A stretch of DNA of 64,000 nt from Botryococcus braunii (lineage: Eukaryota > Chlorophyta > Trebouxiophyceae): NCBI GenBank assembly GCA_002005505.1, contig KV908509.1, positions 41,001 through 105,000 on the forward strand, given 5' to 3'. The notes under the pieces were generated by a model that worked only from the letters and a program-made list of their open reading frames with translations, made no database searches and was not told where the DNA came from. Shown piece by piece: positions 1-64,000 of this stretch. The stretch's first letter is position 1. Each line of letters starts with the position of its first letter. The position numbers and the translations under genes were made by a program.

Positions 1-118
1 CCTGGACCTCCTTCAGCATATAACTATCCAACAAGTCAACACACGTTTCCGGGGTGGCATTTACCACCTCCACCCCCTCCTTCTGGTGAGGCGATGTTTA
101 TCTCTCTCAATGTGCTTG
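1..118 (+). pseudogene. gag-pol: Element A: gag C-terminal piece before the R1 insertion
   Basis: The translated segment matches the proline-rich linker between the gag zinc knuckle and protease in B2 (32430-32545), ending with the same residues before the protease. Coding resumes at 2449 after R1. The bases GCTTG at 114-118 recur at 2449-2453 as the TSD of R1, so the reading frame was continuous before R1 inserted. Confidence 0.85.
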
Positions 119-322
119 TGTAACAGGGAAAATCACACAATGGCACGGAGACCAAGAAATAGCAATAAGAGTCTGTTACAAACAGACGGCATCCGCCTCA
201 TGCTCTATCTTCTCTTGTGTCTTCTTCTCGTTCCTTATGCTCGCGACATTAGGGGCACATTCGAGACACCTACAACGCGTACACGCGCTACCAAACCGCT
301 AGGGACCAAAACACCTATTACA
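119..322 (-). repeat. R1 3' LTR (204 bp)
   Basis: On the minus strand it begins TGTAATAGG and ends GTTACA. Apart from one terminal base it is identical to 2245-2448. Confidence 0.92.
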
Positions 323-1419
323 TCCTCCCCCCCTTATTGTGAGCGTCCTCGCTCACCGAGCAATATGAGACACGGATAGAACAGACGGGCCACGCCCAAA
401 CTTGGGCATCCTCCACTCCCGTCAGACCCCGGCCTTCTGCCGTCTATTCGGGGTCCCCACCATATAACAACAATACAGACAAACAAGGCAGGCACACATG
501 CAAGCAAGTCCCGTCCAAGTCCGAGTCCAAGTCCAGCTTACACAAACAACTCCATGACATGACAAGCATAAAATATCTTAACCGGTTCAATCAAGCATTA
601 ATTATCCTCCTGGATGGATCCCATTGTCACTGCTGGGGCACATTCATCTCATCCACCAGGCATGCACAGACTAGGGGCGACTCCCTCGTTGGCCCAGCCC
701 CCTTCCATTCGTCTTCGGGAGTCTTAACTCCTGGAGAACCCCTCTTCGGCGACTCCGTTGGCACACATAGAGCCTTCCCCCAGTGACTAAGGGATGCCAG
801 AGGGCCCACCCGACCTGCCAAGCCCCTCCCGTAAGGACTTGTGGTTTAACCCCAGGAGCCCCACTAGCCCCCTTAGAACATCGACGTACGCATGCGTAAC
901 TAGTGTTAAGCTTGTTTGGTACCCCACTGAACAAAACCACAAGGGTCACCGAGTAGCAGGGGCCCCTACTCCCAGTGCATCGTAAAGCCCTGACACGGAG
1001 AGAAACTCCCCGGGTACCTGCTGAAGGAGAACTGAATGACGAGCACGCAGAACCCCTCCTGCCACCGCAGTGCAGTTGGCATTTTAGCAGGCACCTGTGA
1101 GGGTGCAAAACACCCTTTGTCAGTATGGCTAGACTCCGCCCCTGCGTACTTGCTCAGTGAAGTAAGGGTTAAGAAAAAGTATGAGATAGAGACTCCTCTA
1201 GTCTAGGGATAAAACTAACTCTGTCCTCGTCGATGCTTCAGGCCCCTAAATCCTACGGGACGTGCCAAGGCCTACCGTTCGACACGGGTCCGGCCTCCTT
1301 ATGCACAGGTCAGCATGCAGCAATCACAAGCAAGGCAACCCTGAGCGCCCATTCGCTCAGACCATGCTGACAAGTGCATGAATCAACACAGAGCAATATC
1401 AAAACAAATACTTACCATA
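323..1419 (-). other. R1 3' non-coding region with hairpin and polypurine tract
   Basis: About 1.1 kb between the end of gag and the 3' LTR, without a credible ORF on either strand; the short open frames are incidental. Next to the LTR is the polypurine tract (323-336). Upstream of it in the sense direction lies a perfect 7-bp hairpin (339-345 with 350-356, four-base loop). This arrangement recurs in G, its inner LTR, K and, less perfectly, N. Confidence 0.7.
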
Positions 1420-2164
1420 TTACCAACGCTTCTTCTTGAGGCCAGTCTGATCAAAGTAATCTTTTGAGGGGCAGACACTCTGCTTATGCCCAAAGCCAGT
1501 ACACTTACGACAACGCAGGACATAAGGTAGCTCTGTGTCTGCTCGGCGCTTGAAGTTTACCGCAGCCACTGCCAAATCTGACACATCGACGACGGGAGGC
1601 GACACGACAAGCGTCTCTGCATATTTCTTGTCTGTAATGTGCTGTGTCTTCCCTTCAGCTGATACCCCTGCGTCATACCGAGCTGTATATTGAAGAAGAG
1701 CTGCCAAAGTCTGAAAGTCTTCTCCTGTGGCCGGGTTAAGGGTGACTGCACTCTTCAGGTAGGGGGGCCAGCCCCTTCTTGAAGAGGTGGACCTGGTCTT
1801 GAGCCGAGATAGTGTACTCCGTCGAAACATCCCCTACCAAAGACATGAATTCCTGCGTGTACTCCTCAAGGGTGCCCGCCATTGACGCAGAATCTAGCTT
1901 ATGCCGTGCAGTGCGCGCATGATCAGCAGAGTCGTACACCATTGCCATGGTTCGCTTAAAATGAGGCCACGAAACTCGGTCTGCAGGTTCCATAGACATT
2001 GCAAAAGATAACCATGCTTTGGTCGGCCCGGCACTAAGCCGCTGAACCGCCGTATGAACCTTGTTTTCCTCCGCGGTTTTGTTGAGCGTGAAATACGACT
2101 CAGCAACCCCAACCCAATGGTGAAAAGTCATCAACGAAGGCTCAAAAATACGAAGTTTACCCAT
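1420..2164 (-). pseudogene. gag: R1 gag with zinc knuckle, one frameshift
   Basis: Translation from the ATG at 2162-2164 (minus) gives a gypsy-type Gag capsid (retrotrans_gag), roughly residues 10-130. A CCHC zinc knuckle near the C-terminus (CRKCTGFGHKQSVC) binds RNA during packaging. The frame shifts at about 1763-1772, in a run of C on the sense strand; downstream coding continues in another frame and ends at 1420. Total length would be near 245 residues, typical for a small gypsy Gag. The start is chosen because it is the first ATG about 80 bases after the LTR. The homopolymer setting means the frameshift could be a sequencing error. Confidence 0.75.
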
Positions 2165-2224
2165 GATTGAAACGGAAAGACAAAACAAAACGCACAAAGG
2201 TCGACTACAATCCGACGATCGGCA

Positions 2225-2243
2225 ACCAGTCGCCGATACCAGA
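2225..2243 (-). promoter_or_regulatory. R1 primer-binding site
   Basis: On the minus strand the bases two to three after the 5' LTR read TGGTATCGGCGACTGG. The TGG of a tRNA CCA end plus TATC fits a tRNA ending GATACCA. The same TGGTATCGG core follows the LTRs of K, N and the inner LTR of G, so it is shared by the gypsy elements here. The exact tRNA is not identified. Confidence 0.7.
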
Positions 2244-2244
2244 A

Positions 2245-2448
2245 AGTAACAGGGAAAATCACACAATGGCACGGAGACCAAGAAATAGCAATAAGAGTCT
2301 GTTACAAACAGACGGCATCCGCCTCATGCTCTATCTTCTCTTGTGTCTTCTTCTCGTTCCTTATGCTCGCGACATTAGGGGCACATTCGAGACACCTACA
2401 ACGCGTACACGCGCTACCAAACCGCTAGGGACCAAAACACCTATTACA
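2245..2448 (-). repeat. R1 5' LTR (204 bp)
   Basis: Direct repeat of 119-322 with one difference, at the innermost base (sense GTTACT instead of GTTACA). It is followed on the plus strand by the TSD GCTTG. Confidence 0.92.
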
Positions 2449-5400
2449 GCTTGCCCCAACTTCGCATGGAGCTAGCAGCACATCTTGGTTAATAGATAGT
2501 GGTGCCTCTGTGCATATAGTCAATGATCTCTCATTGCTCCATAATCCAGTTATGCATAGACAGCCTCTTCCTCTGCACTTGGCAACCTCAGACGCCAAGG
2601 GAGGAATCATTGCATCTGGGTCTGTATGCCTTGTGAATGCAAGGCACGAAGTATTCTGGCTGCACAATGTGCAGTGTGTTCCTTCTGCGCATACCAACCT
2701 CATTTCAGTCACTGGTGCAATTCAGGATGGAGCATCTTTCCTGACTGACACTGCAGGTGGTTACACAGCCATGAAGGGACCTGAAGGGTGGTGTGGAGAT
2801 ATCACCCGCGCACGAGGTCTGTTTTTTTTGGAGTTTGTTAGTCCTGTCAGAGGGCAGCAAGTTGGCTGCAGACATATTGATCACATGGCTGAGGCGTCTC
2901 ATCTTAGGAAAGGACACGTGTGTAGCGAGAGATCTCTGTGGCATGCTAGGTTAGGTCATCCTGGTGCCAGCAGCATGCAGAGGTTCTCCAAGGAAGATCT
3001 GGTTACAGGAATCAATATCTCCCTTGCTCCCTGCTCTGAGTGCCCCAAGCACTGTGAATCGTGTATACAAGGGAAACACTCCAGACCTCCTTTCCCTGTA
3101 TCTTCCAGGCCTGCACATCACCCACTCGATAGAGTCCATGTGGATACTGTGGGTCCCATATCACCTCCTGCCATCACAGGTGAACGATATTGGGTCACTG
3201 TAGTGGATGAAAGTTCACACCAAGTTGCCTCCCTGCCTGTGAAGTCAAAGGATTGCATCCCAAAGGCTGTGATAGACCTGCTCCGTTTTTGGCAGACCCA
3301 ACGAGGCACGGTTGTGAAGTGTGTGAGGACTGACAGGGGTTCAGAGTTCCTGAACCAGCAATTCAAAGAGTTTTGTGCTCAGCAGGGCACTAAGATGGAG
3401 TCCTCAGCGCCCTACACGCCTCAGCAGAATGGGGTGGCGGAGAGGATGAATAGGACCCTGAAGGAGCGAACAAGGACTCTGTTGGTCCATGCTGCAGCAG
3501 ACCCCTCCCTTTGGAAGGAGGCGCTTGAGACAGCTACCCTCCTCTACAATGTGGGTCCTACTTCAGGCAGGTCCCTGACCCCCATGGAATTATTCTTTGG
3601 TGTCAAACCTGATGTGTCTGTGCTGCGCACGTTTGGCTGTGTAGCCCATGTGCACATTCCCAGTGGCCAAAGGTCTGTTTTTGGGCCCAAGACCATCCCT
3701 GGGATGTTTACTGGTTATTGTCCCCAGTCTAAAGCGTATCGTGTGTACGTGGGGAATGGAGTGTGGAAGGAGAGTAGGGACGTCAGCTTTATCGAGCACT
3801 TGAGGGGGGCTGAGAGAGTGGGTCTATCAAAGGTCCAGCCTGGGCTGTCTATGATTCTAGGATATCACCCCCCCTTGGCAGTGAGAATCTGGCAACGCCT
3901 CAAGCAATTCCCTCTGCTGCTCCACCCACGTTCTGGGATGAGGAGGATGACCATGGAGTGGAGACGCTTTCCACTGGGGCTCCTGGGACCTCTGGACTTT
4001 GTGCTGGGGATCAGTCTGGAGACGGGACCACAGCAGCACATGACCAAGGAAACCCCACCAGCCTGGATCCTACTGTTGGGACCCCAGAACCATCTCAGCA
4101 CTCGTGGTCGGTGCTTGAGCATATGCAGAATCTGGCCAGGGGGGGTGTAGAAACTCAATCCCAGGTAGAAAAAATGCAGAAGGTACAAGAGGGGTTGCGA
4201 ATGCAGGGGAAGTCACAAATTCCCCTTCCTCCAGGGACCACCCTTACAAGGGAGCAGCGTTATGTACAGCGCGTGGCTAGGAGAGAGCATTCTGACATCC
4301 CATTGCATGCCCCTGACCCAGGTCAGGCAATTGTGAGTGAGCCAAACATGGTTGGTCTCCCTGATATGCAGGGGCAGGTTGAGACAGTCGAGGCTATGTT
4401 CGGTGCAGATGTAAGAGATGAGAGCAGTGGGTTAGACATGCCAGCAGTAGGGGAAGCTGGTGCCCAATCCCAGTCACTGGCTAGTCATGCTTATGGTGTG
4501 CAGGCTGACATTGTAGGCGCAGCTCAGGCAAGTCTGGGTAGTGTGCCCAAGTGTGAGTCCAGGAGAGAGAGAGAGCTGCTGCTCCCCTCTGCATTGCGGA
4601 AGGTGCGAGAATGTAAGGGTGCTGCACATGAGTCCAGTAGTCAAGGAGAGAGAGAGAGACTTGAGAAGGAATCAGATAATCCCGGCAGTACTGCCCAGTC
4701 CCAGCATAAGGTACATAATGTACCTTATTCTGGCAACCAGGGAGAGAGAGAGAGAGAAGGGAACAGCATCAGTAAGGCTGACAGCCCTGCTGCACCACAG
4801 CATAAGGTACAGAGTGTACCTTCTGTCACGTTGGGAAAAGTTCACGTGCCCTCAAACTTGAGGGAAGCCCAGCGCTCACCTCAGTGGGAGTTTTGGCAGC
4901 AGGCAATGCAAGAGGAGATGGAGTCTTTAGACACCCATGAGGTTATGCAGTATGTGGAAAGACCCCATGGGCAGAAAGTTATCCCTGTTCATTGGATTTT
5001 TTCTACAAAAAACGATGCACATGGGAATGTCACTCGGTTTAAAGCAAGATTGGTTGCCCAGGGTTGCAGACAGATTCCTGGTATAGATGTTGGTGAGGTT
5101 TTTGCACCTACCAGCAGCTATGGTGCTAGGAGAGCTGTGCTGGCAGTGGCTGCCACACAAAATCTTGAGATCCACCAAGTGGATATCAAGACAGCTTTTC
5201 TCAATGGGGAGTTGGAGGAAGAGGTCTATGTGACCCAACCACCAGGATTTGAGAATGGCAACACGAGAGTTGTGTGCAAGCTCAGGAAGGCACTCTACGG
5301 TCTTAAGCAAGCCCCACGGGCTTGGCACAAGACCTTGAGCGACAAGTTGAGCGTGATGGGGTATAGTGTGTGCAAGAGCGACGCTGGGGTATACATCAGG

Positions 5401-6420
5401 AGGGCCCCTGATGGTAATCTGTCGTTTATTCTTGTTTATGTCGATGATCTTCTCATAGTTGCCAGAGTGGTTGCAGAGATTGAGTGGGGGAAAGAGTTAT
5501 TGAAGAAGGACTTCACCATCCATGATTTGGGAGAGGTGAATGATTTCCTGGGGTGTCAGGTCCTACGCAATAGAGTTCAGGGCACTATTTCCATGAGTTG
5601 CACTCCCAAGATTGATGCTCTTGTGGAGAAGTTTGGCGTTGCTGATGATGGACGTGGGGTTGATACCCCCATGTCCAAGGACTTCGTGGCTAGCAGCAGA
5701 CCCGAGTCCTCAGATGGTATGTCACATGGGGCTGGTACCCCTCTGCCACCTGGTCATCGATACTGCGAGTTAATTGGATCGTTACTGTACATAGCCAATA
5801 CGACCCGGCCTGACATTTCTCAGGCTGTTGGAGTGTTGTCAAGGTATAGAATGACACCCACTACCTCACACTGGAATGAGGCCATTCGAGTGCTGAAGTA
5901 CTTGAGAGATACCAGAGAGTTAGCTCTTACTCTGGGTGGAAAGGGCCCTGAGCTAGAAGGCTATGTTGATGCCGACTATGCTGGGGACCTGGACCACAGG
6001 TATTCCACCACTGGCTATGTTCTATCAGTCTATGGTAGTGCCGTGGTTTGGGGAAGCAAGAAGCAGAGCTCAGTTGCTACCTCAACTGTGCAAGCTGAGT
6101 TTATGGCAGCTGGCCATATTGTGAAGGAAGCCAACTGGCTAAGGGGCTTCTTGGAAGAGATAGGGGCTGCACCTTGGAGGGTCAAAATTTTCTGTGACAA
6201 CCAAGGATGCATTTCTAATTTACGGAACCCCCTGTATTCCAAATTCACAAAGCACGTTGCAGTAAGCTTCCACTACGCTAGGGAAGCTATGGCACTTGGG
6301 CAGGTAGATATCCTCTATGTGGAATCTGCACGCAATGTGGCTGACATTATGACCAAGCCACTTGCCAAGCCCGTGTTTGTTGGTCATCGTGATTCACTAG
6401 GTTTGAGAAGATACACTTAA
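2449..6420 (+). pseudogene. pol: Element A pol: protease, integrase, RT, RNase H; one frameshift
   Basis: Copia-order polyprotein. Protease active site DSGAS is at 2495-2509. The GAG-pre-integrase zinc domain (LWHARLGHPG) is at about 2935-3080. The integrase core has its D,D,E residues in HVDTVGP, RTDRGSEF and PQQNGVAE (about 3138-3443). A charged, GA-repeat-rich linker follows (about 3900-4830). RT has motif A QVDIKTAFLNG at about 5175 and YVDD at 5437-5448; RNase H includes VDADYAGD at about 5965. The frame changes near 3843-3848, where one base is missing compared with B2 at 41272-41283. All catalytic residues are otherwise kept, so this copy is damaged mainly by that frameshift and by R1. 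The stop is at 6418-6420. Confidence 0.88.
4706..4823 (+). repeat. Paired palindromes around ATAAGGTAC in the pol linker
   Basis: At 4706-4728 two 11-bp arms (ATAAGGTACAT and its complement) are separated by one base; at 4802-4823 a second, imperfect copy is found. The same ATAAGGTAC motif lies twice in the U3 of the LTR (6528-6540, including the palindrome AAGGTACCTT, and 6571-6580). It recurs in B1 and B2 at both kinds of location. Confidence 0.7.
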
Positions 6421-6429
6421 AGCATGCAG

Positions 6430-6440
6430 GCAAGGGGAAG
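6430..6440 (+). promoter_or_regulatory. Element A polypurine tract
   Basis: The purine run AAGGGGAAG directly precedes the TGTTGAG start of the 3' LTR. The same tract precedes the 3' LTRs of B1, B2, C1 and C0. It would prime plus-strand DNA synthesis. Confidence 0.85.
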
Positions 6441-7134
6441 TGTTGAGTTCTGAACATTATTATTGAATGCCTTGTGCTTTAAGTGATCTTCATGTGTGCA
6501 CTATTAGGATATGGGTCCATTGAGAACATAAGGTACCTTGAGACACGGCAGATTCTGGACGTTTTCGAACATAAGGTACAATCCTATCTAGATCACACGT
6601 TTGTCGGATGAACTCTTAAGGCTGCCCCACCGGAGTGAATACCAACTGGTTGTGAAAGATGCTGGGCATCACCAGATGCTAGTCTTGTCCGACAGTTGTG
6701 TGTGGCACTCAGCAGACAGTCGTACGGACTGTAGCTGGAGTAACTTCGTCTATTGACGACCTGTCTGCTTTGTACAGGTACGGTGCGGCAGTGTGTGTTG
6801 TATCATTGTTGCTATTGTGAGAGTGAACAAGCTTAGTGTACCCTGTAGTCACTCAAACAGATAAGGGACAGTGACTTCAGGGAGTATAGGCATGTACTTG
6901 AACGTAGCCGTCTAGAGCCTTATCTAGTGATTGCTTGATCGGTGCTTGTGTACAAGATAATGATGTAACGGAACTGGTTGTGAAAGATGCTGGGCATCAC
7001 CAGATGCTAGTCTTGTCCGACAGTTGTGTGTGGCACTCAGCAGACAGTCGTACGGACTGTAGCTGGAGTAACTTCGTCTATTGACGACCTGTCTGCTTTG
7101 TACAGGGAAAGCCGATTGCCCATAACCTTTCACA
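6441..7134 (+). repeat. Element A 3' LTR (694 bp, alpha-1 type) with duplicated unit
   Basis: Begins TGTTGAGTTC and ends TTTCACA. It contains a perfectly duplicated 135-bp unit at 6644-6778 and 6972-7106, period 328 bp. The first unit starts about 30 bp after a TATA-like TCTTAAGG (6614) and ends TACAG|GTACGG; the second ends in a pyrimidine-rich TTTGTACAG|GG. Only 28 bases follow the second unit. A solo LTR of the same type and length is at 41551-42244. Confidence 0.9.
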
Positions 7135-7500
7135 CTCCCCCTTGGAACTGGCTCATAATCCATTTAAATGCCACTGCTGCAGATTCAGCAAATGCCACCT
7201 TCTGAGCCCACACTTCTGGAACCTTTTGCAGCAACAAATGCAGTGCCACTGCATCCCCTTTAGTCCCCGGCATGGACGTTTTTAGGCATTCCAGCACATT
7301 CCTGCTCACGGCACAATGGAACACATTTTGTTTCCAGATGTCCAACGAAAAACCCAGTCTATCTAAGGAGGTGGTGACCTGCAGACTGGAGTTCACTGGA
7401 CTCGTCGGATCTTCCCGGCCAGATGTACTGGCCGGTTCAGATCCCCTAGCCACTGCCGTTCCAACTCTTGAATCTCTTCCCATGTCAGTCGCTGTAACCC
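7135..7500 (-). pseudogene. gag: Element F gag, N-terminal part
   Basis: The open frame on the minus strand (continuous from about 7603) shows the copia Gag pattern: a tryptophan after the first helix (SLDIWKQNV), then MPGTKGDAVALHLLLQKVPEVW, matching MPGTIHNAAAMLLLYESVPEEW in C1. It ends exactly where A inserted. It is in a different frame from the upstream ORF ending at 7393 and overlaps it, so either the upstream ORF and gag overlap or a frameshift joins them. Confidence 0.65.
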
Positions 7501-8373
7501 CATCACTGGTTCCAGCCACCCCCGTGAGATCCCCTCGTAGGTCTGGAAGTAATCCGGATGGAGCCGCAACGGATTGAGTCCCAGCTCCTCCACCTCCCTC
7601 CATGATGGCAGTCGGTCAAATACTGCCTTACTCTGCCCTTGTTGTAAACGGAACTGGAACTGTACCAGCTCGATATACACGTGGTATTCTCTGTACCACC
7701 TGAGTACCTGTCCTGTACCCTCTCTTCCCTCAACAATAGCTCTGTCGAGAAAGAACGAAGGAAAACCTTCCCGTGGCCCGTCTGCAGTTAGCTTAAATAA
7801 CTCCTGCAAACGGTTCCACACTTTCAGAAAATAGTGCACCTCCCAGTCTTCTTTTGGAAGGCTCTTCCCGTATAGCTCTGCTACCTCATGCACCAGGCTA
7901 TCAGCAAGGGGATCACTGAACACAATCAATTCCTCCCACTTGACCAAAATGGGCTCCTCTCGTGGCTGTGTCAGACCAGCCAAGAATGCCGTTGATATGA
8001 TTCCTTCACACAGAGCGGACCCTTCTTCACTTTCACAAGTCTTAACAAAGATGTAGTTTGCTCGTTCAACAGGATCAGGAAGATTGTTCAGCACAATGTC
8101 TTGGTGATGCACAATTGGCCTTTGAAATTGACCCTTTGGAACACCAGGCCTCTCAATATGAATATACAGACCCGGGTCTCCAAAATAGTCAGGAACTTTA
8201 AAGTGAGTCCTGACAAAAGGAATGGGATACTCTGAGTATTCCGGTCTTCTTGGATGCTGTTGACGTACTGCAGGTCGCAGTCCTCTTCCTCTCGTTGTTG
8301 GGAAAGGTCTCGGCGTCCGTTGCTCTTCAGGTTCCGGTGTATCTTCGATCACAATGACTTCCTCCTCTGGCAT
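7393..8373 (-). CDS. Element F upstream ORF, 326 aa, unknown function
   Basis: A long intact ORF between the primer-binding site and gag. The start ATG is at 8371-8373, about 20 bases from the PBS-like site. The N-terminus is acidic (EEEVIVIEDTPEPEEQ), then arginine-rich, then a globular, aromatic-rich region (LYIHIERPGV, WEVHYFLKVWNRLQELF, WYREYHVYIELVQFQ). No transmembrane segment or known domain is recognised. Copia elements normally begin with gag, so this is an accessory ORF; C1 also has one at the same place (11695-12219) without obvious similarity. It could be a large extension of Gag through frameshifting. Confidence 0.6.
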   Translation of the reverse strand: MPEEEVIVIEDTPEPEEQRTPRPFPTTRGRGLRPAVRQQHPRRPEYSEYPIPFVRTHFKVPDYFGDPGLYIHIERPGVPKGQFQRPIVHHQDIVLNNLPDPVERANYIFVKTCESEEGSALCEGIISTAFLAGLTQPREEPILVKWEELIVFSDPLADSLVHEVAELYGKSLPKEDWEVHYFLKVWNRLQELFKLTADGPREGFPSFFLDRAIVEGREGTGQVLRWYREYHVYIELVQFQFRLQQGQSKAVFDRLPSWREVEELGLNPLRLHPDYFQTYEGISRGWLEPVMGLQRLTWEEIQELERQWLGDLNRPVHLAGKIRRVQ

Positions 8374-8382
8374 GCATCAAGT

Positions 8383-8397
8383 TGTGGGCCCAGCACC
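8383..8397 (-). promoter_or_regulatory. Element F primer-binding site (degenerate anticodon-arm type)
   Basis: On the minus strand the sequence after the LTR reads AAAGGTGCTGGGCCCACA. It aligns with the GGTTATGGGCCCAC site of C1, B1 and B2 except at two bases. It is probably the same half-tRNA initiator-Met site with changes. Confidence 0.45.
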
Positions 8398-8464
8398 TTT
8401 GTTGTGTATTAGTTGGAGGATGCCGTAACTGTAAGCGGTACGTATGCCGTAGGAGAATCACTTT

Positions 8465-8789
8465 CTGTGAACACCACCAAGTAATCTCAATGTCCATATA
8501 GACCAGTGCTCGCACTGCCGTCTATATCTGCCGACTGCTCTCCGATCAGGACACCCTTGGCCCTTCAGCAGTCCCAGGAGTTTAATGGCTACTCCCAACC
8601 AATCGCTATAACCAGTGTGCAACTCGTCACACACAAATAGCCTTACTGTTCGCACAACAGTAACATACAAGCAATGCAGCTCATGTATTGAAATGAATGT
8701 GACAGCAGTATATCAAGCAGTCCTTCAATACAGAGCAAACACTATTCAGCTTGGAGCTCGAAGCCCAGATGCATTCCACACCCCATCGA
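8465..8789 (-). repeat. Intronless (spliced) copy of the F leader block, 325 bp
   Basis: Four segments of 107, 79, 72 and 67 bases lie back to back (8683-8789, 8604-8682, 8532-8603, 8465-8531, sense order). Each equals an exon of the block at 8818-9455, with three mismatches in 325 bases. In the sense direction it is followed by AAAGTGATTC, where the intron-bearing copy has GTAAAT. Confidence 0.9.
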
Positions 8790-8817
8790 CTGTTACAAAT
8801 GGTTTACGTATATTTAC
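8790..8817 (-). other. 28-base spacer between the two F blocks, GT...AG bounded
   Basis: In the sense direction the spacer begins GTAAAT directly after the last exon and ends AACAG directly before the intronless copy. It therefore looks like a splice donor joined to an acceptor, but is too short for a normal intron. Confidence 0.7.
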
Positions 8818-9455
8818 CTGTGAACCCCACCAAGTAATCTCAATGTCTATATAGACCAGTGCTCGCACTGCCGTCTATATCTGCCTGCACCCGAGCGTTA
8901 CGATTTACTTGTGGGTTCATCAGTGTCCATAAAATATATCTAAACCACATAAAACACACACGCAACCTATCCACATATGTGTACGTACCGACTGCTCTCC
9001 GATCAGGACACCCTTGGCCCTTCAGCAGTCCCAGGAGTTTAATGGCTACTCCCAACCAATCTGCACAATATGTGGATCATCAGAGATCAAAACAAAACAG
9101 TTACTTAACCAGCAGGAGCATGCTTGTTATACGTATCTGTACTCACCGCTATAACCAGTGTGCAACTCGTCACACACAAATAGCCTTACTGTTCGCACAA
9201 CAGTAACATACAAGCAATGCAGCTCCTGCAACACAAGACACATGTAATGTTTCATAATCAGCAGAAACATCAGTATGCATGTGCTTAACGCCTACGATCG
9301 CAGCCACACGACTGCGACCGTTACCCTTGCCAGCGATCGCAAGCTTACCTGTATTGAAATGAATGTGACAGCAGTATATCAAGCAGTCCTTCAATACAGA
9401 GCAAACACTATTCAGCTTGGAGCTCGAAGCCCAGATGCATTCCACACCCCATCGA
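8818..9455 (-). other. Intron-containing F leader block: four exons, three introns
   Basis: Sense order: exon a 9349-9455, exon b 9147-9225, exon c 8989-9060, exon d 8818-8884. Introns are 9226-9348 (123 nt, CAG|GTAAGC to TTGCAG), 9061-9146 (86 nt, GTGAGT to GTGCAG) and 8885-8988 (104 nt, GTACGT to GTGCAG). Exon boundaries are proved by the contiguous copy at 8465-8789. Exon a starts about 33 bases after a weak TATA-like CATAGAAA (about 9481-9489 on the plus strand), so it may mark the transcription start. The exons hold no long ORF and look like an untranslated leader. Confidence 0.85.
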
Positions 9456-9902
9456 CTGCCAAGCTTGCTCGCGATCTGGCGTTTCTATGCCTTCTGATCG
9501 TAACCGGCGGTAACGGTACAGTTCCTTTCGAGAGGCTGTACCGTACTGCATGGTCACATAAACAACCCTGACTTGGCCCTATGCCAACGTGTAGCTCTAT
9601 AGCTGCACCAGGGATCTCATACTTATACACGCGTACACACTCAATGGAGTCTTTACCTTGTGACCTTACCGTCACTAGTACAAGACCTGTACTGCATGGA
9701 GGTCACTTATATGATCAACCTAACTGAACATAATACAATACCCTTTGACACGCAATCAGGCGCATCTTCTTACTTGTACTCCACACGTGGAGAAATTCAA
9801 GTTATACAATGTTTCCTAAAACCACTTGATAAACTGATAGCGCCCGTGTATCTAGTACGTTTGCCATCACGTATCTATACGTACCAATCAGTTTATACAA
9901 CA

Positions 9903-10289
9903 ATAGCCAAGCATGCAAAAGGTGAGAAGCTTCCTCAATCCAATTCTGCCAACATTGATCCTAAAGCACCGAAAGGTGAAGAAGGGAATGATAAGGGTGG
10001 CAAGAAAGGAGACAAATGGAAGAACAAAGGCAAGGCTGCTGGTGCTGATGTTTTCAAAGAGGTTCCTGCTACTTCTTTCATGCTCCAGATAGATGATGGT
10101 TTAGATGAGGAGGAGGATGTAGATATTGGTGGTATGTCAGACAACCCTGCACTTACTAGGCCTAGTGCAATAGGAAGGTCTGCAGTACCAGTGCCACAAA
10201 AATCAGATAGAATCACGAGGTTGCGTTCTGCAGTAGAACCGTTTCAAGTTAATCAAATTACTGCAGTCAGGAAAACCGTGTATCAATCC
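9903..10289 (+). other. Unassigned ORF fragment (lysine-rich then acidic)
   Basis: An open frame of about 130 codons, lysine-rich (KGGKKGDKWKNKGKAAG) followed by an acidic stretch (IDDGLDEEEDVDIGG), between the F LTR and the truncated gag of C0. Composition resembles the region between Gag and protease of some gypsy elements, but no motif is diagnostic. The apparent ORF starting at 9660 runs through the F LTR and only its part after 9903 belongs here. It could be the insertion site of F or C0, possibly part of the M element seen after 46115. Confidence 0.3.
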
Positions 10290-10909
10290 AATATATGGCA
10301 GCCAATGAGGCAAAGGGATCTCTTCTTGCAGTACTGGAGGCCATGCCAGGCACCTTGCATGATGTAGCAGCATTACTACTGCTATATGAATCCGTGCCAG
10401 AAGAGTGGCAGGGTGAATTGTCTGAGATGCCTTCTGCATATGATGCTTATGAGTACATATGCAGGAAATTCATTGGTGGCTACAATTTTCAAGCAAACAT
10501 GGACTGGTTGCAAGAGATGAGTCAGGGCATGAGGCATGATGAAACCATTTCTCAGTATGTGAACCGTCTGCTCAACCTCAAGGCCTGCCTTCACAGAAAC
10601 AATCGTCACCTGATGGATGGTTTTGTAGCTACCCAAATCGTGCAGGGCCTCCCTGATGCAGCCAAGGAGCCTGGCAGCCTGTCCTCAGCCGTTGCACACC
10701 CACTCAACAAGCTCGCAGAACTCATGCGCACCACTCCTGCAGCCCTGGGCTTTGACGAGACAGCTCCCCGCCAGCCCAGAGTCCTGGCCATTGCCCCAGG
10801 TACCAGTGGAGCCAGCAACCCACCAGCCGCAAGTGCAGCCAACACACAGCAGACCACTGGACCCCCTGAGCCCAAGGGAGTATGCAATTACTGCAATAAA
10901 AAGGGACAC
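10290..10909 (+). pseudogene. gag: C0 gag, truncated at the 5' end, cut inside the zinc knuckle
   Basis: Copia Gag (UBN2-type) from ANEAKGSLLAV onward, matching C1 Gag from about 12455. MPGTLHDVAALLLLYESVPEEW and QEMSQGMRHDETISQYVNRLLNLK are typical. The CCHC zinc knuckle begins CNYCNKKGH and is split by C1 after 10909; its last part (YWRDC) is at about 18237-18252. Roughly 75 N-terminal residues are lost. Confidence 0.85.
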
Positions 10910-11637
10910 TGTTATAATAGTGAAAGAACAATTAGTGACTTTCCCTCAGAAGAGTAATAGTGGTCAGGCTTCTCTAAAGCAATCACTGTGAACAATCTCA
11001 GAGGTTGAGTAATGGATGGCAGAACTCTAGAGTTCTGCCATAATTGATCTAGACTGATTCCACTTAGGAGAAAGAGAGTAATGCAATTTGACACGTTTTT
11101 GCTAGAAAGGATATAAGCAGCCGGCATGAAGGGCTCGGCACTTGTTTGGGACTGAAAGAGCACTACGGGTGCTTATCTCTGATCAGTTGCCTCAAGTGTC
11201 AACACATAGTCGGGCTCTGCTTGCTCTCCTACACACAGCAAGAGACCCGACCGAGCTTAACACCCTTCGTGCCGGGACATACAGGTAAAGTGCTGCATCT
11301 TAGTGTGATTTGTATGAACAATTGATTAGGAAGAGGTCTAGATAAGAGTATTAGAATGTTGCTAATGCTTGGCTCATCGAACAATGGTAATGCGGACTAT
11401 CTGTCGATGCGTAGAAGAGGTAGTTTGAATTCCTTGGCGTTGAGAGAGAGCAAGAAGCAATGTAATGACTTGTTTGGGACTGAAAGAGCACTCCGGGTGC
11501 TTATCTCTGATCAGTTGCCTCAAGTGTCAACACATAGTCGGGCTCTGCTTGCTCTCCTACACACAGCAAGAGACCCGACCGAGCTTAACACCCTTCGTGC
11601 CGGGACATACAGGGAACATTACGCCCAGAATTGTACA
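10910..11637 (+). repeat. C1 5' LTR (728 bp) with duplicated unit
   Basis: Begins TGTTATAATAG and ends TTGTACA. A 146-bp unit lies at 11140-11285 and 11468-11613 (period 328), differing at one base. Unit 1 ends CATACAG|GTAAAG, a strong donor; unit 2 ends CATACAG|GGAAC after TTAACACCCTTCG, a plausible branch site and pyrimidine stretch. Each unit can fold into a long hairpin (GTCGGG and AGCAAGAG arms). Only 24 bases of U5 follow unit 2. Confidence 0.93.
11112..11140 (+). promoter_or_regulatory. C1 LTR TATA box and inferred transcription start
   Basis: TATAAG at 11112-11117, in GGATATAAGCAGC, is the best TATA box in the LTR. The duplicated unit begins 28 bases downstream (11140), the usual distance to a transcription start. 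Confidence 0.65.
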
Positions 11638-11652
11638 GGTTATGGGCCCACC
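11638..11652 (+). promoter_or_regulatory. C1 primer-binding site, initiator tRNA-Met anticodon arm
   Basis: GGTTATGGGCCCACC directly follows the LTR. GGTTATGGGCCCA is complementary to the anticodon stem-loop of eukaryotic initiator tRNA-Met, not its 3' end. Drosophila copia and yeast Ty5 are known to prime from a cleaved half of this tRNA at the same place. Confidence 0.82.
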
Positions 11653-11694
11653 AACTCTTGAGCTGGGCAACTGAAAGTATGTTCCGAGCCTACG

Positions 11695-12219
11695 ATGGGA
11701 CGAACGAAGCACAGCGGAAGGATGTCGACCGGCGGTAAAAGACCTTTTATTCCCCCACCTCCTTCACCACCTACATATGATAGCCTGAGGCGAGCTGGAG
11801 GAGATACGGGACCGAGAACACCAGAAGAACGAGCATTTCTAGTGAAGGATTTTGTCAGCCGCGCGTACGGACTGGGCAAAGTCGAACAGCCTCAGTGGTT
11901 CAGACGACGATTCTCTGTTTACCCAGCCTACAAAGTAACTGCGTGGGAGTGTTCATTCATCAACGCGGATCGAGGCTTCGTCACGCGAGCATTATTTGAG
12001 CGGCATCTACAACAGATCGGAGGACCCAGCAAACCCGAGTATTGGGAAGAAAGCGCAGCCTACACAGCAGTGGAGTGTGCTCTCGCCACTCTTGACGAGG
12101 ACTTCCTACTTTCCCTTCTGGGCAGCATAAAAGGATTCAGCCCAGAGGAGTGGTGCACGGACACAGATAACGGAGACGAAGACGGGGACTCGCAGCGTTC
12201 AGAACCTAACGCAGACTGA
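11695..12219 (+). CDS. C1 accessory ORF upstream of gag, 174 aa, contains PPTY
   Basis: An intact ORF that starts with ATG 43 bases after the primer site and ends 16 bases before the gag ATG. The N-terminus is basic and proline-rich with PPPPSPPTYDSL; PPTY fits the PPxY motif by which many retroviral Gag proteins recruit NEDD4-type ubiquitin ligases (the role here is inference). The middle is globular (FSVYPAYKVTAWECSFI, RALFERHLQQIGG) and the tail very acidic (EEWCTDTDNGDEDGD). No family is recognised. Copia elements usually lack an ORF here. B2 has none in its 30906-31342 leader; F has a different one. Confidence 0.7.
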   Translation: MGRTKHSGRMSTGGKRPFIPPPPSPPTYDSLRRAGGDTGPRTPEERAFLVKDFVSRAYGLGKVEQPQWFRRRFSVYPAYKVTAWECSFINADRGFVTRALFERHLQQIGGPSKPEYWEESAAYTAVECALATLDEDFLLSLLGSIKGFSPEEWCTDTDNGDEDGDSQRSEPNAD

Positions 12220-12235
12220 GTGACATTCGAGCAAC

Positions 12236-15200
12236 ATGGCGAGAAAGAGATCTAAATCAAGGGAGCCATCAGAGGAGGAGCCCACAACAGAGGAGGCGTC
12301 TACATCGTCTCCCACACGACAGCCGTGTACACCCAGCACATCAAAGGGCGAGGGAGATGTACTTCCCAAGGTCATAGCCACCCAAGTCAAGGTGCATATT
12401 AAGCTGGATCGTCATGGCACAAATTTTGTGGTATGGGACAATGCCTTTACTGCGGCCAATAGTGCTAAGGGTTCTTTTCCTGCCATTCAGTCAGCCATGC
12501 CTGGAACTATCCATAATGCGGCTGCAATGCTTCTGCTGTATGAGTCAGTTCCAGAGGAATGGTTAGGAGAAGTGTCAAGTAAGCCGTCAGCATATGATGC
12601 ATATCTGTTCATTTGCAAGAAATTTGTTGGTGGTTACAACACTCAAGCCAATGCAGACTGGCTGAAGGAAATGTCAAGAGGGATGAGACGTGGAGAAACG
12701 ATCTCTCAGTATGTGTCTAGAATGATAAATCTCAAAAGCTGCTTGAAACGCAATGGACATGACATCTTAGATGGTCATGTGGCCACTCAGATAGTGCAGG
12801 GACTGCCAGCAGCAGCTAATCCTCCCGGGCTGTTACTCACTGCAGTAGCTTACCCCCTGGATGAACTGGCAGCTCTCATTTCCACCACTGCAGAGGCTTC
12901 TGGCTACAACGATGATGGAGAACAGCCTGCCATGGTGATGAAAGCAATGCCTGCTCAACTAGAGACTGCTCCAGCCCCTTCCACTAGTGGGGCCAATCCC
13001 TCCAAACAGCCAGCAGACACAGAATCAAGGGGAGAAGTGAGAGGCACGTGCAACTACTGCCACAGGAAAGGCCATTTTTGGAGAGACTGCCGCAAACGTC
13101 AAAGGGATGCAGAGACACAACGCAATGTGGTGGCAGCTGTACAACAACTTACTGCCATGTGGCCCCAAGGACAGTTTCCTGGTGCACCCCAGCCACCTCC
13201 AAGCGTGCAGCATGCATTCCCATGCACTGGAGCGTTCCCACTGCTGCACCCTCCTCCAGGCCCACCTTCTCCTCCCTCAGAAGGTATGCCATACGTGGTA
13301 TCTTATAATGTGCTGGATGGCAGTAAACACCAACAGTCCAAACAGTCGTGGCTTGTGGACAGTGGAGCGTCTGTACATCTTGTGAACAACCTTTCCCTGC
13401 TGCATGCCCCTACAGTACATGACCACCCTATTCCACTGCTGCTCGCTACATCTGATGCCACTGGGGGTATTGTTGCTACTGGGTCAGTGTGTCTCATGTC
13501 CTCTCAGCATATTCCAGTGTGGCTGCATCATGTCCAGTGTGTTCCCTCAGCCACCACCAATATTTTATCAGTATCTGCTGCTCTGCGCGATGGAATCCGG
13601 TTCAGTACAGATAGACTGGGAGCATTCACTGCTGTCTCAGGACCGAGTGGTTGGCAGATGCCTGTGAAACCAGAGAATGGGCTCTATTATATCCATAACT
13701 GCCTCCCAGTAGCACCAGTGAAGGTTCCTTATTCAGTAAAAGCTGCTCTGAAGAAGAAATGCTCCAGTGGTCAAAGCCATGACTGTGCCAAACGTTTCCT
13801 GTGGCACAGCAGATTGGGACACCCAGGAGATCCATGGATGAAACGCCTGAGCAGTGAGCAACTGGTTACTGGCCTAGACACCTTAATGTCCCCTTGTGAA
13901 AAGTGTCCTAAGTACTGTGAAGCATGCATTGAGGGGAAGCATGCACGTCCCCCATTTGGTGAAAGCTCTAGACCTGCTGAGAAACCCCTTGACAGAATCC
14001 ACATCGACACTGTGGGCCCCATATCACCAGCAGCCATTACTGGGGAACGCTTTTGGGTAATTGTAACTGATCAGGCATCTGGATGGAAGGCAGTGCTGCC
14101 AGTGAAGTCAAAAGATGTAATTGGAGCTGTTGTCAGAGACCTAATCTTGTATTGGCAAACTGAGAAGGAAACTACAGTGAAGTGCATCCGCTGTGACAGA
14201 GGCACAGAGTTCTTAAATGCCAAGTTCAAGGAATTTTGTGCATCCCAGGGCACTAAGCTGGAGACATCTGCCCCATATACCCCTCAGCAGAATGGAGTTG
14301 CTGAGAGAGCCAACAGAACCCTAAGGAGCGGACCAGAACCCTTCTAAACTTTGCTGCAGCAAGCCCTGTCATGTGGAAGGAAGCCCTGGAGACAGCCTGC
14401 ACCCTCCTAAATATGGGACCCAGCACAGGCAGGCCCCTATCTCCCTGTGAAATGTTCATGGGATATAAACCAGATGTATCCTTGCTGCGCACATGGGGAT
14501 GCCTTGCGTTTGTGCACGTTCCTGATCAGCAGAGGGGGGTTTTTGCACCAAAGGCTGTGGCTGGGATGTTCACTGGTTACTCTCCGGTGTCAAAGGCATA
14601 CCGTGTCTATATGGGAGGGGGGATCTGGAGAGAGAGCAGAGATGTCCAATTTGTAGAACACATTCGAGGAGCTACTCGGGTGGGAATGGCAGCTCTCCCT
14701 GACCAGCCCCAGCAGTTCTCATACCCTGAAGACCTACCAGGGCAAATGTACAGCAGCAACCCAATGAGGTCATTGCCACAATGCAGCACGCAGAATCAGA
14801 CTGTCAGCAGCCCATGCTCCAGCATTAGACCTGACAGCTCCTTCCCAGTACCCTCTGACCAGGCTGCAACTGAGCCTGATAGTCAGGGGAAGTCTTCCCA
14901 AGAGGAGGGCATCCCCAATGTGACTCCTGAATCAAGCACGGGAGAACAGCAGCCGGACTTGGATCAGTCCGGGGCTCTGGACGCAATTCAACGACTGGCG
15001 CGAGGAAGTTCGGACAGCGGGCAACACCAACGGATATTAGATCGAGCACAGCAGTCACTGCGTAACACTCTTCCGGCAATGACCATTCCGCCTCCGGATG
15101 GACTGTCGCGGGCTCAACGCTATGAGCAACGAACTGCGGCTCGAGATATCCTGCTGGCACAGGATAAGGGAGAGAGCTGTGAGCGAGAGGGGATGACTGA

Positions 15201-17487
15201 AGGTGACACATAGTCACAGGGACCAGGGGAAGTGCAGGAATTGGGTCAGGACACCGAGAGACCTGCTTCACTTGTAAGAGATGAGAGGGGGGCAGTCTCT
15301 GATCAGACTGCAGATGGTCCAAGTGAGCTGAGCTGTATGGGTGGGACCTGTTCAGTGCCTGAGAGAAATGTTAGAGATGGGAACTCAATCTGTGATGCCC
15401 TAGAACAATGTGGTGCCAGCCACGCAAGTGTGGGCCATGCATGGGAGTGTGCTGCTGGGCCTGCGCCCCAGCGCTCATGTCTAGCTGGGAGCAGACAGAG
15501 AGAGAGAGAGGCATGGGCACAGCATCAAGACAGACCAAGAGCTCATGCAATGCAGAGTGGTTCAAATGCCTGTGAGAGTCCAGACGGGACTGCAAACCGT
15601 CAGCCATGTGAGAGTGTGTCTGAGGAGGTGAATCGGAAGCCTGGACAGTGTGAGAATTCCCCCAATTACAAGAGCTTTCCGAGAGGTACCTGTGTTTGGG
15701 AGGATGATGTTAGAGTGTCTGACAGCAAGCTTGAGAGGGCAAGCTGTGAGTCTAAGAGAGAGAAAGAGCAGAGGGGGAGGTCTGGATCGTTGCCCACAGT
15801 CCCCACGTGCAGTGCAGCGACATTCAGCGAAAGAGTAGTGTGTGACAGTGAGGGTGAGAGTAAGCAAGATCAGGGGAAGCACACTGGGGTGAGATTTGGG
15901 AAGATTAGTGTGCCTTCCAGTCTAAAGGAGGCCAAGCAGTCCCCACAGTGGGAATATTGGAAGGCTGCTATGCAGGAAGAGCAAAATTCGTTAGATGCTC
16001 ATGAGGTGATGGAGTTTGTTCCAAGACCTCGTGGCCACAAAGTAATCCCAGTTCACTGGATTTTTTCAGTGAAAATGGATGCTCATGGTAATGTGCTGAG
16101 GTTCAAGGCCAGGCTGGTGGCTCAAGGGTGTAGGCAAATTCCAAGAGTGGATGTAATGGAGGTATTTGCTCCCACCAGCAGTTATGGGTCTAGGAGAGCT
16201 TTACTGTCAGTGGCTGCACAAGAGGGCCTTGAAATCCACCAGGTGGCTGTCAAGACTGCATTTCTAAATGGTGAGTTAGAGGAGGAGGTCTATGTCACAC
16301 AACCTCCTGGGTTTAAAAATGGGGATGGTAACACAGTGTGTCGCTTGAAGAAGGCACTGTATGGCCTGAAGCAAGCTCCAAGGGCATGGCATAAGACCCT
16401 TAATGAGAAGCTACATACCATGGGGTATGAGGTGTGCAAGAGTGATGCTGGTGTCTATGTGAAATGTTCTGTGGATGGAGGAAAATCCTTTGTGCTGATT
16501 TATGTTGATGATCTATTGATAGTTTCCAAGGGCATGAGTGAGATTGAGAGAGTGAAAGGGTTGCTTAAGAAGGAGTTCACCATTCATGATCTAGGAGAGG
16601 TGAAAGATTTCTTGGGCTGCCAAGTGATGAGAGATAGAGAGAAAGGGTTGATTTCATTGAGCTGCATCCCCAAGATTGATGCACTCGTTGAGAAATTTGG
16701 GCTGGATCTGGAGTCTGTGGGGCCTGACACCCCTATGACTAAGGATTTTGTGGCCACACAGCAACCTGTGTCTAAGGACAACAGTGCCAGCATTGGAGCT
16801 GGGAGTTCCTTGCCACCAGGACATAGATATTGTGAACTCGTTGGGTCACTGTTGTACATTGCCAACACCACTAGGCCTGATATTTCCCAGGCTGTGGGAG
16901 TGCTTTCCAGGTACAGGATTACTACCACTACTGCTCACTGGAATGAGACCGTCAGAGTGCTGAAATATCTGAGGGCTACCAGGGATCTTGTTTTAGTGCT
17001 TGGAGGGCAGGATACAGAGCTGGAGGGCTTTGTGGATGCAGATTATGGTGGTGATCAGGATCATCGCTTTTCCACCACTGGTTACATAATTCGTGTGTTC
17101 GGAGGAGCTGTAGTGTGGGGAAGCAAGAAGCAGTCTGCAGTTGCAACCTCCACTGTAGAGGCTGAGTTTATGGCGGCAAGTGCAGCTGTCAAAGAGGCCA
17201 ATTGGATGAAGGGATTCCTGGAAGAAATTGGTATTTCTCCATGGATTGTGAAGATTCACTGCGATAATCAGGGATGCATCAATCATCTCAGAAATCCAGT
17301 GTTCTCTAAGCATACCAAGCACATTGCAATCAGCTTTCATTTTGCGCGGGAAGCTATTGCATTGGGGCAAGTGGATGTGAAATACGTTCCTTCTGCTAGG
17401 AATGTGGCAGATATATTTACCAAACCTTTGACAAGGCAGGTATTCCAGGGCCATCGTGAGGCTCTAGGACTGCCCAAGTTTTTGTGA
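12236..17487 (+). pseudogene. gag-pol: C1 gag-pol polyprotein, three pol defects
   Basis: About 1750 codons in copia order. Gag core 12400-12950; zinc knuckle CNYCHRKGHFWRDC at about 13048-13090; protease WLVDSGAS at about 13349; GAG-pre-integrase LWHSRLGHPG at about 13798; integrase D,D,E in HIDTVGP, RCDRGTEF and PQQNGVAE (14000-14300). RT is at about 15950-16900 with YVDD near 16500; RNase H follows (VDADYGGD, about 17030) to the stop at 17485-17487. Defects: one base missing at about 14321-14325 relative to related copies; TAG at 15211-15213; and GCT (Ala, 16246-16248) where motif A QVDVKTAFLNG has the first catalytic Asp. The copy is therefore not autonomous. Confidence 0.92.
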
Positions 17488-17494
17488 GGAAAAG

Positions 17495-17505
17495 TCAAGG
17501 GGAAG
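17495..17505 (+). promoter_or_regulatory. C1 polypurine tract
   Basis: The AAGGGGAAG purine run directly precedes the 3' LTR start TGTTATAATAG at 17506. Confidence 0.85.
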
Positions 17506-18233
17506 TGTTATAATAGTGAAAGAACAATTAGTGACTTTCCCTCAGAAGAGTAATAGTGGTCAGGCTTCTCTAAAGCAATCACTGTGAACAATCTCAGAGG
17601 TTGAGTAATGGATGGCAGAACTCTAGAGTTCTGCCATAATTGATCTAGACTGATTCCACTTAGGAGAAAGAGAGTAATGCAATTTGACACGTTTTTGCTA
17701 GAAAGGATATAAGCAGCCGGCATGAAGGGCTCGGCACTTGTTTGGGACTGAAAGAGCACTCCGGGTGCTTATCTCTGATCAGTTGCCTCAAGTGTCAACA
17801 CATAGTCGGGCTCTGCTTGCTCTCCTACACACAGCAAGAGACCCGACCGAGCTTAACACCCTTCGTGCCGGGACATACAGGTAAAGTGCTGCATCTTAGT
17901 GTGATTTGTATGAACAATTGATTAGGAAGAGGTCTAGATAAGAGTATTAGAATGTTGCTAATGCTTGGCTCATCGAACAATGGTAATGCGGACTATCTGT
18001 CGATGCGTAGAAGAGGTAGTTTGAATTCCTTGGCGTTGAGAGAGAGCAAGAAGCAATGTAATGACTTGTTTGGGACTGAAAGAGCACTCCGGGTGCTTAT
18101 CTCTGATCAGTTGCCTCAAGTGTCAACACATAGTCGGGCTCTGCTTGCTCTCCTACACACAGCAAGAAACCCGACCGAGCTTAACACCCTTCGTGCCGGG
18201 ACATACAGGGAACATTACGCCCAGAATTGTACA
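17506..18233 (+). repeat. C1 3' LTR (728 bp)
   Basis: Identical to 10910-11637 except for two bases, one in each duplicated unit. Units are at about 17736-17881 and 18064-18209. It ends TTGTACA followed by the TSD GACAC. Confidence 0.95.
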
Positions 18234-20575
18234 GACACTACTGGAGGGATTGCAAAAAAAGGCGCAGGGACGAGGAGACACAGAGGAACGTGGTGGCAGC
18301 AGTCCAACAGCTGCAAGGCATGTGGCCCCAGGGCCAGCCTCCAGTGGGAGGCCCCCATCCGCCAGTGGCCCAGCTGGCACACCACGGTGCTGAAGCCTTC
18401 CCTGCATGGTTTCAACCTCTTGCTCCTCCCTCACCTCCTCCAGAAGGGAACTAAGCTGGAGACCTCTGCTCCCTACACTCCACAGCAGAACGGGGTGGCA
18501 GAACGAGCCAACCGCACCCTGAAGGAAAGAACCCGGACCATCCTGGCTTTTGCAGCTGCCAGCCCCACCCTCTGGAAAGAAGCACTGGAGACAGCTTGCA
18601 CATGGGCCCCAGTACAGGCAAAGACCTTACCCCTCTCGAATTATTCTGGGGGTACAAGCCTGATGTCTCACTTTTGCGCACGTGGGGCTGCTTTGCACTG
18701 TGCATATTCCAGATGTGCAGAGGCCAGTCTTTGCACCTAAGACTGTGCCTGGGATTTTCACCGGGTATTCCGCCTCCTCTAAAGCTTACCGCATCTACAT
18801 GGGAGGGGGTGTATGGAGGGAAAGCAGAGATGTCATATTCGTGGAGCACCTCAGAGGGGCCTCTCGTGTTGGTATAAGTGTGACTCCAGCCCAGTCTAAG
18901 GAGTTCCTGTACCCGAGTCCCCCTGAGAATAGCAATTCCCGACAGTTCCCTGAGACAGTTCCCATTTCCATTGAGAACGACAGTGAGGCAGAAACCCAGG
19001 ATTCAGACAGTGAGTCCCCACATTCCCACGTTGCTCACGAGAATGCTGACTCGGACAGTCCAGGACCCTCTGGGAAGGCTGAGCCCGAGCCTGACTCTCA
19101 GAGGAAGCCTGCTCCTGTGGAGATCCAAAGGACCATCGAAGCAGCTCAGGACCTGGCTCGCGGCACACACTCGGACCCCGGTCTGCAGCAACACATGATG
19201 CGAGCTCAGGAGATGCTCAGGCGAGCTGCCATGGCGAACTCTTGTCTGCAATCTGATGGGCTGAACAGAGCTTAGAGATATGAGCAACGTACCTTTGCGA
19301 GAGAACTCATGCTGTTACAGGAGGTGGGAGAGAGCAGAGGAGGAGTGGGGCTGACTGAAAGTGACACACTGTCACTGGGACCAGAGGAAGTGCAGGTAGA
19401 TGGGTGTCAGTCTAAGAGCCCTGACTTGAATGTAAGTGCTGTGAGGGGGCAGCTACAATTATGGCTGCAAATGGTCCCAGGGAGGTGAGTTGCATGGGTG
19501 GGTCCTGCCCAGTGAATGAGCAGCATGTAAGTGATGAGACATGTGAGGGAACGTCTGGCTCTTCCCACCAGTGGTGTGGACTGGTAAGGGAAAGTGGTGA
19601 CAGCCACAAACCTGAGAAGAGACACTCAACCCTCTCAGGAACAGCCAGAACTGCTTATGAGAGCACTACTGGGTCTGCATCTCAGTACTGGTGTGAGAGT
19701 CGAGAAGAGGAGGTGAATCCGTTGCACAGACATTGTGGGATATCACCAAATTACAAGTGGAGTCTAAGAGGTACCTGTGCATGGGAGAAGGATGTCAAGG
19801 ATGAGAGGTCACAACCTACTGTGACAAAATGTGGAAGTCAGGGACACACCAGTCACGAAAGTGAGGGGAAGCTCAGTGCTGATCAGAGCCTACCTCTTCC
19901 TGCCTGTGAGGGCCCTCTGGAGCCAGAGCTTCAGAGGGTACGTAAGTGTGTGGATGAGGAGGTGAACCGGAAGCTCAGACAATGTGAGAATCCTCCTGAT
20001 TATGGAAGCTTCCCGGGAGGTACCTGTGTTTGGGAGGATGATGTGAGTGTGCGAGGCAGTAAATTGAGCAGTGCAAAATGTGAGTCAAAAAGGGGGGGAA
20101 GAAAATTCTGATCCCACTGAGAGAAGTGCTAGCTGTAGTGCGGCGAGTGTCAGTGGAAGAGTAGTGGGTTCTGATGGTGCAGCCAACAAATCTCCAAAGG
20201 GTAAGGGAGATGAGGGGAAGCACACAGGTGTTAGATTTGGCAAAATCCATGTTCCTTCTAACCTAAGGGAAGCTCAGATGTCCCCTCAGTGGGAATATTG
20301 GAAGGCTGCTATGCAAGAAGAGCAGAGTTCCTAAGATACTCATGTAGTCATAAAACATGTTCCAAGACCTCATGGGCACAAGGTGATACCAATTCACTGG
20401 ATCTTCAGTGAAGATGGATGCACATGGTAATGTTGTGAGATTTAAGGCAAGACAGGTTGCACAAGGATGTAGACAAATCCCTGGGGTAGATGTCATGGAG
20501 GTGTTTGCTCCAACTAGCAGCTATGGAGCTAGAAGAGCCTTACTGGCTGTTGCTGCAAGGGAAGGTTTTGAGATT
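18234..20575 (+). pseudogene. gag-pol: C0 gag end, integrase end, linker and RT start
   Basis: Continues C0 after C1. The rest of the zinc knuckle and the proline-rich tail run to about 18448. The sequence then jumps into the end of the integrase core (GTKLETSAPYTPQQNGVAE), so about 1 kb with protease and most of integrase is deleted relative to C1 13284-14250. Frameshifts follow near 18597 and 18690, with stops at 19273-19275 (TAG) and 20332-20334 (TAA). The linker is long and charged. RT begins at about 20230 and is cut by B1 after GFEI at 20575. It is clearly older and more decayed than C1. Confidence 0.85.
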
Positions 20576-21275
20576 TGTAAAAGGTTCTGGGCAGTGGCGT
20601 ATCCTGTAAGCAAGCACACAGGTCGTAAGTTCGTGCCTCTCCGGCTACAGTCCTCGACGACTGTCTGCTCTTTAGACACATGCAACTGTATGAACAAGAC
20701 TGGCATCCTTATGTGCCCAGTATCTTTCTAAACCAGTTCCGTTACACGTTGATCTGTCAATGAGCATCTACACACGGATAAGCTCCCGACGGCTGAAAGC
20801 AAGTACCTTCCTATACTCAATCAAGACTCCTTCCCTTTGCTGTTTGGGAGACTTGATTGTACACTAAGTTGGTTCACTTACAAACAAGCAATCAGACATG
20901 AACACATTACCAATACACACCCTGCGTCACCGCACCTGTAAGCAAGCAGACATGTCGTAAGTTCGTGCCTCTCCAGCTACAGTCCTTGATGACTGTTTGC
21001 TCTTTAGACACATGCAACTGCATGAACAAGACTGGCATCCTTATGTGCCTCTTATCTTTCCAAACCAGTTGCTTGACTATGCGGTGATCGCAGCTTTAAT
21101 AGTCCTTTCACACTAACGCGTAATCTAGATCAGATTGTACCTTATGTTCGAAATCGTCCACAATCTAACGTGTCTTAAGGTACCTTATGTTCTCAATGGA
21201 CCCTTATCCTAATAGTGCACATCTGAAGATCATTTAAAGCACAAGGCATTCAATAATAATGTTCAGAACTCAACA
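20576..21275 (-). repeat. B1 3' LTR (700 bp), two repeat units
   Basis: Sense start TGTTGAGTTC (from 21275), end CCTTTTACA (20576). Repeat unit 1 is at 20935-21070 and unit 2 at 20602-20738 (one base longer), period about 332. The C0 frame runs by chance into this LTR, which makes a chimeric ORF at 20408-20731 that is not a gene. Confidence 0.92.
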
Positions 21276-21290
21276 CTTCCCCTTGCCTGC
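21276..21290 (-). promoter_or_regulatory. B1 polypurine tract
   Basis: Sense GCAGGCAAGGGGAAG directly upstream of the 3' LTR, identical to that of element A. Confidence 0.85.
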
Positions 21291-21295
21291 ATGCT

Positions 21296-24200
21296 TTATG
21301 TGTATCTTCTCAAACCTAGTGAATCACGATGACCAACAAACACGGGCTTAGCAAGTGGCTTGGTCATAATGTCAGCCACATTTCGAGCAGATTCCACATA
21401 GAGGATATCTACCTGCCCAAGTGCCATAGCTTCCCTAGCATAGTGGAAGCTTACTGCAACATGCTTTGTGAATTTGGAATAAAGGGGGTTCCGTAAATTG
21501 GCAATGCATCCTTGATTGTCACAGAAAATTTTGACCCTCCAAGGTGCAGCCCCTATCTCTTCCAAGAAGCCCCTAAGCCAGTTGGCTTCCTTCACAATAT
21601 GGCCGGCTGCCATAAACTCGGCTTGCAAAGTTGAGGTAGCAACTGAGCTGTGCTTCTTGCTTCCCCAAACCACGGCACTACCATAGACTGATAGAACATA
21701 GCCAGTGGTGGAATACCTGTGGTCCAGGTCCCCAGCATAGTCGGCATCAACATAGCCTTCTAGCTCAGGCCCCTTTCCACCCAGAGTAAGAGCTAATTCT
21801 CTGGTATCTCTCAAGTACTTCAGCACTCGAATTGCCTCATTCCAGTGTGAGGTAGTGGGTGTCATTCTATACCTTGACAACACTCCAACAGCCTGAGAAA
21901 TGTCAGGCCGGGTCGTATTGGCAATGTATAGGAACGATCCAATTAACTCGCAGTATCGATGACCAGGTGGCAGAGGGGTACCTGCCCCATGTGACATACC
22001 ATCTGAGGACTCGGGTCTGCTGCTAGTCACGAAGTCCTTGGACATGGGGGTATCAACCACACGCCCGTCATCAGCAACGCCAAACTTTTCCACAAGAGCA
22101 TCAATCTTGGGAGTGCAACTCATGGAAATAGTGCCCTGAACTCTATTGCGTAGGACCTGACACCCCAGGAAATCATTCACCTCTCCCAAATCATGGATGG
22201 TGAAGTCCTTCTTCAACAACTCTTTCCCCCACTCAATCTCTGCAACCACTCTGGCAACTATGAGAAGATCATCGACATAAACAAGAATAAAGGACAGATT
22301 ACCATCAGGGGCCCTTCTGATGTATATGCCCGCATCGCTCTTGCACACACTATACCCCGCCACGCTCAACTTGTCGCTCAAGGTCTTGTGCCAAGCCCGT
22401 GGGGCTTGTTTTAGACCGTATAGTGCCTTCCTGAGCTTGCACACAACCCTCGTGTTGCCATTCTCAAATCCTGGTGGTTGGGTCACATAGACCTCTTCCT
22501 CCAACTCCCCATTGAGAAAAGCCGTCTTGATATCCACTTGGTGGATCTCAAGATTCTGTGTGGCAGCCACTGCCAGCACAGCCCTCATTGCCCCATAGCT
22601 GCTGGTGGGTGCAAGTACCTCCCCAACATCTATCCCAGGGATCTGTCTACACCCCTGGGCAACCAATCTCGCTTTAAAGCGAGTAACATTCCCATTGCAT
22701 TTATTTTAGTGGAGAAGATCCAATGGACAGGAATAACTTTCTGTCCATGTGGCCTGTCCACATATTCTAGAACCTCATGGGTATCAAGGGAATCCATCTC
22801 TTCCCTCATTGCTTGTTGCCAAAAATCCCCCTGAGGGGAGCATTGGGCTTCCCTCAGGTTAGATGGCACGTTAACCTTTCCCAGCTTGACATAAGGTACA
22901 TTCTGTACCTTATGCTGAGACTTTGCAGTACTGTCAGCACTCCTGGGACTGTTGTCTTTTATATCCCTCTGATCCTGGTTTTTCTAGAATAAGGTACATT
23001 TTGTACCTTATGTTGAGATCCGGCAGTACAGCCAAAACTGCCAGAGCCCTCCCCAACTCTCTCTCTCTCTCTTGGACTGCCAGACTCATGCGCTCCACCA
23101 TTACAATCTCTCACCTTTCTCAATGCAGGTGGAAGCAGCAGCTCTCTCTCTCTCCTAGACTCACACCTAGGTACACTACTCTGACTTTCCTGACTGCGCC
23201 TATTGTGTCAGACTGCACCCCATAAGCATGATTGGCTCCCAGCTCAAATTGGCTACATGCTTCCCCTGCCGCTGGCACTTCTAGCCCACTACTCTCCTCG
23301 CTAACATCTTCTCCAAGCATAGCCTCCCCTGTCTCAACCTGCCTTTGCAAATCAGGGAGACCTACCAAGGGTGGCTCACTCACAAGTACCTGGCCTGAGC
23401 CAGGGTCATGCATGGGGACCCCTACTGAGTCCGTCCTAGCCTGGCGCTGTTCATAACGCTGATCCCTTGTGAGGGTGGTTACTGGGGGAAGTCTATGTTG
23501 AGACTTCCCCTGGAACCTGACCCCCTCCTTCATCTTCTGCAGTTTGTCCAGTTGCGATTGCGCTTCAGCACCCCCGAGATGAAGATGTCCTAGCACTGAC
23601 CAGGACTGCTGTGAGGTCCCTGAGGTGGCAAGGAAACCATCCTGGCTGCTGGGGGCTCCAGCCACAGGTCCGACTGAGCTCCTCAGCCTGCTGTGGTCCT
23701 CTGGAGGCTGGCAGTGATAGCAGGAGATCCAGTGGGCTTGCACTCCACCACTGGGTCATCCTCTGCTTCCCAAAAATTCACGGGAATGGCTGTTGGTGAG
23801 CTAGGGACATTGAAATTGCCTCCCCTGCCATGCGAGGACGCTCCTGAGAGCCATTGAGGGGATCCAGGTTGCACCTTAGACATACCCACTCTCTCCCCCC
23901 CTCTCAAATGCTCAAGGAATGTAACGTCCCTGCTCTCTTTCCATACACCATAGCCTACGTACACTCGATAGGCCTTAGACTGTGGGCAATACCCAGTGAA
24001 CATGCTTGGAATGGTCTTTGGTCCAAATACAGACTGCTGACCTAGGGGAATGTGAACATGTGCCACACAGCCCCATGTGCGCAAGGAAGCAACATCAGGC
24101 TTTACCCCATAGAACATCTCAGTAGGGGTCAGAGGCCTGCCTGTGGTGGGGCCCACGTTGTAAAGCAGGGTGGCAGACTCCAGTGCCTCCTTCCACAAGG

Positions 24201-24870
24201 AAGGGTCTGCTGCAGCGTGCACCAACAGGGTCCTTGTGCGCTCCTTCAGAGTCCGATTCATGCGCTCAGCAAGTCCATTTTGATGAGGCGTGGATGGAGC
24301 TGAGGTCTCCATTTTAGTGCCCTGCTGAGCACAAAACTCTTTGAACTGCCGATTCAGAAATTCTGTCCCTCTATTAGATCTCACACACTTCACCACTTTC
24401 TCATGAAATGTCTGCCAGTACTTCAAGAGCTCAATGAGGGCCTTGGGAATGACTTCTTTCGACTTCACTGCCAATGAGGCTATCAGATGGGATTTTTCAT
24501 CAACCACAGTAACCCAAAAACGCTCTCCCGTGATGGCAGCTGGTGAAATGGGCCCCACAGCATCCACATGCACTCGATCTAACACACTCTCTGCAGGTCT
24601 AGAGGAAGCTGGAAAGGGGGGGCGACAATGCTTCCCTTGTATGCATGACTCACACTGGGGAGGACACTCTGAGCATGGAGCAAGGGACACATGGATCCCA
24701 GTTACCAGATCTTCGTTGTCCAACCTTGTCATACTCTTAACACCAGGATGACCCAACCTTGCATGCCACAGTAGTCTATCTATACACACGTGTCCTTTCC
24801 TAGCATGATACGAGGCAACATGAGGACTGGATTGTGGCTGCGCAGCATGCTGGCTCTTGACTGGACACAC
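21296..24870 (-). pseudogene. pol: B1 pol: integrase, linker, RT, RNase H; frameshifted
   Basis: From 24870 downward: GAG-pre-integrase (LWHARLGHPG, about 24775) and an integrase core with HVDAVGP and the final E (QNGLAERMNRT). The second catalytic Asp is Asn (RSNRGTEF instead of RTDRGSEF). The linker ORF at 23743-23120 is in another frame and contains ATAAGGTAC palindromes (22890-23010). RT starts at 22869, shifts frame near 22690, and continues as 22666-21296 with motif A QVDIKTAFLNG and YVDD, then RNase H (VDADYAGD). Protein similarity to element A is very high in RT and RNase H. Confidence 0.88.
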
Positions 24871-24900
24871 CCATTCTGAAAAAAAAAACAGCCCTCGCTC

Positions 24901-26545
24901 TCAGGCTATCTGACCAGACCAGCCTGCTGGGCCTTTCATGGTCGTGTACCCACCTGCATTGTCAGTGAGGAATGACGCTCCATCCTGAATGGCTCCTGTG
25001 ACAGAAATCAGATTAGTGTGTGCAGTGGGCACACACTGCACATTATGCATCCAAAACACCTCTTGTCTGGCATCGACCAGACACATAGACCCAGTTGCAA
25101 CTATCCCTCCTTTGGCGTCAGAAGTGGCCAAGTGAAGAGGGAGGGGTTGGGCATGCATGACTGGGTTGTGTAGTAACGACAGATCATTTACAAGGTGCAC
25201 CGATGCACCACTATCTATCAGCCACGAGGTACTGCAAGCCCCATGAGACGTAGGGGTAAGCACATTCAACGAAACGAACATAGGCTCACCAGCACCCGGA
25301 GGAGGTGGTGGTGGGAGATGCCAGCCTGGGAAGAAGGGGAAGATAGTAAACACAGATCCAGCAGCATGTGAGGTTGACACGGGAGGGCCTCCTCTGGATT
25401 GGCCAGCATCCCACCAGCTGGCTTGTTGCTGAGGAGCTCCAGGGCCCCACCACGCAGCTGGGCCCGCACTTGCAGCTTGCATTGTGCCATGTAGAGCTTG
25501 CAGCCTCTTCAGATCCAGGCACTCCCTCCAGAAATGTCCCGTCCTGTTGCAAAAGCGACACGCCAATTCCTCCTTTGGCCTCGTCCAGACCCTCGCCCCC
25601 TGCCTCCAGCGTTGTGAGCAGAAGGGCCATAGGGGGCCTGACCATCAGCAGGTGCTCCAGCTCCCACTCCTGGTGCTGCTCCAGCGCCCGGTGCAGCTCC
25701 AGCGCCTTGGGGAGGCCCATGGATTCCACCCTGAGCTGGCACGGCTGCTGCTGCTGCTGCCACAACTGCTGCAGCTGATGTTGTGACTTGCACTGACTCT
25801 GCCAACGGGATATCCTGGTACTCCAAGTTCTCAATGGCAGTGAGGATCGTCTCCAGCATGTTAAAAAACATGCTGGAGACGATCCTCACTGCCGTTGGGG
25901 TCTGACTTGGCGGAGGTAATTGCCCAAGCGTCGTTCTGCAAGACTGCAGGTAGCCCCTTATACATATACCTGCAGATCTGGCGGTCACCCAGCTGATGGT
26001 TATTGGCCTCCAGGGAGGCGGCAATACTGATGACTCGGTGGCACCATTCTTGCACTGTCTCTCGCTTCACCATGCCTTGTTGGAGCCCCTTGATCCACTT
26101 CTCGTTTATTTCCCTGTACTTCCCTCCAATGCAGCGGTCTGCCATCCACTGAATGAAGTCAAAAGCTCCCCCGCTGTTTGACTTCGTCCTGCCACATGGG
26201 TGGGACAGACTGCAAAATGAAATGTTTTACTGCTGCGTTCTCTGCAGTCCTAGGCATGGCTTTCTGCAACGCTCCCATAGCTCCTTTTTGCATTGCGCAG
26301 GACTCCAGCTCTTCACGCCAGGCCCTGAAATTAGTGCGATCAGCCTTCAGCTGCGTAGACATCTTGGGATTGGAGGAGTTCATTGTGTATGCATACGAGC
26401 TCGCTGCAGTGCCTCGAGTGGTCTGTCTTGACTGTCCAGCTCCTGAGGAGGCTGTGCTGCCTCCTGCTGGTGTTGCCATAGTCTCTGTACTGCTGGGATT
26501 ACTTTCAGAAACCTTGCTTTGAGAACGAGTTTGAGGTCTGGTCAT
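24901..26545 (-). pseudogene. gag: B1 gag and protease, broken by an inverted duplication
   Basis: Gag starts at the ATG at 26543-26545 (MTRPQTRSQSK); its core (FRAWREELESCAMQKG, VPPMWQDE) shifts frame at about 26150-26165 and continues at 26145-25861. There a 27-bp perfect inverted repeat interrupts it (25836-25862 and 25867-25893, four-base centre), which causes a stop. Coding resumes in another frame with an alanine-, glycine- and proline-rich tail, then the zinc knuckle CRFCNRTGHFWREC (about 25560-25519), protease WLIDSGAS (about 25232) and a stop at 24901. It corresponds to B2 31343-32590. Confidence 0.82.
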
Positions 26546-26974
26546 ACACTTTACTTCCTCTCACAGCGTTCAGCCTGACACAGCTGATTTAATCATAACC
26601 TTCCGGCGTACACCACAGCACTTTCAAGTATTCCGCCCTTTCGAGGTCTAGCATGTAACCTTGTGTAGCTTAATATGCAAAGTATTCTTCAGCAATTCAA
26701 TCGCCTGACCACCCGGACCTACTGACGGTCTCACGATAACGACGACGGGTGACAATCTCAGGTCACTTCACGAAAAAAAAAAAAAAAAAAAAAAAAAACT
26801 ACCCAAGAGATTGAAGACTCTGTAGGTGGGCCTTCTGAGTGAATATCCAATTGTTCCTTTTTACTTCTTCTTGCCGTCAGGCGAGTCCGTGGAAAACCCA
26901 GTACAGATGCATCCGATGATGACATGCACTCCTGTCTGCCCTTGGCTCAGCTGGAAGGGCGTGGGCCCATAACT
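26546..26974 (-). other. B1 leader with 26-base A tract and primer-binding site
   Basis: Non-coding leader between the 5' LTR and gag. AGTTATGGGCCCAC at 26961-26974 (sense, next to the LTR) is the anticodon-arm primer site with one change. A homopolymer of 26 A on the plus strand lies at 26773-26798 (T26 in the sense strand). No ORF is seen. Confidence 0.7.
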
Positions 26975-27342
26975 TGTAAAAGGTTATGGGCAGTGGCGTA
27001 TCCTGTAAGCAAACAGACAGGTCGTAAGTTCGTGCCTCTCAAGCTACAGTCCTCGACGACTGTCTGCTCTTTAGACACATGCAATTACATGAACAAGACT
27101 GGCATCCTTATGTGCCCAGTATCTTTCCAAACCAGTTGCTTGACTATGCGGTGATCGCAGCTTTAATAGTCCTTTCACACTAACGCGTAATCTAGATCAG
27201 ATTGTACCTTATGTTCGAAATCGTCCACAATCTAACGTGTCTCAAGGTACCTTATGTTCTCAATGGACCCATATCCTAAAAGTGCACATCTGAAGATCAT
27301 TTAAAGCACAAGGCATTCAATAATAATGTTCAGAACTCAACA
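26975..27342 (-). repeat. B1 5' LTR, short form (368 bp), one repeat unit
   Basis: Same start and end as the 3' LTR, but a single unit (27002-27137) lies between U3 and U5. It lacks one unit plus the spacer, 332 bp. The TATA-like TATTAAAG region is kept (around 27162-27169 on the plus strand). Confidence 0.92.
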
Positions 27343-28114
27343 AGATTCATCAGGTGGATGTCAAGACGGCTTTTCTAAATGGATAGCTGGCGGAAGAAGT
27401 GCATGTGACACAACCTCCTGGGTTTGAAAATGGTGGTCGCAATACAGTGTGCCGGCTGAAGAAGGCACTGTATGGCCTGAAGCAGGCCCCACGTGCCTGG
27501 CTCAAGACCCTTAATGACAAGCTGGAAGTCATGGGGTATGAGGTGTGTAAGAGTGATGCTGGAGTGTACGTGAGATGCTCTGAGGATGGTGGTAAATTGT
27601 ATGTGCTGATTTATGTGGATGATCTTCTGATTGTATCCAAGGGCATTTCAGAGGTTGAGAGAGTGAAAGAGCTTCTCAAGAAAGAATTCACCGTCCATGA
27701 CCTCGGGGCGGTGAAGGATTTCTTGGGTTGTCAAGTGTTGAGAGATAGAGAGAAAGGGTTGATCTCCCTGAGCTGCATTCCCAAAATAGATGCACTCGTG
27801 GAGAAGGTTGGTCTGGATCTTGAGTCAGTTGGGCCTGACACCCCAATGACAAAAGATCTTGTGATGTCCCAGATGCCTGCGCCTAAGGATGGGAGTGATA
27901 GTATTGATGCTGGGAGTGTACTGCCTCCTGGACACCGATACTGTGAGCTAGTTGGGTCACTGCTTTATATAGCTAATACCACCCGTCCCGATATAGCTCA
28001 GGCTGTGGGAGTGCTTTCGAGGTACCGTATGTCTTCTACAACAGCACATTGGAACGAGGCTATCCGTGTGCTGAAATACCTCAAGGAAACCCGAGACCTG
28101 GTTCTGATCCTAGG
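27343..28114 (+). pseudogene. pol: C0 RT, middle part
   Basis: Follows B1 (TSD AGATT at 27343-27347). Motif A QVDVKTAFLNG is present and directly followed by an in-frame TAG (about 27385). Open coding then continues from about 27399 with ALYGLKQAPRAW, YVDDLLIVSK and the RT-RNase H connection (ANTTRPDIAQAVGVLSRY), until G inserted after CTAGG (28110-28114). Confidence 0.88.
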
Positions 28115-28354
28115 TGTTAGGGAGGATCCGGCGGAAGAGTTTAGGAAAGAAACGCAAGATAGTTACAAAGGAGCAACCGCCCAGACCACCTTCCACGTCC
28201 AAGTCCCTTTCCCATAATATATGCTATATTCTAGTCTAACTCTAATTAACACACGTAACACCCTCCTTCCTACTCCACCGTGCTTCGTCCCATAAGGGCG
28301 CGTCACGCCGCGACAGAGATCCGGCGTTACGACTGTACCGGAATCCCTCTAACA
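28115..28354 (-). repeat. G 3' LTR (240 bp)
   Basis: On the plus strand it runs TGTTAGGG to CTCTAACA. It is followed by the sense tract AAGGGGGGGAGGG and a hairpin at 28371-28390. Confidence 0.92.
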
Positions 28355-28451
28355 CCCTCCCCCCCTTATTCTTTGGCCGTCCCGGCAAAGAAGAGTGAGG
28401 AGACTAACTAGTCCTAGCCCTCGGTGGTCTTGTCTGACGTCCCCAGCTCCA

Positions 28452-28975
28452 GGTCAGACCCCGATACCAGATGTAGTAGAATGCACGAGTTAGAGAGAAT
28501 TTCCAAGTTGTGAGAGACAGAGAGACAAGGCTGAGAGACAAGGCCGGATGGCCGACAAGTTGGACGCTCTTTCCAATTACAAGTAACCCCCACCTCACGG
28601 AGCTTCCACTCCCTACTTGTGGCCTACTAAGCTTCCAAATTACCTGAGTGCGTGTCTTCCCGTGGCTTACGTCTCTATCCGTTCCTTCCCGTGGTTCGTG
28701 ATCGTGTGTTCACGTTCCTCCAATGGTAGCGCACTAGTCCACTAAACCTCTACAATAATATCTAGAAAATATCCTAGAATCCTACTATGAGAGTAACGTC
28801 CATAACTATCCAATGGAATTCGACGGCTAGGAAGCCAAGGCTAGACGCTAGGCACGTGCGTACTCGCGTTGCTCGTACGACATGTGCACCACATGTGCGC
28901 CTAGGCTAGGGGGTAAGGGAAATGTCCAGAAATGCCGCGAATCCCTACATTCCATCACATCATCCCCCCCTTAAT
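28452..28975 (-). repeat. Inner LTR of another gypsy family inside G, with PBS and polypurine tract
   Basis: A 491-bp segment (28472-28962), sense TGATGTGATGG to TTCTACTACA. It is preceded by a polypurine tract (28963-28975) and a 7-bp hairpin (28978-28984 with 28989-28995, loop TCCT on the plus strand), and followed by TGGTATCGGGGTCTGACC as primer site (28452-28469). This polypurine tract-LTR-PBS order is that of a one-LTR circle or tandem junction. Confidence 0.65.
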
Positions 28976-29269
28976 TCCTGCATGTCCTCATGCAGCCACA
29001 TACACACATACAGTAGACCACAATTATAAGGGAATGGTCGTCACCGAACGGCCCATCCACCAGCGCCGTTAGACCCTTGCCGAATGGGTTACATTAGGGT
29101 CCCCGCCTCCAAGTTATTCCCCTATCATCCCAAGCAATTGACTAAAGCGTCCATTTTTTTTTAATTTATTTATTAGGTGTGCTTTATTCCATTCCTAAGT
29201 ACAATACTGTACGATACGACACGGTACGATAAATTACGATAAATTACGGCGAACTACGACGAACGTTCG

Positions 29270-29401
29270 CCTTATTCCTTTCGAACTATCCAAGTCCGCC
29301 AATAATTTTTTGCTGAAATAGGCTACCGGCCTATCATTCTGCAGTAAGATAGCCCCTACCCCTACATCACTGGCATCGGAAATGACCTTGAGCTCAAAGG
29401 C
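29270..29401 (-). pseudogene. pol: RNase H fragment of a gypsy element inside G
   Basis: The minus strand encodes FELKVISDASDVGVGAILLQ and PVAYFSKKL, the start of a Ty3/gypsy RNase H, matching N (VISDASDYGLGAVLLQ). It starts at the G LTR boundary without a primer site, so sequence from the PBS through RT was deleted. Confidence 0.8.
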
Positions 29402-29641
29402 TGTTAGGGAGGATCCGGCGGAAGAGTTTAGGAAAGAAACGCAAGATAGTTACAAAGGAGCAACCGCCCAGACCACCTTCCACGTCCAAGTCCCTTTCCC
29501 ATAATATATGCTATATTCTAGTCTAACTCTAATTAACACACGTAACACCCTCCTTCCTACTCCACGGTGCTTCGTCCCATAAGGGCGCGTCACGCCGCGA
29601 CAGAGATCCGGCGTTACGACTGTACCGGAATCCCTCTAACA
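29402..29641 (-). repeat. G 5' LTR (240 bp)
   Basis: Direct repeat of 28115-28354, followed by the TSD CTAGG. Confidence 0.92.
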
Positions 29642-30130
29642 CTAGGTGGAAAAGAAACAGAGTTGGAGGGATATGTGGATGCTGATTACGGTGGTGATCA
29701 AGACCACCGGTTTTCCACCACTGGTTTTGTCCTCACAGTGTTTGCAGGTGCAATTGTGTGGGGAAGCAAAAAGCAATCTGCTGTGGCCACTTCCACAGTA
29801 GAGGCCGAATTCATGGCAGCAAGTGCTGTGGTGAAGGAAGCCAATTGGCTGAGGGGATTCCCGGAGGAAATTGGAGTGTTACCATGGATGGTGAAGATCC
29901 GTTGTGATAACCAAGGGTGCATCAACCACCTCAGGAATCCGGTGTACTCTAAACATACAAAGCACGTTGCAATCAGATGTCACTTTGCACGTGAAGCTAT
30001 TGCAAAGGGGCAGGTTGACTTCAAATATATTCAATCTGCCAGAAATGTGCCTGACATCTTCACCAAGCCACTAGTGAGATTAGTGTTTCAGGGCCATCGA
30101 GACTCACTTGGACTTGCCAAGTTCTTGTGA
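29642..30130 (+). pseudogene. pol: C0 RNase H and pol end
   Basis: Resumes exactly where 28114 stopped: LGGKETELEGYVDADYGGDQDHRF, then the copia RNase H to the stop (GLAKFL, stop 30128-30130), as in C1. The frame is open in this part. Confidence 0.9.
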
Positions 30131-30148
30131 GGAAACGGCAAGGGGAAG

Positions 30149-30204
30149 TGTTGTGATATATATGTGTTTTGTGCCTTTCCCTCAGAGGAGTAATAGTGGC
30201 TATT
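30149..30204 (+). repeat. C0 3' LTR, first 56 bp
   Basis: After the tract AAGGGGAAG the LTR starts TGTTGTGATATATATG. CCTTTCCCTCAGAGGAGTAA matches the C1 LTR start region. It stops at CTATT (30200-30204), the TSD of B2, and continues at 45482. Confidence 0.88.
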
Positions 30205-30905
30205 TGTTGAGTTCTGAACATTATTATTGAATGCCTTGTGCTTTAAGTGATCTTCAGGTGTGCACTATTAGGATATGGGTCCATTGAAAACGTAAGGTAC
30301 CTTGAGACACGTTAGGTTGTGGACGCTTTCGAACATAAGGTACAATCTGATCTAGATTACGCGTTAGTGTGAAAGGACTATTAAAGCTGCAATCACCGCA
30401 CAGTCGAGCAACTGGTTTGGAAAGATACTGGGCACATAAGGATGCCAGTCTTGTTCACTCAGTTGCATGTGTCTAAAGAGCAGACAGTCGTCAAGGACTG
30501 TAGCTGGAGAGGCACGAACTTACGACCTGTCTGCTTGCTTACAGGTGCGGTGACGCAGGGTGTGTATTAGTAATGTGTTCATGTTTGATTGCTTGTTTGT
30601 AAGTGAACCATCTTATTGTACAATCAAGCCTCCCAAACAGCTAAGGAACGGAGTCTTGATTGAGTATAGGAAGGTACTTGCTTTCAGCCGTCAGGAGCTT
30701 ATCCGTGTGTAGATGCTCATTGACAGATCAACGTGTAATGGAACTGGTTTGGAAAGATACTGGGCACATAAGGATGCCAGTCTTGTTCACTCAGTTGCAT
30801 GTGTCTAAAGAGCAGACAGTCGTCAAGGACTGTAGCTGGAGAGGAACGAACTTACGACTTATCTGCTTGCTTACAGGGGAAGCCGATTGCCCATAACCTT
30901 TTACA
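30205..30905 (+). repeat. B2 5' LTR (701 bp)
   Basis: TGTTGAGTTC to CCTTTTACA. A 136-bp unit is at 30410-30545 and 30742-30877 (period 332, three differences). TATTAAAG at 30379-30386 lies 31 bp before unit 1. Unit 1 ends TTGCTTACAG|GTGCGG; unit 2 ends TTGCTTACAG|GGGA. The end of U5, GCCCATAACC, can pair with the primer site GGTTATGGGC across a 7-base loop. Confidence 0.93.
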
Positions 30906-30920
30906 GGTTATGGGCCCACG
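30906..30920 (+). promoter_or_regulatory. B2 primer-binding site, initiator tRNA-Met anticodon arm
   Basis: GGTTATGGGCCCACG directly after the LTR, the same half-tRNA site as in C1. The remaining leader to 31342 has no ORF. Confidence 0.82.
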
Positions 30921-31342
30921 CCCTTCCAGCTGAGCCAAGCAAAAGCAGGAGTGAAGGTCGTCTACGGATGTGTCAGACGTAAGCGGCAACAAAGGAGCTC
31001 GAGCACGGCGCAGCGGCGCAAGGGAACTCTAGTGTACCACGACCATTATCTTACTCACCGTTTACCTTTCTGTGAAATTCATTGAACTTTTAGCTGTGCT
31101 TTATCATCCATCGACGTTGTCTAGAAGCACTGAGTGAGTCGGGCCGGACTCCGGCGCAAACTTCTGAGGGGAAGATATCTGCTACTACTGTGCAAGATTG
31201 GCTGGTACATTTCCATGACATGGAGGGAATTGTAGTGTATTGTTGCATTCCATAAGTTCATGAGTAAGCTTGGCTGGTGAAGTGACTATAGTATGACAAA
31301 AAAGGGCAAAGAAAAGAAAAGGAAAGTACCAGTGAAACAGCA

Positions 31343-32815
31343 ATGTCTCAACCTGGAGAAGTCAGTGGGGCCACTCCAAGGCAGCTTATGACCGGGACAC
31401 AGTCAGTCACTGCAGAACCAAAGGTGGAGATTGACAAGGCAGCCTACATCCCCAATACCTATAATCCAAAGATGATCGTCATGCTTGATGATGGAGGCCG
31501 CAATTTTGGATTTTGGTATGAAGCTTTGGAGGCGTGCGCAAATACCAAGGGGGTCAAAGCGGCTCTGGAGAGGCCAATGCCAGGGTCGGTGGAGAACTCA
31601 GCCATCAAGCAGTGGCTGATCCAGTCAGTTCCAGTCATCTGGCATTCTCAGATCTCAAGCCACAAAGCAGCGGTCGATTTCATCACTTGGGTGCAGAACA
31701 GTCACACCGGAGGGAGCAACCAAGACATCAACCTTGAGTGGTACAAGGAAATGGAGCACGGCATCAAGACAGGGGAGACACTCAAGGTCTACCTCTACAG
31801 AATGATGGATCTGGCGACAAGTCTCAGAAACAAGTTCATCCTCCGGGACCACAATGTTGGGGAGCTGATGGTGAAGGGCCTCACTCCTGTGCTGAGGCTT
31901 GAGCCCCTGGAGGTTATGGCAACCGACAAGCCGCCATTGGAGCTTATTCAAAGAATCTTGCGCGCCGCAGCCAGCCGTGGGTACAAGGACCCACCTGCAG
32001 AGGGAACACCTCAGGCCATGGCAGCTGCAGCAGTGGCTGGTCCCTCTGGGGGGGTAGCTAGAGCGTCATCAAGCGCTGGAGCTGCACCAGGAGTGGGAGC
32101 AGAACCGGGAGTTGGAGCAGCACTACCAGCAAACGAACAGCCTCCTACTGGCCCGTCTGCAGCTACGTTTGGTGGCAGGGGGCGTGGATCTGGCAGGGCA
32201 AGAAGGCCCAAAGAGGAGCTTACATGCCACTTCTGCAAGGAAAAGGGCCACTTCATGACTGACTGCAGACCACTCAGGGAGCTGCAGGCTCTGCATCGAA
32301 ACATGCAAGCAGCAAGCGTTGGGCCTGCGGCCTACTGGGGCCAGGGAGGCCTGCAGTCGTCTCCTCAAGCCTGGTGGGACCACGGATCTGGCCGGGGTGG
32401 CCCGCCTTCATCCGCTTCCAGCCCTGGACCAACGTCAGCATATAATTACCCAACAAGTCAACACACGTTTCTAGGGTGGCATTTACCACCTTCACCCCCT
32501 CCTTCTGGTGAGGCGATGTTTATCTCTCTTAATGTGCTTGCCCCAACTTCGCATGGAGCTAGCAGCACATCCTGGTTAATAGATAGTGGGGATAGTGGCC
32601 TCTGTGCATATAGTCAATGATCTCTCTTTGCTCCACAATCCAGTTATGCATGGACAGCCTCTTCCTCTGCACTTGGCAACCTCAGACGCCAAGGGAGGAA
32701 TCATTGCGTCTGGGTCTGTATGCCTTGTGAATGCAAGACACGAAGAATTATGGCTGCACAACGTTGAGTGTGTTCCTTCGGCGCATACCAGCCTCATTTC
32801 AGTCACTGGTGCAAT
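31343..32815 (+). pseudogene. gag: B2 gag and protease
   Basis: Gag from the ATG at 31343 (MSQPGEVSG); core FGFWYEALEACANTKG and VPVIWHSQ; alanine- and glycine-rich hinge; zinc knuckle CHFCKEKGHFMTDC (about 32224-32265); proline-rich tail. At the protease active site (32575-32605) about nine bases are duplicated, so DSG is followed by a frameshift. Coding resumes from 32586 (SVHIVNDLSLLHNP) and stops matching at about 32815, where L begins. Confidence 0.88.
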
Positions 32816-32848
32816 GCAAGGTATGGAGGCGCTGGATGGGGCACAGGG

Positions 32849-33297
32849 TGTAGTGAGATGCCGCGTCAGCGCGACGCGTCTCACGTAGGATGTGCGCGTA
32901 GTTCATGTTTCTTCGTGCCCTTTGGGATACGAGTAGATCTCGTTGTCCTTGTGTGTAGGAAAATGACTGTAATATCCTAGTGGGTCTCCTCTCGTCATCC
33001 ATATCGTTATGCTCGCGAGAGCATCTCGTAGAGGGACGACGTAGCCGGATCCGCGCATAGGTGGACTAGGAACTCGGGTGGTTATCATTGTCTTTGGGTT
33101 TTCTGTTACAAGGGAGGCATCTAGAAATATCTTTATTGGTCATAATATATTGTTCTTTGGAGACTCGGACGACCTGCGTGAGGAGGGCTGCGAACTTGTA
33201 ACGGATTGGAACTTCGATTTCTACCTTCGGTGTCACCCTTGCCTGATACCCTTGCTTAGCTTGTTATAAATCTTAGTTCACGTCTCACTTCGTTAAA
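32849..33297 (+). repeat. K 5' LTR (449 bp)
   Basis: TGTAGTGAG to CGTTAAA. The only good TATA box, TATAAA at 33265-33270, lies about 28 bp from the LTR end, which would put transcription start at the LTR boundary. Confidence 0.92.
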
Positions 33298-33376
33298 TTG
33301 GTATCGGCGAGAGGTTGGAGCCTCGAACCGAAGGGAGACGTAGGGAAGGTTGTAATTGCATTGTTCCATTGATATG

Positions 33377-34584
33377 ATGGCGGTTAAACGGAAAGGAAAA
33401 AAAAGTACTCCGGTCTCCCCCTTAAAGAGAAAGAAATTTTGGAAGGTTTGGAAAAGGAAGGTATTGAAGTCGATGATCTTTTGGAAGAGTCCGAAACGGA
33501 ATTGCATCTGGCCCCATCGCCCAAACCGACCACACCCAAAACGAAACCCAAACCCACTCCTTTGAAGACACCCTTGAAGAAAAATAAGACTAAATCCCTA
33601 ATTCTACGGTTATTGAAGCGGATTGAGGCCTTGGAGGGAGAACGAGCATCCAAGCGGACGTCATCCACCACTAACGTCGTGCGTGTGCCTACACCAGCCA
33701 TGTTTACAGGAAAAAGAGGAAGCTTCCAATTCTTTGCTAGTAAGGTGGAATCATATGTGAACATTTCAAATGTGTCAAGGGACAAGTGGGTGGCAGTCGC
33801 GCTGCAATGTATGGAGGAGCGACCTACAAAGGTGTGGGGGACATACCTCAAAAGGAAGGAAAGGGAAGGAGGTCAAACAGAGCCAACATGGGAAGACTTT
33901 AAAAATTTTATGGGAAATCGATACGACTCTACAGATTTGGTTATGGCTGCCCGGCAGAAATTAGACCATGTTTATCAAGGGCAAGAAAGCGTTGAAAGAT
34001 ACATAGAAAGGTTTATTTCCTTGTTGAGTGATGTAGAAACCGAACATGACATCTGCGAAAATGATAAAATATATATGTTCCTCAAAGGCCTGAATGCTCC
34101 TATTAGAGTTGCTTGCACAGTTAACCCTCAAACTGGTGTCAGGTTCACAAGCCTCGACTCATTGTGCACTTATGTGGTGCAATATGAAAGCAACTTAAAA
34201 TCAGGGGGGATGCTGAGGGGACAGGAAGGAAGGAAGGTTCTCAACGTTGTGAAGAGGACTCCAACAAGCACGCCGGCATACTTTCCGGGATTCACCCAGG
34301 GGCCTGTGCTTGGAGCCGTCGGACACACCGTTGGTGGGAAGTTAGATTCTCGGACAAGCGTCCCCTCCGAGCGCCAGTGTTATTTCTGCAAAAACTCTGG
34401 TCACGAGCAATGGCAATGTCAGGCCAAGCGGGACTACTTGCAAAGGAAGAGCAGGCGCGACAGTCAATTGCCCCCACCTCCTCCTTTCCCCTCTAATCAA
34501 GCTCGAGGTGGGCAGTGGAAGGGCCGTGGTGGCCGGGGAGCACATTGGAAGGGAAAAGGGCCGGGGCATAATCCTCAAAAGTAA
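33377..34584 (+). pseudogene. gag: K gag (about 400 aa), start region frameshifted
   Basis: An ATG at 33374 or 33377 starts a basic sequence (MAVKRKGK) that goes out of frame in an A8 run (about 33397-33404). The main frame then reads EGLEKEGIEVDDLLEESE, a proline- and lysine-rich part, and a retrotrans_gag core (about 33700-34200, including FKNFMGNRYDS and ARQKLDHVYQGQESVERYIERF). A CCHC knuckle CYFCKNSGHEQWQC lies at about 34375-34416, followed by a glycine- and arginine-rich tail to the stop at 34582-34584. The homopolymer shift could be a sequencing error. Confidence 0.82.
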
Positions 34585-34595
34585 ATTCTGAAGCC

Positions 34596-37500
34596 ATGGA
34601 TGCCACTTGCTTGCATGTTTTGCACTCTCTTGTGGCCTCCAATTTGGGAAAGGAAGGGGTGAACCTTGTGGTGCCAAATGTTAGGAAGGCTGAATCTGAG
34701 ATTTCCAAGTTTTTATGGGAACAAAGGTGCAACCCGTCCCTCACTTGTTGTTTCATTGTGGGAAGGAAAACTTGGAAAAGTAAGAGTCTCTATGCTCACC
34801 GTATGCAAGGAAGGATTGTGGAAGTGTGTTCAGGAAGGAAGGGACAGGCGGTGGACATGAATGGTCAAACTAGTGTATACCCATTCTCTTTTGTATGTTG
34901 TGTGGTTCCCCCAAGACCCACACTCACCATGGGAAGTGTTACTACTGACTCTCCGCTAGCTATGACCTTTCCGGCGAATGTTAAGGGGAAAATCCTTTCA
35001 GTGTTGTTTGATAGTGGGGCATCTCATTCGCTTATTAAAAGTGATACTTTGCAAGGGCTAGGGGTGCGATACAAACCCGCATGCATATCCGTGACTCTTG
35101 CTGATGGAAGTGTGTCCGATACGAAAGGAACGGTAGATGTGTCGTTTACATTCAAGCCTGGTATAACCTCCCGTCACAACTTCATTGTAAGCCCTGCCAT
35201 GATTGATGGGGTAGACATGATTTTGGGGCAGGACTGGATGGAAGAAAGAGGAGTCTCAATTGATTTTTGTGTGAAGGCTGCTCAATTTAAACATCATGGG
35301 AAGTGGGTCACCCTAAAACACGCAAATTCATCGTTGCCACTGGGGCCAAAACTTGTTTGGGGTTTACAAGCACAAGAGAGGAAGGAAGGAAGGAAGGATA
35401 GGAATGGAAAAGGATGGAAGGGTCAAGATGTTTGGAAGGTTTGTTTGTATACTGTGCTTGTGAATGAGCAGGCTGAACTGGTGGACATCCCCGGGGAGGA
35501 CGCCTCAAGTGAGGCCGACCTGGCGGACACCGACAAATCTATGGACGACACCCCCGTCGTCACAAAACCCCCCAGTAGTACCGGTATGACTTTCACTCAT
35601 CAAATAAATGACATGTTGGAAGGCAAGCCACAGGCCCTGAAAGACTTGTTACTTGCAAATGAGGACTTGTTTGCAAAACAACTCCCGGGGTTACCCCCGG
35701 AGCGGGAAGTGTTTCACACAATAAATTTGGAAGAAGGACATCGGCCCCCCAATAGGCCCGCGTACCGTCTTGCTCCAAGTGAGCTTGCGGAATGCGAAAA
35801 AACGGTTGATGAGTTGTTAAAATTGGGATTGATCAGGCCAAGTTGCTCACCATTTGCATCACCTGTTTTGTTTGTTAGAAAGAAGGATGGAAGTTTGCGT
35901 ATGGTAATAGACTACCGTCCCCTGAATAAAATTACCATCTCGGATAGGTACCCTCTCCCCAGAATTGACGATCTGTTGGATAGGCTTAAGGGAGCCAAGG
36001 TGTTTTCGAGCTTGGACTTGTTGTCTGGGTACCATCAAGTGCGACTTCGCAAGGAGGATGTGCCTGAAACTGCCTTCAGGACCCCTTTTGGCTTGTACGA
36101 ATTTCTTGTACTTCCCTTTGGTTTGACCAACGCGCCCGCGACATTTCAACGGCTTATGAATGAGGTTTTTCACGACTTTATAAGGGAAGGCTTTGTGGTT
36201 GTATACTTGGATGATGTGCTCATTTATAGCAAAACGGAAGAGGAACACCTTCTGCAGTTGGACAGAGTTTTCACCCGTCTACGCGAACACCAACTCCTGG
36301 CAAAACTTGTCAAATGCTCTTTCTTTGAGAAACAATTGAAATACTTGGGACACATCATTGGGGAAAATGGGTTGGAAGTGGATATGGATAAAGTCAAGGT
36401 GGTGCAGGAGTGGCCTACGCCCACAAACGTAACGGAAGTTAGGAGGTTTCTTAGGTTGTCTAATTACTTTCGAAAGTTTATTCAGAACTACAGTATCCTG
36501 GCAACCCCATTGACAGCTCTCTCTGGGGCAAAAGCACCTTGGAAGTGGGGACAGGAACAACAGGAAGCATTTGACAACATAAAGGAAGCTTTGGTAAGTG
36601 CCCCTATCTTAACACTCCCGGACGTACGTCGGCCATTTAAGGTAGTGTGCGATGCATGCGATTACGGCGTGGGAGCTGTGCTGTTTCAAGATGGGAAGGT
36701 TTGTGCGTATTTCAGTAAAAAGTTGGGAGCAAGCGAGAGGAACTACAGTGCCACGGAACGGGAGTTATTGGCTGTAGTGTATGCTCTCACGGAATGGAGG
36801 TGTTATTTGTTAGGTAAAGCCAGTAACGGTGGTGACGGATCACAAGTGCAACACCTTCTTGGGTCAACAGGTGGGGCTTAGTCCTCGGAGGGCTCGGTGG
36901 GCCGAGCGCCTGCAGGAGTTTGAGATTGAATGGGTATGGGAACCGGGCAAGACCAACATTGCGGATCCGCTCTCCAGGTGTCACTCAACACCCTGGACCT
37001 GGGGGGAGGGACAATGGGGCTGCTGTGGCCGGGGCTGCCCTCCGGCGCAAGCGTCGGCGCACCAGTCCGGACTCCCTCACCCCCTCCAGCCGGGATGTCG
37101 AGGGTACCCTCACAGCTCAGGTCCGCAAGGTCCCCAAGGTCACGCTCCCGGGGCCCGCTCACGAGACCCCAAGCTCCCTCGGCACGATGGAGCAAATCGG
37201 GTTGGCCAGCCCGAGTGAGCTTACCCGCGAGACCGATGGGTACGAATCCCTACTTGGCAAACTTGAGAAGGCTTACACATACGATCCGTGGTTGGCAGCG
37301 CGTGCGAATAGAAGGAAGGTTAGTCTAAAGGGAGGCTTTTGGGAGAGGAATGGACGGAAATATGTTCCTGCATTGTTTGAGGAAAGGAAAGATGGGGAAC
37401 TTGTCGTGGAGAACCTACGACGTGGAATTTTGGAAGCTTTACATGATCCACCTCATGTTGGTCACCCTGGAGTAACTCGCATGTACGAGCTTGTAACAAG

Positions 37501-37897
37501 GGAATGGTATTGGCCGGGAATGTATGAGGATGTCAAAGCCTATGTTGCTCATTGTGACTCTTGTCAACGAGTCAAGGCTCGGAATACTTTGCCTGCTGGT
37601 CTTCTTCACCCCTTACAAATACCAGCAAGGAAGTGGCAAAGTGTGTCTATGGACTTTATTACTAACCTCCCAAAGACCCCAAGTGGACATGATGCGATTT
37701 GGGTTGTTGTGGATAGGCTTAGCAAGTGTGCTCATTTTGCTGCTACAACCATGAATGCTGATGCTTATACTCTAGCACAATTGTTAAGGACATGGGTGTG
37801 GATGTATCGTGGATCCCGGGTGTGGTGGCATTGTGGATCACAAGCCACTCACTGGCGAACGCGGCCGCACTCTGGACGATCCGAACGAGCCAAATGA
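34596..37897 (+). pseudogene. pol: K pol: protease, RT, RNase H, truncated integrase
   Basis: Separate ORF with ATG at 34596 in a good context, 11 bases after the gag stop. Protease LFDSGASHSL at about 35008; RT from about 35840 ([20 protein letters not shown]) with YLDD at about 36205; RNase H VVCDACDYGVGAVLF at about 36645. Frameshifts occur at about 36820 and about 37000. Integrase zinc domain (HVGHPGVTRMYELV and CDSCQRVKA) at 37450-37575, and the first catalytic Asp in SMDFITNLP (about 37650). Coding stops matching at about 37795, before the second Asp and the Glu, and no chromodomain is found, so a deletion removed them. Confidence 0.88.
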
Positions 37898-38576
37898 GGA
37901 TAGCTGGAAATAACTTGCACAGGTCACGCGTTGTTGCCACAAGAAAGTGGAAGAGTACAGAGAGAGTCACGGGCTCCCGCCATTGCCTCCCAAGGGCACG
38001 ACTCCTAGGGTCCACCCTTAGGGTCCCGTCGACCGGTTGGCCCTCCTTGGAGGGGTCTCTCTGTATGGCCATATGGACTTTGGATAGGCTAGGGTAAGGC
38101 TGCCTTACCCGGTAGGGTTGACCATGGGTCCCTTACCTGGATAGATTTTTGTGCACATTAGGTGTATGGCCTTTTCACTTCACTACCACACCTGATCAAT
38201 ATGGTGCAATACTGGCGTAATACTGGACTATATGTGGAAATTGGACTCCCCTTGGACTCTGGACTTTTGGACATCTGGACTTTTAGCTCTGCCCTTGTGT
38301 CTCATTTTGGCTGTTCATCATGTGGACTTTCGTTTTTCTCTCAGTGTTTTGTCTTTTGTTCTGTTAGTCATGCCTGATCCTTGTTCTTATTGCATTATGG
38401 TGGGGACCCCGATACGCAGCATTCGGCTGGGGTCTGGCAACACGGGAGGCGGGTTGCCCGTAGGTCTAAGTCTGAGTCTCCGCATGTTGGAAGGTCTTGT
38501 TCCTTTGTTTGTCTTGTCTGTTTGTTGTTGCGCTCTGCCTTCTGCGCGGGGACGCACAGGAATAAGGGGGGGAGTA
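37898..38576 (+). other. K 3' untranslated region, hairpin and polypurine tract
   Basis: No supported ORF. Hairpin at 38542-38559 (7-bp stem with one mismatch, loop GGGA), then AATAAGGGGGGGAGTA directly before the 3' LTR. Layout as in R1 and G. Confidence 0.7.
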
Positions 38577-39025
38577 TGTAGTGAGATGCCGCGTCAGCGC
38601 GACGCGTCTCACGTAGGATGTGCGCGTAGTTCATGTTTCTTCGTGCCCTTTGGGATACGAGTAGATCTCGTTGTCCTTGTGTGTAGGAAAATGACTGTAA
38701 TATCCTAGTGGGTCTCCTCTCGTCATCCATATCGTTATGCTCGCGAGAGCATCTCGTACAGGGACGACGTAGCCGGATCCGCGCATAGGTGGACTAGGAA
38801 CTCGGGTGGTTATCATTGTCTTTGGGTTTTCTGTTACAAGGGAGGCATCTAGAAATATCTTTATTGGTCATAATATATTGTTCTTTGGAGACTCAGACGA
38901 CCTGCGTGAGGAGGGCTGCGAACTTGTAACGGATTGGAACTTCGATTTCTACCTTCGGTGTCACCCTTGCCTGATACCCTTGCTTAGCTTGTTATAAATC
39001 TTAGTTCACGTCTCACTTCGTTAAA
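38577..39025 (+). repeat. K 3' LTR (449 bp)
   Basis: Direct repeat of 32849-33297, followed by the TSD CAGGG. Confidence 0.93.
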
Positions 39026-40137
39026 CAGGGGGCCGTCCTTACGAGTGACGGTCATCACCTCGGGATGAAGGTTGTGCTTCAGTTCTATGGCTTTGAACAA
39101 GACGGCTTCGCCGAGCGGAACTTCCAGGGTGGGGAGTAAGTAGGGGGCGGCATGGACCCCTGCAGCGGCAAGCACCAAATGAGCATGGATGAGGAAGGAA
39201 CAAGGAAGGGGGCCGGGGTAATGAGGGAGGTATAAACAATTGACGGTGGAAACGCAAAGGAGCACGGCAGGGGGCCAAGGGATGGGCAAGGCCAGCAGGG
39301 GCAAGGGGAGCGTAGCCAACAAAGGGGAGTAGGCTGGTGGACATACCCGAGGCCAGCCACAGGTCTTCCAGGCACCAAGAGACTGCTGTAGCCCCCCGAG
39401 AACAAGTCTCCCACAGTATGGTCATTGTGAAGGCATCTCGGTGAAGGCGGAGCAAAGGTACACCCGTGGTGCTGGCAATGCGAGAATCCAAATGCTCCAA
39501 AACTTTCTGCAGGTCATCCAAGCTCTAAGGATGTGCTGATTGTGGATTGTAGCCCAGGTGGGCCAGCCAGCGAGTGTAGCCAGTGGCCCACTCTGCCACT
39601 TCAAGGGAGCGCACGGGGTTTTCTATGGCAGGAAGCAAGCTGTTCATCAATTACACGTTTACAAATTGGTTACACGTTTATGCAATCACATATGTGGTTG
39701 GCCAAGGCAGTTTGTTAATGCATGGGGCAAGAGCATGTCAACTAAGGAGGTACCTCTGCCGTGGAGGGGATCCCAATTGCCATGGGTGGTGGCGTAGCGG
39801 TCAAACTCGGTGGCCAGGAAGGACAACAAACATCGCATGCTGATTGGGGCAACAAGGTCCAAGCCTTGATGCATATATCTGCCGCTGGAAGTAGCCCATA
39901 TGGTCATGTAGACTTTGATATCTTGAGGAGTCCCCTGAAGGGCATGGCGGCCAGTGTCACACATGAATCCACAAAATCTATCAAATGCGCTGATCTTCTT
40001 CTGCATGGTAGCTCCCTTGACGGCTAGCAGCTGGATGGTGTTGGCCTTGGTGAGCCATTGGAAATACAGATCCGCCTTTGTTGCAGTGAGGGGAGGACCA
40101 GGCTGGCAAGGTATTTGGCGTCCCATTAGCAAGGTGT

Positions 40138-41337
40138 CAGCCATGAAGGGACCTGAAGGGTGGTGTGGAGATCTCACCCGAGCACGAGGTCTGGTTTTTT
40201 TGGAGTTTGTTAGTCCTGTCAGAGGGCAGCAAGTTGGCTGCAGACATATTGATCACAGGGCTGAGGCGTCTCATCTTAGGAAAGGACACGTGTTTAGCGA
40301 GAGATCTCTGTGGCATGCTAGGTTAGGTCATCCTGGTGCCAGCAGCATGCTGAGGTTCTCCAAGGAAGATCTGGTTATAGGAATCAATATCTCCCTTGCT
40401 CCCTGCTCTGAGTGCCCTATACACTGTGAATCGTGTATACAAGGGAAACACTCCAGACCTCCTTTCCCTGTATCTTCCAGGCCTGCACATAACCCACTCG
40501 ATAGAGTCCATGTGCATACTGTGGGTCCCATATCACCTCCGGCCATCACAGGTGAACGATTTTGGGTCAGTGTAGTGGATGAAAGTTCAAACCAAATTGC
40601 CTCCCTGCCTGTGAAGTCAAAGGATTGCATTCCAAAGGCTGTGATAGATCTGCTCCGGTTTTGGCAGACCCAACAAGGCACAGTTGTGAAGTGTGTGAGG
40701 ACTGACAGGGCTTCAGAGTTCCTGAACCAGCAATTCAAAGAGTTTTGTGCTCAGCAGGGCACTAAGATGGAGTCCTCAACGCCCTACACGCCTCAGCAGA
40801 ATGGGGTGGCGGAGAGGATGAATATGACCCTGAAGGAGCGGACAAGGACTCTGTTGGTCCATGCTGCAGCAGACCCTTCCCTGCGGAAGGAGGCGCTTGA
40901 GACAGCTACCCTCCTCTACAATGTGGGTCCTACTTCAGGCAGGTCCCTGACCCCCATGGAATTATTCTTTGGTGTCAAACTTGATGTGTCTGTGCTGCGC
41001 ACGTTTGGCTGACCCCCATGGAATTATTCTTTGGTGTCAAACCTGATGTGTCTGTGCTGCGCACGTTTGGCTGTGTAGCCCATGTGCACATTCCCAATGG
41101 TCAAAGGTCTGTTTTTGGGCCCAAGACCATCCCTGGGATGTTTACTGGTTATTGTCCCCAGTCTAAGGCGTATCGTGTGTACGTGGGGAATGGAGTGTGG
41201 AAGGAGAGAAGGGACGTCAGCTTTATCGAGCACTTGAGGGGGGCGAGAGAGTGGGTCTATCAAAGGTCCAGCCTGGGTCTGTCTATGATTCTAGGATATC
41301 ACCCCCCCTTGGCAGTGAGAATCTGCCAACGCCTCAA
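40138..41337 (+). pseudogene. pol: B2 integrase region
   Basis: Resumes B2 pol with AMKGPEGWCGDLTRARGL, GAG-pre-integrase and integrase core. The first catalytic Asp is His (HVHTVGP, about 40512); the second is kept (RTDRASEF) and the Glu is kept (QNGVAERMN). A 62-bp tandem duplication (40948-41009 and 41010-41071) shifts the frame and creates a stop. A further frameshift is at about 41245, in a G run. At 41337 the 202-bp solo LTR interrupts it. Confidence 0.88.
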
Positions 41338-41539
41338 TATAGTGGCAAAGGAAGAGAGAGAGAGACGAGACACCAGTCAGGTTAGAGCATTCAGCGGAAT
41401 CTGTTACAAGCCGGTCAGCACCGGGACTTCCTTCGACGCCAAGACGCGTGCCACTTTCCAGAACCTTCATTTCAGGACCCGGCAGCTTCCTGCCCAAAAT
41501 CCTACACATTTCAGGACCTGGCAGCTTCCTGCCGTTACA
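41338..41539 (-). repeat. Solo LTR of 202 bp, TSD CTCAA
   Basis: Flanked by CTCAA at 41333-41337 and 41540-41544. Sense start TGTAACGGC, end CACTATA. It contains a 27-bp direct repeat whose core GGCAGGAAGCTGCC is nearly palindromic, and a GA run at the end. No internal element copy is in the window. Confidence 0.75.
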
Positions 41540-41550
41540 CTCAAGCAATT

Positions 41551-42244
41551 TGTAAAAAGTTATGGGCAATCGGCTTTCCCTGTACAAAGCAAAGAGGTCG
41601 TCAATAGACGAAGTTACTCCAGCTACAGTCCGTACGACTGTCTGCTGAGTGTCACACACAACTGTTGGACAAGACTAGCATCTGGTAATGCCCAGCATCT
41701 TTCACAACCAGTTCCGTTACATCATTATCTTGTACACAAGCACCGATCAAGCAATCACTAGATAAGGCTCTAGACGGCTACGTTCAAGTACATGCCTATA
41801 CTCCCTGAAGTCACTGTCCCTTGTCTGTTTGAGTGACTACAGGGTACACTAAGCTTGTTCACTCTCACAATAGCAACAATGATACAACACACACTGCCGC
41901 ACCGTACCTGTACAAAGCAGACAGGTCGTCAATAGACGAAGTTACTCCAGCTACAGTCCGTACGACTGTCTGCTGAGTGTCACACACAACTGTTGGACAA
42001 GACTAGCATCTGGTAATGCCCAGCATCTTTCACAACCAGTTGGTATTCACTCCGGTGGGGCAGCCTTAAGAGTTCATCCGACAAACGTGTGATCGAGATA
42101 GGATTGTACCTTATGTTCGAAAACGTCCAGAATCTGCCGTGTCTCAAGGTACCTTATGTTCTCAATGGACCCATATCCTAATAGTGCACACATGAAGATC
42201 ACTTAAAGCACAAGGCATTCAATAATAATGTTCAGAACTCAACA
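41551..42244 (-). repeat. Alpha-1 solo LTR (694 bp), TSD CAATT
   Basis: Same family and length as the LTR of element A, in inverse orientation; TSD CAATT at 41546-41550 and 42245-42249. Repeat units at 41907-42041 (first in sense) and 41579-41713, period 328. It was left by recombination between two LTRs of an inserted element. Confidence 0.93.
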
Positions 42245-43077
42245 CAATTCCCTCTGCTGCTCCACCCACGTTCTGGGATGAGGATGATGACCATGAAGTG
42301 GAGCCGCTTGCCACTGGGGCTCGTGGGACCTCCGGACTTCGTGCTTGGGATCAGTCTGGAGAAGGGACCATAACAACACATGACCAAGGAACCTCCAGCA
42401 GCCTTGATTCCACTGTTGGGACCCCAGAACCATCTCAGCACTCGTGGTCGGTGCTTGAGCATATGCAGAATCTGGCCAGGGGGGGTGTAGAAACTCAATC
42501 CCAGGTAGAAAAAATGCAGAAGGTACAAGAGGGGTTGCGAATGCAGGGGAAGTCACAAATTCCCCTTCCTCCAGGGACCACCTTTACAAGGGAGCAGCGC
42601 CATGAACAGCGCGTGGCTAGGAGAGAGCATTCTGACATCCCATTGCATGCCCCCGACCCAGGTCAGGCAAGTGTGAGTGAGCCAAACATGGTGGGTCTCC
42701 CTGATATGCAGAGGCAGGTTGAGACAATCAAGGCTATGCTTGGTGCAGATGTGAGAGATGAGAGTAGTGGGTTGGACATACCAGCAGTAGGGGAAGCAGG
42801 TGCCCAATCCGAGTCACTGGCTAGTCATGCTTATGGTGTGCAGGCTGACATGGTAGGCGCAGCTCAGGCAAGCGTGGGTAGTGTGCCCAAGTGTGAGTCC
42901 AGGAGAGAGAGAGAGCTGCGACTTCCCTCTGCATTGAGAAGGGTGCGAGAATGTAAGCTGCACATGAGTCCAGTAGTCAAGGAGAGAGAGAGAGAGACTT
43001 GAGAAGGAATCATATAATGCTGGCTGTACTGCCCAGTCCCAGCATAAGGTACAGAATGTACCTTATTCTGGCAACCA

Positions 43078-43112
<35 letters not shown>

Positions 43113-44780
43113 GAACAGCACCACTAAGGCTGACAGTCCTGCTGCACCACAGCATAACGTACAGAGTGTACCTTCTGTCAGATTGGGAAAAGTTCACGTG
43201 CCCTCGAACTTGAGGGAAGCCCAGCGCTCACCTCAGTGGGAGTTTTGGCAGCAGGCAATGCAAGAGGAGATGGAGTCATTAGACACCCATGAGGTTATGC
43301 AATATGTGGAAAGACCCCATGGACAGCAAGTTATTCCTGTTCATTGGATATTATCTACAAAGAACGATGCACATGGTAATGTCACTCGGTTTAAAGCAAG
43401 ATTGGTTGCCCAGGGTTGCAGCGAGATCCCTGGGATAGATGTTGGGGATGTATTTGCACCCACCAGCAGCTATGGGGCAAGGAGGGCTGTGCTGGCAGTG
43501 GCTGCCACACAGAATCTTGAGATCGACCAAGTGGATATCAAGACGGCTTTCTCAATGGGGAGTTGGAGGAAGAGGTCTATGTGACCCAACCATCAGAATT
43601 TGAGAATGACAACACGAGGGTTGTGTGCAAGCTCAGGAAGGCACTCTACGGTCTAAAACAAGCCCCACGGGCTTGGCACAAGACCTTGAGTTACATGTTG
43701 AGCGTGATGGGGTATAGTGTGTGTAAGAGCGATGGTTGGGTGTACATCACGAGGGCCCCTGATGGTAATCTGTCTTTTATTCTTGCTTATATCGATGATC
43801 TTCTTATAGTTGCCAGAGTGGTTGCAGAGATTGAGTGGGGGAAAGAGTTGTTGAAGAAGGACTTCACCATCCATGATTTGGGAGAGGTGAATGATTTCCG
43901 GGGGTGTCAGGTCCAACGCAATAGAGTTCAGGGCACTATTTCCATGAGTTGCACTCCCAAAATCGATGCTCTTGTGGAGAAGTTTGGCATTGCTGATGAT
44001 GGGCGTGTGGTTGATACCCCCATGTCCAAGGACTTCGTGGCTAGCAGCAGACCCGAGTCCTCAGATGGTATGTCACATGGGGCAGGTACCCCTCTGCCAC
44101 CTGGTCATCGATACTGCGAGTTGATTGGATCGTTGCTGTACATTGCCAATACGACCCGGCCTGACACTTCTCAGGATGTTGGAGTGTTGTCAAGGTATAG
44201 AATGACACCCACTACCTCACACTGGAATGAGGCCATTCGAGTGCTGAAGTACTTGAGAGATACCAGAGAATTAGCTCTTACTCTGGGTGGAAAGGGGCCT
44301 GAGCTAGAAGGCTATGTTGATGCCGACTATGCTGGGGACCTGGACCACAGGTATTCCACCACTGGCTATGTTCTATCAGTCTATGGTAGTGCCGTGGTTT
44401 GGGGAAGCAAGAAGCAGAGCTCAGTTTCTACCTCAATTGTGCAAGCCGAGTTTATGGCAGCCGGCCATATTGTGAAGGACGCCAACTGGCTTAGGGGCTT
44501 CTTGGAAGAGATAGGGGCTGCACCTTTTTGCACCAAAATTTTCTGTGACCAAGGATGCAACCAAGGATGCATTTCCAATTTACGGAACCCCCTTTATTCC
44601 AAATCCACAAAGCATGTTGCAGTAAGCTTCCACTATGCTAGGGAAGCTATGGCACTTGGGCAGGTAGATATCCTCTATGTGGAATCTGGTCGCAATGTGG
44701 CTGACATTATGACCAAGCCACTTGCTAAGCCCGTGTTTGTTGGTCATCGTGATTCACTAAGTTGGAGAAGATACACATAA
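42245..44780 (+). pseudogene. pol: B2 linker, RT and RNase H
   Basis: Continues the B2 linker (PPTFWDEDDDHEVE type, then 42298-43002), frameshifted near 42990 and at a GA repeat (43080-43109). RT from 43183; motif A is followed by a one-base deletion at about 43552; motif C is YIDD instead of YVDD (about 43790). The RNase H region has VDADYAGD and a small duplication giving DQGCNQGC where other copies have DNQGC (about 44550). Stop at 44778-44780, then the tract AAGGGGAAG. Confidence 0.88.
43080..43110 (+). repeat. GA microsatellite in the B2 linker
   Basis: About 14 GA units. Element A has much shorter GA runs at the same linker position (about 4741-4757), so the array expanded in B2. Confidence 0.85.
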
Positions 44781-44800
44781 AGCATGCAGGCAAGGGGAAG

Positions 44801-45476
44801 TGTTGATTTCTGCACATTATTATTGAATGCCTTGTGCACTATTAGGATATGGGTCCATTGAGAACATAAGGTAGCTTGAGACAAGTTAGGTTGTGGACGT
44901 TTTCAAACATAAGGTACAATCTGATCTAGATTACGCGTTAGTGTGAAAGGACTATTAAAGCTGTGATCACCGCACAGTCGAGCAACTGGTTTGGAAAAAT
45001 ACTGGGCACATAAGGATGCCAGTCTTGTTCACTCAGTTGCATGTGTCTAAAGAGCAGACAGTCGTCAAGGACTGTAGCTGGAGATGCACGAACTTACGAC
45101 CTGTCTGCTTGCTTATAGGTGCGGTGACGCAGGGTGTGTATTGGTAATGTGTTCATGTTTGATTGCTTGTTTGTAAGTGAACCATCTTAGTGTACAATCA
45201 AGCCTCCCAAACAGCAAAGGGACGGAGTCTTGATTGAGTATAGGAAGGTACTTGCTTTTAGCCGTCAGGAGCTTCCGTGTGTAGATGCTCATTGACAGAT
45301 CAACGTGTAATGGAACTGGTTTGGAAAGATACTGGGCACATAAAGATGCCAGTCTTGTTCACTCAGTTGCATGTGTCTAAAGAGCAGACAGTCGTCAAGG
45401 ACTGTAGCTGGAGAGGCACAAACTTACGACCTTTCTGCTTGCTTACAGGGAAGCCGATTGCCCATAACCTTTTACA
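44801..45476 (+). repeat. B2 3' LTR (676 bp)
   Basis: TGTTGATTTC to CCTTTTACA. Units at 44984-45119 and 45314-45449, period 330. Unit 1 ends TTATAG|GT (a C to T change). About 24 bp near 44837 are deleted relative to the 5' LTR. It is followed by the TSD CTATT. Confidence 0.92.
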
Positions 45477-45481
45477 CTATT

Positions 45482-46115
45482 CCGTCAGTGACAATAATAA
45501 GGGACAAATAGGGCGAAACTATGGTGATGACGTAGTTATCATGAATTTGAATGTAGATAAAGGTAACGCAAGTTACAGACACGTTTGCTGCAGAAAGGTA
45601 GTGGTGGTTGCACGGATAGGCAAGGCACTTGCTTGGGACTACACAAGCACTCCGGGTGTTTCTCTAACGTTGCCAATCAGTCCTGTATTGTCCATGTCCT
45701 TGTCTCTACTCTCCGACACACAGTAGAGAGGACAGTGGTTAACACCCTCCGTGCCGCCACTGCACAAGTAACGTGATTGTGAATAGATAAGAACATTTGA
45801 GGCGTTGTAAGCCGTTAAGATATCATGTTAGGTGTATGTGCTTGACTTTCTTATCATCGGACAATGAGATTGATCCTATCTGAGTGAGAACCGGTTAGGG
45901 TAGTTTGAATTCCGTTGTTAAGAGAGAGTGAGAGAACAGTTTGTAAGAGACTTGGTTGGGACTACACAAGCACTCCGGGTGTTTCTCTAACGTTGCCAAT
46001 CAGTCCTGTATGTCCATGTCCTTGTCTCTACTATCCGACACACAGTAGAAAGGACAGTGGTTAACACCCTCCGTGCCGCCACTGCACAGGAATACGCCAA
46101 GCCCATAACCTAACA
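45482..46115 (+). repeat. C0 3' LTR, remainder
   Basis: Continues 30149-30204 after B2. Repeat unit at 45627-45768 and 45950-46090 (one indel), with GGGACT, GCACTCCGGGTG and TTAACACCCT shared with the C1 unit. Unit 1 ends CACAA|GTAACG, unit 2 CACAG|GAAT. LTR end GCCCATAACCTAACA. Total LTR about 690 bp. Confidence 0.87.
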
Positions 46116-46138
46116 CCCCTCCTTCTCGCTTTCGCCAC

Positions 46139-47462
46139 ATGTCTACATACTCCCAGAGAGAACGTGAATTCATGATCAAGGAGATAGACATGTTGTTAAA
46201 ATTTAGAATTATTCAGCCCTGTGATTCCCCGTCGGTCTCAGCTCCTGTGATGGTCAAGAAACATGATGGCACTTTGCGTTTGTGCATTGACTTCAGACCT
46301 CTAAACAAAGTGACCATCCCTGACCCGTATCCTTTGCCCGTTATTGATGCTATGTTGCGGAGACTGGCCAAAGCAAATTATTTTTCCAGTGTTAATATTG
46401 CATCTGCCTTTTCGCGAGTCCCCATGCATGTCAGTGATAGGAAATACACTGGGTTCATGACCCCTACTGGAAAGCATGAGTGGTTTCGAATGCCTTTTGG
46501 TCTCAAAAATGCTTCAAGCACATTTCAGAGGTTAATGGATCACATCATTGGTCAGAGTGACTTCACTGCTGTGTGTCTTGATGACATCTATATTTTTTCT
46601 GAGACTTGGGGAGAGCACATTATTCATGTTGAGAGTGTGTTTGCAAAGTTAGCTGAATACCACATTAATTTGAAGTACCCAAATGTATATTCGGAGCTCC
46701 GCGTATCAAGGCTCTTGGTCACATTGCTTAGAACGGTGAATTGAAGCCGGACCCTGAGAACATTGCTGCAATCCTGGCTCTTCCTGTCCCACGTGACATT
46801 CACATGGTCATGTCTGTATTTGGCGCCTATGGATACTATAGGGGCTATGTAGAGACCTTTGCCTTGAAGACTGCCCCCATGTCTTATTTAACAAAGAAAT
46901 GTGCACAAGTTAAATGGGAGTGGACGCCTGCATGCCAAAATGCATTTGATGAGCTGAAAAGAGTGATGACCTCTTCACCTGTTTTGCGGATGCCCCGTCT
47001 TGATTTACCTTTCATCCTTACCACTGACTGGTCCAAACTGGCAGTGGGTGCTGTGTTGAGTCAAATCGACCCGGATACTCAATTCGATCATCCGGTAGCC
47101 TATGCATCTCGACTGCTCACCTCTGCTGAACAAAATTAATCACCTACGGAAGGAGAGTGTCTTGCTTTGTTTTGGGCTATCAACTATTTCGTATTTATTT
47201 GGATGGGAAGAAGTTCACTGTGTACACTGATCACTCTGCATTACAATGGTTAAATTCAAAACGACATGAAAACAGTAAGCTAGAAAGGTGGGCCATCGCC
47301 TTGCAAGAATTTGACTATGAAGTCAAATATAAGAAGGGCGAGGAAAACCTTGTGGCTGACTGTCTCTCGCGTTGTGTGAGTGCTGCTGCTGTATATGCAT
47401 GTGCTGTGAAGCCTGTCTGGAAGTGGTGTGAACCTGGGTCCTTGTGGTTCTGTGTGCCTTAA
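46139..47462 (+). pseudogene. pol: M: gypsy RT and RNase H fragment
   Basis: RT core from KEIDMLLKFRIIQP through LRLCIDFRPLNKVTIPD, FRMPFGLKNASSTFQRLMD and CLDDIYIFS, where the usual Tyr of YxDD is Cys (about 46580). A frame change near 46735 leads to the connection domain; RNase H pieces (LTTDWSKLAVGAVLSQ, VYTDHSALQWLNSK) run to 47462, with a stop at about 47137. It lacks integrase. The type differs from K, N and P and has no chromodomain in view. It begins directly after the C0 LTR, so C0 probably inserted into M. Confidence 0.82.
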
Positions 47463-48565
47463 CTGGGTATTTTCTCTTATTTTATGAACAAATTTCGAAC
47501 GGTTTGTGACAGTTTCGTACAGCTTTAGTTTGCGTACTCGGTTTACATTTCCCGGATCCGGATCGCGGGCCTCGGTTTGAGCGCGGTGATCTCGGTTCGG
47601 TTGTACAGCTCTGACTTTCAGGCCATATTTGACGCGTATTAAGGCAGTTTCTCGGACGTTCTTGTCTCTCCGAGCGAACATCGGCACCTTCTTGCGAACT
47701 CTCGCGAACATACCCAGCAGCTCCGATCAATTAATTAGAAGTTTCCTGAAGCTATACTTTGCATTTATTGTTAATCTAGTGCCTCTCGTAATACAATTAC
47801 GCTATGCGCACCCATAATTGGGGAGACGCTCGTTTAGCTCGCTAGGACTATAAATAGGGGTGCCTCCTCAGTTTCAAATCAGTTTTTGCTTCAGTGTCGT
47901 GCGCCCATCCCGACGAAGAGGATCTGGCTTGCACCAGTGGCAGCTCCGCACTGGGCTTATGCGTCATTGAAAGTCCCATCCTTGTAATCAATCCGATCAA
48001 TCAACCCAAATTATTGAGGCTTGCCTCTGACCCCTTGTCTGTAGTACCCCTTGGTGCCTTTGGCATTGAGGAAAACTTTTGATCCCTTCTTAGGTGATCT
48101 GGCGATCCGACCCTTATCCAAACTAGCACCCCCCAAACAAAAACTTTATCCGCAGCAGATACGCCGGGCAACGCTCCACCCGTGTTTGGCGATCCGTCCA
48201 GGGAGATTAAGGTTTAGCATAGATACCCTATTCTATTCTCTGAACCGGAAATTCTGACGTGGCTGAAGTCACGTTTCCATTAAACTTATTGTAACTACCG
48301 CCTGAAGGCTCGTGTTAAACCAACAATTTTTGACGGCTTTGGCTGTCCTCAGGCAATCATTGCCTTCTTAAGCAATTTATTTTGGCTATCGCCTTAAGGG
48401 CCAGTGTCACACAAAGAAAATTTGACGGCTTTTGGCTGTCCACGGGTTATCATTGCCGACTTCAGCGATTTATTGTGACCATTGCCAATCAAGGGCTAAT
48501 GTCACTGACCAAACATCTTTTAGCACGAGCTACATAAAGAGGATTTGCTGCAACGTACCACAACC
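47463..48565 (+). other. M2 LTR/leader region: TATA box, primer-like site, tandem repeats
   Basis: No long ORF. TATAAATA at 47849-47856 is a good promoter candidate. TTTGGCGATCCGTCCAGGG at 48185-48203 resembles the primer-site region of plant Tat/Ogre-type gypsy elements. From about 48280 to 48510 a diverged unit of about 95 bp repeats two to three times (TTTGACGGCTTT, GGCTGTCC, ATCATTGCC, GTCAC). LTR boundaries could not be set because a second copy is missing. Confidence 0.5.
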
Positions 48566-48833
48566 ATGGACTTCGTTGATAACCCTCGCAATGAGGTGAA
48601 GCTAGAGCGCTTTTACGGGCGGTCTAACGAGGACCCGTTTCATTGGATCGAAAGTTTTGAGCTGTACTTGGAGGTGGCCAACCCTCCGGAAGACTGTATC
48701 CTTCGCTTGGTGAAGTATGCACTCAGAGAGGATGCTTATCAATGGTTTTGAGCTTATGAGTTAGAGATCCATTCGTGGAGGAATGTAAAGATGCCCTCCT
48801 GGAGCAATTTGGTTTGGACGAATATACACTCAC
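48566..48833 (+). pseudogene. gag: M2 gag, first part
   Basis: ATG at 48566 (MDFVDNPRNEVKLERFYGRSNEDPFHWIES), typical of a gypsy Gag with the FxG...DPxxWI pattern. A stop (TGA, about 48749-48751) follows YQWF; coding continues in a shifted frame (EECKDALLEQFGLDEYTLT) up to 48833, where N is inserted (TSD CTCAC). Confidence 0.78.
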
Positions 48834-49130
48834 TGATACAGTAGAAACGGCCAGAGGATGCGGGAACAATGGTTACAACTTGTTTGGGCTTCACCTCAGT
48901 ACCCGTCCAGTCCGGCCCGGTCCTTCCTCTGCCAAAGCCTTATTCTATCCTGTTCTAAGTGTCCCTGTCTCCATCGCCAATGCGCCTTGTCAAGTAAGGG
49001 GTCACTCCCTTGGCGCGGGAAGCAGCCACTTCTTGGCGTGGAGGACCATAACTCACGAAGGGACCTTTATGGAGGTCCAAATCCTCGTGGTCCGGTCATT
49101 TTCCTATAACACGCGACTATTCCTGTTACA
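48834..49130 (-). repeat. N 3' LTR (297 bp)
   Basis: Sense TGTAACAGG to CTGTATCA. Upstream in sense is the tract CTAAGGGGGGGAGGG (49131-49145) and a short hairpin (49146-49164). Confidence 0.92.
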
Positions 49131-49720
49131 CCCTCCCCCCCTTAGCTTGGACGTCACGGCCAAGAGGGAGACTCACTCTAAACAACTACACTACGCACCT
49201 AACACACTTGGCAGAGGTACGGTCCTGTCACGTCCTGTCCGCGGGTACGAGTCTGGCGTCCCCAGCCCAATGCCTGACCCCTGTCCTGTCCTGTCTTGTC
49301 CAGCCCTGTCCGTCTAACTATGTAAAGTCTGTCCCGTCCATACATGAATTCGCCCGTCCTGTCCAATAGGAATTCTACCCAACGGCAGTGGGGCCACCCA
49401 TCTGCGTCGGGCGTTACGCTACAGCGCAAGCTAGCACAGATGTCGCGACATTACATGATTGACGTCCGAAACCTGACAAGGGTGAGCAGTCAGCACCGCA
49501 CGCACCCGAGGTAGACGACACCCTACCTCGACGAGTCCTGTCCAGGGTGAGCGGTCATCACCGCTTGCACCCGAGGTAGACATTCTACCCCGCTTACGTC
49601 CTATTCATCCGAGTGCGCTCTAGTACTGGGATACCCCCAGGGTACACTTTAAGGGCCAAGCTTAGAGCTTCCAAGGTGGCCCAAGGACGCACCGAGGGGC
49701 CGACCCGACCTGCCAGAGCA
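49131..49720 (-). other. N 3' untranslated region with tandem repeat
   Basis: Non-coding. Two imperfect copies of about 37 bp containing GCACCCGAGGTAGAC lie at about 49480-49516 and 49544-49580 (period 64). GTCCTGTCC recurs several times between 49215 and 49370. Confidence 0.65.
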
Positions 49721-52700
49721 CTAAGCGCGCCTAGCGCGCTTCCGCTGCTTCTCAGCATTTTTACCACGTCCTTTACGTTTCTTGTCCACCTTTTCATTTT
49801 GTTCCGGCCTGTGCTCCGTGGTTAAATCCCAGTACCGCTGTAACGCCTCCCTGGCGTGTTCTAAGTTATCCTCTGGCTCCCAAGTATTATGAATATCCTG
49901 ATACCCGGTCCACTTTACAAGATATTCTCGCGCAGTTTTTCGACCTCGTAACTTTCGTTCCCTATGAGCTAGCACAGCCTCGACCTCATACTCCTCTTCT
50001 CCATCAATAATCTCAGGTAGAGGAGGAGGTTGTACCGTCCCACCTTCCTTATAAGGCTTAAGCATAGAAACATGGAAGACATCATGAACCCTCAGAGTTT
50101 TTGGAAGCCTAATTCTGAAAGCTACCGATGATACCTCCTGGACGATGGGAAAATGCCCAATAAACCGAGGTAAGAGTTTTCTTGTCCGAGTATGCTTGAA
50201 TTTCAGATTCTTTGTTGAGAGGAGGACAGGTTGGCCTATTTTTAAAATAGGAGCATCTTTTCTCCTCGCGTCCGCATATGCCTTCATGCGGTCCTGCGCA
50301 GCTTTGAGACATGTCCGCGCTCTTTCTAGATCCCATCTCATCCTTCGTACAAACTCTGCTGCTGCTGGTACATACTCACGTACAGAAGATGTCACACCTT
50401 CATAGACTTCCTGGAAGGGAATCGTGGGATCCTGACCGAAGGTCAATCTAAAGGGAGTAGTGTTGATTGATTGCTGAAAAGTGTTGTTGTAAGAAAATTC
50501 AGCCTCACACAATTGTTTATCCCAGTCGTTGTGTCTTCCAGTGACGTAATGACGCAAGTAGTCCTCCAAGATCCTATTAATTCGTTCCGTTTGACCGTCG
50601 GTCTGCGGATGAAACGATGTAGATAGCGCAGAGCGACAACCGGTCAACCGAAAGAGCTCTTGACAGAAGCGACCCACCCATCTAGGATCTCTGTCTGACA
50701 CAATGTGAGTGGGAAACCCATGCAAGGTGAAGACACGGGTCCGCAACAGTTGAGCTATCACTTCTGCACTTGCGTCAGTGGTCGTCGGAGCAAAGTGCGC
50801 ATACTTTGACAACCTATCAACAGCAACCCAGATAGCGTCATACCCTTCCTTAGTTCTTGGCAGTCCAGTGATTAGGTCCATAGACATTGATTGCCACTTT
50901 CTGTCAGGTATTTCTAGAGGGTGTAGTAACCCTACAGGAAAGTGTGCTGGGGCTTTGACACGTTGACACGAGTCACATTGGGCCACAAAGTCAGCCACAT
51001 CTGAGGCCATCCCTGGCCACCACCAGGAACGTTGCACTAATTCGAGGGTCCTGTCCCTGCCTGGATGACCAACTATAGGTGGTCCATGCAAATTTTCCAG
51101 GATTTCTCTACGAAGGTTACGTTCGTCACCGTCAGAACTCATATGGTGGGAGGGAACGTAAATGCGCGCACCGCGCTTCCACAAGCCACTATGGAAGCTT
51201 AACTTGCGGCGATTTTGTTTACGATGGAGCCAATCATCTATCTCATATGCCTCACTTAAAACCCTTCCCCATCCCCTCAACCCGTCCATCGGCGTGGGTA
51301 GGGTGGTGGAGTCTGCAGCCTCCCCAACCCCCATCGCTCCTACTCCGACAGGGGGAGAGTGCTCCCCCAGGGGCCCTGCCCTAGCCTGAACCGACGCCTG
51401 AACCCCAGCCTGGGCCCAAGCTAGGGCTCGGACGTGGGCCCCGGCTAAGTGAGGATTCCTAGACAATGGGTCAGCAGGGTTAGTGGATCCCGGTGCATAT
51501 TCCCATTGGATGTCGAATAACTGTAGAAACTCCGCCCAGCGCGCCCGTCTGGGTGAGAGTAGGGTTTGGGTTTGCAAAAAACTATTCGCGCGATGGTCCG
51601 TAACAACTGTGAAAGTTTGCCCTAATAAGTAACACCTCCACTCCTTGAGGGCATACAACACACCTGCAAGCTCTTTCTCAGTTGTGGAATAATTGTGTTC
51701 GGCATTACTAAGCTTTTTACTGAAGTATGCTACAGGTCTACCTTCTTGCAATAGTACTGCACCCAGCCCATAGTCACTGGCATCTGAGATCACTTTGAAA
51801 GGCTTGCTACTGTCTGGGAGTGCTAGTACAGGAGCATTGGACAAAGTTTCTTTTAAACTTTGAAACGCGTGCTCTTCAGCTTCTCCCCACGTCCAAGGAA
51901 CTTTGCCAGTGAGCCGGGTTAAGGGGGCCGCAAGCGTACTGTAACCCGGGACGAACTTGCGGAAGTAGTTGGCTAGTCCCAAGAATTGTCGTACGTGCGT
52001 GCTCCCCGTGGGTGTTGGCCAGTCCACAATAGTCCGAACTTTGGCAGGGTCAACTTTGATGCTGTCGCGCCCCACGACATGTCCCAAATACCGCAACTCG
52101 TCAGCAAAAAAACTCACACTTGGATAATTTTGCATAAAGTTTTTCCTCTCTCAGCCGAGTAAGGATGCGAGTTAAGTGCTCTAAGTGCTGTTCTCTGGAC
52201 TTGCTGTATACCAACAAATCATCTAGGTAAACCACAACAAAACCCTCTCGAATGAAATCATGAAACACAGTGTTCATCAGTCTCTGAAACGTGGAGGGAG
52301 CATTCGTGAGACCAAAAGGAAGCACCAAAAATTCAAATGAACCTAAGGGTGTTCTAAAAGCGGTTTTGGGAACATCAGATTCATGTAATCGCACTTGATG
52401 GTAACCTGACAAGAGATCAAAAGAGGTAAAGAACTTTGAACCCTGCAGCTTGTCCAGAAGATCGTCTATCCGTGGCAACGGATATTTGTCCTTCCTTGTT
52501 AAGTTATTAACTGCCCTGTAATCTATAACCATTCGGAATGTTCCGTCTTTCTTTCTCACAAACAATATGGGGCTACCATACGGTGATGCACTCGGCCTGA
52601 TGAAACCCTGTGCCAGTAATTCCTCAACCTGCCTCCGACACTCCGCCACTTCTGGTTCAGCCAACCTATAAGTGGGGCGACAGGGCGGCATATGGCCGGG

Positions 52701-53867
52701 TGTCATAGGTCTAGTGTGCAAGATGCCCCTGACTGGAGGTAAATCTGGCAATTTCTCTGGAAAAACATCCAAAAACTCTAACAACAATTGCTTCAAGTCC
52801 TGTGGCTTGTCTTTCATACCCTCAATAACACGCCAGGAGTTTTCGTTTAAATTTAGGCCGGTGGCTCCGCTGTCTTCGTCCCAAGGATTATCCCCCTCTG
52901 TAGTTGCCACTGCAACCCTATGGAGATAGTGTGTTGCACAAACTGAGTCCTGTCCACTCCTTGCCTCTCGCACAACCCCCCAAAACCCTGGACAACCCTT
53001 TCGCATAGCCCGCCTAGCTTGACCCTCACTTATAACATTCACTTTTTGCGCCCGTAAGGTACCTCTTTCACTAGGGGGCAGCGGGTTGAGGAGTGTAATG
53101 TAGTGTGAGGAATGAGGCGGTTTAAGATGAACTGCGCCATGATTGTAGTCAATTAACGCTTTTCTTTCTTTCAGAAAATCCTCACCAAGGATTAAGTCCA
53201 CCCCATCCAACAGAGTTTCGCAGACAATGAAATCCCTCTGTTCCACATATGTTTGAGATAAGTGCACCCTGATCTTAGCTGTCCCCGCCGAGCGCATGGT
53301 CTGCCCATCTGCAAGCTGGACATCCACGCACTTCTTCGACAGCCTCACTCCGAGAGTAGCTAGGAAGTCATGTCTGACGAACGAGTGCGTCGCCCCGGTA
53401 TCGACTAAAGCGACGCCCTTCACACCAGTACAGTTAACATGAAAAAGCATTGCTAAATGCCTATTTGAAAAAGCTTGAGCAAAAGATACGCTAAATTTGG
53501 GTCCGGCATGGTAAACTACATAGGAGTAGGGGACATCAGGTCCCTTGGTACCTTGCAGGATAACTCTCATGCCTTTTAGCCATGGGTACACTGCCTTGGA
53601 TTTCGCCACTTTACTACCCATTAGAAAACAAGCACTTAAATGTTTATTTGCTTGTTGCTCACGAGCGAAAGTGGATAAGGTGTCCTCAGCTTTACCTATA
53701 GGTACTGCAACAAATGTCGGTTTAGACCATCCATCGCGTAGGGTATTGTCAAAGGGGCCTCTAGAAAAAGAACAATGCAAAAACTCAGAACAACGTTGCT
53801 CGATAGAAGAATGAAAAGATTCCCAAGGAACAAAAGTGTGGAGGTTTCCTTCTCTAACTCCACTCAT
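49721..53867 (-). pseudogene. pol: N pol: protease, RT, RNase H, integrase, chromodomain; one frameshift
   Basis: The start ATG (53865-53867) overlaps the gag stop TGA (53864-53866) as ATGA. Protease LVDTGATHSF at about 53400; [22 protein letters not shown] at about 52540 and YLDD at about 52225. A T7 run near 52115 shifts the frame. The second part (52135-49721) has RNase H VISDASDYGLGAVLL (about 51785), integrase zinc domain (HPGRDRTLELV, CDSCQRVKA), D,D,E in SMDLITGLP, VSDRDPRW and TDGQTERINR, and the GPF-like C-terminal domain. It ends with a chromodomain (YEVEAVLAHRERKLRGRK, YLVKWTGYQDIHNTWEPE, about 49990-49850) and a basic tail. Chromodomains direct integration to marked chromatin. Confidence 0.93.
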
Positions 53868-55196
53868 GGCCTACCGCGTCCCCTTGCCCGGCCCCGTCCA
53901 CGGCCCCGTCCTCTGATTCTCCTCCCCCGTCCGGCCCCACCCTGTGCTGTCCACCCTTGCATAGGGGCTGCTCGCACACCGAGGGACCTAAAGTTGTTGT
54001 GGCCCCCTCCTACCCGTCGCCGCAGCAAATCACCAGCCAGACCTGGAATTGGTGGAGCAGGCTGGTTTACCTCCTGTCTGGCCTTCACAATGTGTTGCAA
54101 GATGTCCCACTGTTGTTGATTAAGATAGGTGTTAGGGTCCTCTCTAAGTTTTTTGAGTGGGCAAAACCAAGATTCATGGCCAGGGGTATTGCACGCGTAA
54201 CAGCTTCTGTTGAGGGGAAAGGCAACTCTAGTGTCCCTCCGATACTCGGGAGGTAAACCATCCCTGTGGGGATAAGGAGTCGCGCCTTGGATCGCGGCGA
54301 CCGTGGCGAGCAGCGCAGGGTAACCATGGGCCATCTGGATTGGCGCTGCCACCATCGGTGCAGCTGCCATCATCCCAAATTCAATGACTGTAGTAGGGGA
54401 TTGTCCAGTCCTGTCCGACGCCAGCAATGTGCGGTGCTGGGCCAACGGTGGCGGTTGCAATGCTTGGGTTAGGGCCCCCGGGGCCGGTTCTCAGTCTCTT
54501 TGCCTGTAAGGGCCCGCCCACCGCGGCATCGTACCGTGTGAGTAAACTTATCAAGGCATCCAAATCATCAAAACCTTTGCCTGTTGTAGGGTTAATTGCT
54601 GAATATTTCTTTAAATCCTCACGTAGGCCTTTACGAAACCTATGGATTTTCTCCCCCATGGATAGGTCCCCACTGACTTCTACCTCTGCTAGCAAGGTTG
54701 TAAAGCGCTCAACATACTTCTCAACTGATTCGTTGCCCTGATATACGGAATCAAGTTTATCCCTTGCCTTTGCAACCTTATCAGTGTTATTATAGACAGA
54801 AGACAACAGATCCCCAAAGAGAGCTAAATCCACGACAGCACCTGGATTTTGCCTCACGTAAGCTGCTTTTTTGGTTAACCACACCTTTTTCACGCTCTTT
54901 CCTAAGCAGCGCACTGCGTAGTCAACCCTGAGGTTCGCGGGCACACCGGTGAGTTCACAATATGACCTCACATCGTCTAGGAATTGTTCGAGATCGTCCC
55001 TGCGTCCCTCGAATTTTTCCGGTAAGTGGGTTCGAACGGTCGGGATTCTTGCCTGTGGGTTCGCGGGGTTTTGAGCCGCAACTTCAGCGTTTTCTGCCTG
55101 TTGTCGTAACTCAGCCAGTTCGGCAGCCATTGCCGCTTCACGCCCCTCGGCCTCTGCCAAAGCAGCCTGCAGCTCTTCGACTTGTCGTCTAGCCAT
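53864..55196 (-). pseudogene. gag: N gag with coiled coil and zinc knuckle; one frameshift
   Basis: ATG at 55194-55196 (MARRQVEELQAALAEAEGRE) starts an alanine- and glutamate-rich coiled coil, then the capsid core (KFEGRRDDLEQFLDDVRSYCELTG, ARDKLDSVYQGNESVEKYVERF) to about 54500. The frame shifts between about 54400 and 54460; the second part holds the knuckle CYACNTPGHESWFC (about 54200-54160) and an arginine- and glycine-rich tail ending at TGA 53864-53866. Upstream open codons to 55307 have no better ATG. Confidence 0.88.
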
Positions 55197-55412
55197 ATCT
55201 GAGCTGTCAGTGCTGGCGAGGCTCGGTGACACAGGAAATCGAGAAAGTCCGGGTGGGGGCCCTAAACTCGGTGACCCGAGTCGTAGGCCCCTAAAAGCGC
55301 CACACACACCACAACTAACCCAATCCGAATCTATAGAATTCTCTGAAAAACTTCTTTGGGAAATTTTTTCAACGAGAGGAGCTCAAAATTTGGCCCCTCT
55401 CGCCGATACCAG

Positions 55413-55708
55413 TGATACAGTAGAAACGGCCAAAGGATGCGGGAACAATGGTTACACCTTGTTTGGGCTCCACCTCAGTACCCGTCCAGTCCGGCCCGGT
55501 CCTTCCTCTGCCAAAGCCTTATTCTATCCTGTTCTAAGTGTCCCTGTCTCCATCGCCAATGCGCCTTGTCAAGTAAGGGTCACTCCCTTGGCGCGTGAAG
55601 CAGCCACTTTTTGGCGTGGAGGACCATAACTCACAAAGGGACCTTTATGGAGGTCCAAATCCTCGTGGTCCGGTCATTTTCCTATAACACGCGACTATTC
55701 CTGTTACA
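55413..55708 (-). repeat. N 5' LTR (296 bp)
   Basis: Direct repeat of 48834-49130 with several differences. The primer site follows at 55396-55411. Confidence 0.92.
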
Positions 55709-56353
55709 CTCACTCAGGGGATCGACGCATGCATTCAAAGAGAGGAAGAGCCTGTAAGGAGTTGTGCTGACCGACTTCGCATCCTCATCGGATACCTGCA
55801 AGATCCTTTGCCTGCACGGATGATTATACAGCTTTTTATCAAAGGACTTATCCCGCCGCTTAGGGAGCGAGTTTTGATGGCTTCTCCTGCTGGGACGTTG
55901 TCAGAGGTCATTAGGTTGGCCTCGAACTACGAGCAATCCTTTGGGGTTGCCCCAGTAGGGATAGCTGTCTTCCCTAACCCCTTGGAAGAAAACAGGCGCC
56001 AGCAATGGAATGATAACCGCAATCAGCGTGGAGGAAACTTCAATAGGCAACAGCAGCAGCCCTTGCTACAACCGCCACTGCAACAAGACCGGGAACGTGA
56101 ACGAAGTTGGGCCCCTAGGCCTAGGGACGACCAGGACCGCCGCCGGGAGCAAGAACCCCGGAATCTTCCGGTAAACCAACCGCCGGCGCCAACCAGAAGC
56201 AATCCAAATTCAAACCAAAACCCCAAGGAATCTGACATTTCTGCCCTTGCACGGGAGTTCGAGAGAATGAAGGTGCAACTTGCTGAGTTACCGAGTGGAG
56301 CTGTGACTGCCCACTTTACTCAGTTTGTTGACGAACAAGAGACCCCCCATGAC
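55709..56353 (+). pseudogene. gag: M2 gag, second part
   Basis: Resumes with LTQGIDACIQREEEPVRSCADRLRILIGYL, the second half of a gypsy capsid, then a glutamine- and arginine-rich tail (NFNRQQQQPLLQ, DRERERSW) without a zinc knuckle. The frame is open until the MITE at 56354. Confidence 0.8.
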
Positions 56354-57416
56354 CAGTGTTTTACACCCCGTACGTTGCCCGTACGGGGAATGCAAATTCA
56401 TACGGGGCCCGTACAAAATTCCAGGCCTGGGTCGGGGCACCCGTAAAAATCCGGACTGTGTGGCCAAGGAAATACGGGGAGGCCCCATGCCACTTGGTGC
56501 CCGCCCTACGGGGCCCCCGTAAAAATTACGCCTACTTCTCGATTAATTTACGGGGAAAAAAGCTGTGATCGACGTACAAAGCCCATGAAATTTGGTGAAA
56601 ATGGCTTCAAATATCACAGGAGGCTGCCGGCCGTGTCACATTTGTTTGGGAACTCGCGAGGTCGAATTTATTTGGATTTCCAGCGAAGATTCCTTTATAG
56701 ACAGGAGAATTTACCCCAAATTCTCCTATCAATACAGAAATTTGCGCTGGAAATGTGACGTGACTCTCGACTCGGGAATCGGGTCACCCTAATGTGGCTG
56801 AAATGTGATCTCGCGGACCCGATTGTCGCGGAAATGTGATCTCGTGGACCCGATTGGCTGAAATGTGATCACGCGGAAGCACGGCGGGAGTTGCCAATAT
56901 CTTTTGCGTAGTCGGTTCGTTTATGCCATCCAAAACGGTGTGAAGTTCACACCTTGAACTGACACAGGATTGCTGCCTTTTGAAGACAGACACGACGTCC
57001 TGTATTTGTATTGAAAAGTTGCTAAAGGATGGAGGAGGCAGGTTTGCGGGACCAACCTATAGGGGAGAACCTCGGCAATGAGGACCCTTCTGTAGAAATA
57101 GACTGACCTTATTATTTCGATGATGACTGCAATGAAAATTGCTATGAGGCCTTCAACGAGGAGAGCAATTACTGAAGCCTTTCCAAGTGCTGCCAAGTGC
57201 CATTGTGGGCCGCACTAAGTGATATGGTGGCTGGCGCGCGGTTTGGGCCAGAAATGTGCATTTTGGTACCCCGTACGATTTTCGACATGCCATACGGGAC
57301 ACCCGTATAATCACGACGGTTTTCCTACCTGAATACGCCCCCCCCCCCCCCCCGGGCACTTTTACGGGGGCAACTCGGGGCCCCCGTACCAATTTTGGAC
57401 GGCCTGTAGAACACTG
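56354..57416. mobile_element. hAT-like MITE (1063 bp)
   Basis: Terminal inverted repeats CAGTGTTTTACA and its near-complement TGTAGAACACTG (one mismatch), starting with CAGTG as in many hAT elements. Flanking 8-mers CCCATGAC (56346-56353) and ACCATGAG (57417-57424) match at six of eight positions, fitting an aged 8-bp TSD. Both subterminal regions carry many CCCGTA/TACGGG motifs. Inside are a perfect 10-bp hairpin (56703-56712 with 56718-56727), three tandem units containing GAAATGTGATC (about 56793-56876) and a C16 run (57338-57353). No transposase ORF is present. Confidence 0.72.
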
Positions 57417-57973
57417 ACCATGAGCAGGCTGAACCCCCAACTGACGGCTACATTGCAGTGGCAGAAGCTTACGGCAAGAGAGCCGCCGAAGACGCACCGG
57501 AAGCCCAGCCAGTACCGTTAAAGAGGAGGCCAAACAATCGGGAAGATGCTACTGTGGACCCAGTGGGTGTCCCTAATGACCGACCCGATGAAGCGCGGCG
57601 CCCTACTCGGGTAACTGGACCTACACAACCTACCCCACCAACTCCAGCGCCACTACCAGAAAGGTGGGCAACATTGACTCGGCATCCCATCGATCTAGGA
57701 GCCTTGCCAGCTTGGCCTGACCGTGTAGTTTACCGGTGTCCAACAACCACCACTGGTCCTACAGAACCAGTTCAACAAATTAAAAGCTTACCAATGAAGT
57801 TGTCAGTACAAACGTACCTCAACCACGTAAGTGATGACGAGTTTGAAAGGGTTATAGCTGAACTCAAGGAATCAAGGAGCAAATCTTGCCGCACCCGCAA
57901 CCGAAGTACCGCTGGAGCTCAGGAGGAAGTCGTGACCTTATCTAGCAGCACTAGCGACACGGACCTAAGGTGA
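57417..57973 (+). pseudogene. gag: M2 gag-protease connector
   Basis: Coding resumes after the MITE (EQAEPPTDGYIAVAEAYGKRAAEDAPEAQPVPLKRR), a proline- and threonine-rich region and a short helical segment (LSVQTYLNHVSDDEFERVIAELKESR) to a stop at 57971-57973. It has no recognised domain; the position suggests the C-terminus of Gag or a linker before protease. Confidence 0.6.
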
Positions 57974-58446
57974 TCGCGCGTCAACTCATGGACGCTAAGC
58001 AACCCACACAGAACCTTCAACGGGCAGGTGTGACCACTGCGGTGGCACGTGTGCCTGTGCTGATCAACGGCGTTGTTTTTGAGGATGGTGTCATTGACAC
58101 AGGAGCTACCAATACCATGATGTCGCAGGCTGTTGCCAGGCGCTTAAATCTATGGGACCAGATTGGGCCCTCACGGCTTAAGTTCCTATGTGCGGATGGG
58201 AAATCTTCTACCCCTTGGGGAGTGTTGCGCCGCTTGACGGTTGGGGTGGATGGTCTTGAGATCCCCCTCGATGTCTATGTGAGCGGTGCCACGACCTACG
58301 ACATACTACTGGGCACTGATTGGCTATCGCAAGCTAAGGCTGACATCAGCTTCTCCAAGCAAGAAATGACCTTCAGAATCGACCCCTATCTCGTGGGCCG
58401 AGAGGGGATCAGTGTTGCCAATGTTGCGAAAGCTTATTCAAGGTGA
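57970..58446 (+). CDS. M2 aspartic protease domain
   Basis: An ORF of 158 codons with VIDTGATNTMMSQAVARRLNL (catalytic DTGA, about 58093-58104), a flap region, and ILLGTDWL (the second hydrophobic-Gly motif of retropepsins), typical of gypsy proteases. It overlaps the stop of the preceding ORF by a few bases. RT should follow but sequence changes after 58446, so the element is truncated here. Confidence 0.8.
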   Translation: MIARQLMDAKQPTQNLQRAGVTTAVARVPVLINGVVFEDGVIDTGATNTMMSQAVARRLNLWDQIGPSRLKFLCADGKSSTPWGVLRRLTVGVDGLEIPLDVYVSGATTYDILLGTDWLSQAKADISFSKQEMTFRIDPYLVGREGISVANVAKAYSR

Positions 58447-58845
58447 TTTGAGGTCAATCGTCCTATTACGAACAGTAGGGGCGCTGGTTCGAATACCATG
58501 GACAACCCATCGGGTCTACCGGATATGGTGCGAGGATGCAATACGGTATTGATTATGTAGTGTTGAAAGCAGTGTTTTGTAGATTTGTTCCAAGCAGTGT
58601 TTTGGAATGGTGTTCTGGATGTACATGAGAGTGCAGAGCGGAGTCCTGTATGACTCCCTTATGAAATTGTTGTACTGCTGAGCCCTCAGCGCTCGAATTT
58701 CCAGAGATCTCAGCGATTGCACTGCTGCGCTCTCAGCGATTGGGGGTCAACCTATATAGTCCGGCGAGGCCGGGGCGCTCGAATTTCCAGAGCTCTCAGC
58801 GATTGCACTGCTGCGCTCTGAGCGCGCGGATTTCCTGCGTATAGG
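58447..58845. other. Non-coding stretch with 87-bp-spaced direct repeat
   Basis: No ORF. A segment of about 54 bp (GCGCTCGAATTTCCAGAG, CTCAGCGATTGCACTGCTGC) lies at about 58690-58743 and again at about 58777-58830, with TATATAG (about 58753) between them. AGCAGTGTTTTG also occurs twice (58569 and 58593). It may be part of an unidentified LTR. Confidence 0.45.
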
Positions 58846-59166
58846 GAGCAGAAGTCTCCATCTTAGTGCCCTGTTGCACACAAGACTCCTTAAATTGCTT
58901 ATTCATGAATTCCGCCCCCTGTCAGTCCTCACGCATTTCACAATGGTTCCCCTGTCGGTCTGCGAGTACTTCAGCAGATCAATCAGTGCCTTGGGAATGA
59001 CATCCTTTGATTTAACAATCAAGGAGGCAAGCATGTGTGAATCTCATCTACTACAGTGACCCAAAGTCGCTCTCCTGTCAGAGCTGAGGGTGCAATAGGC
59101 CCCACAGTGTCTACGTTAACCCTGTCGAGTACCTTCTCTGCAGGTCTGGATGATGGAGGGAAAGGT
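58846..59166 (-). pseudogene. pol: O: copia integrase scrap
   Basis: The minus strand encodes SSRPAEKVLDRVNVDTVGPI (first catalytic Asp), LTGERLWVTVVDE, then, with stops and frame changes, VRTDRG and QQGTKMET. It is similar to alpha-family integrase. It is cut on the right by the P LTR at 59167. Confidence 0.75.
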
Positions 59167-59336
59167 TGTAATGATCTAGGAAATTCACGAAGACAAAGGC
59201 TAGATGCAAGATCTAAGACAAAGGCTCGTGTGAGAATGACCTCACACAGGTGCATACCGAGTCGTATGCACCCTCGTGGTCGAAGACCACGTGAGACCCG
59301 TATCCGACGGGTGGACGTATCCGGAAGTACGTTACA

Positions 59337-59728
59337 TTTCTCCCCCTCTTAGCTAGCCGAGCTCCTGGGAGGCTAACAAAGGGTGAGTGTGGAAGGCTCA
59401 CTGTAACACATCCACAAGATGGTGAGCTGATGAGCGACGACCCGAAGACACCAAGCCCGAGGACTTGGGTTCGAACTTGCCTTGGGTGTACTGGGTAATA
59501 AGCCCGCAGTGAACGGGGTAACGCCGGCCACAGGCCAAACGCCACTGATTCGAAGAGCTAAGTCACTACAGCAGTAAGACACAGCTTATGCTGGGACCCG
59601 AGGGAGTGGGCGTAGGAAGGCTAGCACTTGACCTGCAAGTCGGAAGGATACTCGGTGCACTCGAGTATGCGGCTAAATAACCACGACCCTCCCGCAGGCG
59701 CGGGGGCTCAAGGCCGCTGATGACCCTC
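59337..59728 (-). other. P 3' untranslated region
   Basis: No supported ORF. A short stem (TTAGCC with GGCTAA, between 59349 and 59376) lies next to the polypurine tract. Confidence 0.6.
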
Positions 59729-62700
59729 CTATGTCGGTGCGTTGCGACCGACTGTGTCCCAGTACCTCTTGAGCACTTCAGGAGCATTGGTCAAATTCCC
59801 TTGTGGTTCCCAAGTATTGTGTTCCGGAGAGTGTCCTGTCCACTGGACGAGGCACTCGTACTTGGCGGGATTTCGAGAATTGACACGACGGTGGGCTACG
59901 ATGGAGTCCACCTCGTATTCCCTTCTCCAAGGAGAAGTTCCGCTGGAGGCGGAGGTTGAACTGATCCATCCCTACGGTAGGGTTCCAACTTGGATACATG
60001 AAAGACATCATGTATTCTCCAGCGTGCAGGCAGAACTAGCTCATAAGCTTGTTTGCCAATGCGCTTGTGGACTTGGAATGGACCTACCCAGCGAAGGAGG
60101 AGTTTTGGAGTGCCTTGCATAAAACGTAGGTCCTTGGAGGACAGAAGGACCCAATCCCCTGGTGAGAACTGGAGATCCCTACGTTTTGTGTTGGCTGCCT
60201 GTGCCTGTCGGTTGGTGGCTACTCGGTGTACCATCCGAGCTTCATTGATCAAACGCTGCATGCGCTGAACGAAGCCGGCTGCGCTCGGAACCCGTAGGTT
60301 GGGTAGGAGCGTGGCTGGGAGGTATGGATGATGCCCGTAGTTGAGCATGAATGGAGTAGTTCCTGTGCTCTCATGGTCTGCGTTGTTGATAGCAAACTCG
60401 GCGCAGGACAACTTGGTGTCCCAGTCAGTTTGGCTGGACGACACGTACATGCGTAGCATGTCTTCCAGTACCCGGTTGGTCCTTTCTGTCTGACCATCCG
60501 TTTGAGGGTGGTAGGCAGTGGACATGGCCTGTTTGGTACCGAGTATCTCGCACAAAGCCTTGGTGAAGTGGCTGGTGAAGAGTGGATCTCTGTCAGACAC
60601 TATCACTTGGGGGACCCCATGCAACTTCCATACGTTGTCAACGTACAGGCGTGCCGTTTGCTCCGCTGTCGCTCGCGACGTGGTTGGCACCAGATGGACC
60701 ATCTTGGAGAGTTTGTCCACGATCACGAAGATGGCATCGTGGCCGCGCTCTGTGGACGGTAGTTGCGTGATGAAGTCCATCGTGACTGTATGCCAAGGAG
60801 CCAAGGGTAAGCCCAGAGGTTGCAGGAGACCAGCTGGTTTGAGGTTCCTGGCTTTGTTCTTTTGGCACAGATGGCATGTGGTGACATACCTCTCCACTTC
60901 CTGAGTCATAGAAGGCCACCAGTAATGGCGGGTTATGAGCTTCAGGGTCTTCCGAACACCTTGGTGTCCAGCGTATGGGCTGTCATGCATTTCCTTAAGG
61001 AGAAGGGTTCGCAACCCAAATGCATCGGGTACGGCAACTTTGCCGTCGTGTAGAAAGAGACCCTCGTGTGAGAGGAGACCCTTCAAGTTGTCAGCATCCT
61101 GGAACCATGGGTCCACAGAATAACCTTGCACGAACTTGTCTTTCCATGACAGGCTCGTGGGCTCTCCCCCCCCTGAAGTCACACCGGAACGGAGGACGGC
61201 AGATAGGGATGGACTCGGTAGACAGGGAGAGTCAGGGGGTGCTAAGACCCCAGATGCCACAATGGCATTGACAAAGCCACACGGTGGAGTGTAATCACTG
61301 CCGAGGGCAGGGTGACGACTGAGGGCATCAGCTACCACATTGGACTTGCCAGCAACGTGATCCCAACGGAAGTGGAATCTGGAAAGGAACTCAGCCCATC
61401 GTGTTTGACGTCGGCTAAGGGTAGGAAGCGAGTCCAAGTAGGTGATGGCTTTGTGGTCTGTGACGACCCGGAACTCAGGAGCACATTCAAGGTAGCAGCG
61501 CCAGACAGTGAGGGCGTGCACCACAGCCAGGAGCTCTTGTTCCCCAGTGGCATAGTTGATTTCCGCAGGTGTAAGACCTCGGCTTTCGAAGGCCACTGGA
61601 CGACCATTTTGATAGAGCACGGCCCCGAGCCCATGAAGGGAGGCATCCGTGTGCACTTCAAATGGTTGAGAGAAATCAGGGAAAGCTAGGCAGGGAGCAG
61701 TGGTCAAGGCCTGCTTGATTGCTTGGAAAGCAGCAGCGCAAGCAGGAGACCAGACCCAAGCCACACCTTTACGAGAAAGGCGGTGGAGAGGGGAAGCCAG
61801 CATCGCAAAGTTACGAATGAACTTGCGGAAGTAGGTGGCTAAGCCCAGGAAGGACCGTAGGTGACTGAGATTCCTAGGAGTAGGAAAATCAGCTACGGCA
61901 GCTGTCTTACGGGGATCCACTTTGATTCCATCCGCAGACACCACATGACCCAAGTACGTGACTTCGGGCTGGGCGAAGGAGCATTTCTTGAGATTGGCAT
62001 AGAGCTGATGCTCTCGCAAAAGGTCCAGAACCTTTTGCAGGTGTGCACGATGCTCCTCAGGGGTTTTACTATAGATGAGGATATCATCCAAGTAAACCAA
62101 GACAAACTTGTGGAGGTATGGGCGGAAGATTGTATTCATAGCAGTTTGGAAAGTGGCTGGTGCATTGGTGAGACCGAAGGGTAAGACTTTCCATTGATAC
62201 AAGCCCATAGGAGTCCTGAAAGCAGTTTTCGGAACATCCTCCTCAGTGATCCGGATCTGGTGGTACCCAGAGGTGAGATCCAGACTGGTGAAGACAGTGG
62301 AGCCTTGGAGTTGGTCAAGAGTATCATCTATGCGTGGCATAGGGTACTTGTTCTTGACAGTGAGTTTGTTAAGTGCGCGATAGTCGATGACCATGCGCAA
62401 GCTCCCGTCTTTCTTTTGGACAAAGAGGATAGGTGCTCCATATGGTGACGTGGAGGGCTCTATGGATCCCTTTTCCAAAAGCAGTTTGGTCTGTCTCTCG
62501 GCTTCAAGGAATTCAGCGCGAGAGAGACGGTAGAGTGGTCGAGAAGGAGGTTTGCCATGTGGGTCAATCAGAGGGATTGTGTGAGAGATTCCAGGACGGT
62601 CTGGGGGTAACCCAGGTACCTCGTCCGGAAAGACATCAGCATACCCCTTGAGTATATCATCGACCAGGGATGGTCCAGACATGGCAGACTCGTCGACTTT

Positions 62701-63348
62701 GGTTACAGTGGAAAGGAAAGACTTACATCCTGAACGGACTAAGCGTTTAGCCTTCACTGCAGAGATGACCAACACCTTAGTATCCTGACACCAGCTGCCA
62801 GGGCAAGGCTTGTCCAAAGGTGCACACCGTAAAACAAATGGCTTTGCTTTGTTCGTGTAACCTCTGATGGTCAGCTCATCGAAGTCCAATTGAGCACGAC
62901 AACGACGTAACCACGGGTTGCCCAAGATGAGAGTCCAATCCATAGCTAAGTCTAACACAACACAAGGAACCCTTGTGAAACGTTGACCCTGGACGGTAAC
63001 GGACACTGTGACTTGGCCCATATGGTTGACGCGCGTCCCATTGGCTAGTTGTAGCTGTGGGTGCACATTTCCCCGTGGGGACACTTCCAATGCATGCTTC
63101 TTCACGAAGGCGGAGCTGATGACGTTACACGCCGCTCCGGAGTCGAAGAGGATGTGGCCATGCTGGTCCAACACCTGCCCAGCAAAGACCATGGTGAGGT
63201 CTTGTACAGCAGGGTCTGGATGAAAAGCATGGGCAGCTAGAAGTGGTGGTGCAGGCAATTCATGTGAGTGAGAATTGGCCGTAGGAGGAACCGGACTTAT
63301 TCCAGCTACATCTGCAGGAGCTGCAGGAGAGACTGAAGGCCCAGACCT
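59729..63348 (-). pseudogene. pol: P pol: protease to integrase and chromodomain; read through from gag
   Basis: One open frame from directly after the gag TGA (63349-63351) to 59896. Protease [11 protein letters not shown] at about 63140; [22 protein letters not shown] and [11 protein letters not shown] (about 62080); RNase [15 protein letters not shown] (about 61640); integrase zinc domain ([20 protein letters not shown]) and D,D,E in [17 protein letters not shown] and [10 protein letters not shown] (60800-60470). A one-base shift near 59920 moves the chromodomain (ECLVQWTGHSPEHNTWEPQGNL, 59911-59729) to another frame. There is no ATG in the first 30 codons, so pol is probably made as a Gag-Pol fusion. 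Confidence 0.92.
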
Positions 63349-63351
63349 TCA
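63349..63351 (-). promoter_or_regulatory. Candidate readthrough stop between P gag and pol
   Basis: Sense CGC TGA AGG TCT: a lone stop inside an otherwise continuous frame of more than 1300 codons. See the finding on gag-pol expression. Confidence 0.55.
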
Positions 63352-64000
63352 GCGTTTAGCAGGTGGCAAGACAACGTTAGGATGCGGGCAAGGCGCGGTG
63401 TCGTGCTCGTGGACGCCGCAATTAATGCAGCGCCCGTCAGAGTTGCGCCTGTGGAAGAGGGCTTCAGCGAGGCCCTTCTTGGCCCACTTGGCCACCTCCT
63501 CAGCGAGTGCCTTGGGAGGCAGGTTGAGGGCAGGCTTCTTGGCAGGCTTGGTGGCCAAGGGTGGCGCGCGACGCTTGTCCGCACGTGAACCACCCTCCTT
63601 GCGGTGGTCAGTGTGAGAGCCCCCTGCAAGGACAGTGAGAAGATCCTCAGCTTCCTTGGCAGCCTTGACTACCACGTCAAGGTGCTCGAACTCATCCTTG
63701 GCCATGGCATCCCTCATGACCAACTGGTAGACAGGTGGCTTGAGACCATTGCGAAAAGCTGAGCAAGCCTCTGGCCCCGAGATGGGGTGTTGAACTGCCT
63801 CTACCATGATTGCTCTGAAAGCTGCATGATAGGAAGCAACAAAGTGAATGTGTCGTAAGCGTGCGAGACGAACTCGAACAGTGTGTTCGACCTTACCCTC
63901 CACAAACTGAGCAAGCATTTCAGTTTTGAAGGTGGAAAAGTCCCTAGGATCACGTCCCCGCTGAGTGAGAGACTTTTTCATTAAGGCCCATTGCTCGGCT
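63349..64000 (-). CDS. gag: P gag, C-terminal part with zinc knuckle
   Basis: Open from the window edge (EQWALMKKSLTQRG). The capsid core (FSTFKTEMLAQFVEGKVEHTV, YHAAFRAIMVEAVQ) is followed by a lysine-rich hinge and the knuckle CINCGVHEHDTAPC (about 63435-63394). It ends at TGA 63349-63351, in the same frame as pol. Confidence 0.88.
   Translation of the reverse strand, partial: AEQWALMKKSLTQRGRDPRDFSTFKTEMLAQFVEGKVEHTVRVRLARLRHIHFVASYHAAFRAIMVEAVQHPISGPEACSAFRNGLKPPVYQLVMRDAMAKDEFEHLDVVVKAAKEAEDLLTVLAGGSHTDHRKEGGSRADKRRAPPLATKPAKKPALNLPPKALAEEVAKWAKKGLAEALFHRRNSDGRCINCGVHEHDTAPCPHPNVVLPPAKR

Follow-up and report, generated by a model that had tools for sequence, protein, structure and literature searches.

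LTR elements carry the same sequence at both ends of their RNA, and the poly(A) signal is ignored at one end and used at the other. Replication through a spliced RNA ordinarily erases introns. In HIV-2/SIV, leader splicing takes place within R-U5; the likeness to the algal LTRs described below is that an intron is taken out of the 5' LTR transcript, and the difference is that R is not duplicated and the genomic RNA is unspliced. The foamy (spuma) virus donor serves RNAs with acceptors outside the LTR. This major splice donor is part of R and precedes the poly(A) signal, and U1 snRNP at the donor suppresses the 5' poly(A) signal, reportedly independently of splicing (available part of PMC3694450). 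As far as that part describes the virus, it resembles the algal LTRs in having a donor inside the transcribed LTR and upstream of the poly(A) signal, with the 5' copy of the signal suppressed and the 3' copy used; the same order, CAG/GT (CAA/GT in C0) followed by TGTAA, is found at the motif level only in all six algal families compared. Unlike in foamy virus, the algal LTR contains an acceptor motif as well as a donor motif, the acceptor that matches the repeat edge being at the end of unit 2; the signal would lie inside the intron and R would be doubled. Ogre and EVADE, the latter a Ty1/copia element, are plant LTR retrotransposons with functional introns and thus also LTR elements of the green lineage; their introns make subgenomic RNAs, and the available part of the source does not describe an LTR intron that needs regeneration (PMC12786077). 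A search of open-licence titles and abstracts, a scope outside which most subscription journals lie, retrieved no description of an LTR-internal intron with a doubled R.

The window, that is, the whole stretch of 64,000 nucleotides of Botryococcus braunii analysed here (contig KV908509.1), contains nine recognised copia LTRs. A unit of 135-146 bp is present twice in eight of them and once in the ninth (Table 1). The two copies within one LTR are 91-100% identical (A, 135/135; C1, 145/146; C0, 137/142; B1 3' LTR, 125/137; A-type solo LTR, 133/135; B2 LTRs, 133/136 and 130/136). In all seven LTRs listed by an earlier sequence-only reading, GT directly follows the first unit and not the second, and TGTAA lies in the spacer (X), starting 6-8 nt upstream of unit 2. 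The unit coordinates of that reading were all checked, and the doubled unit is present in each LTR it listed. However, its statement that all copia LTRs are doubled was too strong: the B1 insertion is mixed, with a single-unit 5' LTR and a two-unit 3' LTR flanked by a matching 5-bp target duplication, and three-unit LTRs also occur. The gypsy LTRs designated D (32849-33297 and 38577-39025) lacked internal repeats in a self-comparison, and Rfam matched neither the window nor any of three loci. The RuBisCO large subunit gave no match in the assembly; light-harvesting proteins served in its place.

Table 1. Copia LTRs of the window and their internal features (slashes mark the edge of a unit)
Feature	Coordinates	Strand	Details
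Family A 3' LTR (TG...CA)	6441..7134	+	unit 1 6644-6777, then CAG/GT donor; putative intron 6778-7105; TGTAA 6964-6968; unit 2 6972-7105; U5 7106-7134
Family C1 5' LTR	10910..11637	+	TATAAG box; unit 1 11140-11284; putative intron 11285-11612; TGTAA 11461-11465; unit 2 11468-11612; PBS from 11638
C1 5' LTR flank			5-bp target duplication GACAC
Family C1 3' LTR	17506..18233	+	TGTAA 18057-18061; layout as in C1 5' LTR
Family B1 3' LTR	20576..21275	-	units 20935-21070 and 20603-20738; TGTAA 20742-20746
B1 5' LTR	26975..27342	-	U3-unit-U5, one unit, without spacer; target duplication AATCT
Family B2 5' LTR	30205..30905	+	unit 1 30410-30544; putative intron 30545-30876; TGTAA 30734-30738; unit 2 30742-30876; PBS GGTTATGGGCCCAC from 30906
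Family B2 3' LTR	44801..45476	+	TGTAA 45306-45310; target duplication CTATT with B2 5' LTR
A-type solo LTR within B2	41551..42244	-	two units; TGTAA 41717-41721; target duplication AATTG
Family C0 LTR remnant	45627..46115	+	two units; TGTAA 45942-45946; donor CAA/GTAACG; U3 truncated or unrecognised; end coordinate approximate

The copia-type reverse transcriptase domain RVT_2 was found in ORFs of A and C1 (E-values 7.1e-63 and 2.2e-64, respectively), in the A element within ORF 3958-6417. Ty1/copia hallmarks are present, namely, TG..CA LTRs, the PBS GGTTATGGGCCCAC and the polypurine tract GGCAAGGGGAAG upstream of 3' LTRs, and the 5-bp target duplications are GACAC, CTATT, AATCT, AATTG, ATTAC, AACTG and GAAAC. 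The PBS is complementary to the anticodon arm of what we take to be the plant tRNA-iMet, which may not be that of this alga; Drosophila copia is primed by a half-tRNA taken from within initiator tRNA-Met. The family A LTR has at least 40 further copies in the genome, 100% identical over 694 bp, and a genome-wide RVT_2 search gave 2658 candidates, 150 matches of which were scored. Scanning a viral contig collection twice for copia relatives confirmed none.

Layout was compared in representatives of six families belonging to four unit lineages (A/B, C, E and F). Relatedness between A and B (75% unit identity) and between C1 and C0 (69%) limits what this comparison can show. The order read directly from the DNA is constant: TATA-like box (5/6 families), ~30 nt, C/A, unit 1, CAG/GT, spacer, TGTAA, unit 2, CAG/G and U5. 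C/A marks the start of unit 1 in all six families, 28-31 nt past the TATA-like box in the five that have one (the box is weak in A and B), and GT follows unit 1 in 6/6 families and unit 2 in none. As the sequence-only reading had stated, the units differ strongly between families, their identity across the four lineages (47-59%) being close to the maxima of 30 shuffles (50-57%). The proposed combination of TATA box and donor stood as regards GT after unit 1 and failed in C0, which has no clear TATA box and ends the putative exon at the donor in CAA; in the B2 3' LTR this end is TAG. Similarly, the period of 322-332 bp is valid for A, B and C but not for E and F, where it is 147-152 bp.

From this layout we infer the transcription start, splicing, poly(A) site and strand transfer of a copia LTR that is probably of the form U3-R-X-R-U5, with a putative intron in the 5' LTR and with unit 2 renewed in each cycle. 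Transcription would begin with the first base of unit 1 in the 5' LTR, and the intron would extend from the CAG/GT ending unit 1 to the CAG ending unit 2. Its removal would join one unit to U5 and also discard TGTAA, which would otherwise terminate the RNA early. Chlamydomonas uses TGTAA as its principal poly(A) signal, which precedes the poly(A) site by 14 nt on average (PMC3439250, available part). The motif starts 6-8 nt 5' of unit 2 in 6/6 families, and in none of the six was it found in the final 34 nt upstream of unit 1; it is unchanged in 27/27 B insertions, while two of the next three bases are variable. This position suggests that the 3' transcript should end just within unit 2, before the acceptor, so that the spacer would be spliceable in the 5' LTR only. 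TGTAA would explain how one sequence can be an intron when transcribed from the 5' LTR yet supply the RNA 3' end in the 3' LTR, where cleavage ~6-12 nt into unit 2 would take the acceptor off the transcript and leave X in the RNA. Strong-stop minus DNA (U5 plus unit), extended up to the cap, would then anneal to the 3' end of the RNA, where unit 2 contributes its first ~10 nt, and the new LTR would consist of U3, unit 1, X, a second unit copied from unit 1 of the parental 5' LTR, and U5. Each cycle would therefore regenerate the intron and renew unit 2 from unit 1, whereas transfer onto unit 1 would yield a single-unit LTR. Against this scheme, the predicted transfer pairing is only ~6-12 nt, versus ~100-145 nt available on unit 1.

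The scheme predicts that each insertion carries a unit 2 freshly copied from unit 1. Six insertions, which is a small number, had two-unit LTRs on both sides, with exact target duplications in five and 4/5 matching bases in C690. Unit 1-unit 2 differences within LTRs amounted to 34 in 12 comparisons, and differences between LTRs (unit 1-unit 1 plus unit 2-unit 2) to 35 in 12. The count excludes elements for which no LTR was found (C93, C511, C355, C783, C402, C476, C151 and C346), C482 (3' LTR single-unit, matching target duplication ATTAC), C317 (single-unit, mismatched target duplication) and C658 (stretch ran past the contig); the pair on contig C1, whose units differ by 7 and 1, was left out because its mismatched target duplication indicates that it is not one insertion. 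The units look identical at insertion and later diverge at the rate of the two LTRs. Two observations count against renewal of unit 2: the B1 units differ at 8-11 positions, above the prediction from U3 divergence (3 in 205), and private alleles are more often confined to unit 2 (38) than to unit 1 (24). The sequence-only reading is partly supported: its core, that the unit is R, doubled in DNA but single in spliced RNA, has survived the DNA-level tests and is largely supported, whereas constancy of the period and universality of the doubling did not hold. That account lacked the strand-transfer step that would restore the intron, and neither TGTAA nor the single-unit B1 5' LTR figured in it.

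It had also proposed checking many copies for co-evolution of the units within an LTR, and this was borne out. In 27 B insertions (one LTR each), the units differ on average at 2.9 positions within an LTR versus 5.7-6.5 between insertions, a within-LTR mean reached in 0/5000 trials of partner shuffling; A and B units differ at ~36. At six B sites with the minor allele in at least four of the 27 insertions, the units agree in 27, 25, 26, 27, 27 and 27 insertions, and at two more sites with rarer alleles in 24/27 and 26/27. E units differ by 0.27 within an LTR versus 5.2 between elements (n=11). These data bear on the possibility that R comprises unit 1, X and the start of unit 2, with an unspliced genomic RNA, separately inherited units and an intron used only for a side mRNA. 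Such inheritance requires no splicing of the genomic RNA and accommodates the placement of TGTAA equally well, but unit-specific differences should grow with lineage age, whereas common alleles are found in both units of 25-27 of the 27 B insertions, B units differ half as much within an LTR as between insertions, and E units are nearly uniform within an LTR; we regard it as very unlikely. Renewal of unit 2 during reverse transcription without splicing, for instance by a jump of the enzyme over X that leaves strong-stop DNA without it, would give the same reset at the DNA level, and direct repeats are hot spots of deletion by reverse transcriptase. Yet it leaves unexplained both the GT after unit 1 in 6/6 families and the coincidence of the left edge of unit 2 with the putative cap site, and its probability appears equally slight. 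In favour of the strand-transfer scheme, the U3/unit 1 joint in E is identical in 10/11 elements, whereas the X/unit 2 joint is variable, with C, CA, T, A, CAG or CAA after TGTAA (11 elements).

The U3-R-X-R-U5 reading must also accommodate other unit numbers. Among 40 A elements picked by the 3' end of pol, and hence blind to the LTR, unit 1 of the 3' LTR continues into X in 35, 20 of which were seen as full two-unit LTRs; of the others, two are single-unit, two have X shifted and one could not be assessed. Twenty further 3' regions included 14 two-unit LTRs (11 E, and three F cut by the end of the stretch, one completed later), one single-unit LTR (L056) and five uninformative cases (L042, unreadable; L049 and L055, without a recognised LTR; L054, rearranged; L058, starting inside an A LTR spacer). 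All 11 E LTRs are two-unit. Single-unit forms are nevertheless not uncommon: probes designed to find them recovered them in 20/40 scored matches in B and 40/40 in A. Three-unit LTRs gave ten full-length matches (six in B, four in A), and B has another two that are long but partial. Single- and three-unit LTRs are a minority where sampling was unbiased, and part of them could be assembly errors. Six pairs of single-unit A LTRs lie 5989-5990 bp apart on the same strand (by coordinates only), as predicted by transfer onto unit 1. They may be elements replicating in that form, in which case doubling would not be strictly needed. Elements with one single and one double LTR (B1 and C482) call for ordinary repeat recombination in addition to strand transfer.

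Such recombination is real, and together with the one- and three-unit forms it fits a VNTR-like internal direct repeat whose copies stay alike through unequal crossing-over, gene conversion or slippage of reverse transcriptase, its splice-like ends being incidental. The sequence-only reading had named a wide spread of periods and unit numbers as the sign of such behaviour; a second period of ~150 bp and one- and three-unit forms do exist, but homogenisation after insertion does not show. Units diverge as fast as LTRs (34 versus 35 differences), of the 39 A 3' LTRs that could be assessed, 35 have unit 1 continuing into X and two are single-unit, E LTRs carry two units in 11/11 cases, and the edges of homology fall at C/A ~30 nt past the TATA-like box and at CAG/GT despite little similarity between units. 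A simple tandem repeat is therefore unlikely.

On balance, although with somewhat less assurance than for the LTR structure itself, we favour U3-R-X-R-U5 as a new LTR class with obligatory splicing in the 5' LTR, a poly(A) signal in the intron and a first strand transfer that restores the intron, present in several copia lineages of this alga and perhaps across green algae. If so, splicing would let an LTR element ignore its poly(A) signal at the 5' end and use it at the 3' end, the intron being confined to the 5' end since cleavage in the 3' LTR discards the acceptor, and the doubled R would let the intron persist despite replication through spliced RNA. Comparison of unit 1 with unit 2 in one solo LTR would then serve as an insertion clock for which a second LTR is not required.

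The window contains nested copia elements of families A, B and C (A, C1, B1 and B2), together with a solo A-type LTR, a C0 remnant and gypsy elements; genome-wide counts refer to the 176-Mb assembly containing it. A light-harvesting protein exon of this genome shows 98% identity to Botryococcus braunii, and the light-harvesting reading frames look to be of green type, which points to B. braunii or a very close relative (Chlorophyta, Trebouxiophyceae) as host. The TG...CA borders of the LTRs are confirmed by target duplications, namely GACAC (C1), CTATT (B2), AATCT (B1) and AATTG (solo LTR). The sequence-only reading had described a doubled unit, interrupted by a spacer X, in all copia LTRs. 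Its unit positions proved correct when the coordinates were re-checked, and two units are present in eight of the nine copia LTRs recognised in the window, the 5' LTR of B1 having one. As had been proposed, a candidate donor follows unit 1 only: in all seven LTRs listed in that reading, GT is found there and not after unit 2. TGTAA lies directly upstream of unit 2 in all seven.

The regions that follow another 20 copia reverse transcriptases of the genome on the 3' side were surveyed; 14 have doubled units, one is an F LTR with a single unit (L056) and five were uninformative. Two new families, E and F, were recognised (see table). Their period is 147–152 bp rather than 330 bp, so the constancy of period (322–332 bp) formerly put forward is not a defining trait. 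What the representatives of six families have in common is a fixed order of signals. A TATA-like box, weak in A and B, is positioned 28–31 nt upstream of unit 1 in five families. In all six, unit 1 begins at C|A and is followed by GT (the exon ends in CAG in five and in CAA in C0), TGTAA starts 6–8 nt upstream of unit 2, and unit 2 ends in CAG|G ahead of a short U5. TGTAA is absent from the last 34 nt upstream of unit 1 in each of the six. By simple arithmetic, we estimate that in well under 1% of random spacers a TGTAA would fall on one of three specified positions. The units themselves show little similarity among A/B, C, E and F (47–59% versus shuffle maxima of 50–57%, 30 shuffles), with A/B–C and A/B–F slightly exceeding their own shuffles.

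We consider it probable that these LTRs are organized as U3-R-X-R-U5, where the unit is R and X plus unit 2 form an intron, with the transcription start, splicing, poly(A) site and transfer point all predicted from sequence. If TGTAA is taken as the B. braunii poly(A) signal, cleavage would leave just the first ~6–12 nt of unit 2 on the 3' LTR transcript. The RNA 3' end would thus lack the acceptor, which closes unit 2, and X could be spliced out in the 5' LTR alone, with loss there of a premature poly(A) signal as well. In one study, TGTAA is the main poly(A) signal of Chlamydomonas, on average 14 nt before the poly(A) site; just 12 of 26 tails have it within 22 nt, and hence the signal is not indispensable (PMC3439250). 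The closest known logic is that of foamy virus, in which the poly(A) signal of the 5' LTR is suppressed by a splice donor lying upstream of it in R (PMC3694450). An LTR-contained intron with doubled R did not turn up among the open-licence papers listed by the literature searches.

Under the spliced-R model, strong-stop DNA made from spliced RNA would land on the start of unit 2, and the new unit 2 would copy the parent's 5' unit 1; the two units would therefore be (near-)identical at birth and then diverge at the LTR–LTR rate. Six insertions (five B, one C1) with two units in both LTRs were usable, with target duplications that are exact in five and match at 4/5 bases in insertion C690. Under ongoing gene conversion, units should differ less within an LTR than from one LTR to the other, but we counted 34 within LTRs (unit 1–unit 2) versus 35 between LTRs (unit 1–unit 1 plus unit 2–unit 2), each in 12 comparisons. 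Separate inheritance of the two units predicts within-LTR differences at least equal to those between insertions, whereas the means in 27 B insertions are 2.9 and 5.7–6.5, respectively. When unit 1 was paired with unit 2 of another insertion, a mean as low as that observed was reached in none of 5000 permutations. Given both comparisons, homogenisation of the units seems to occur at insertion, not later. E units differ by 0.27 within versus 5.2 between (11 elements), and A and B units differ at ~36 positions.

Polymorphisms are shared as well. At six unit sites where four or more of the 27 B insertions carry the minor allele, both units have the same allele in 27, 25, 26, 27, 27 and 27 insertions; for two more sites with rarer alleles the figures are 24 and 26. 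Site 50 has two exceptions, B1 and C564, both (G,A); no insertion carries this unit 2 allele A in both units, which is what non-inheritance of unit 2 would predict. Single-insertion alleles number 24 in unit 1, 38 in unit 2 and 2 in both; for alleles in at least two insertions, 60 are in both units, 18 in unit 1 only and 18 in unit 2 only. Of the earlier proposal that the unit is R, twice in DNA and once in spliced RNA, the reset and shared-allele tests on DNA favor the core, constant period and universality are abandoned, and the RNA steps stay predictions.

The stretch of one to three bases that separates TGTAA from unit 2 varies among 11 E elements (C, CA, T, A, CAG, CAA), and the U3|unit 1 joint is identical in 10 of them. 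All 27 B insertions keep TGTAA unchanged, while of the final three spacer bases two vary, one in 9 and the other in 4 insertions. Variation exactly at the predicted joint of the capped-RNA-end copy is suggestive of strand transfer, and cap-templated or slipped end bases may be its source.

Unit number varies. Using probes favoring the respective class, with 40 candidates scored each time, single-unit LTRs were 20 in B (1612 candidates) and 40 in A (1205); three-unit matches were 6 full-length plus two long partial in B (975) and 4 in A (1124). In 40 family A elements chosen by pol end, blind to the LTR, unit 1 of the 3' LTR continues into X in 35 (20 full two-unit among the matches listed, 15 by 12-letter reads without view of unit 2); two are single-unit, two have a shifted X and one is unassessable. 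One- and three-unit forms exist, with single-unit LTRs a minority in this A sample. Mixed elements, with one single-unit and one two-unit LTR (B1, C482), are best explained by post-insertion recombination between repeats. Among the matches listed, no single-unit B or three-unit match has a second of its kind at element distance, and six pairs of single-unit A LTRs, by coordinates only, lie 5989–5990 bp apart on one strand, close to 6318 minus 328. Strand transfer onto unit 1 would account for these single/single elements, which could also be a replicating lineage; single-unit LTRs might also reflect assembly collapse of identical repeats.

In the B2 U5, and similarly in A, a sense segment that we take to resemble the tRNA-iMet anticodon arm is complementary to the PBS right after the LTR, giving a hairpin whose loop holds the end of the LTR (-25.9 kcal/mol and z -6.3 for 53 nt); folding 85 nt instead gives a weaker signal (z -2.0). 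The two B U5 types may reflect recombination between families. Sharing between L088 and L089 suggests that the assembly contains haplotype contigs or duplicated ones.

Families E and F and minor features of the LTRs and assembly
Feature	Location	Unit	Spacer	Elements	Description
Family E		111–114 bp	37–38 bp	11	
Family F		~100 bp	~49 bp	3	
B2 U5 and PBS	30889-30915				GCCCATAACC in U5 (sense), its complement in the PBS
B U5, one type	30878-30905				GGAAGCCGATTGCCC, much as in A
B U5, other type	20576-20602				ATACGCCACTGCCC
B LTR array	G000:C468, L064-L066			3	like LTRs at 3478-bp spacing; tandem array of LTR + other sequence
F-type LTR	L054:388-634				exact ~123-bp tandem duplication of U3 start
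B2 coding region	40947-41073				62-bp tandem duplication, 98% match
Shared LTR	L088 (contig C648), L089 (contig C153)				same LTR + flank on both contigs
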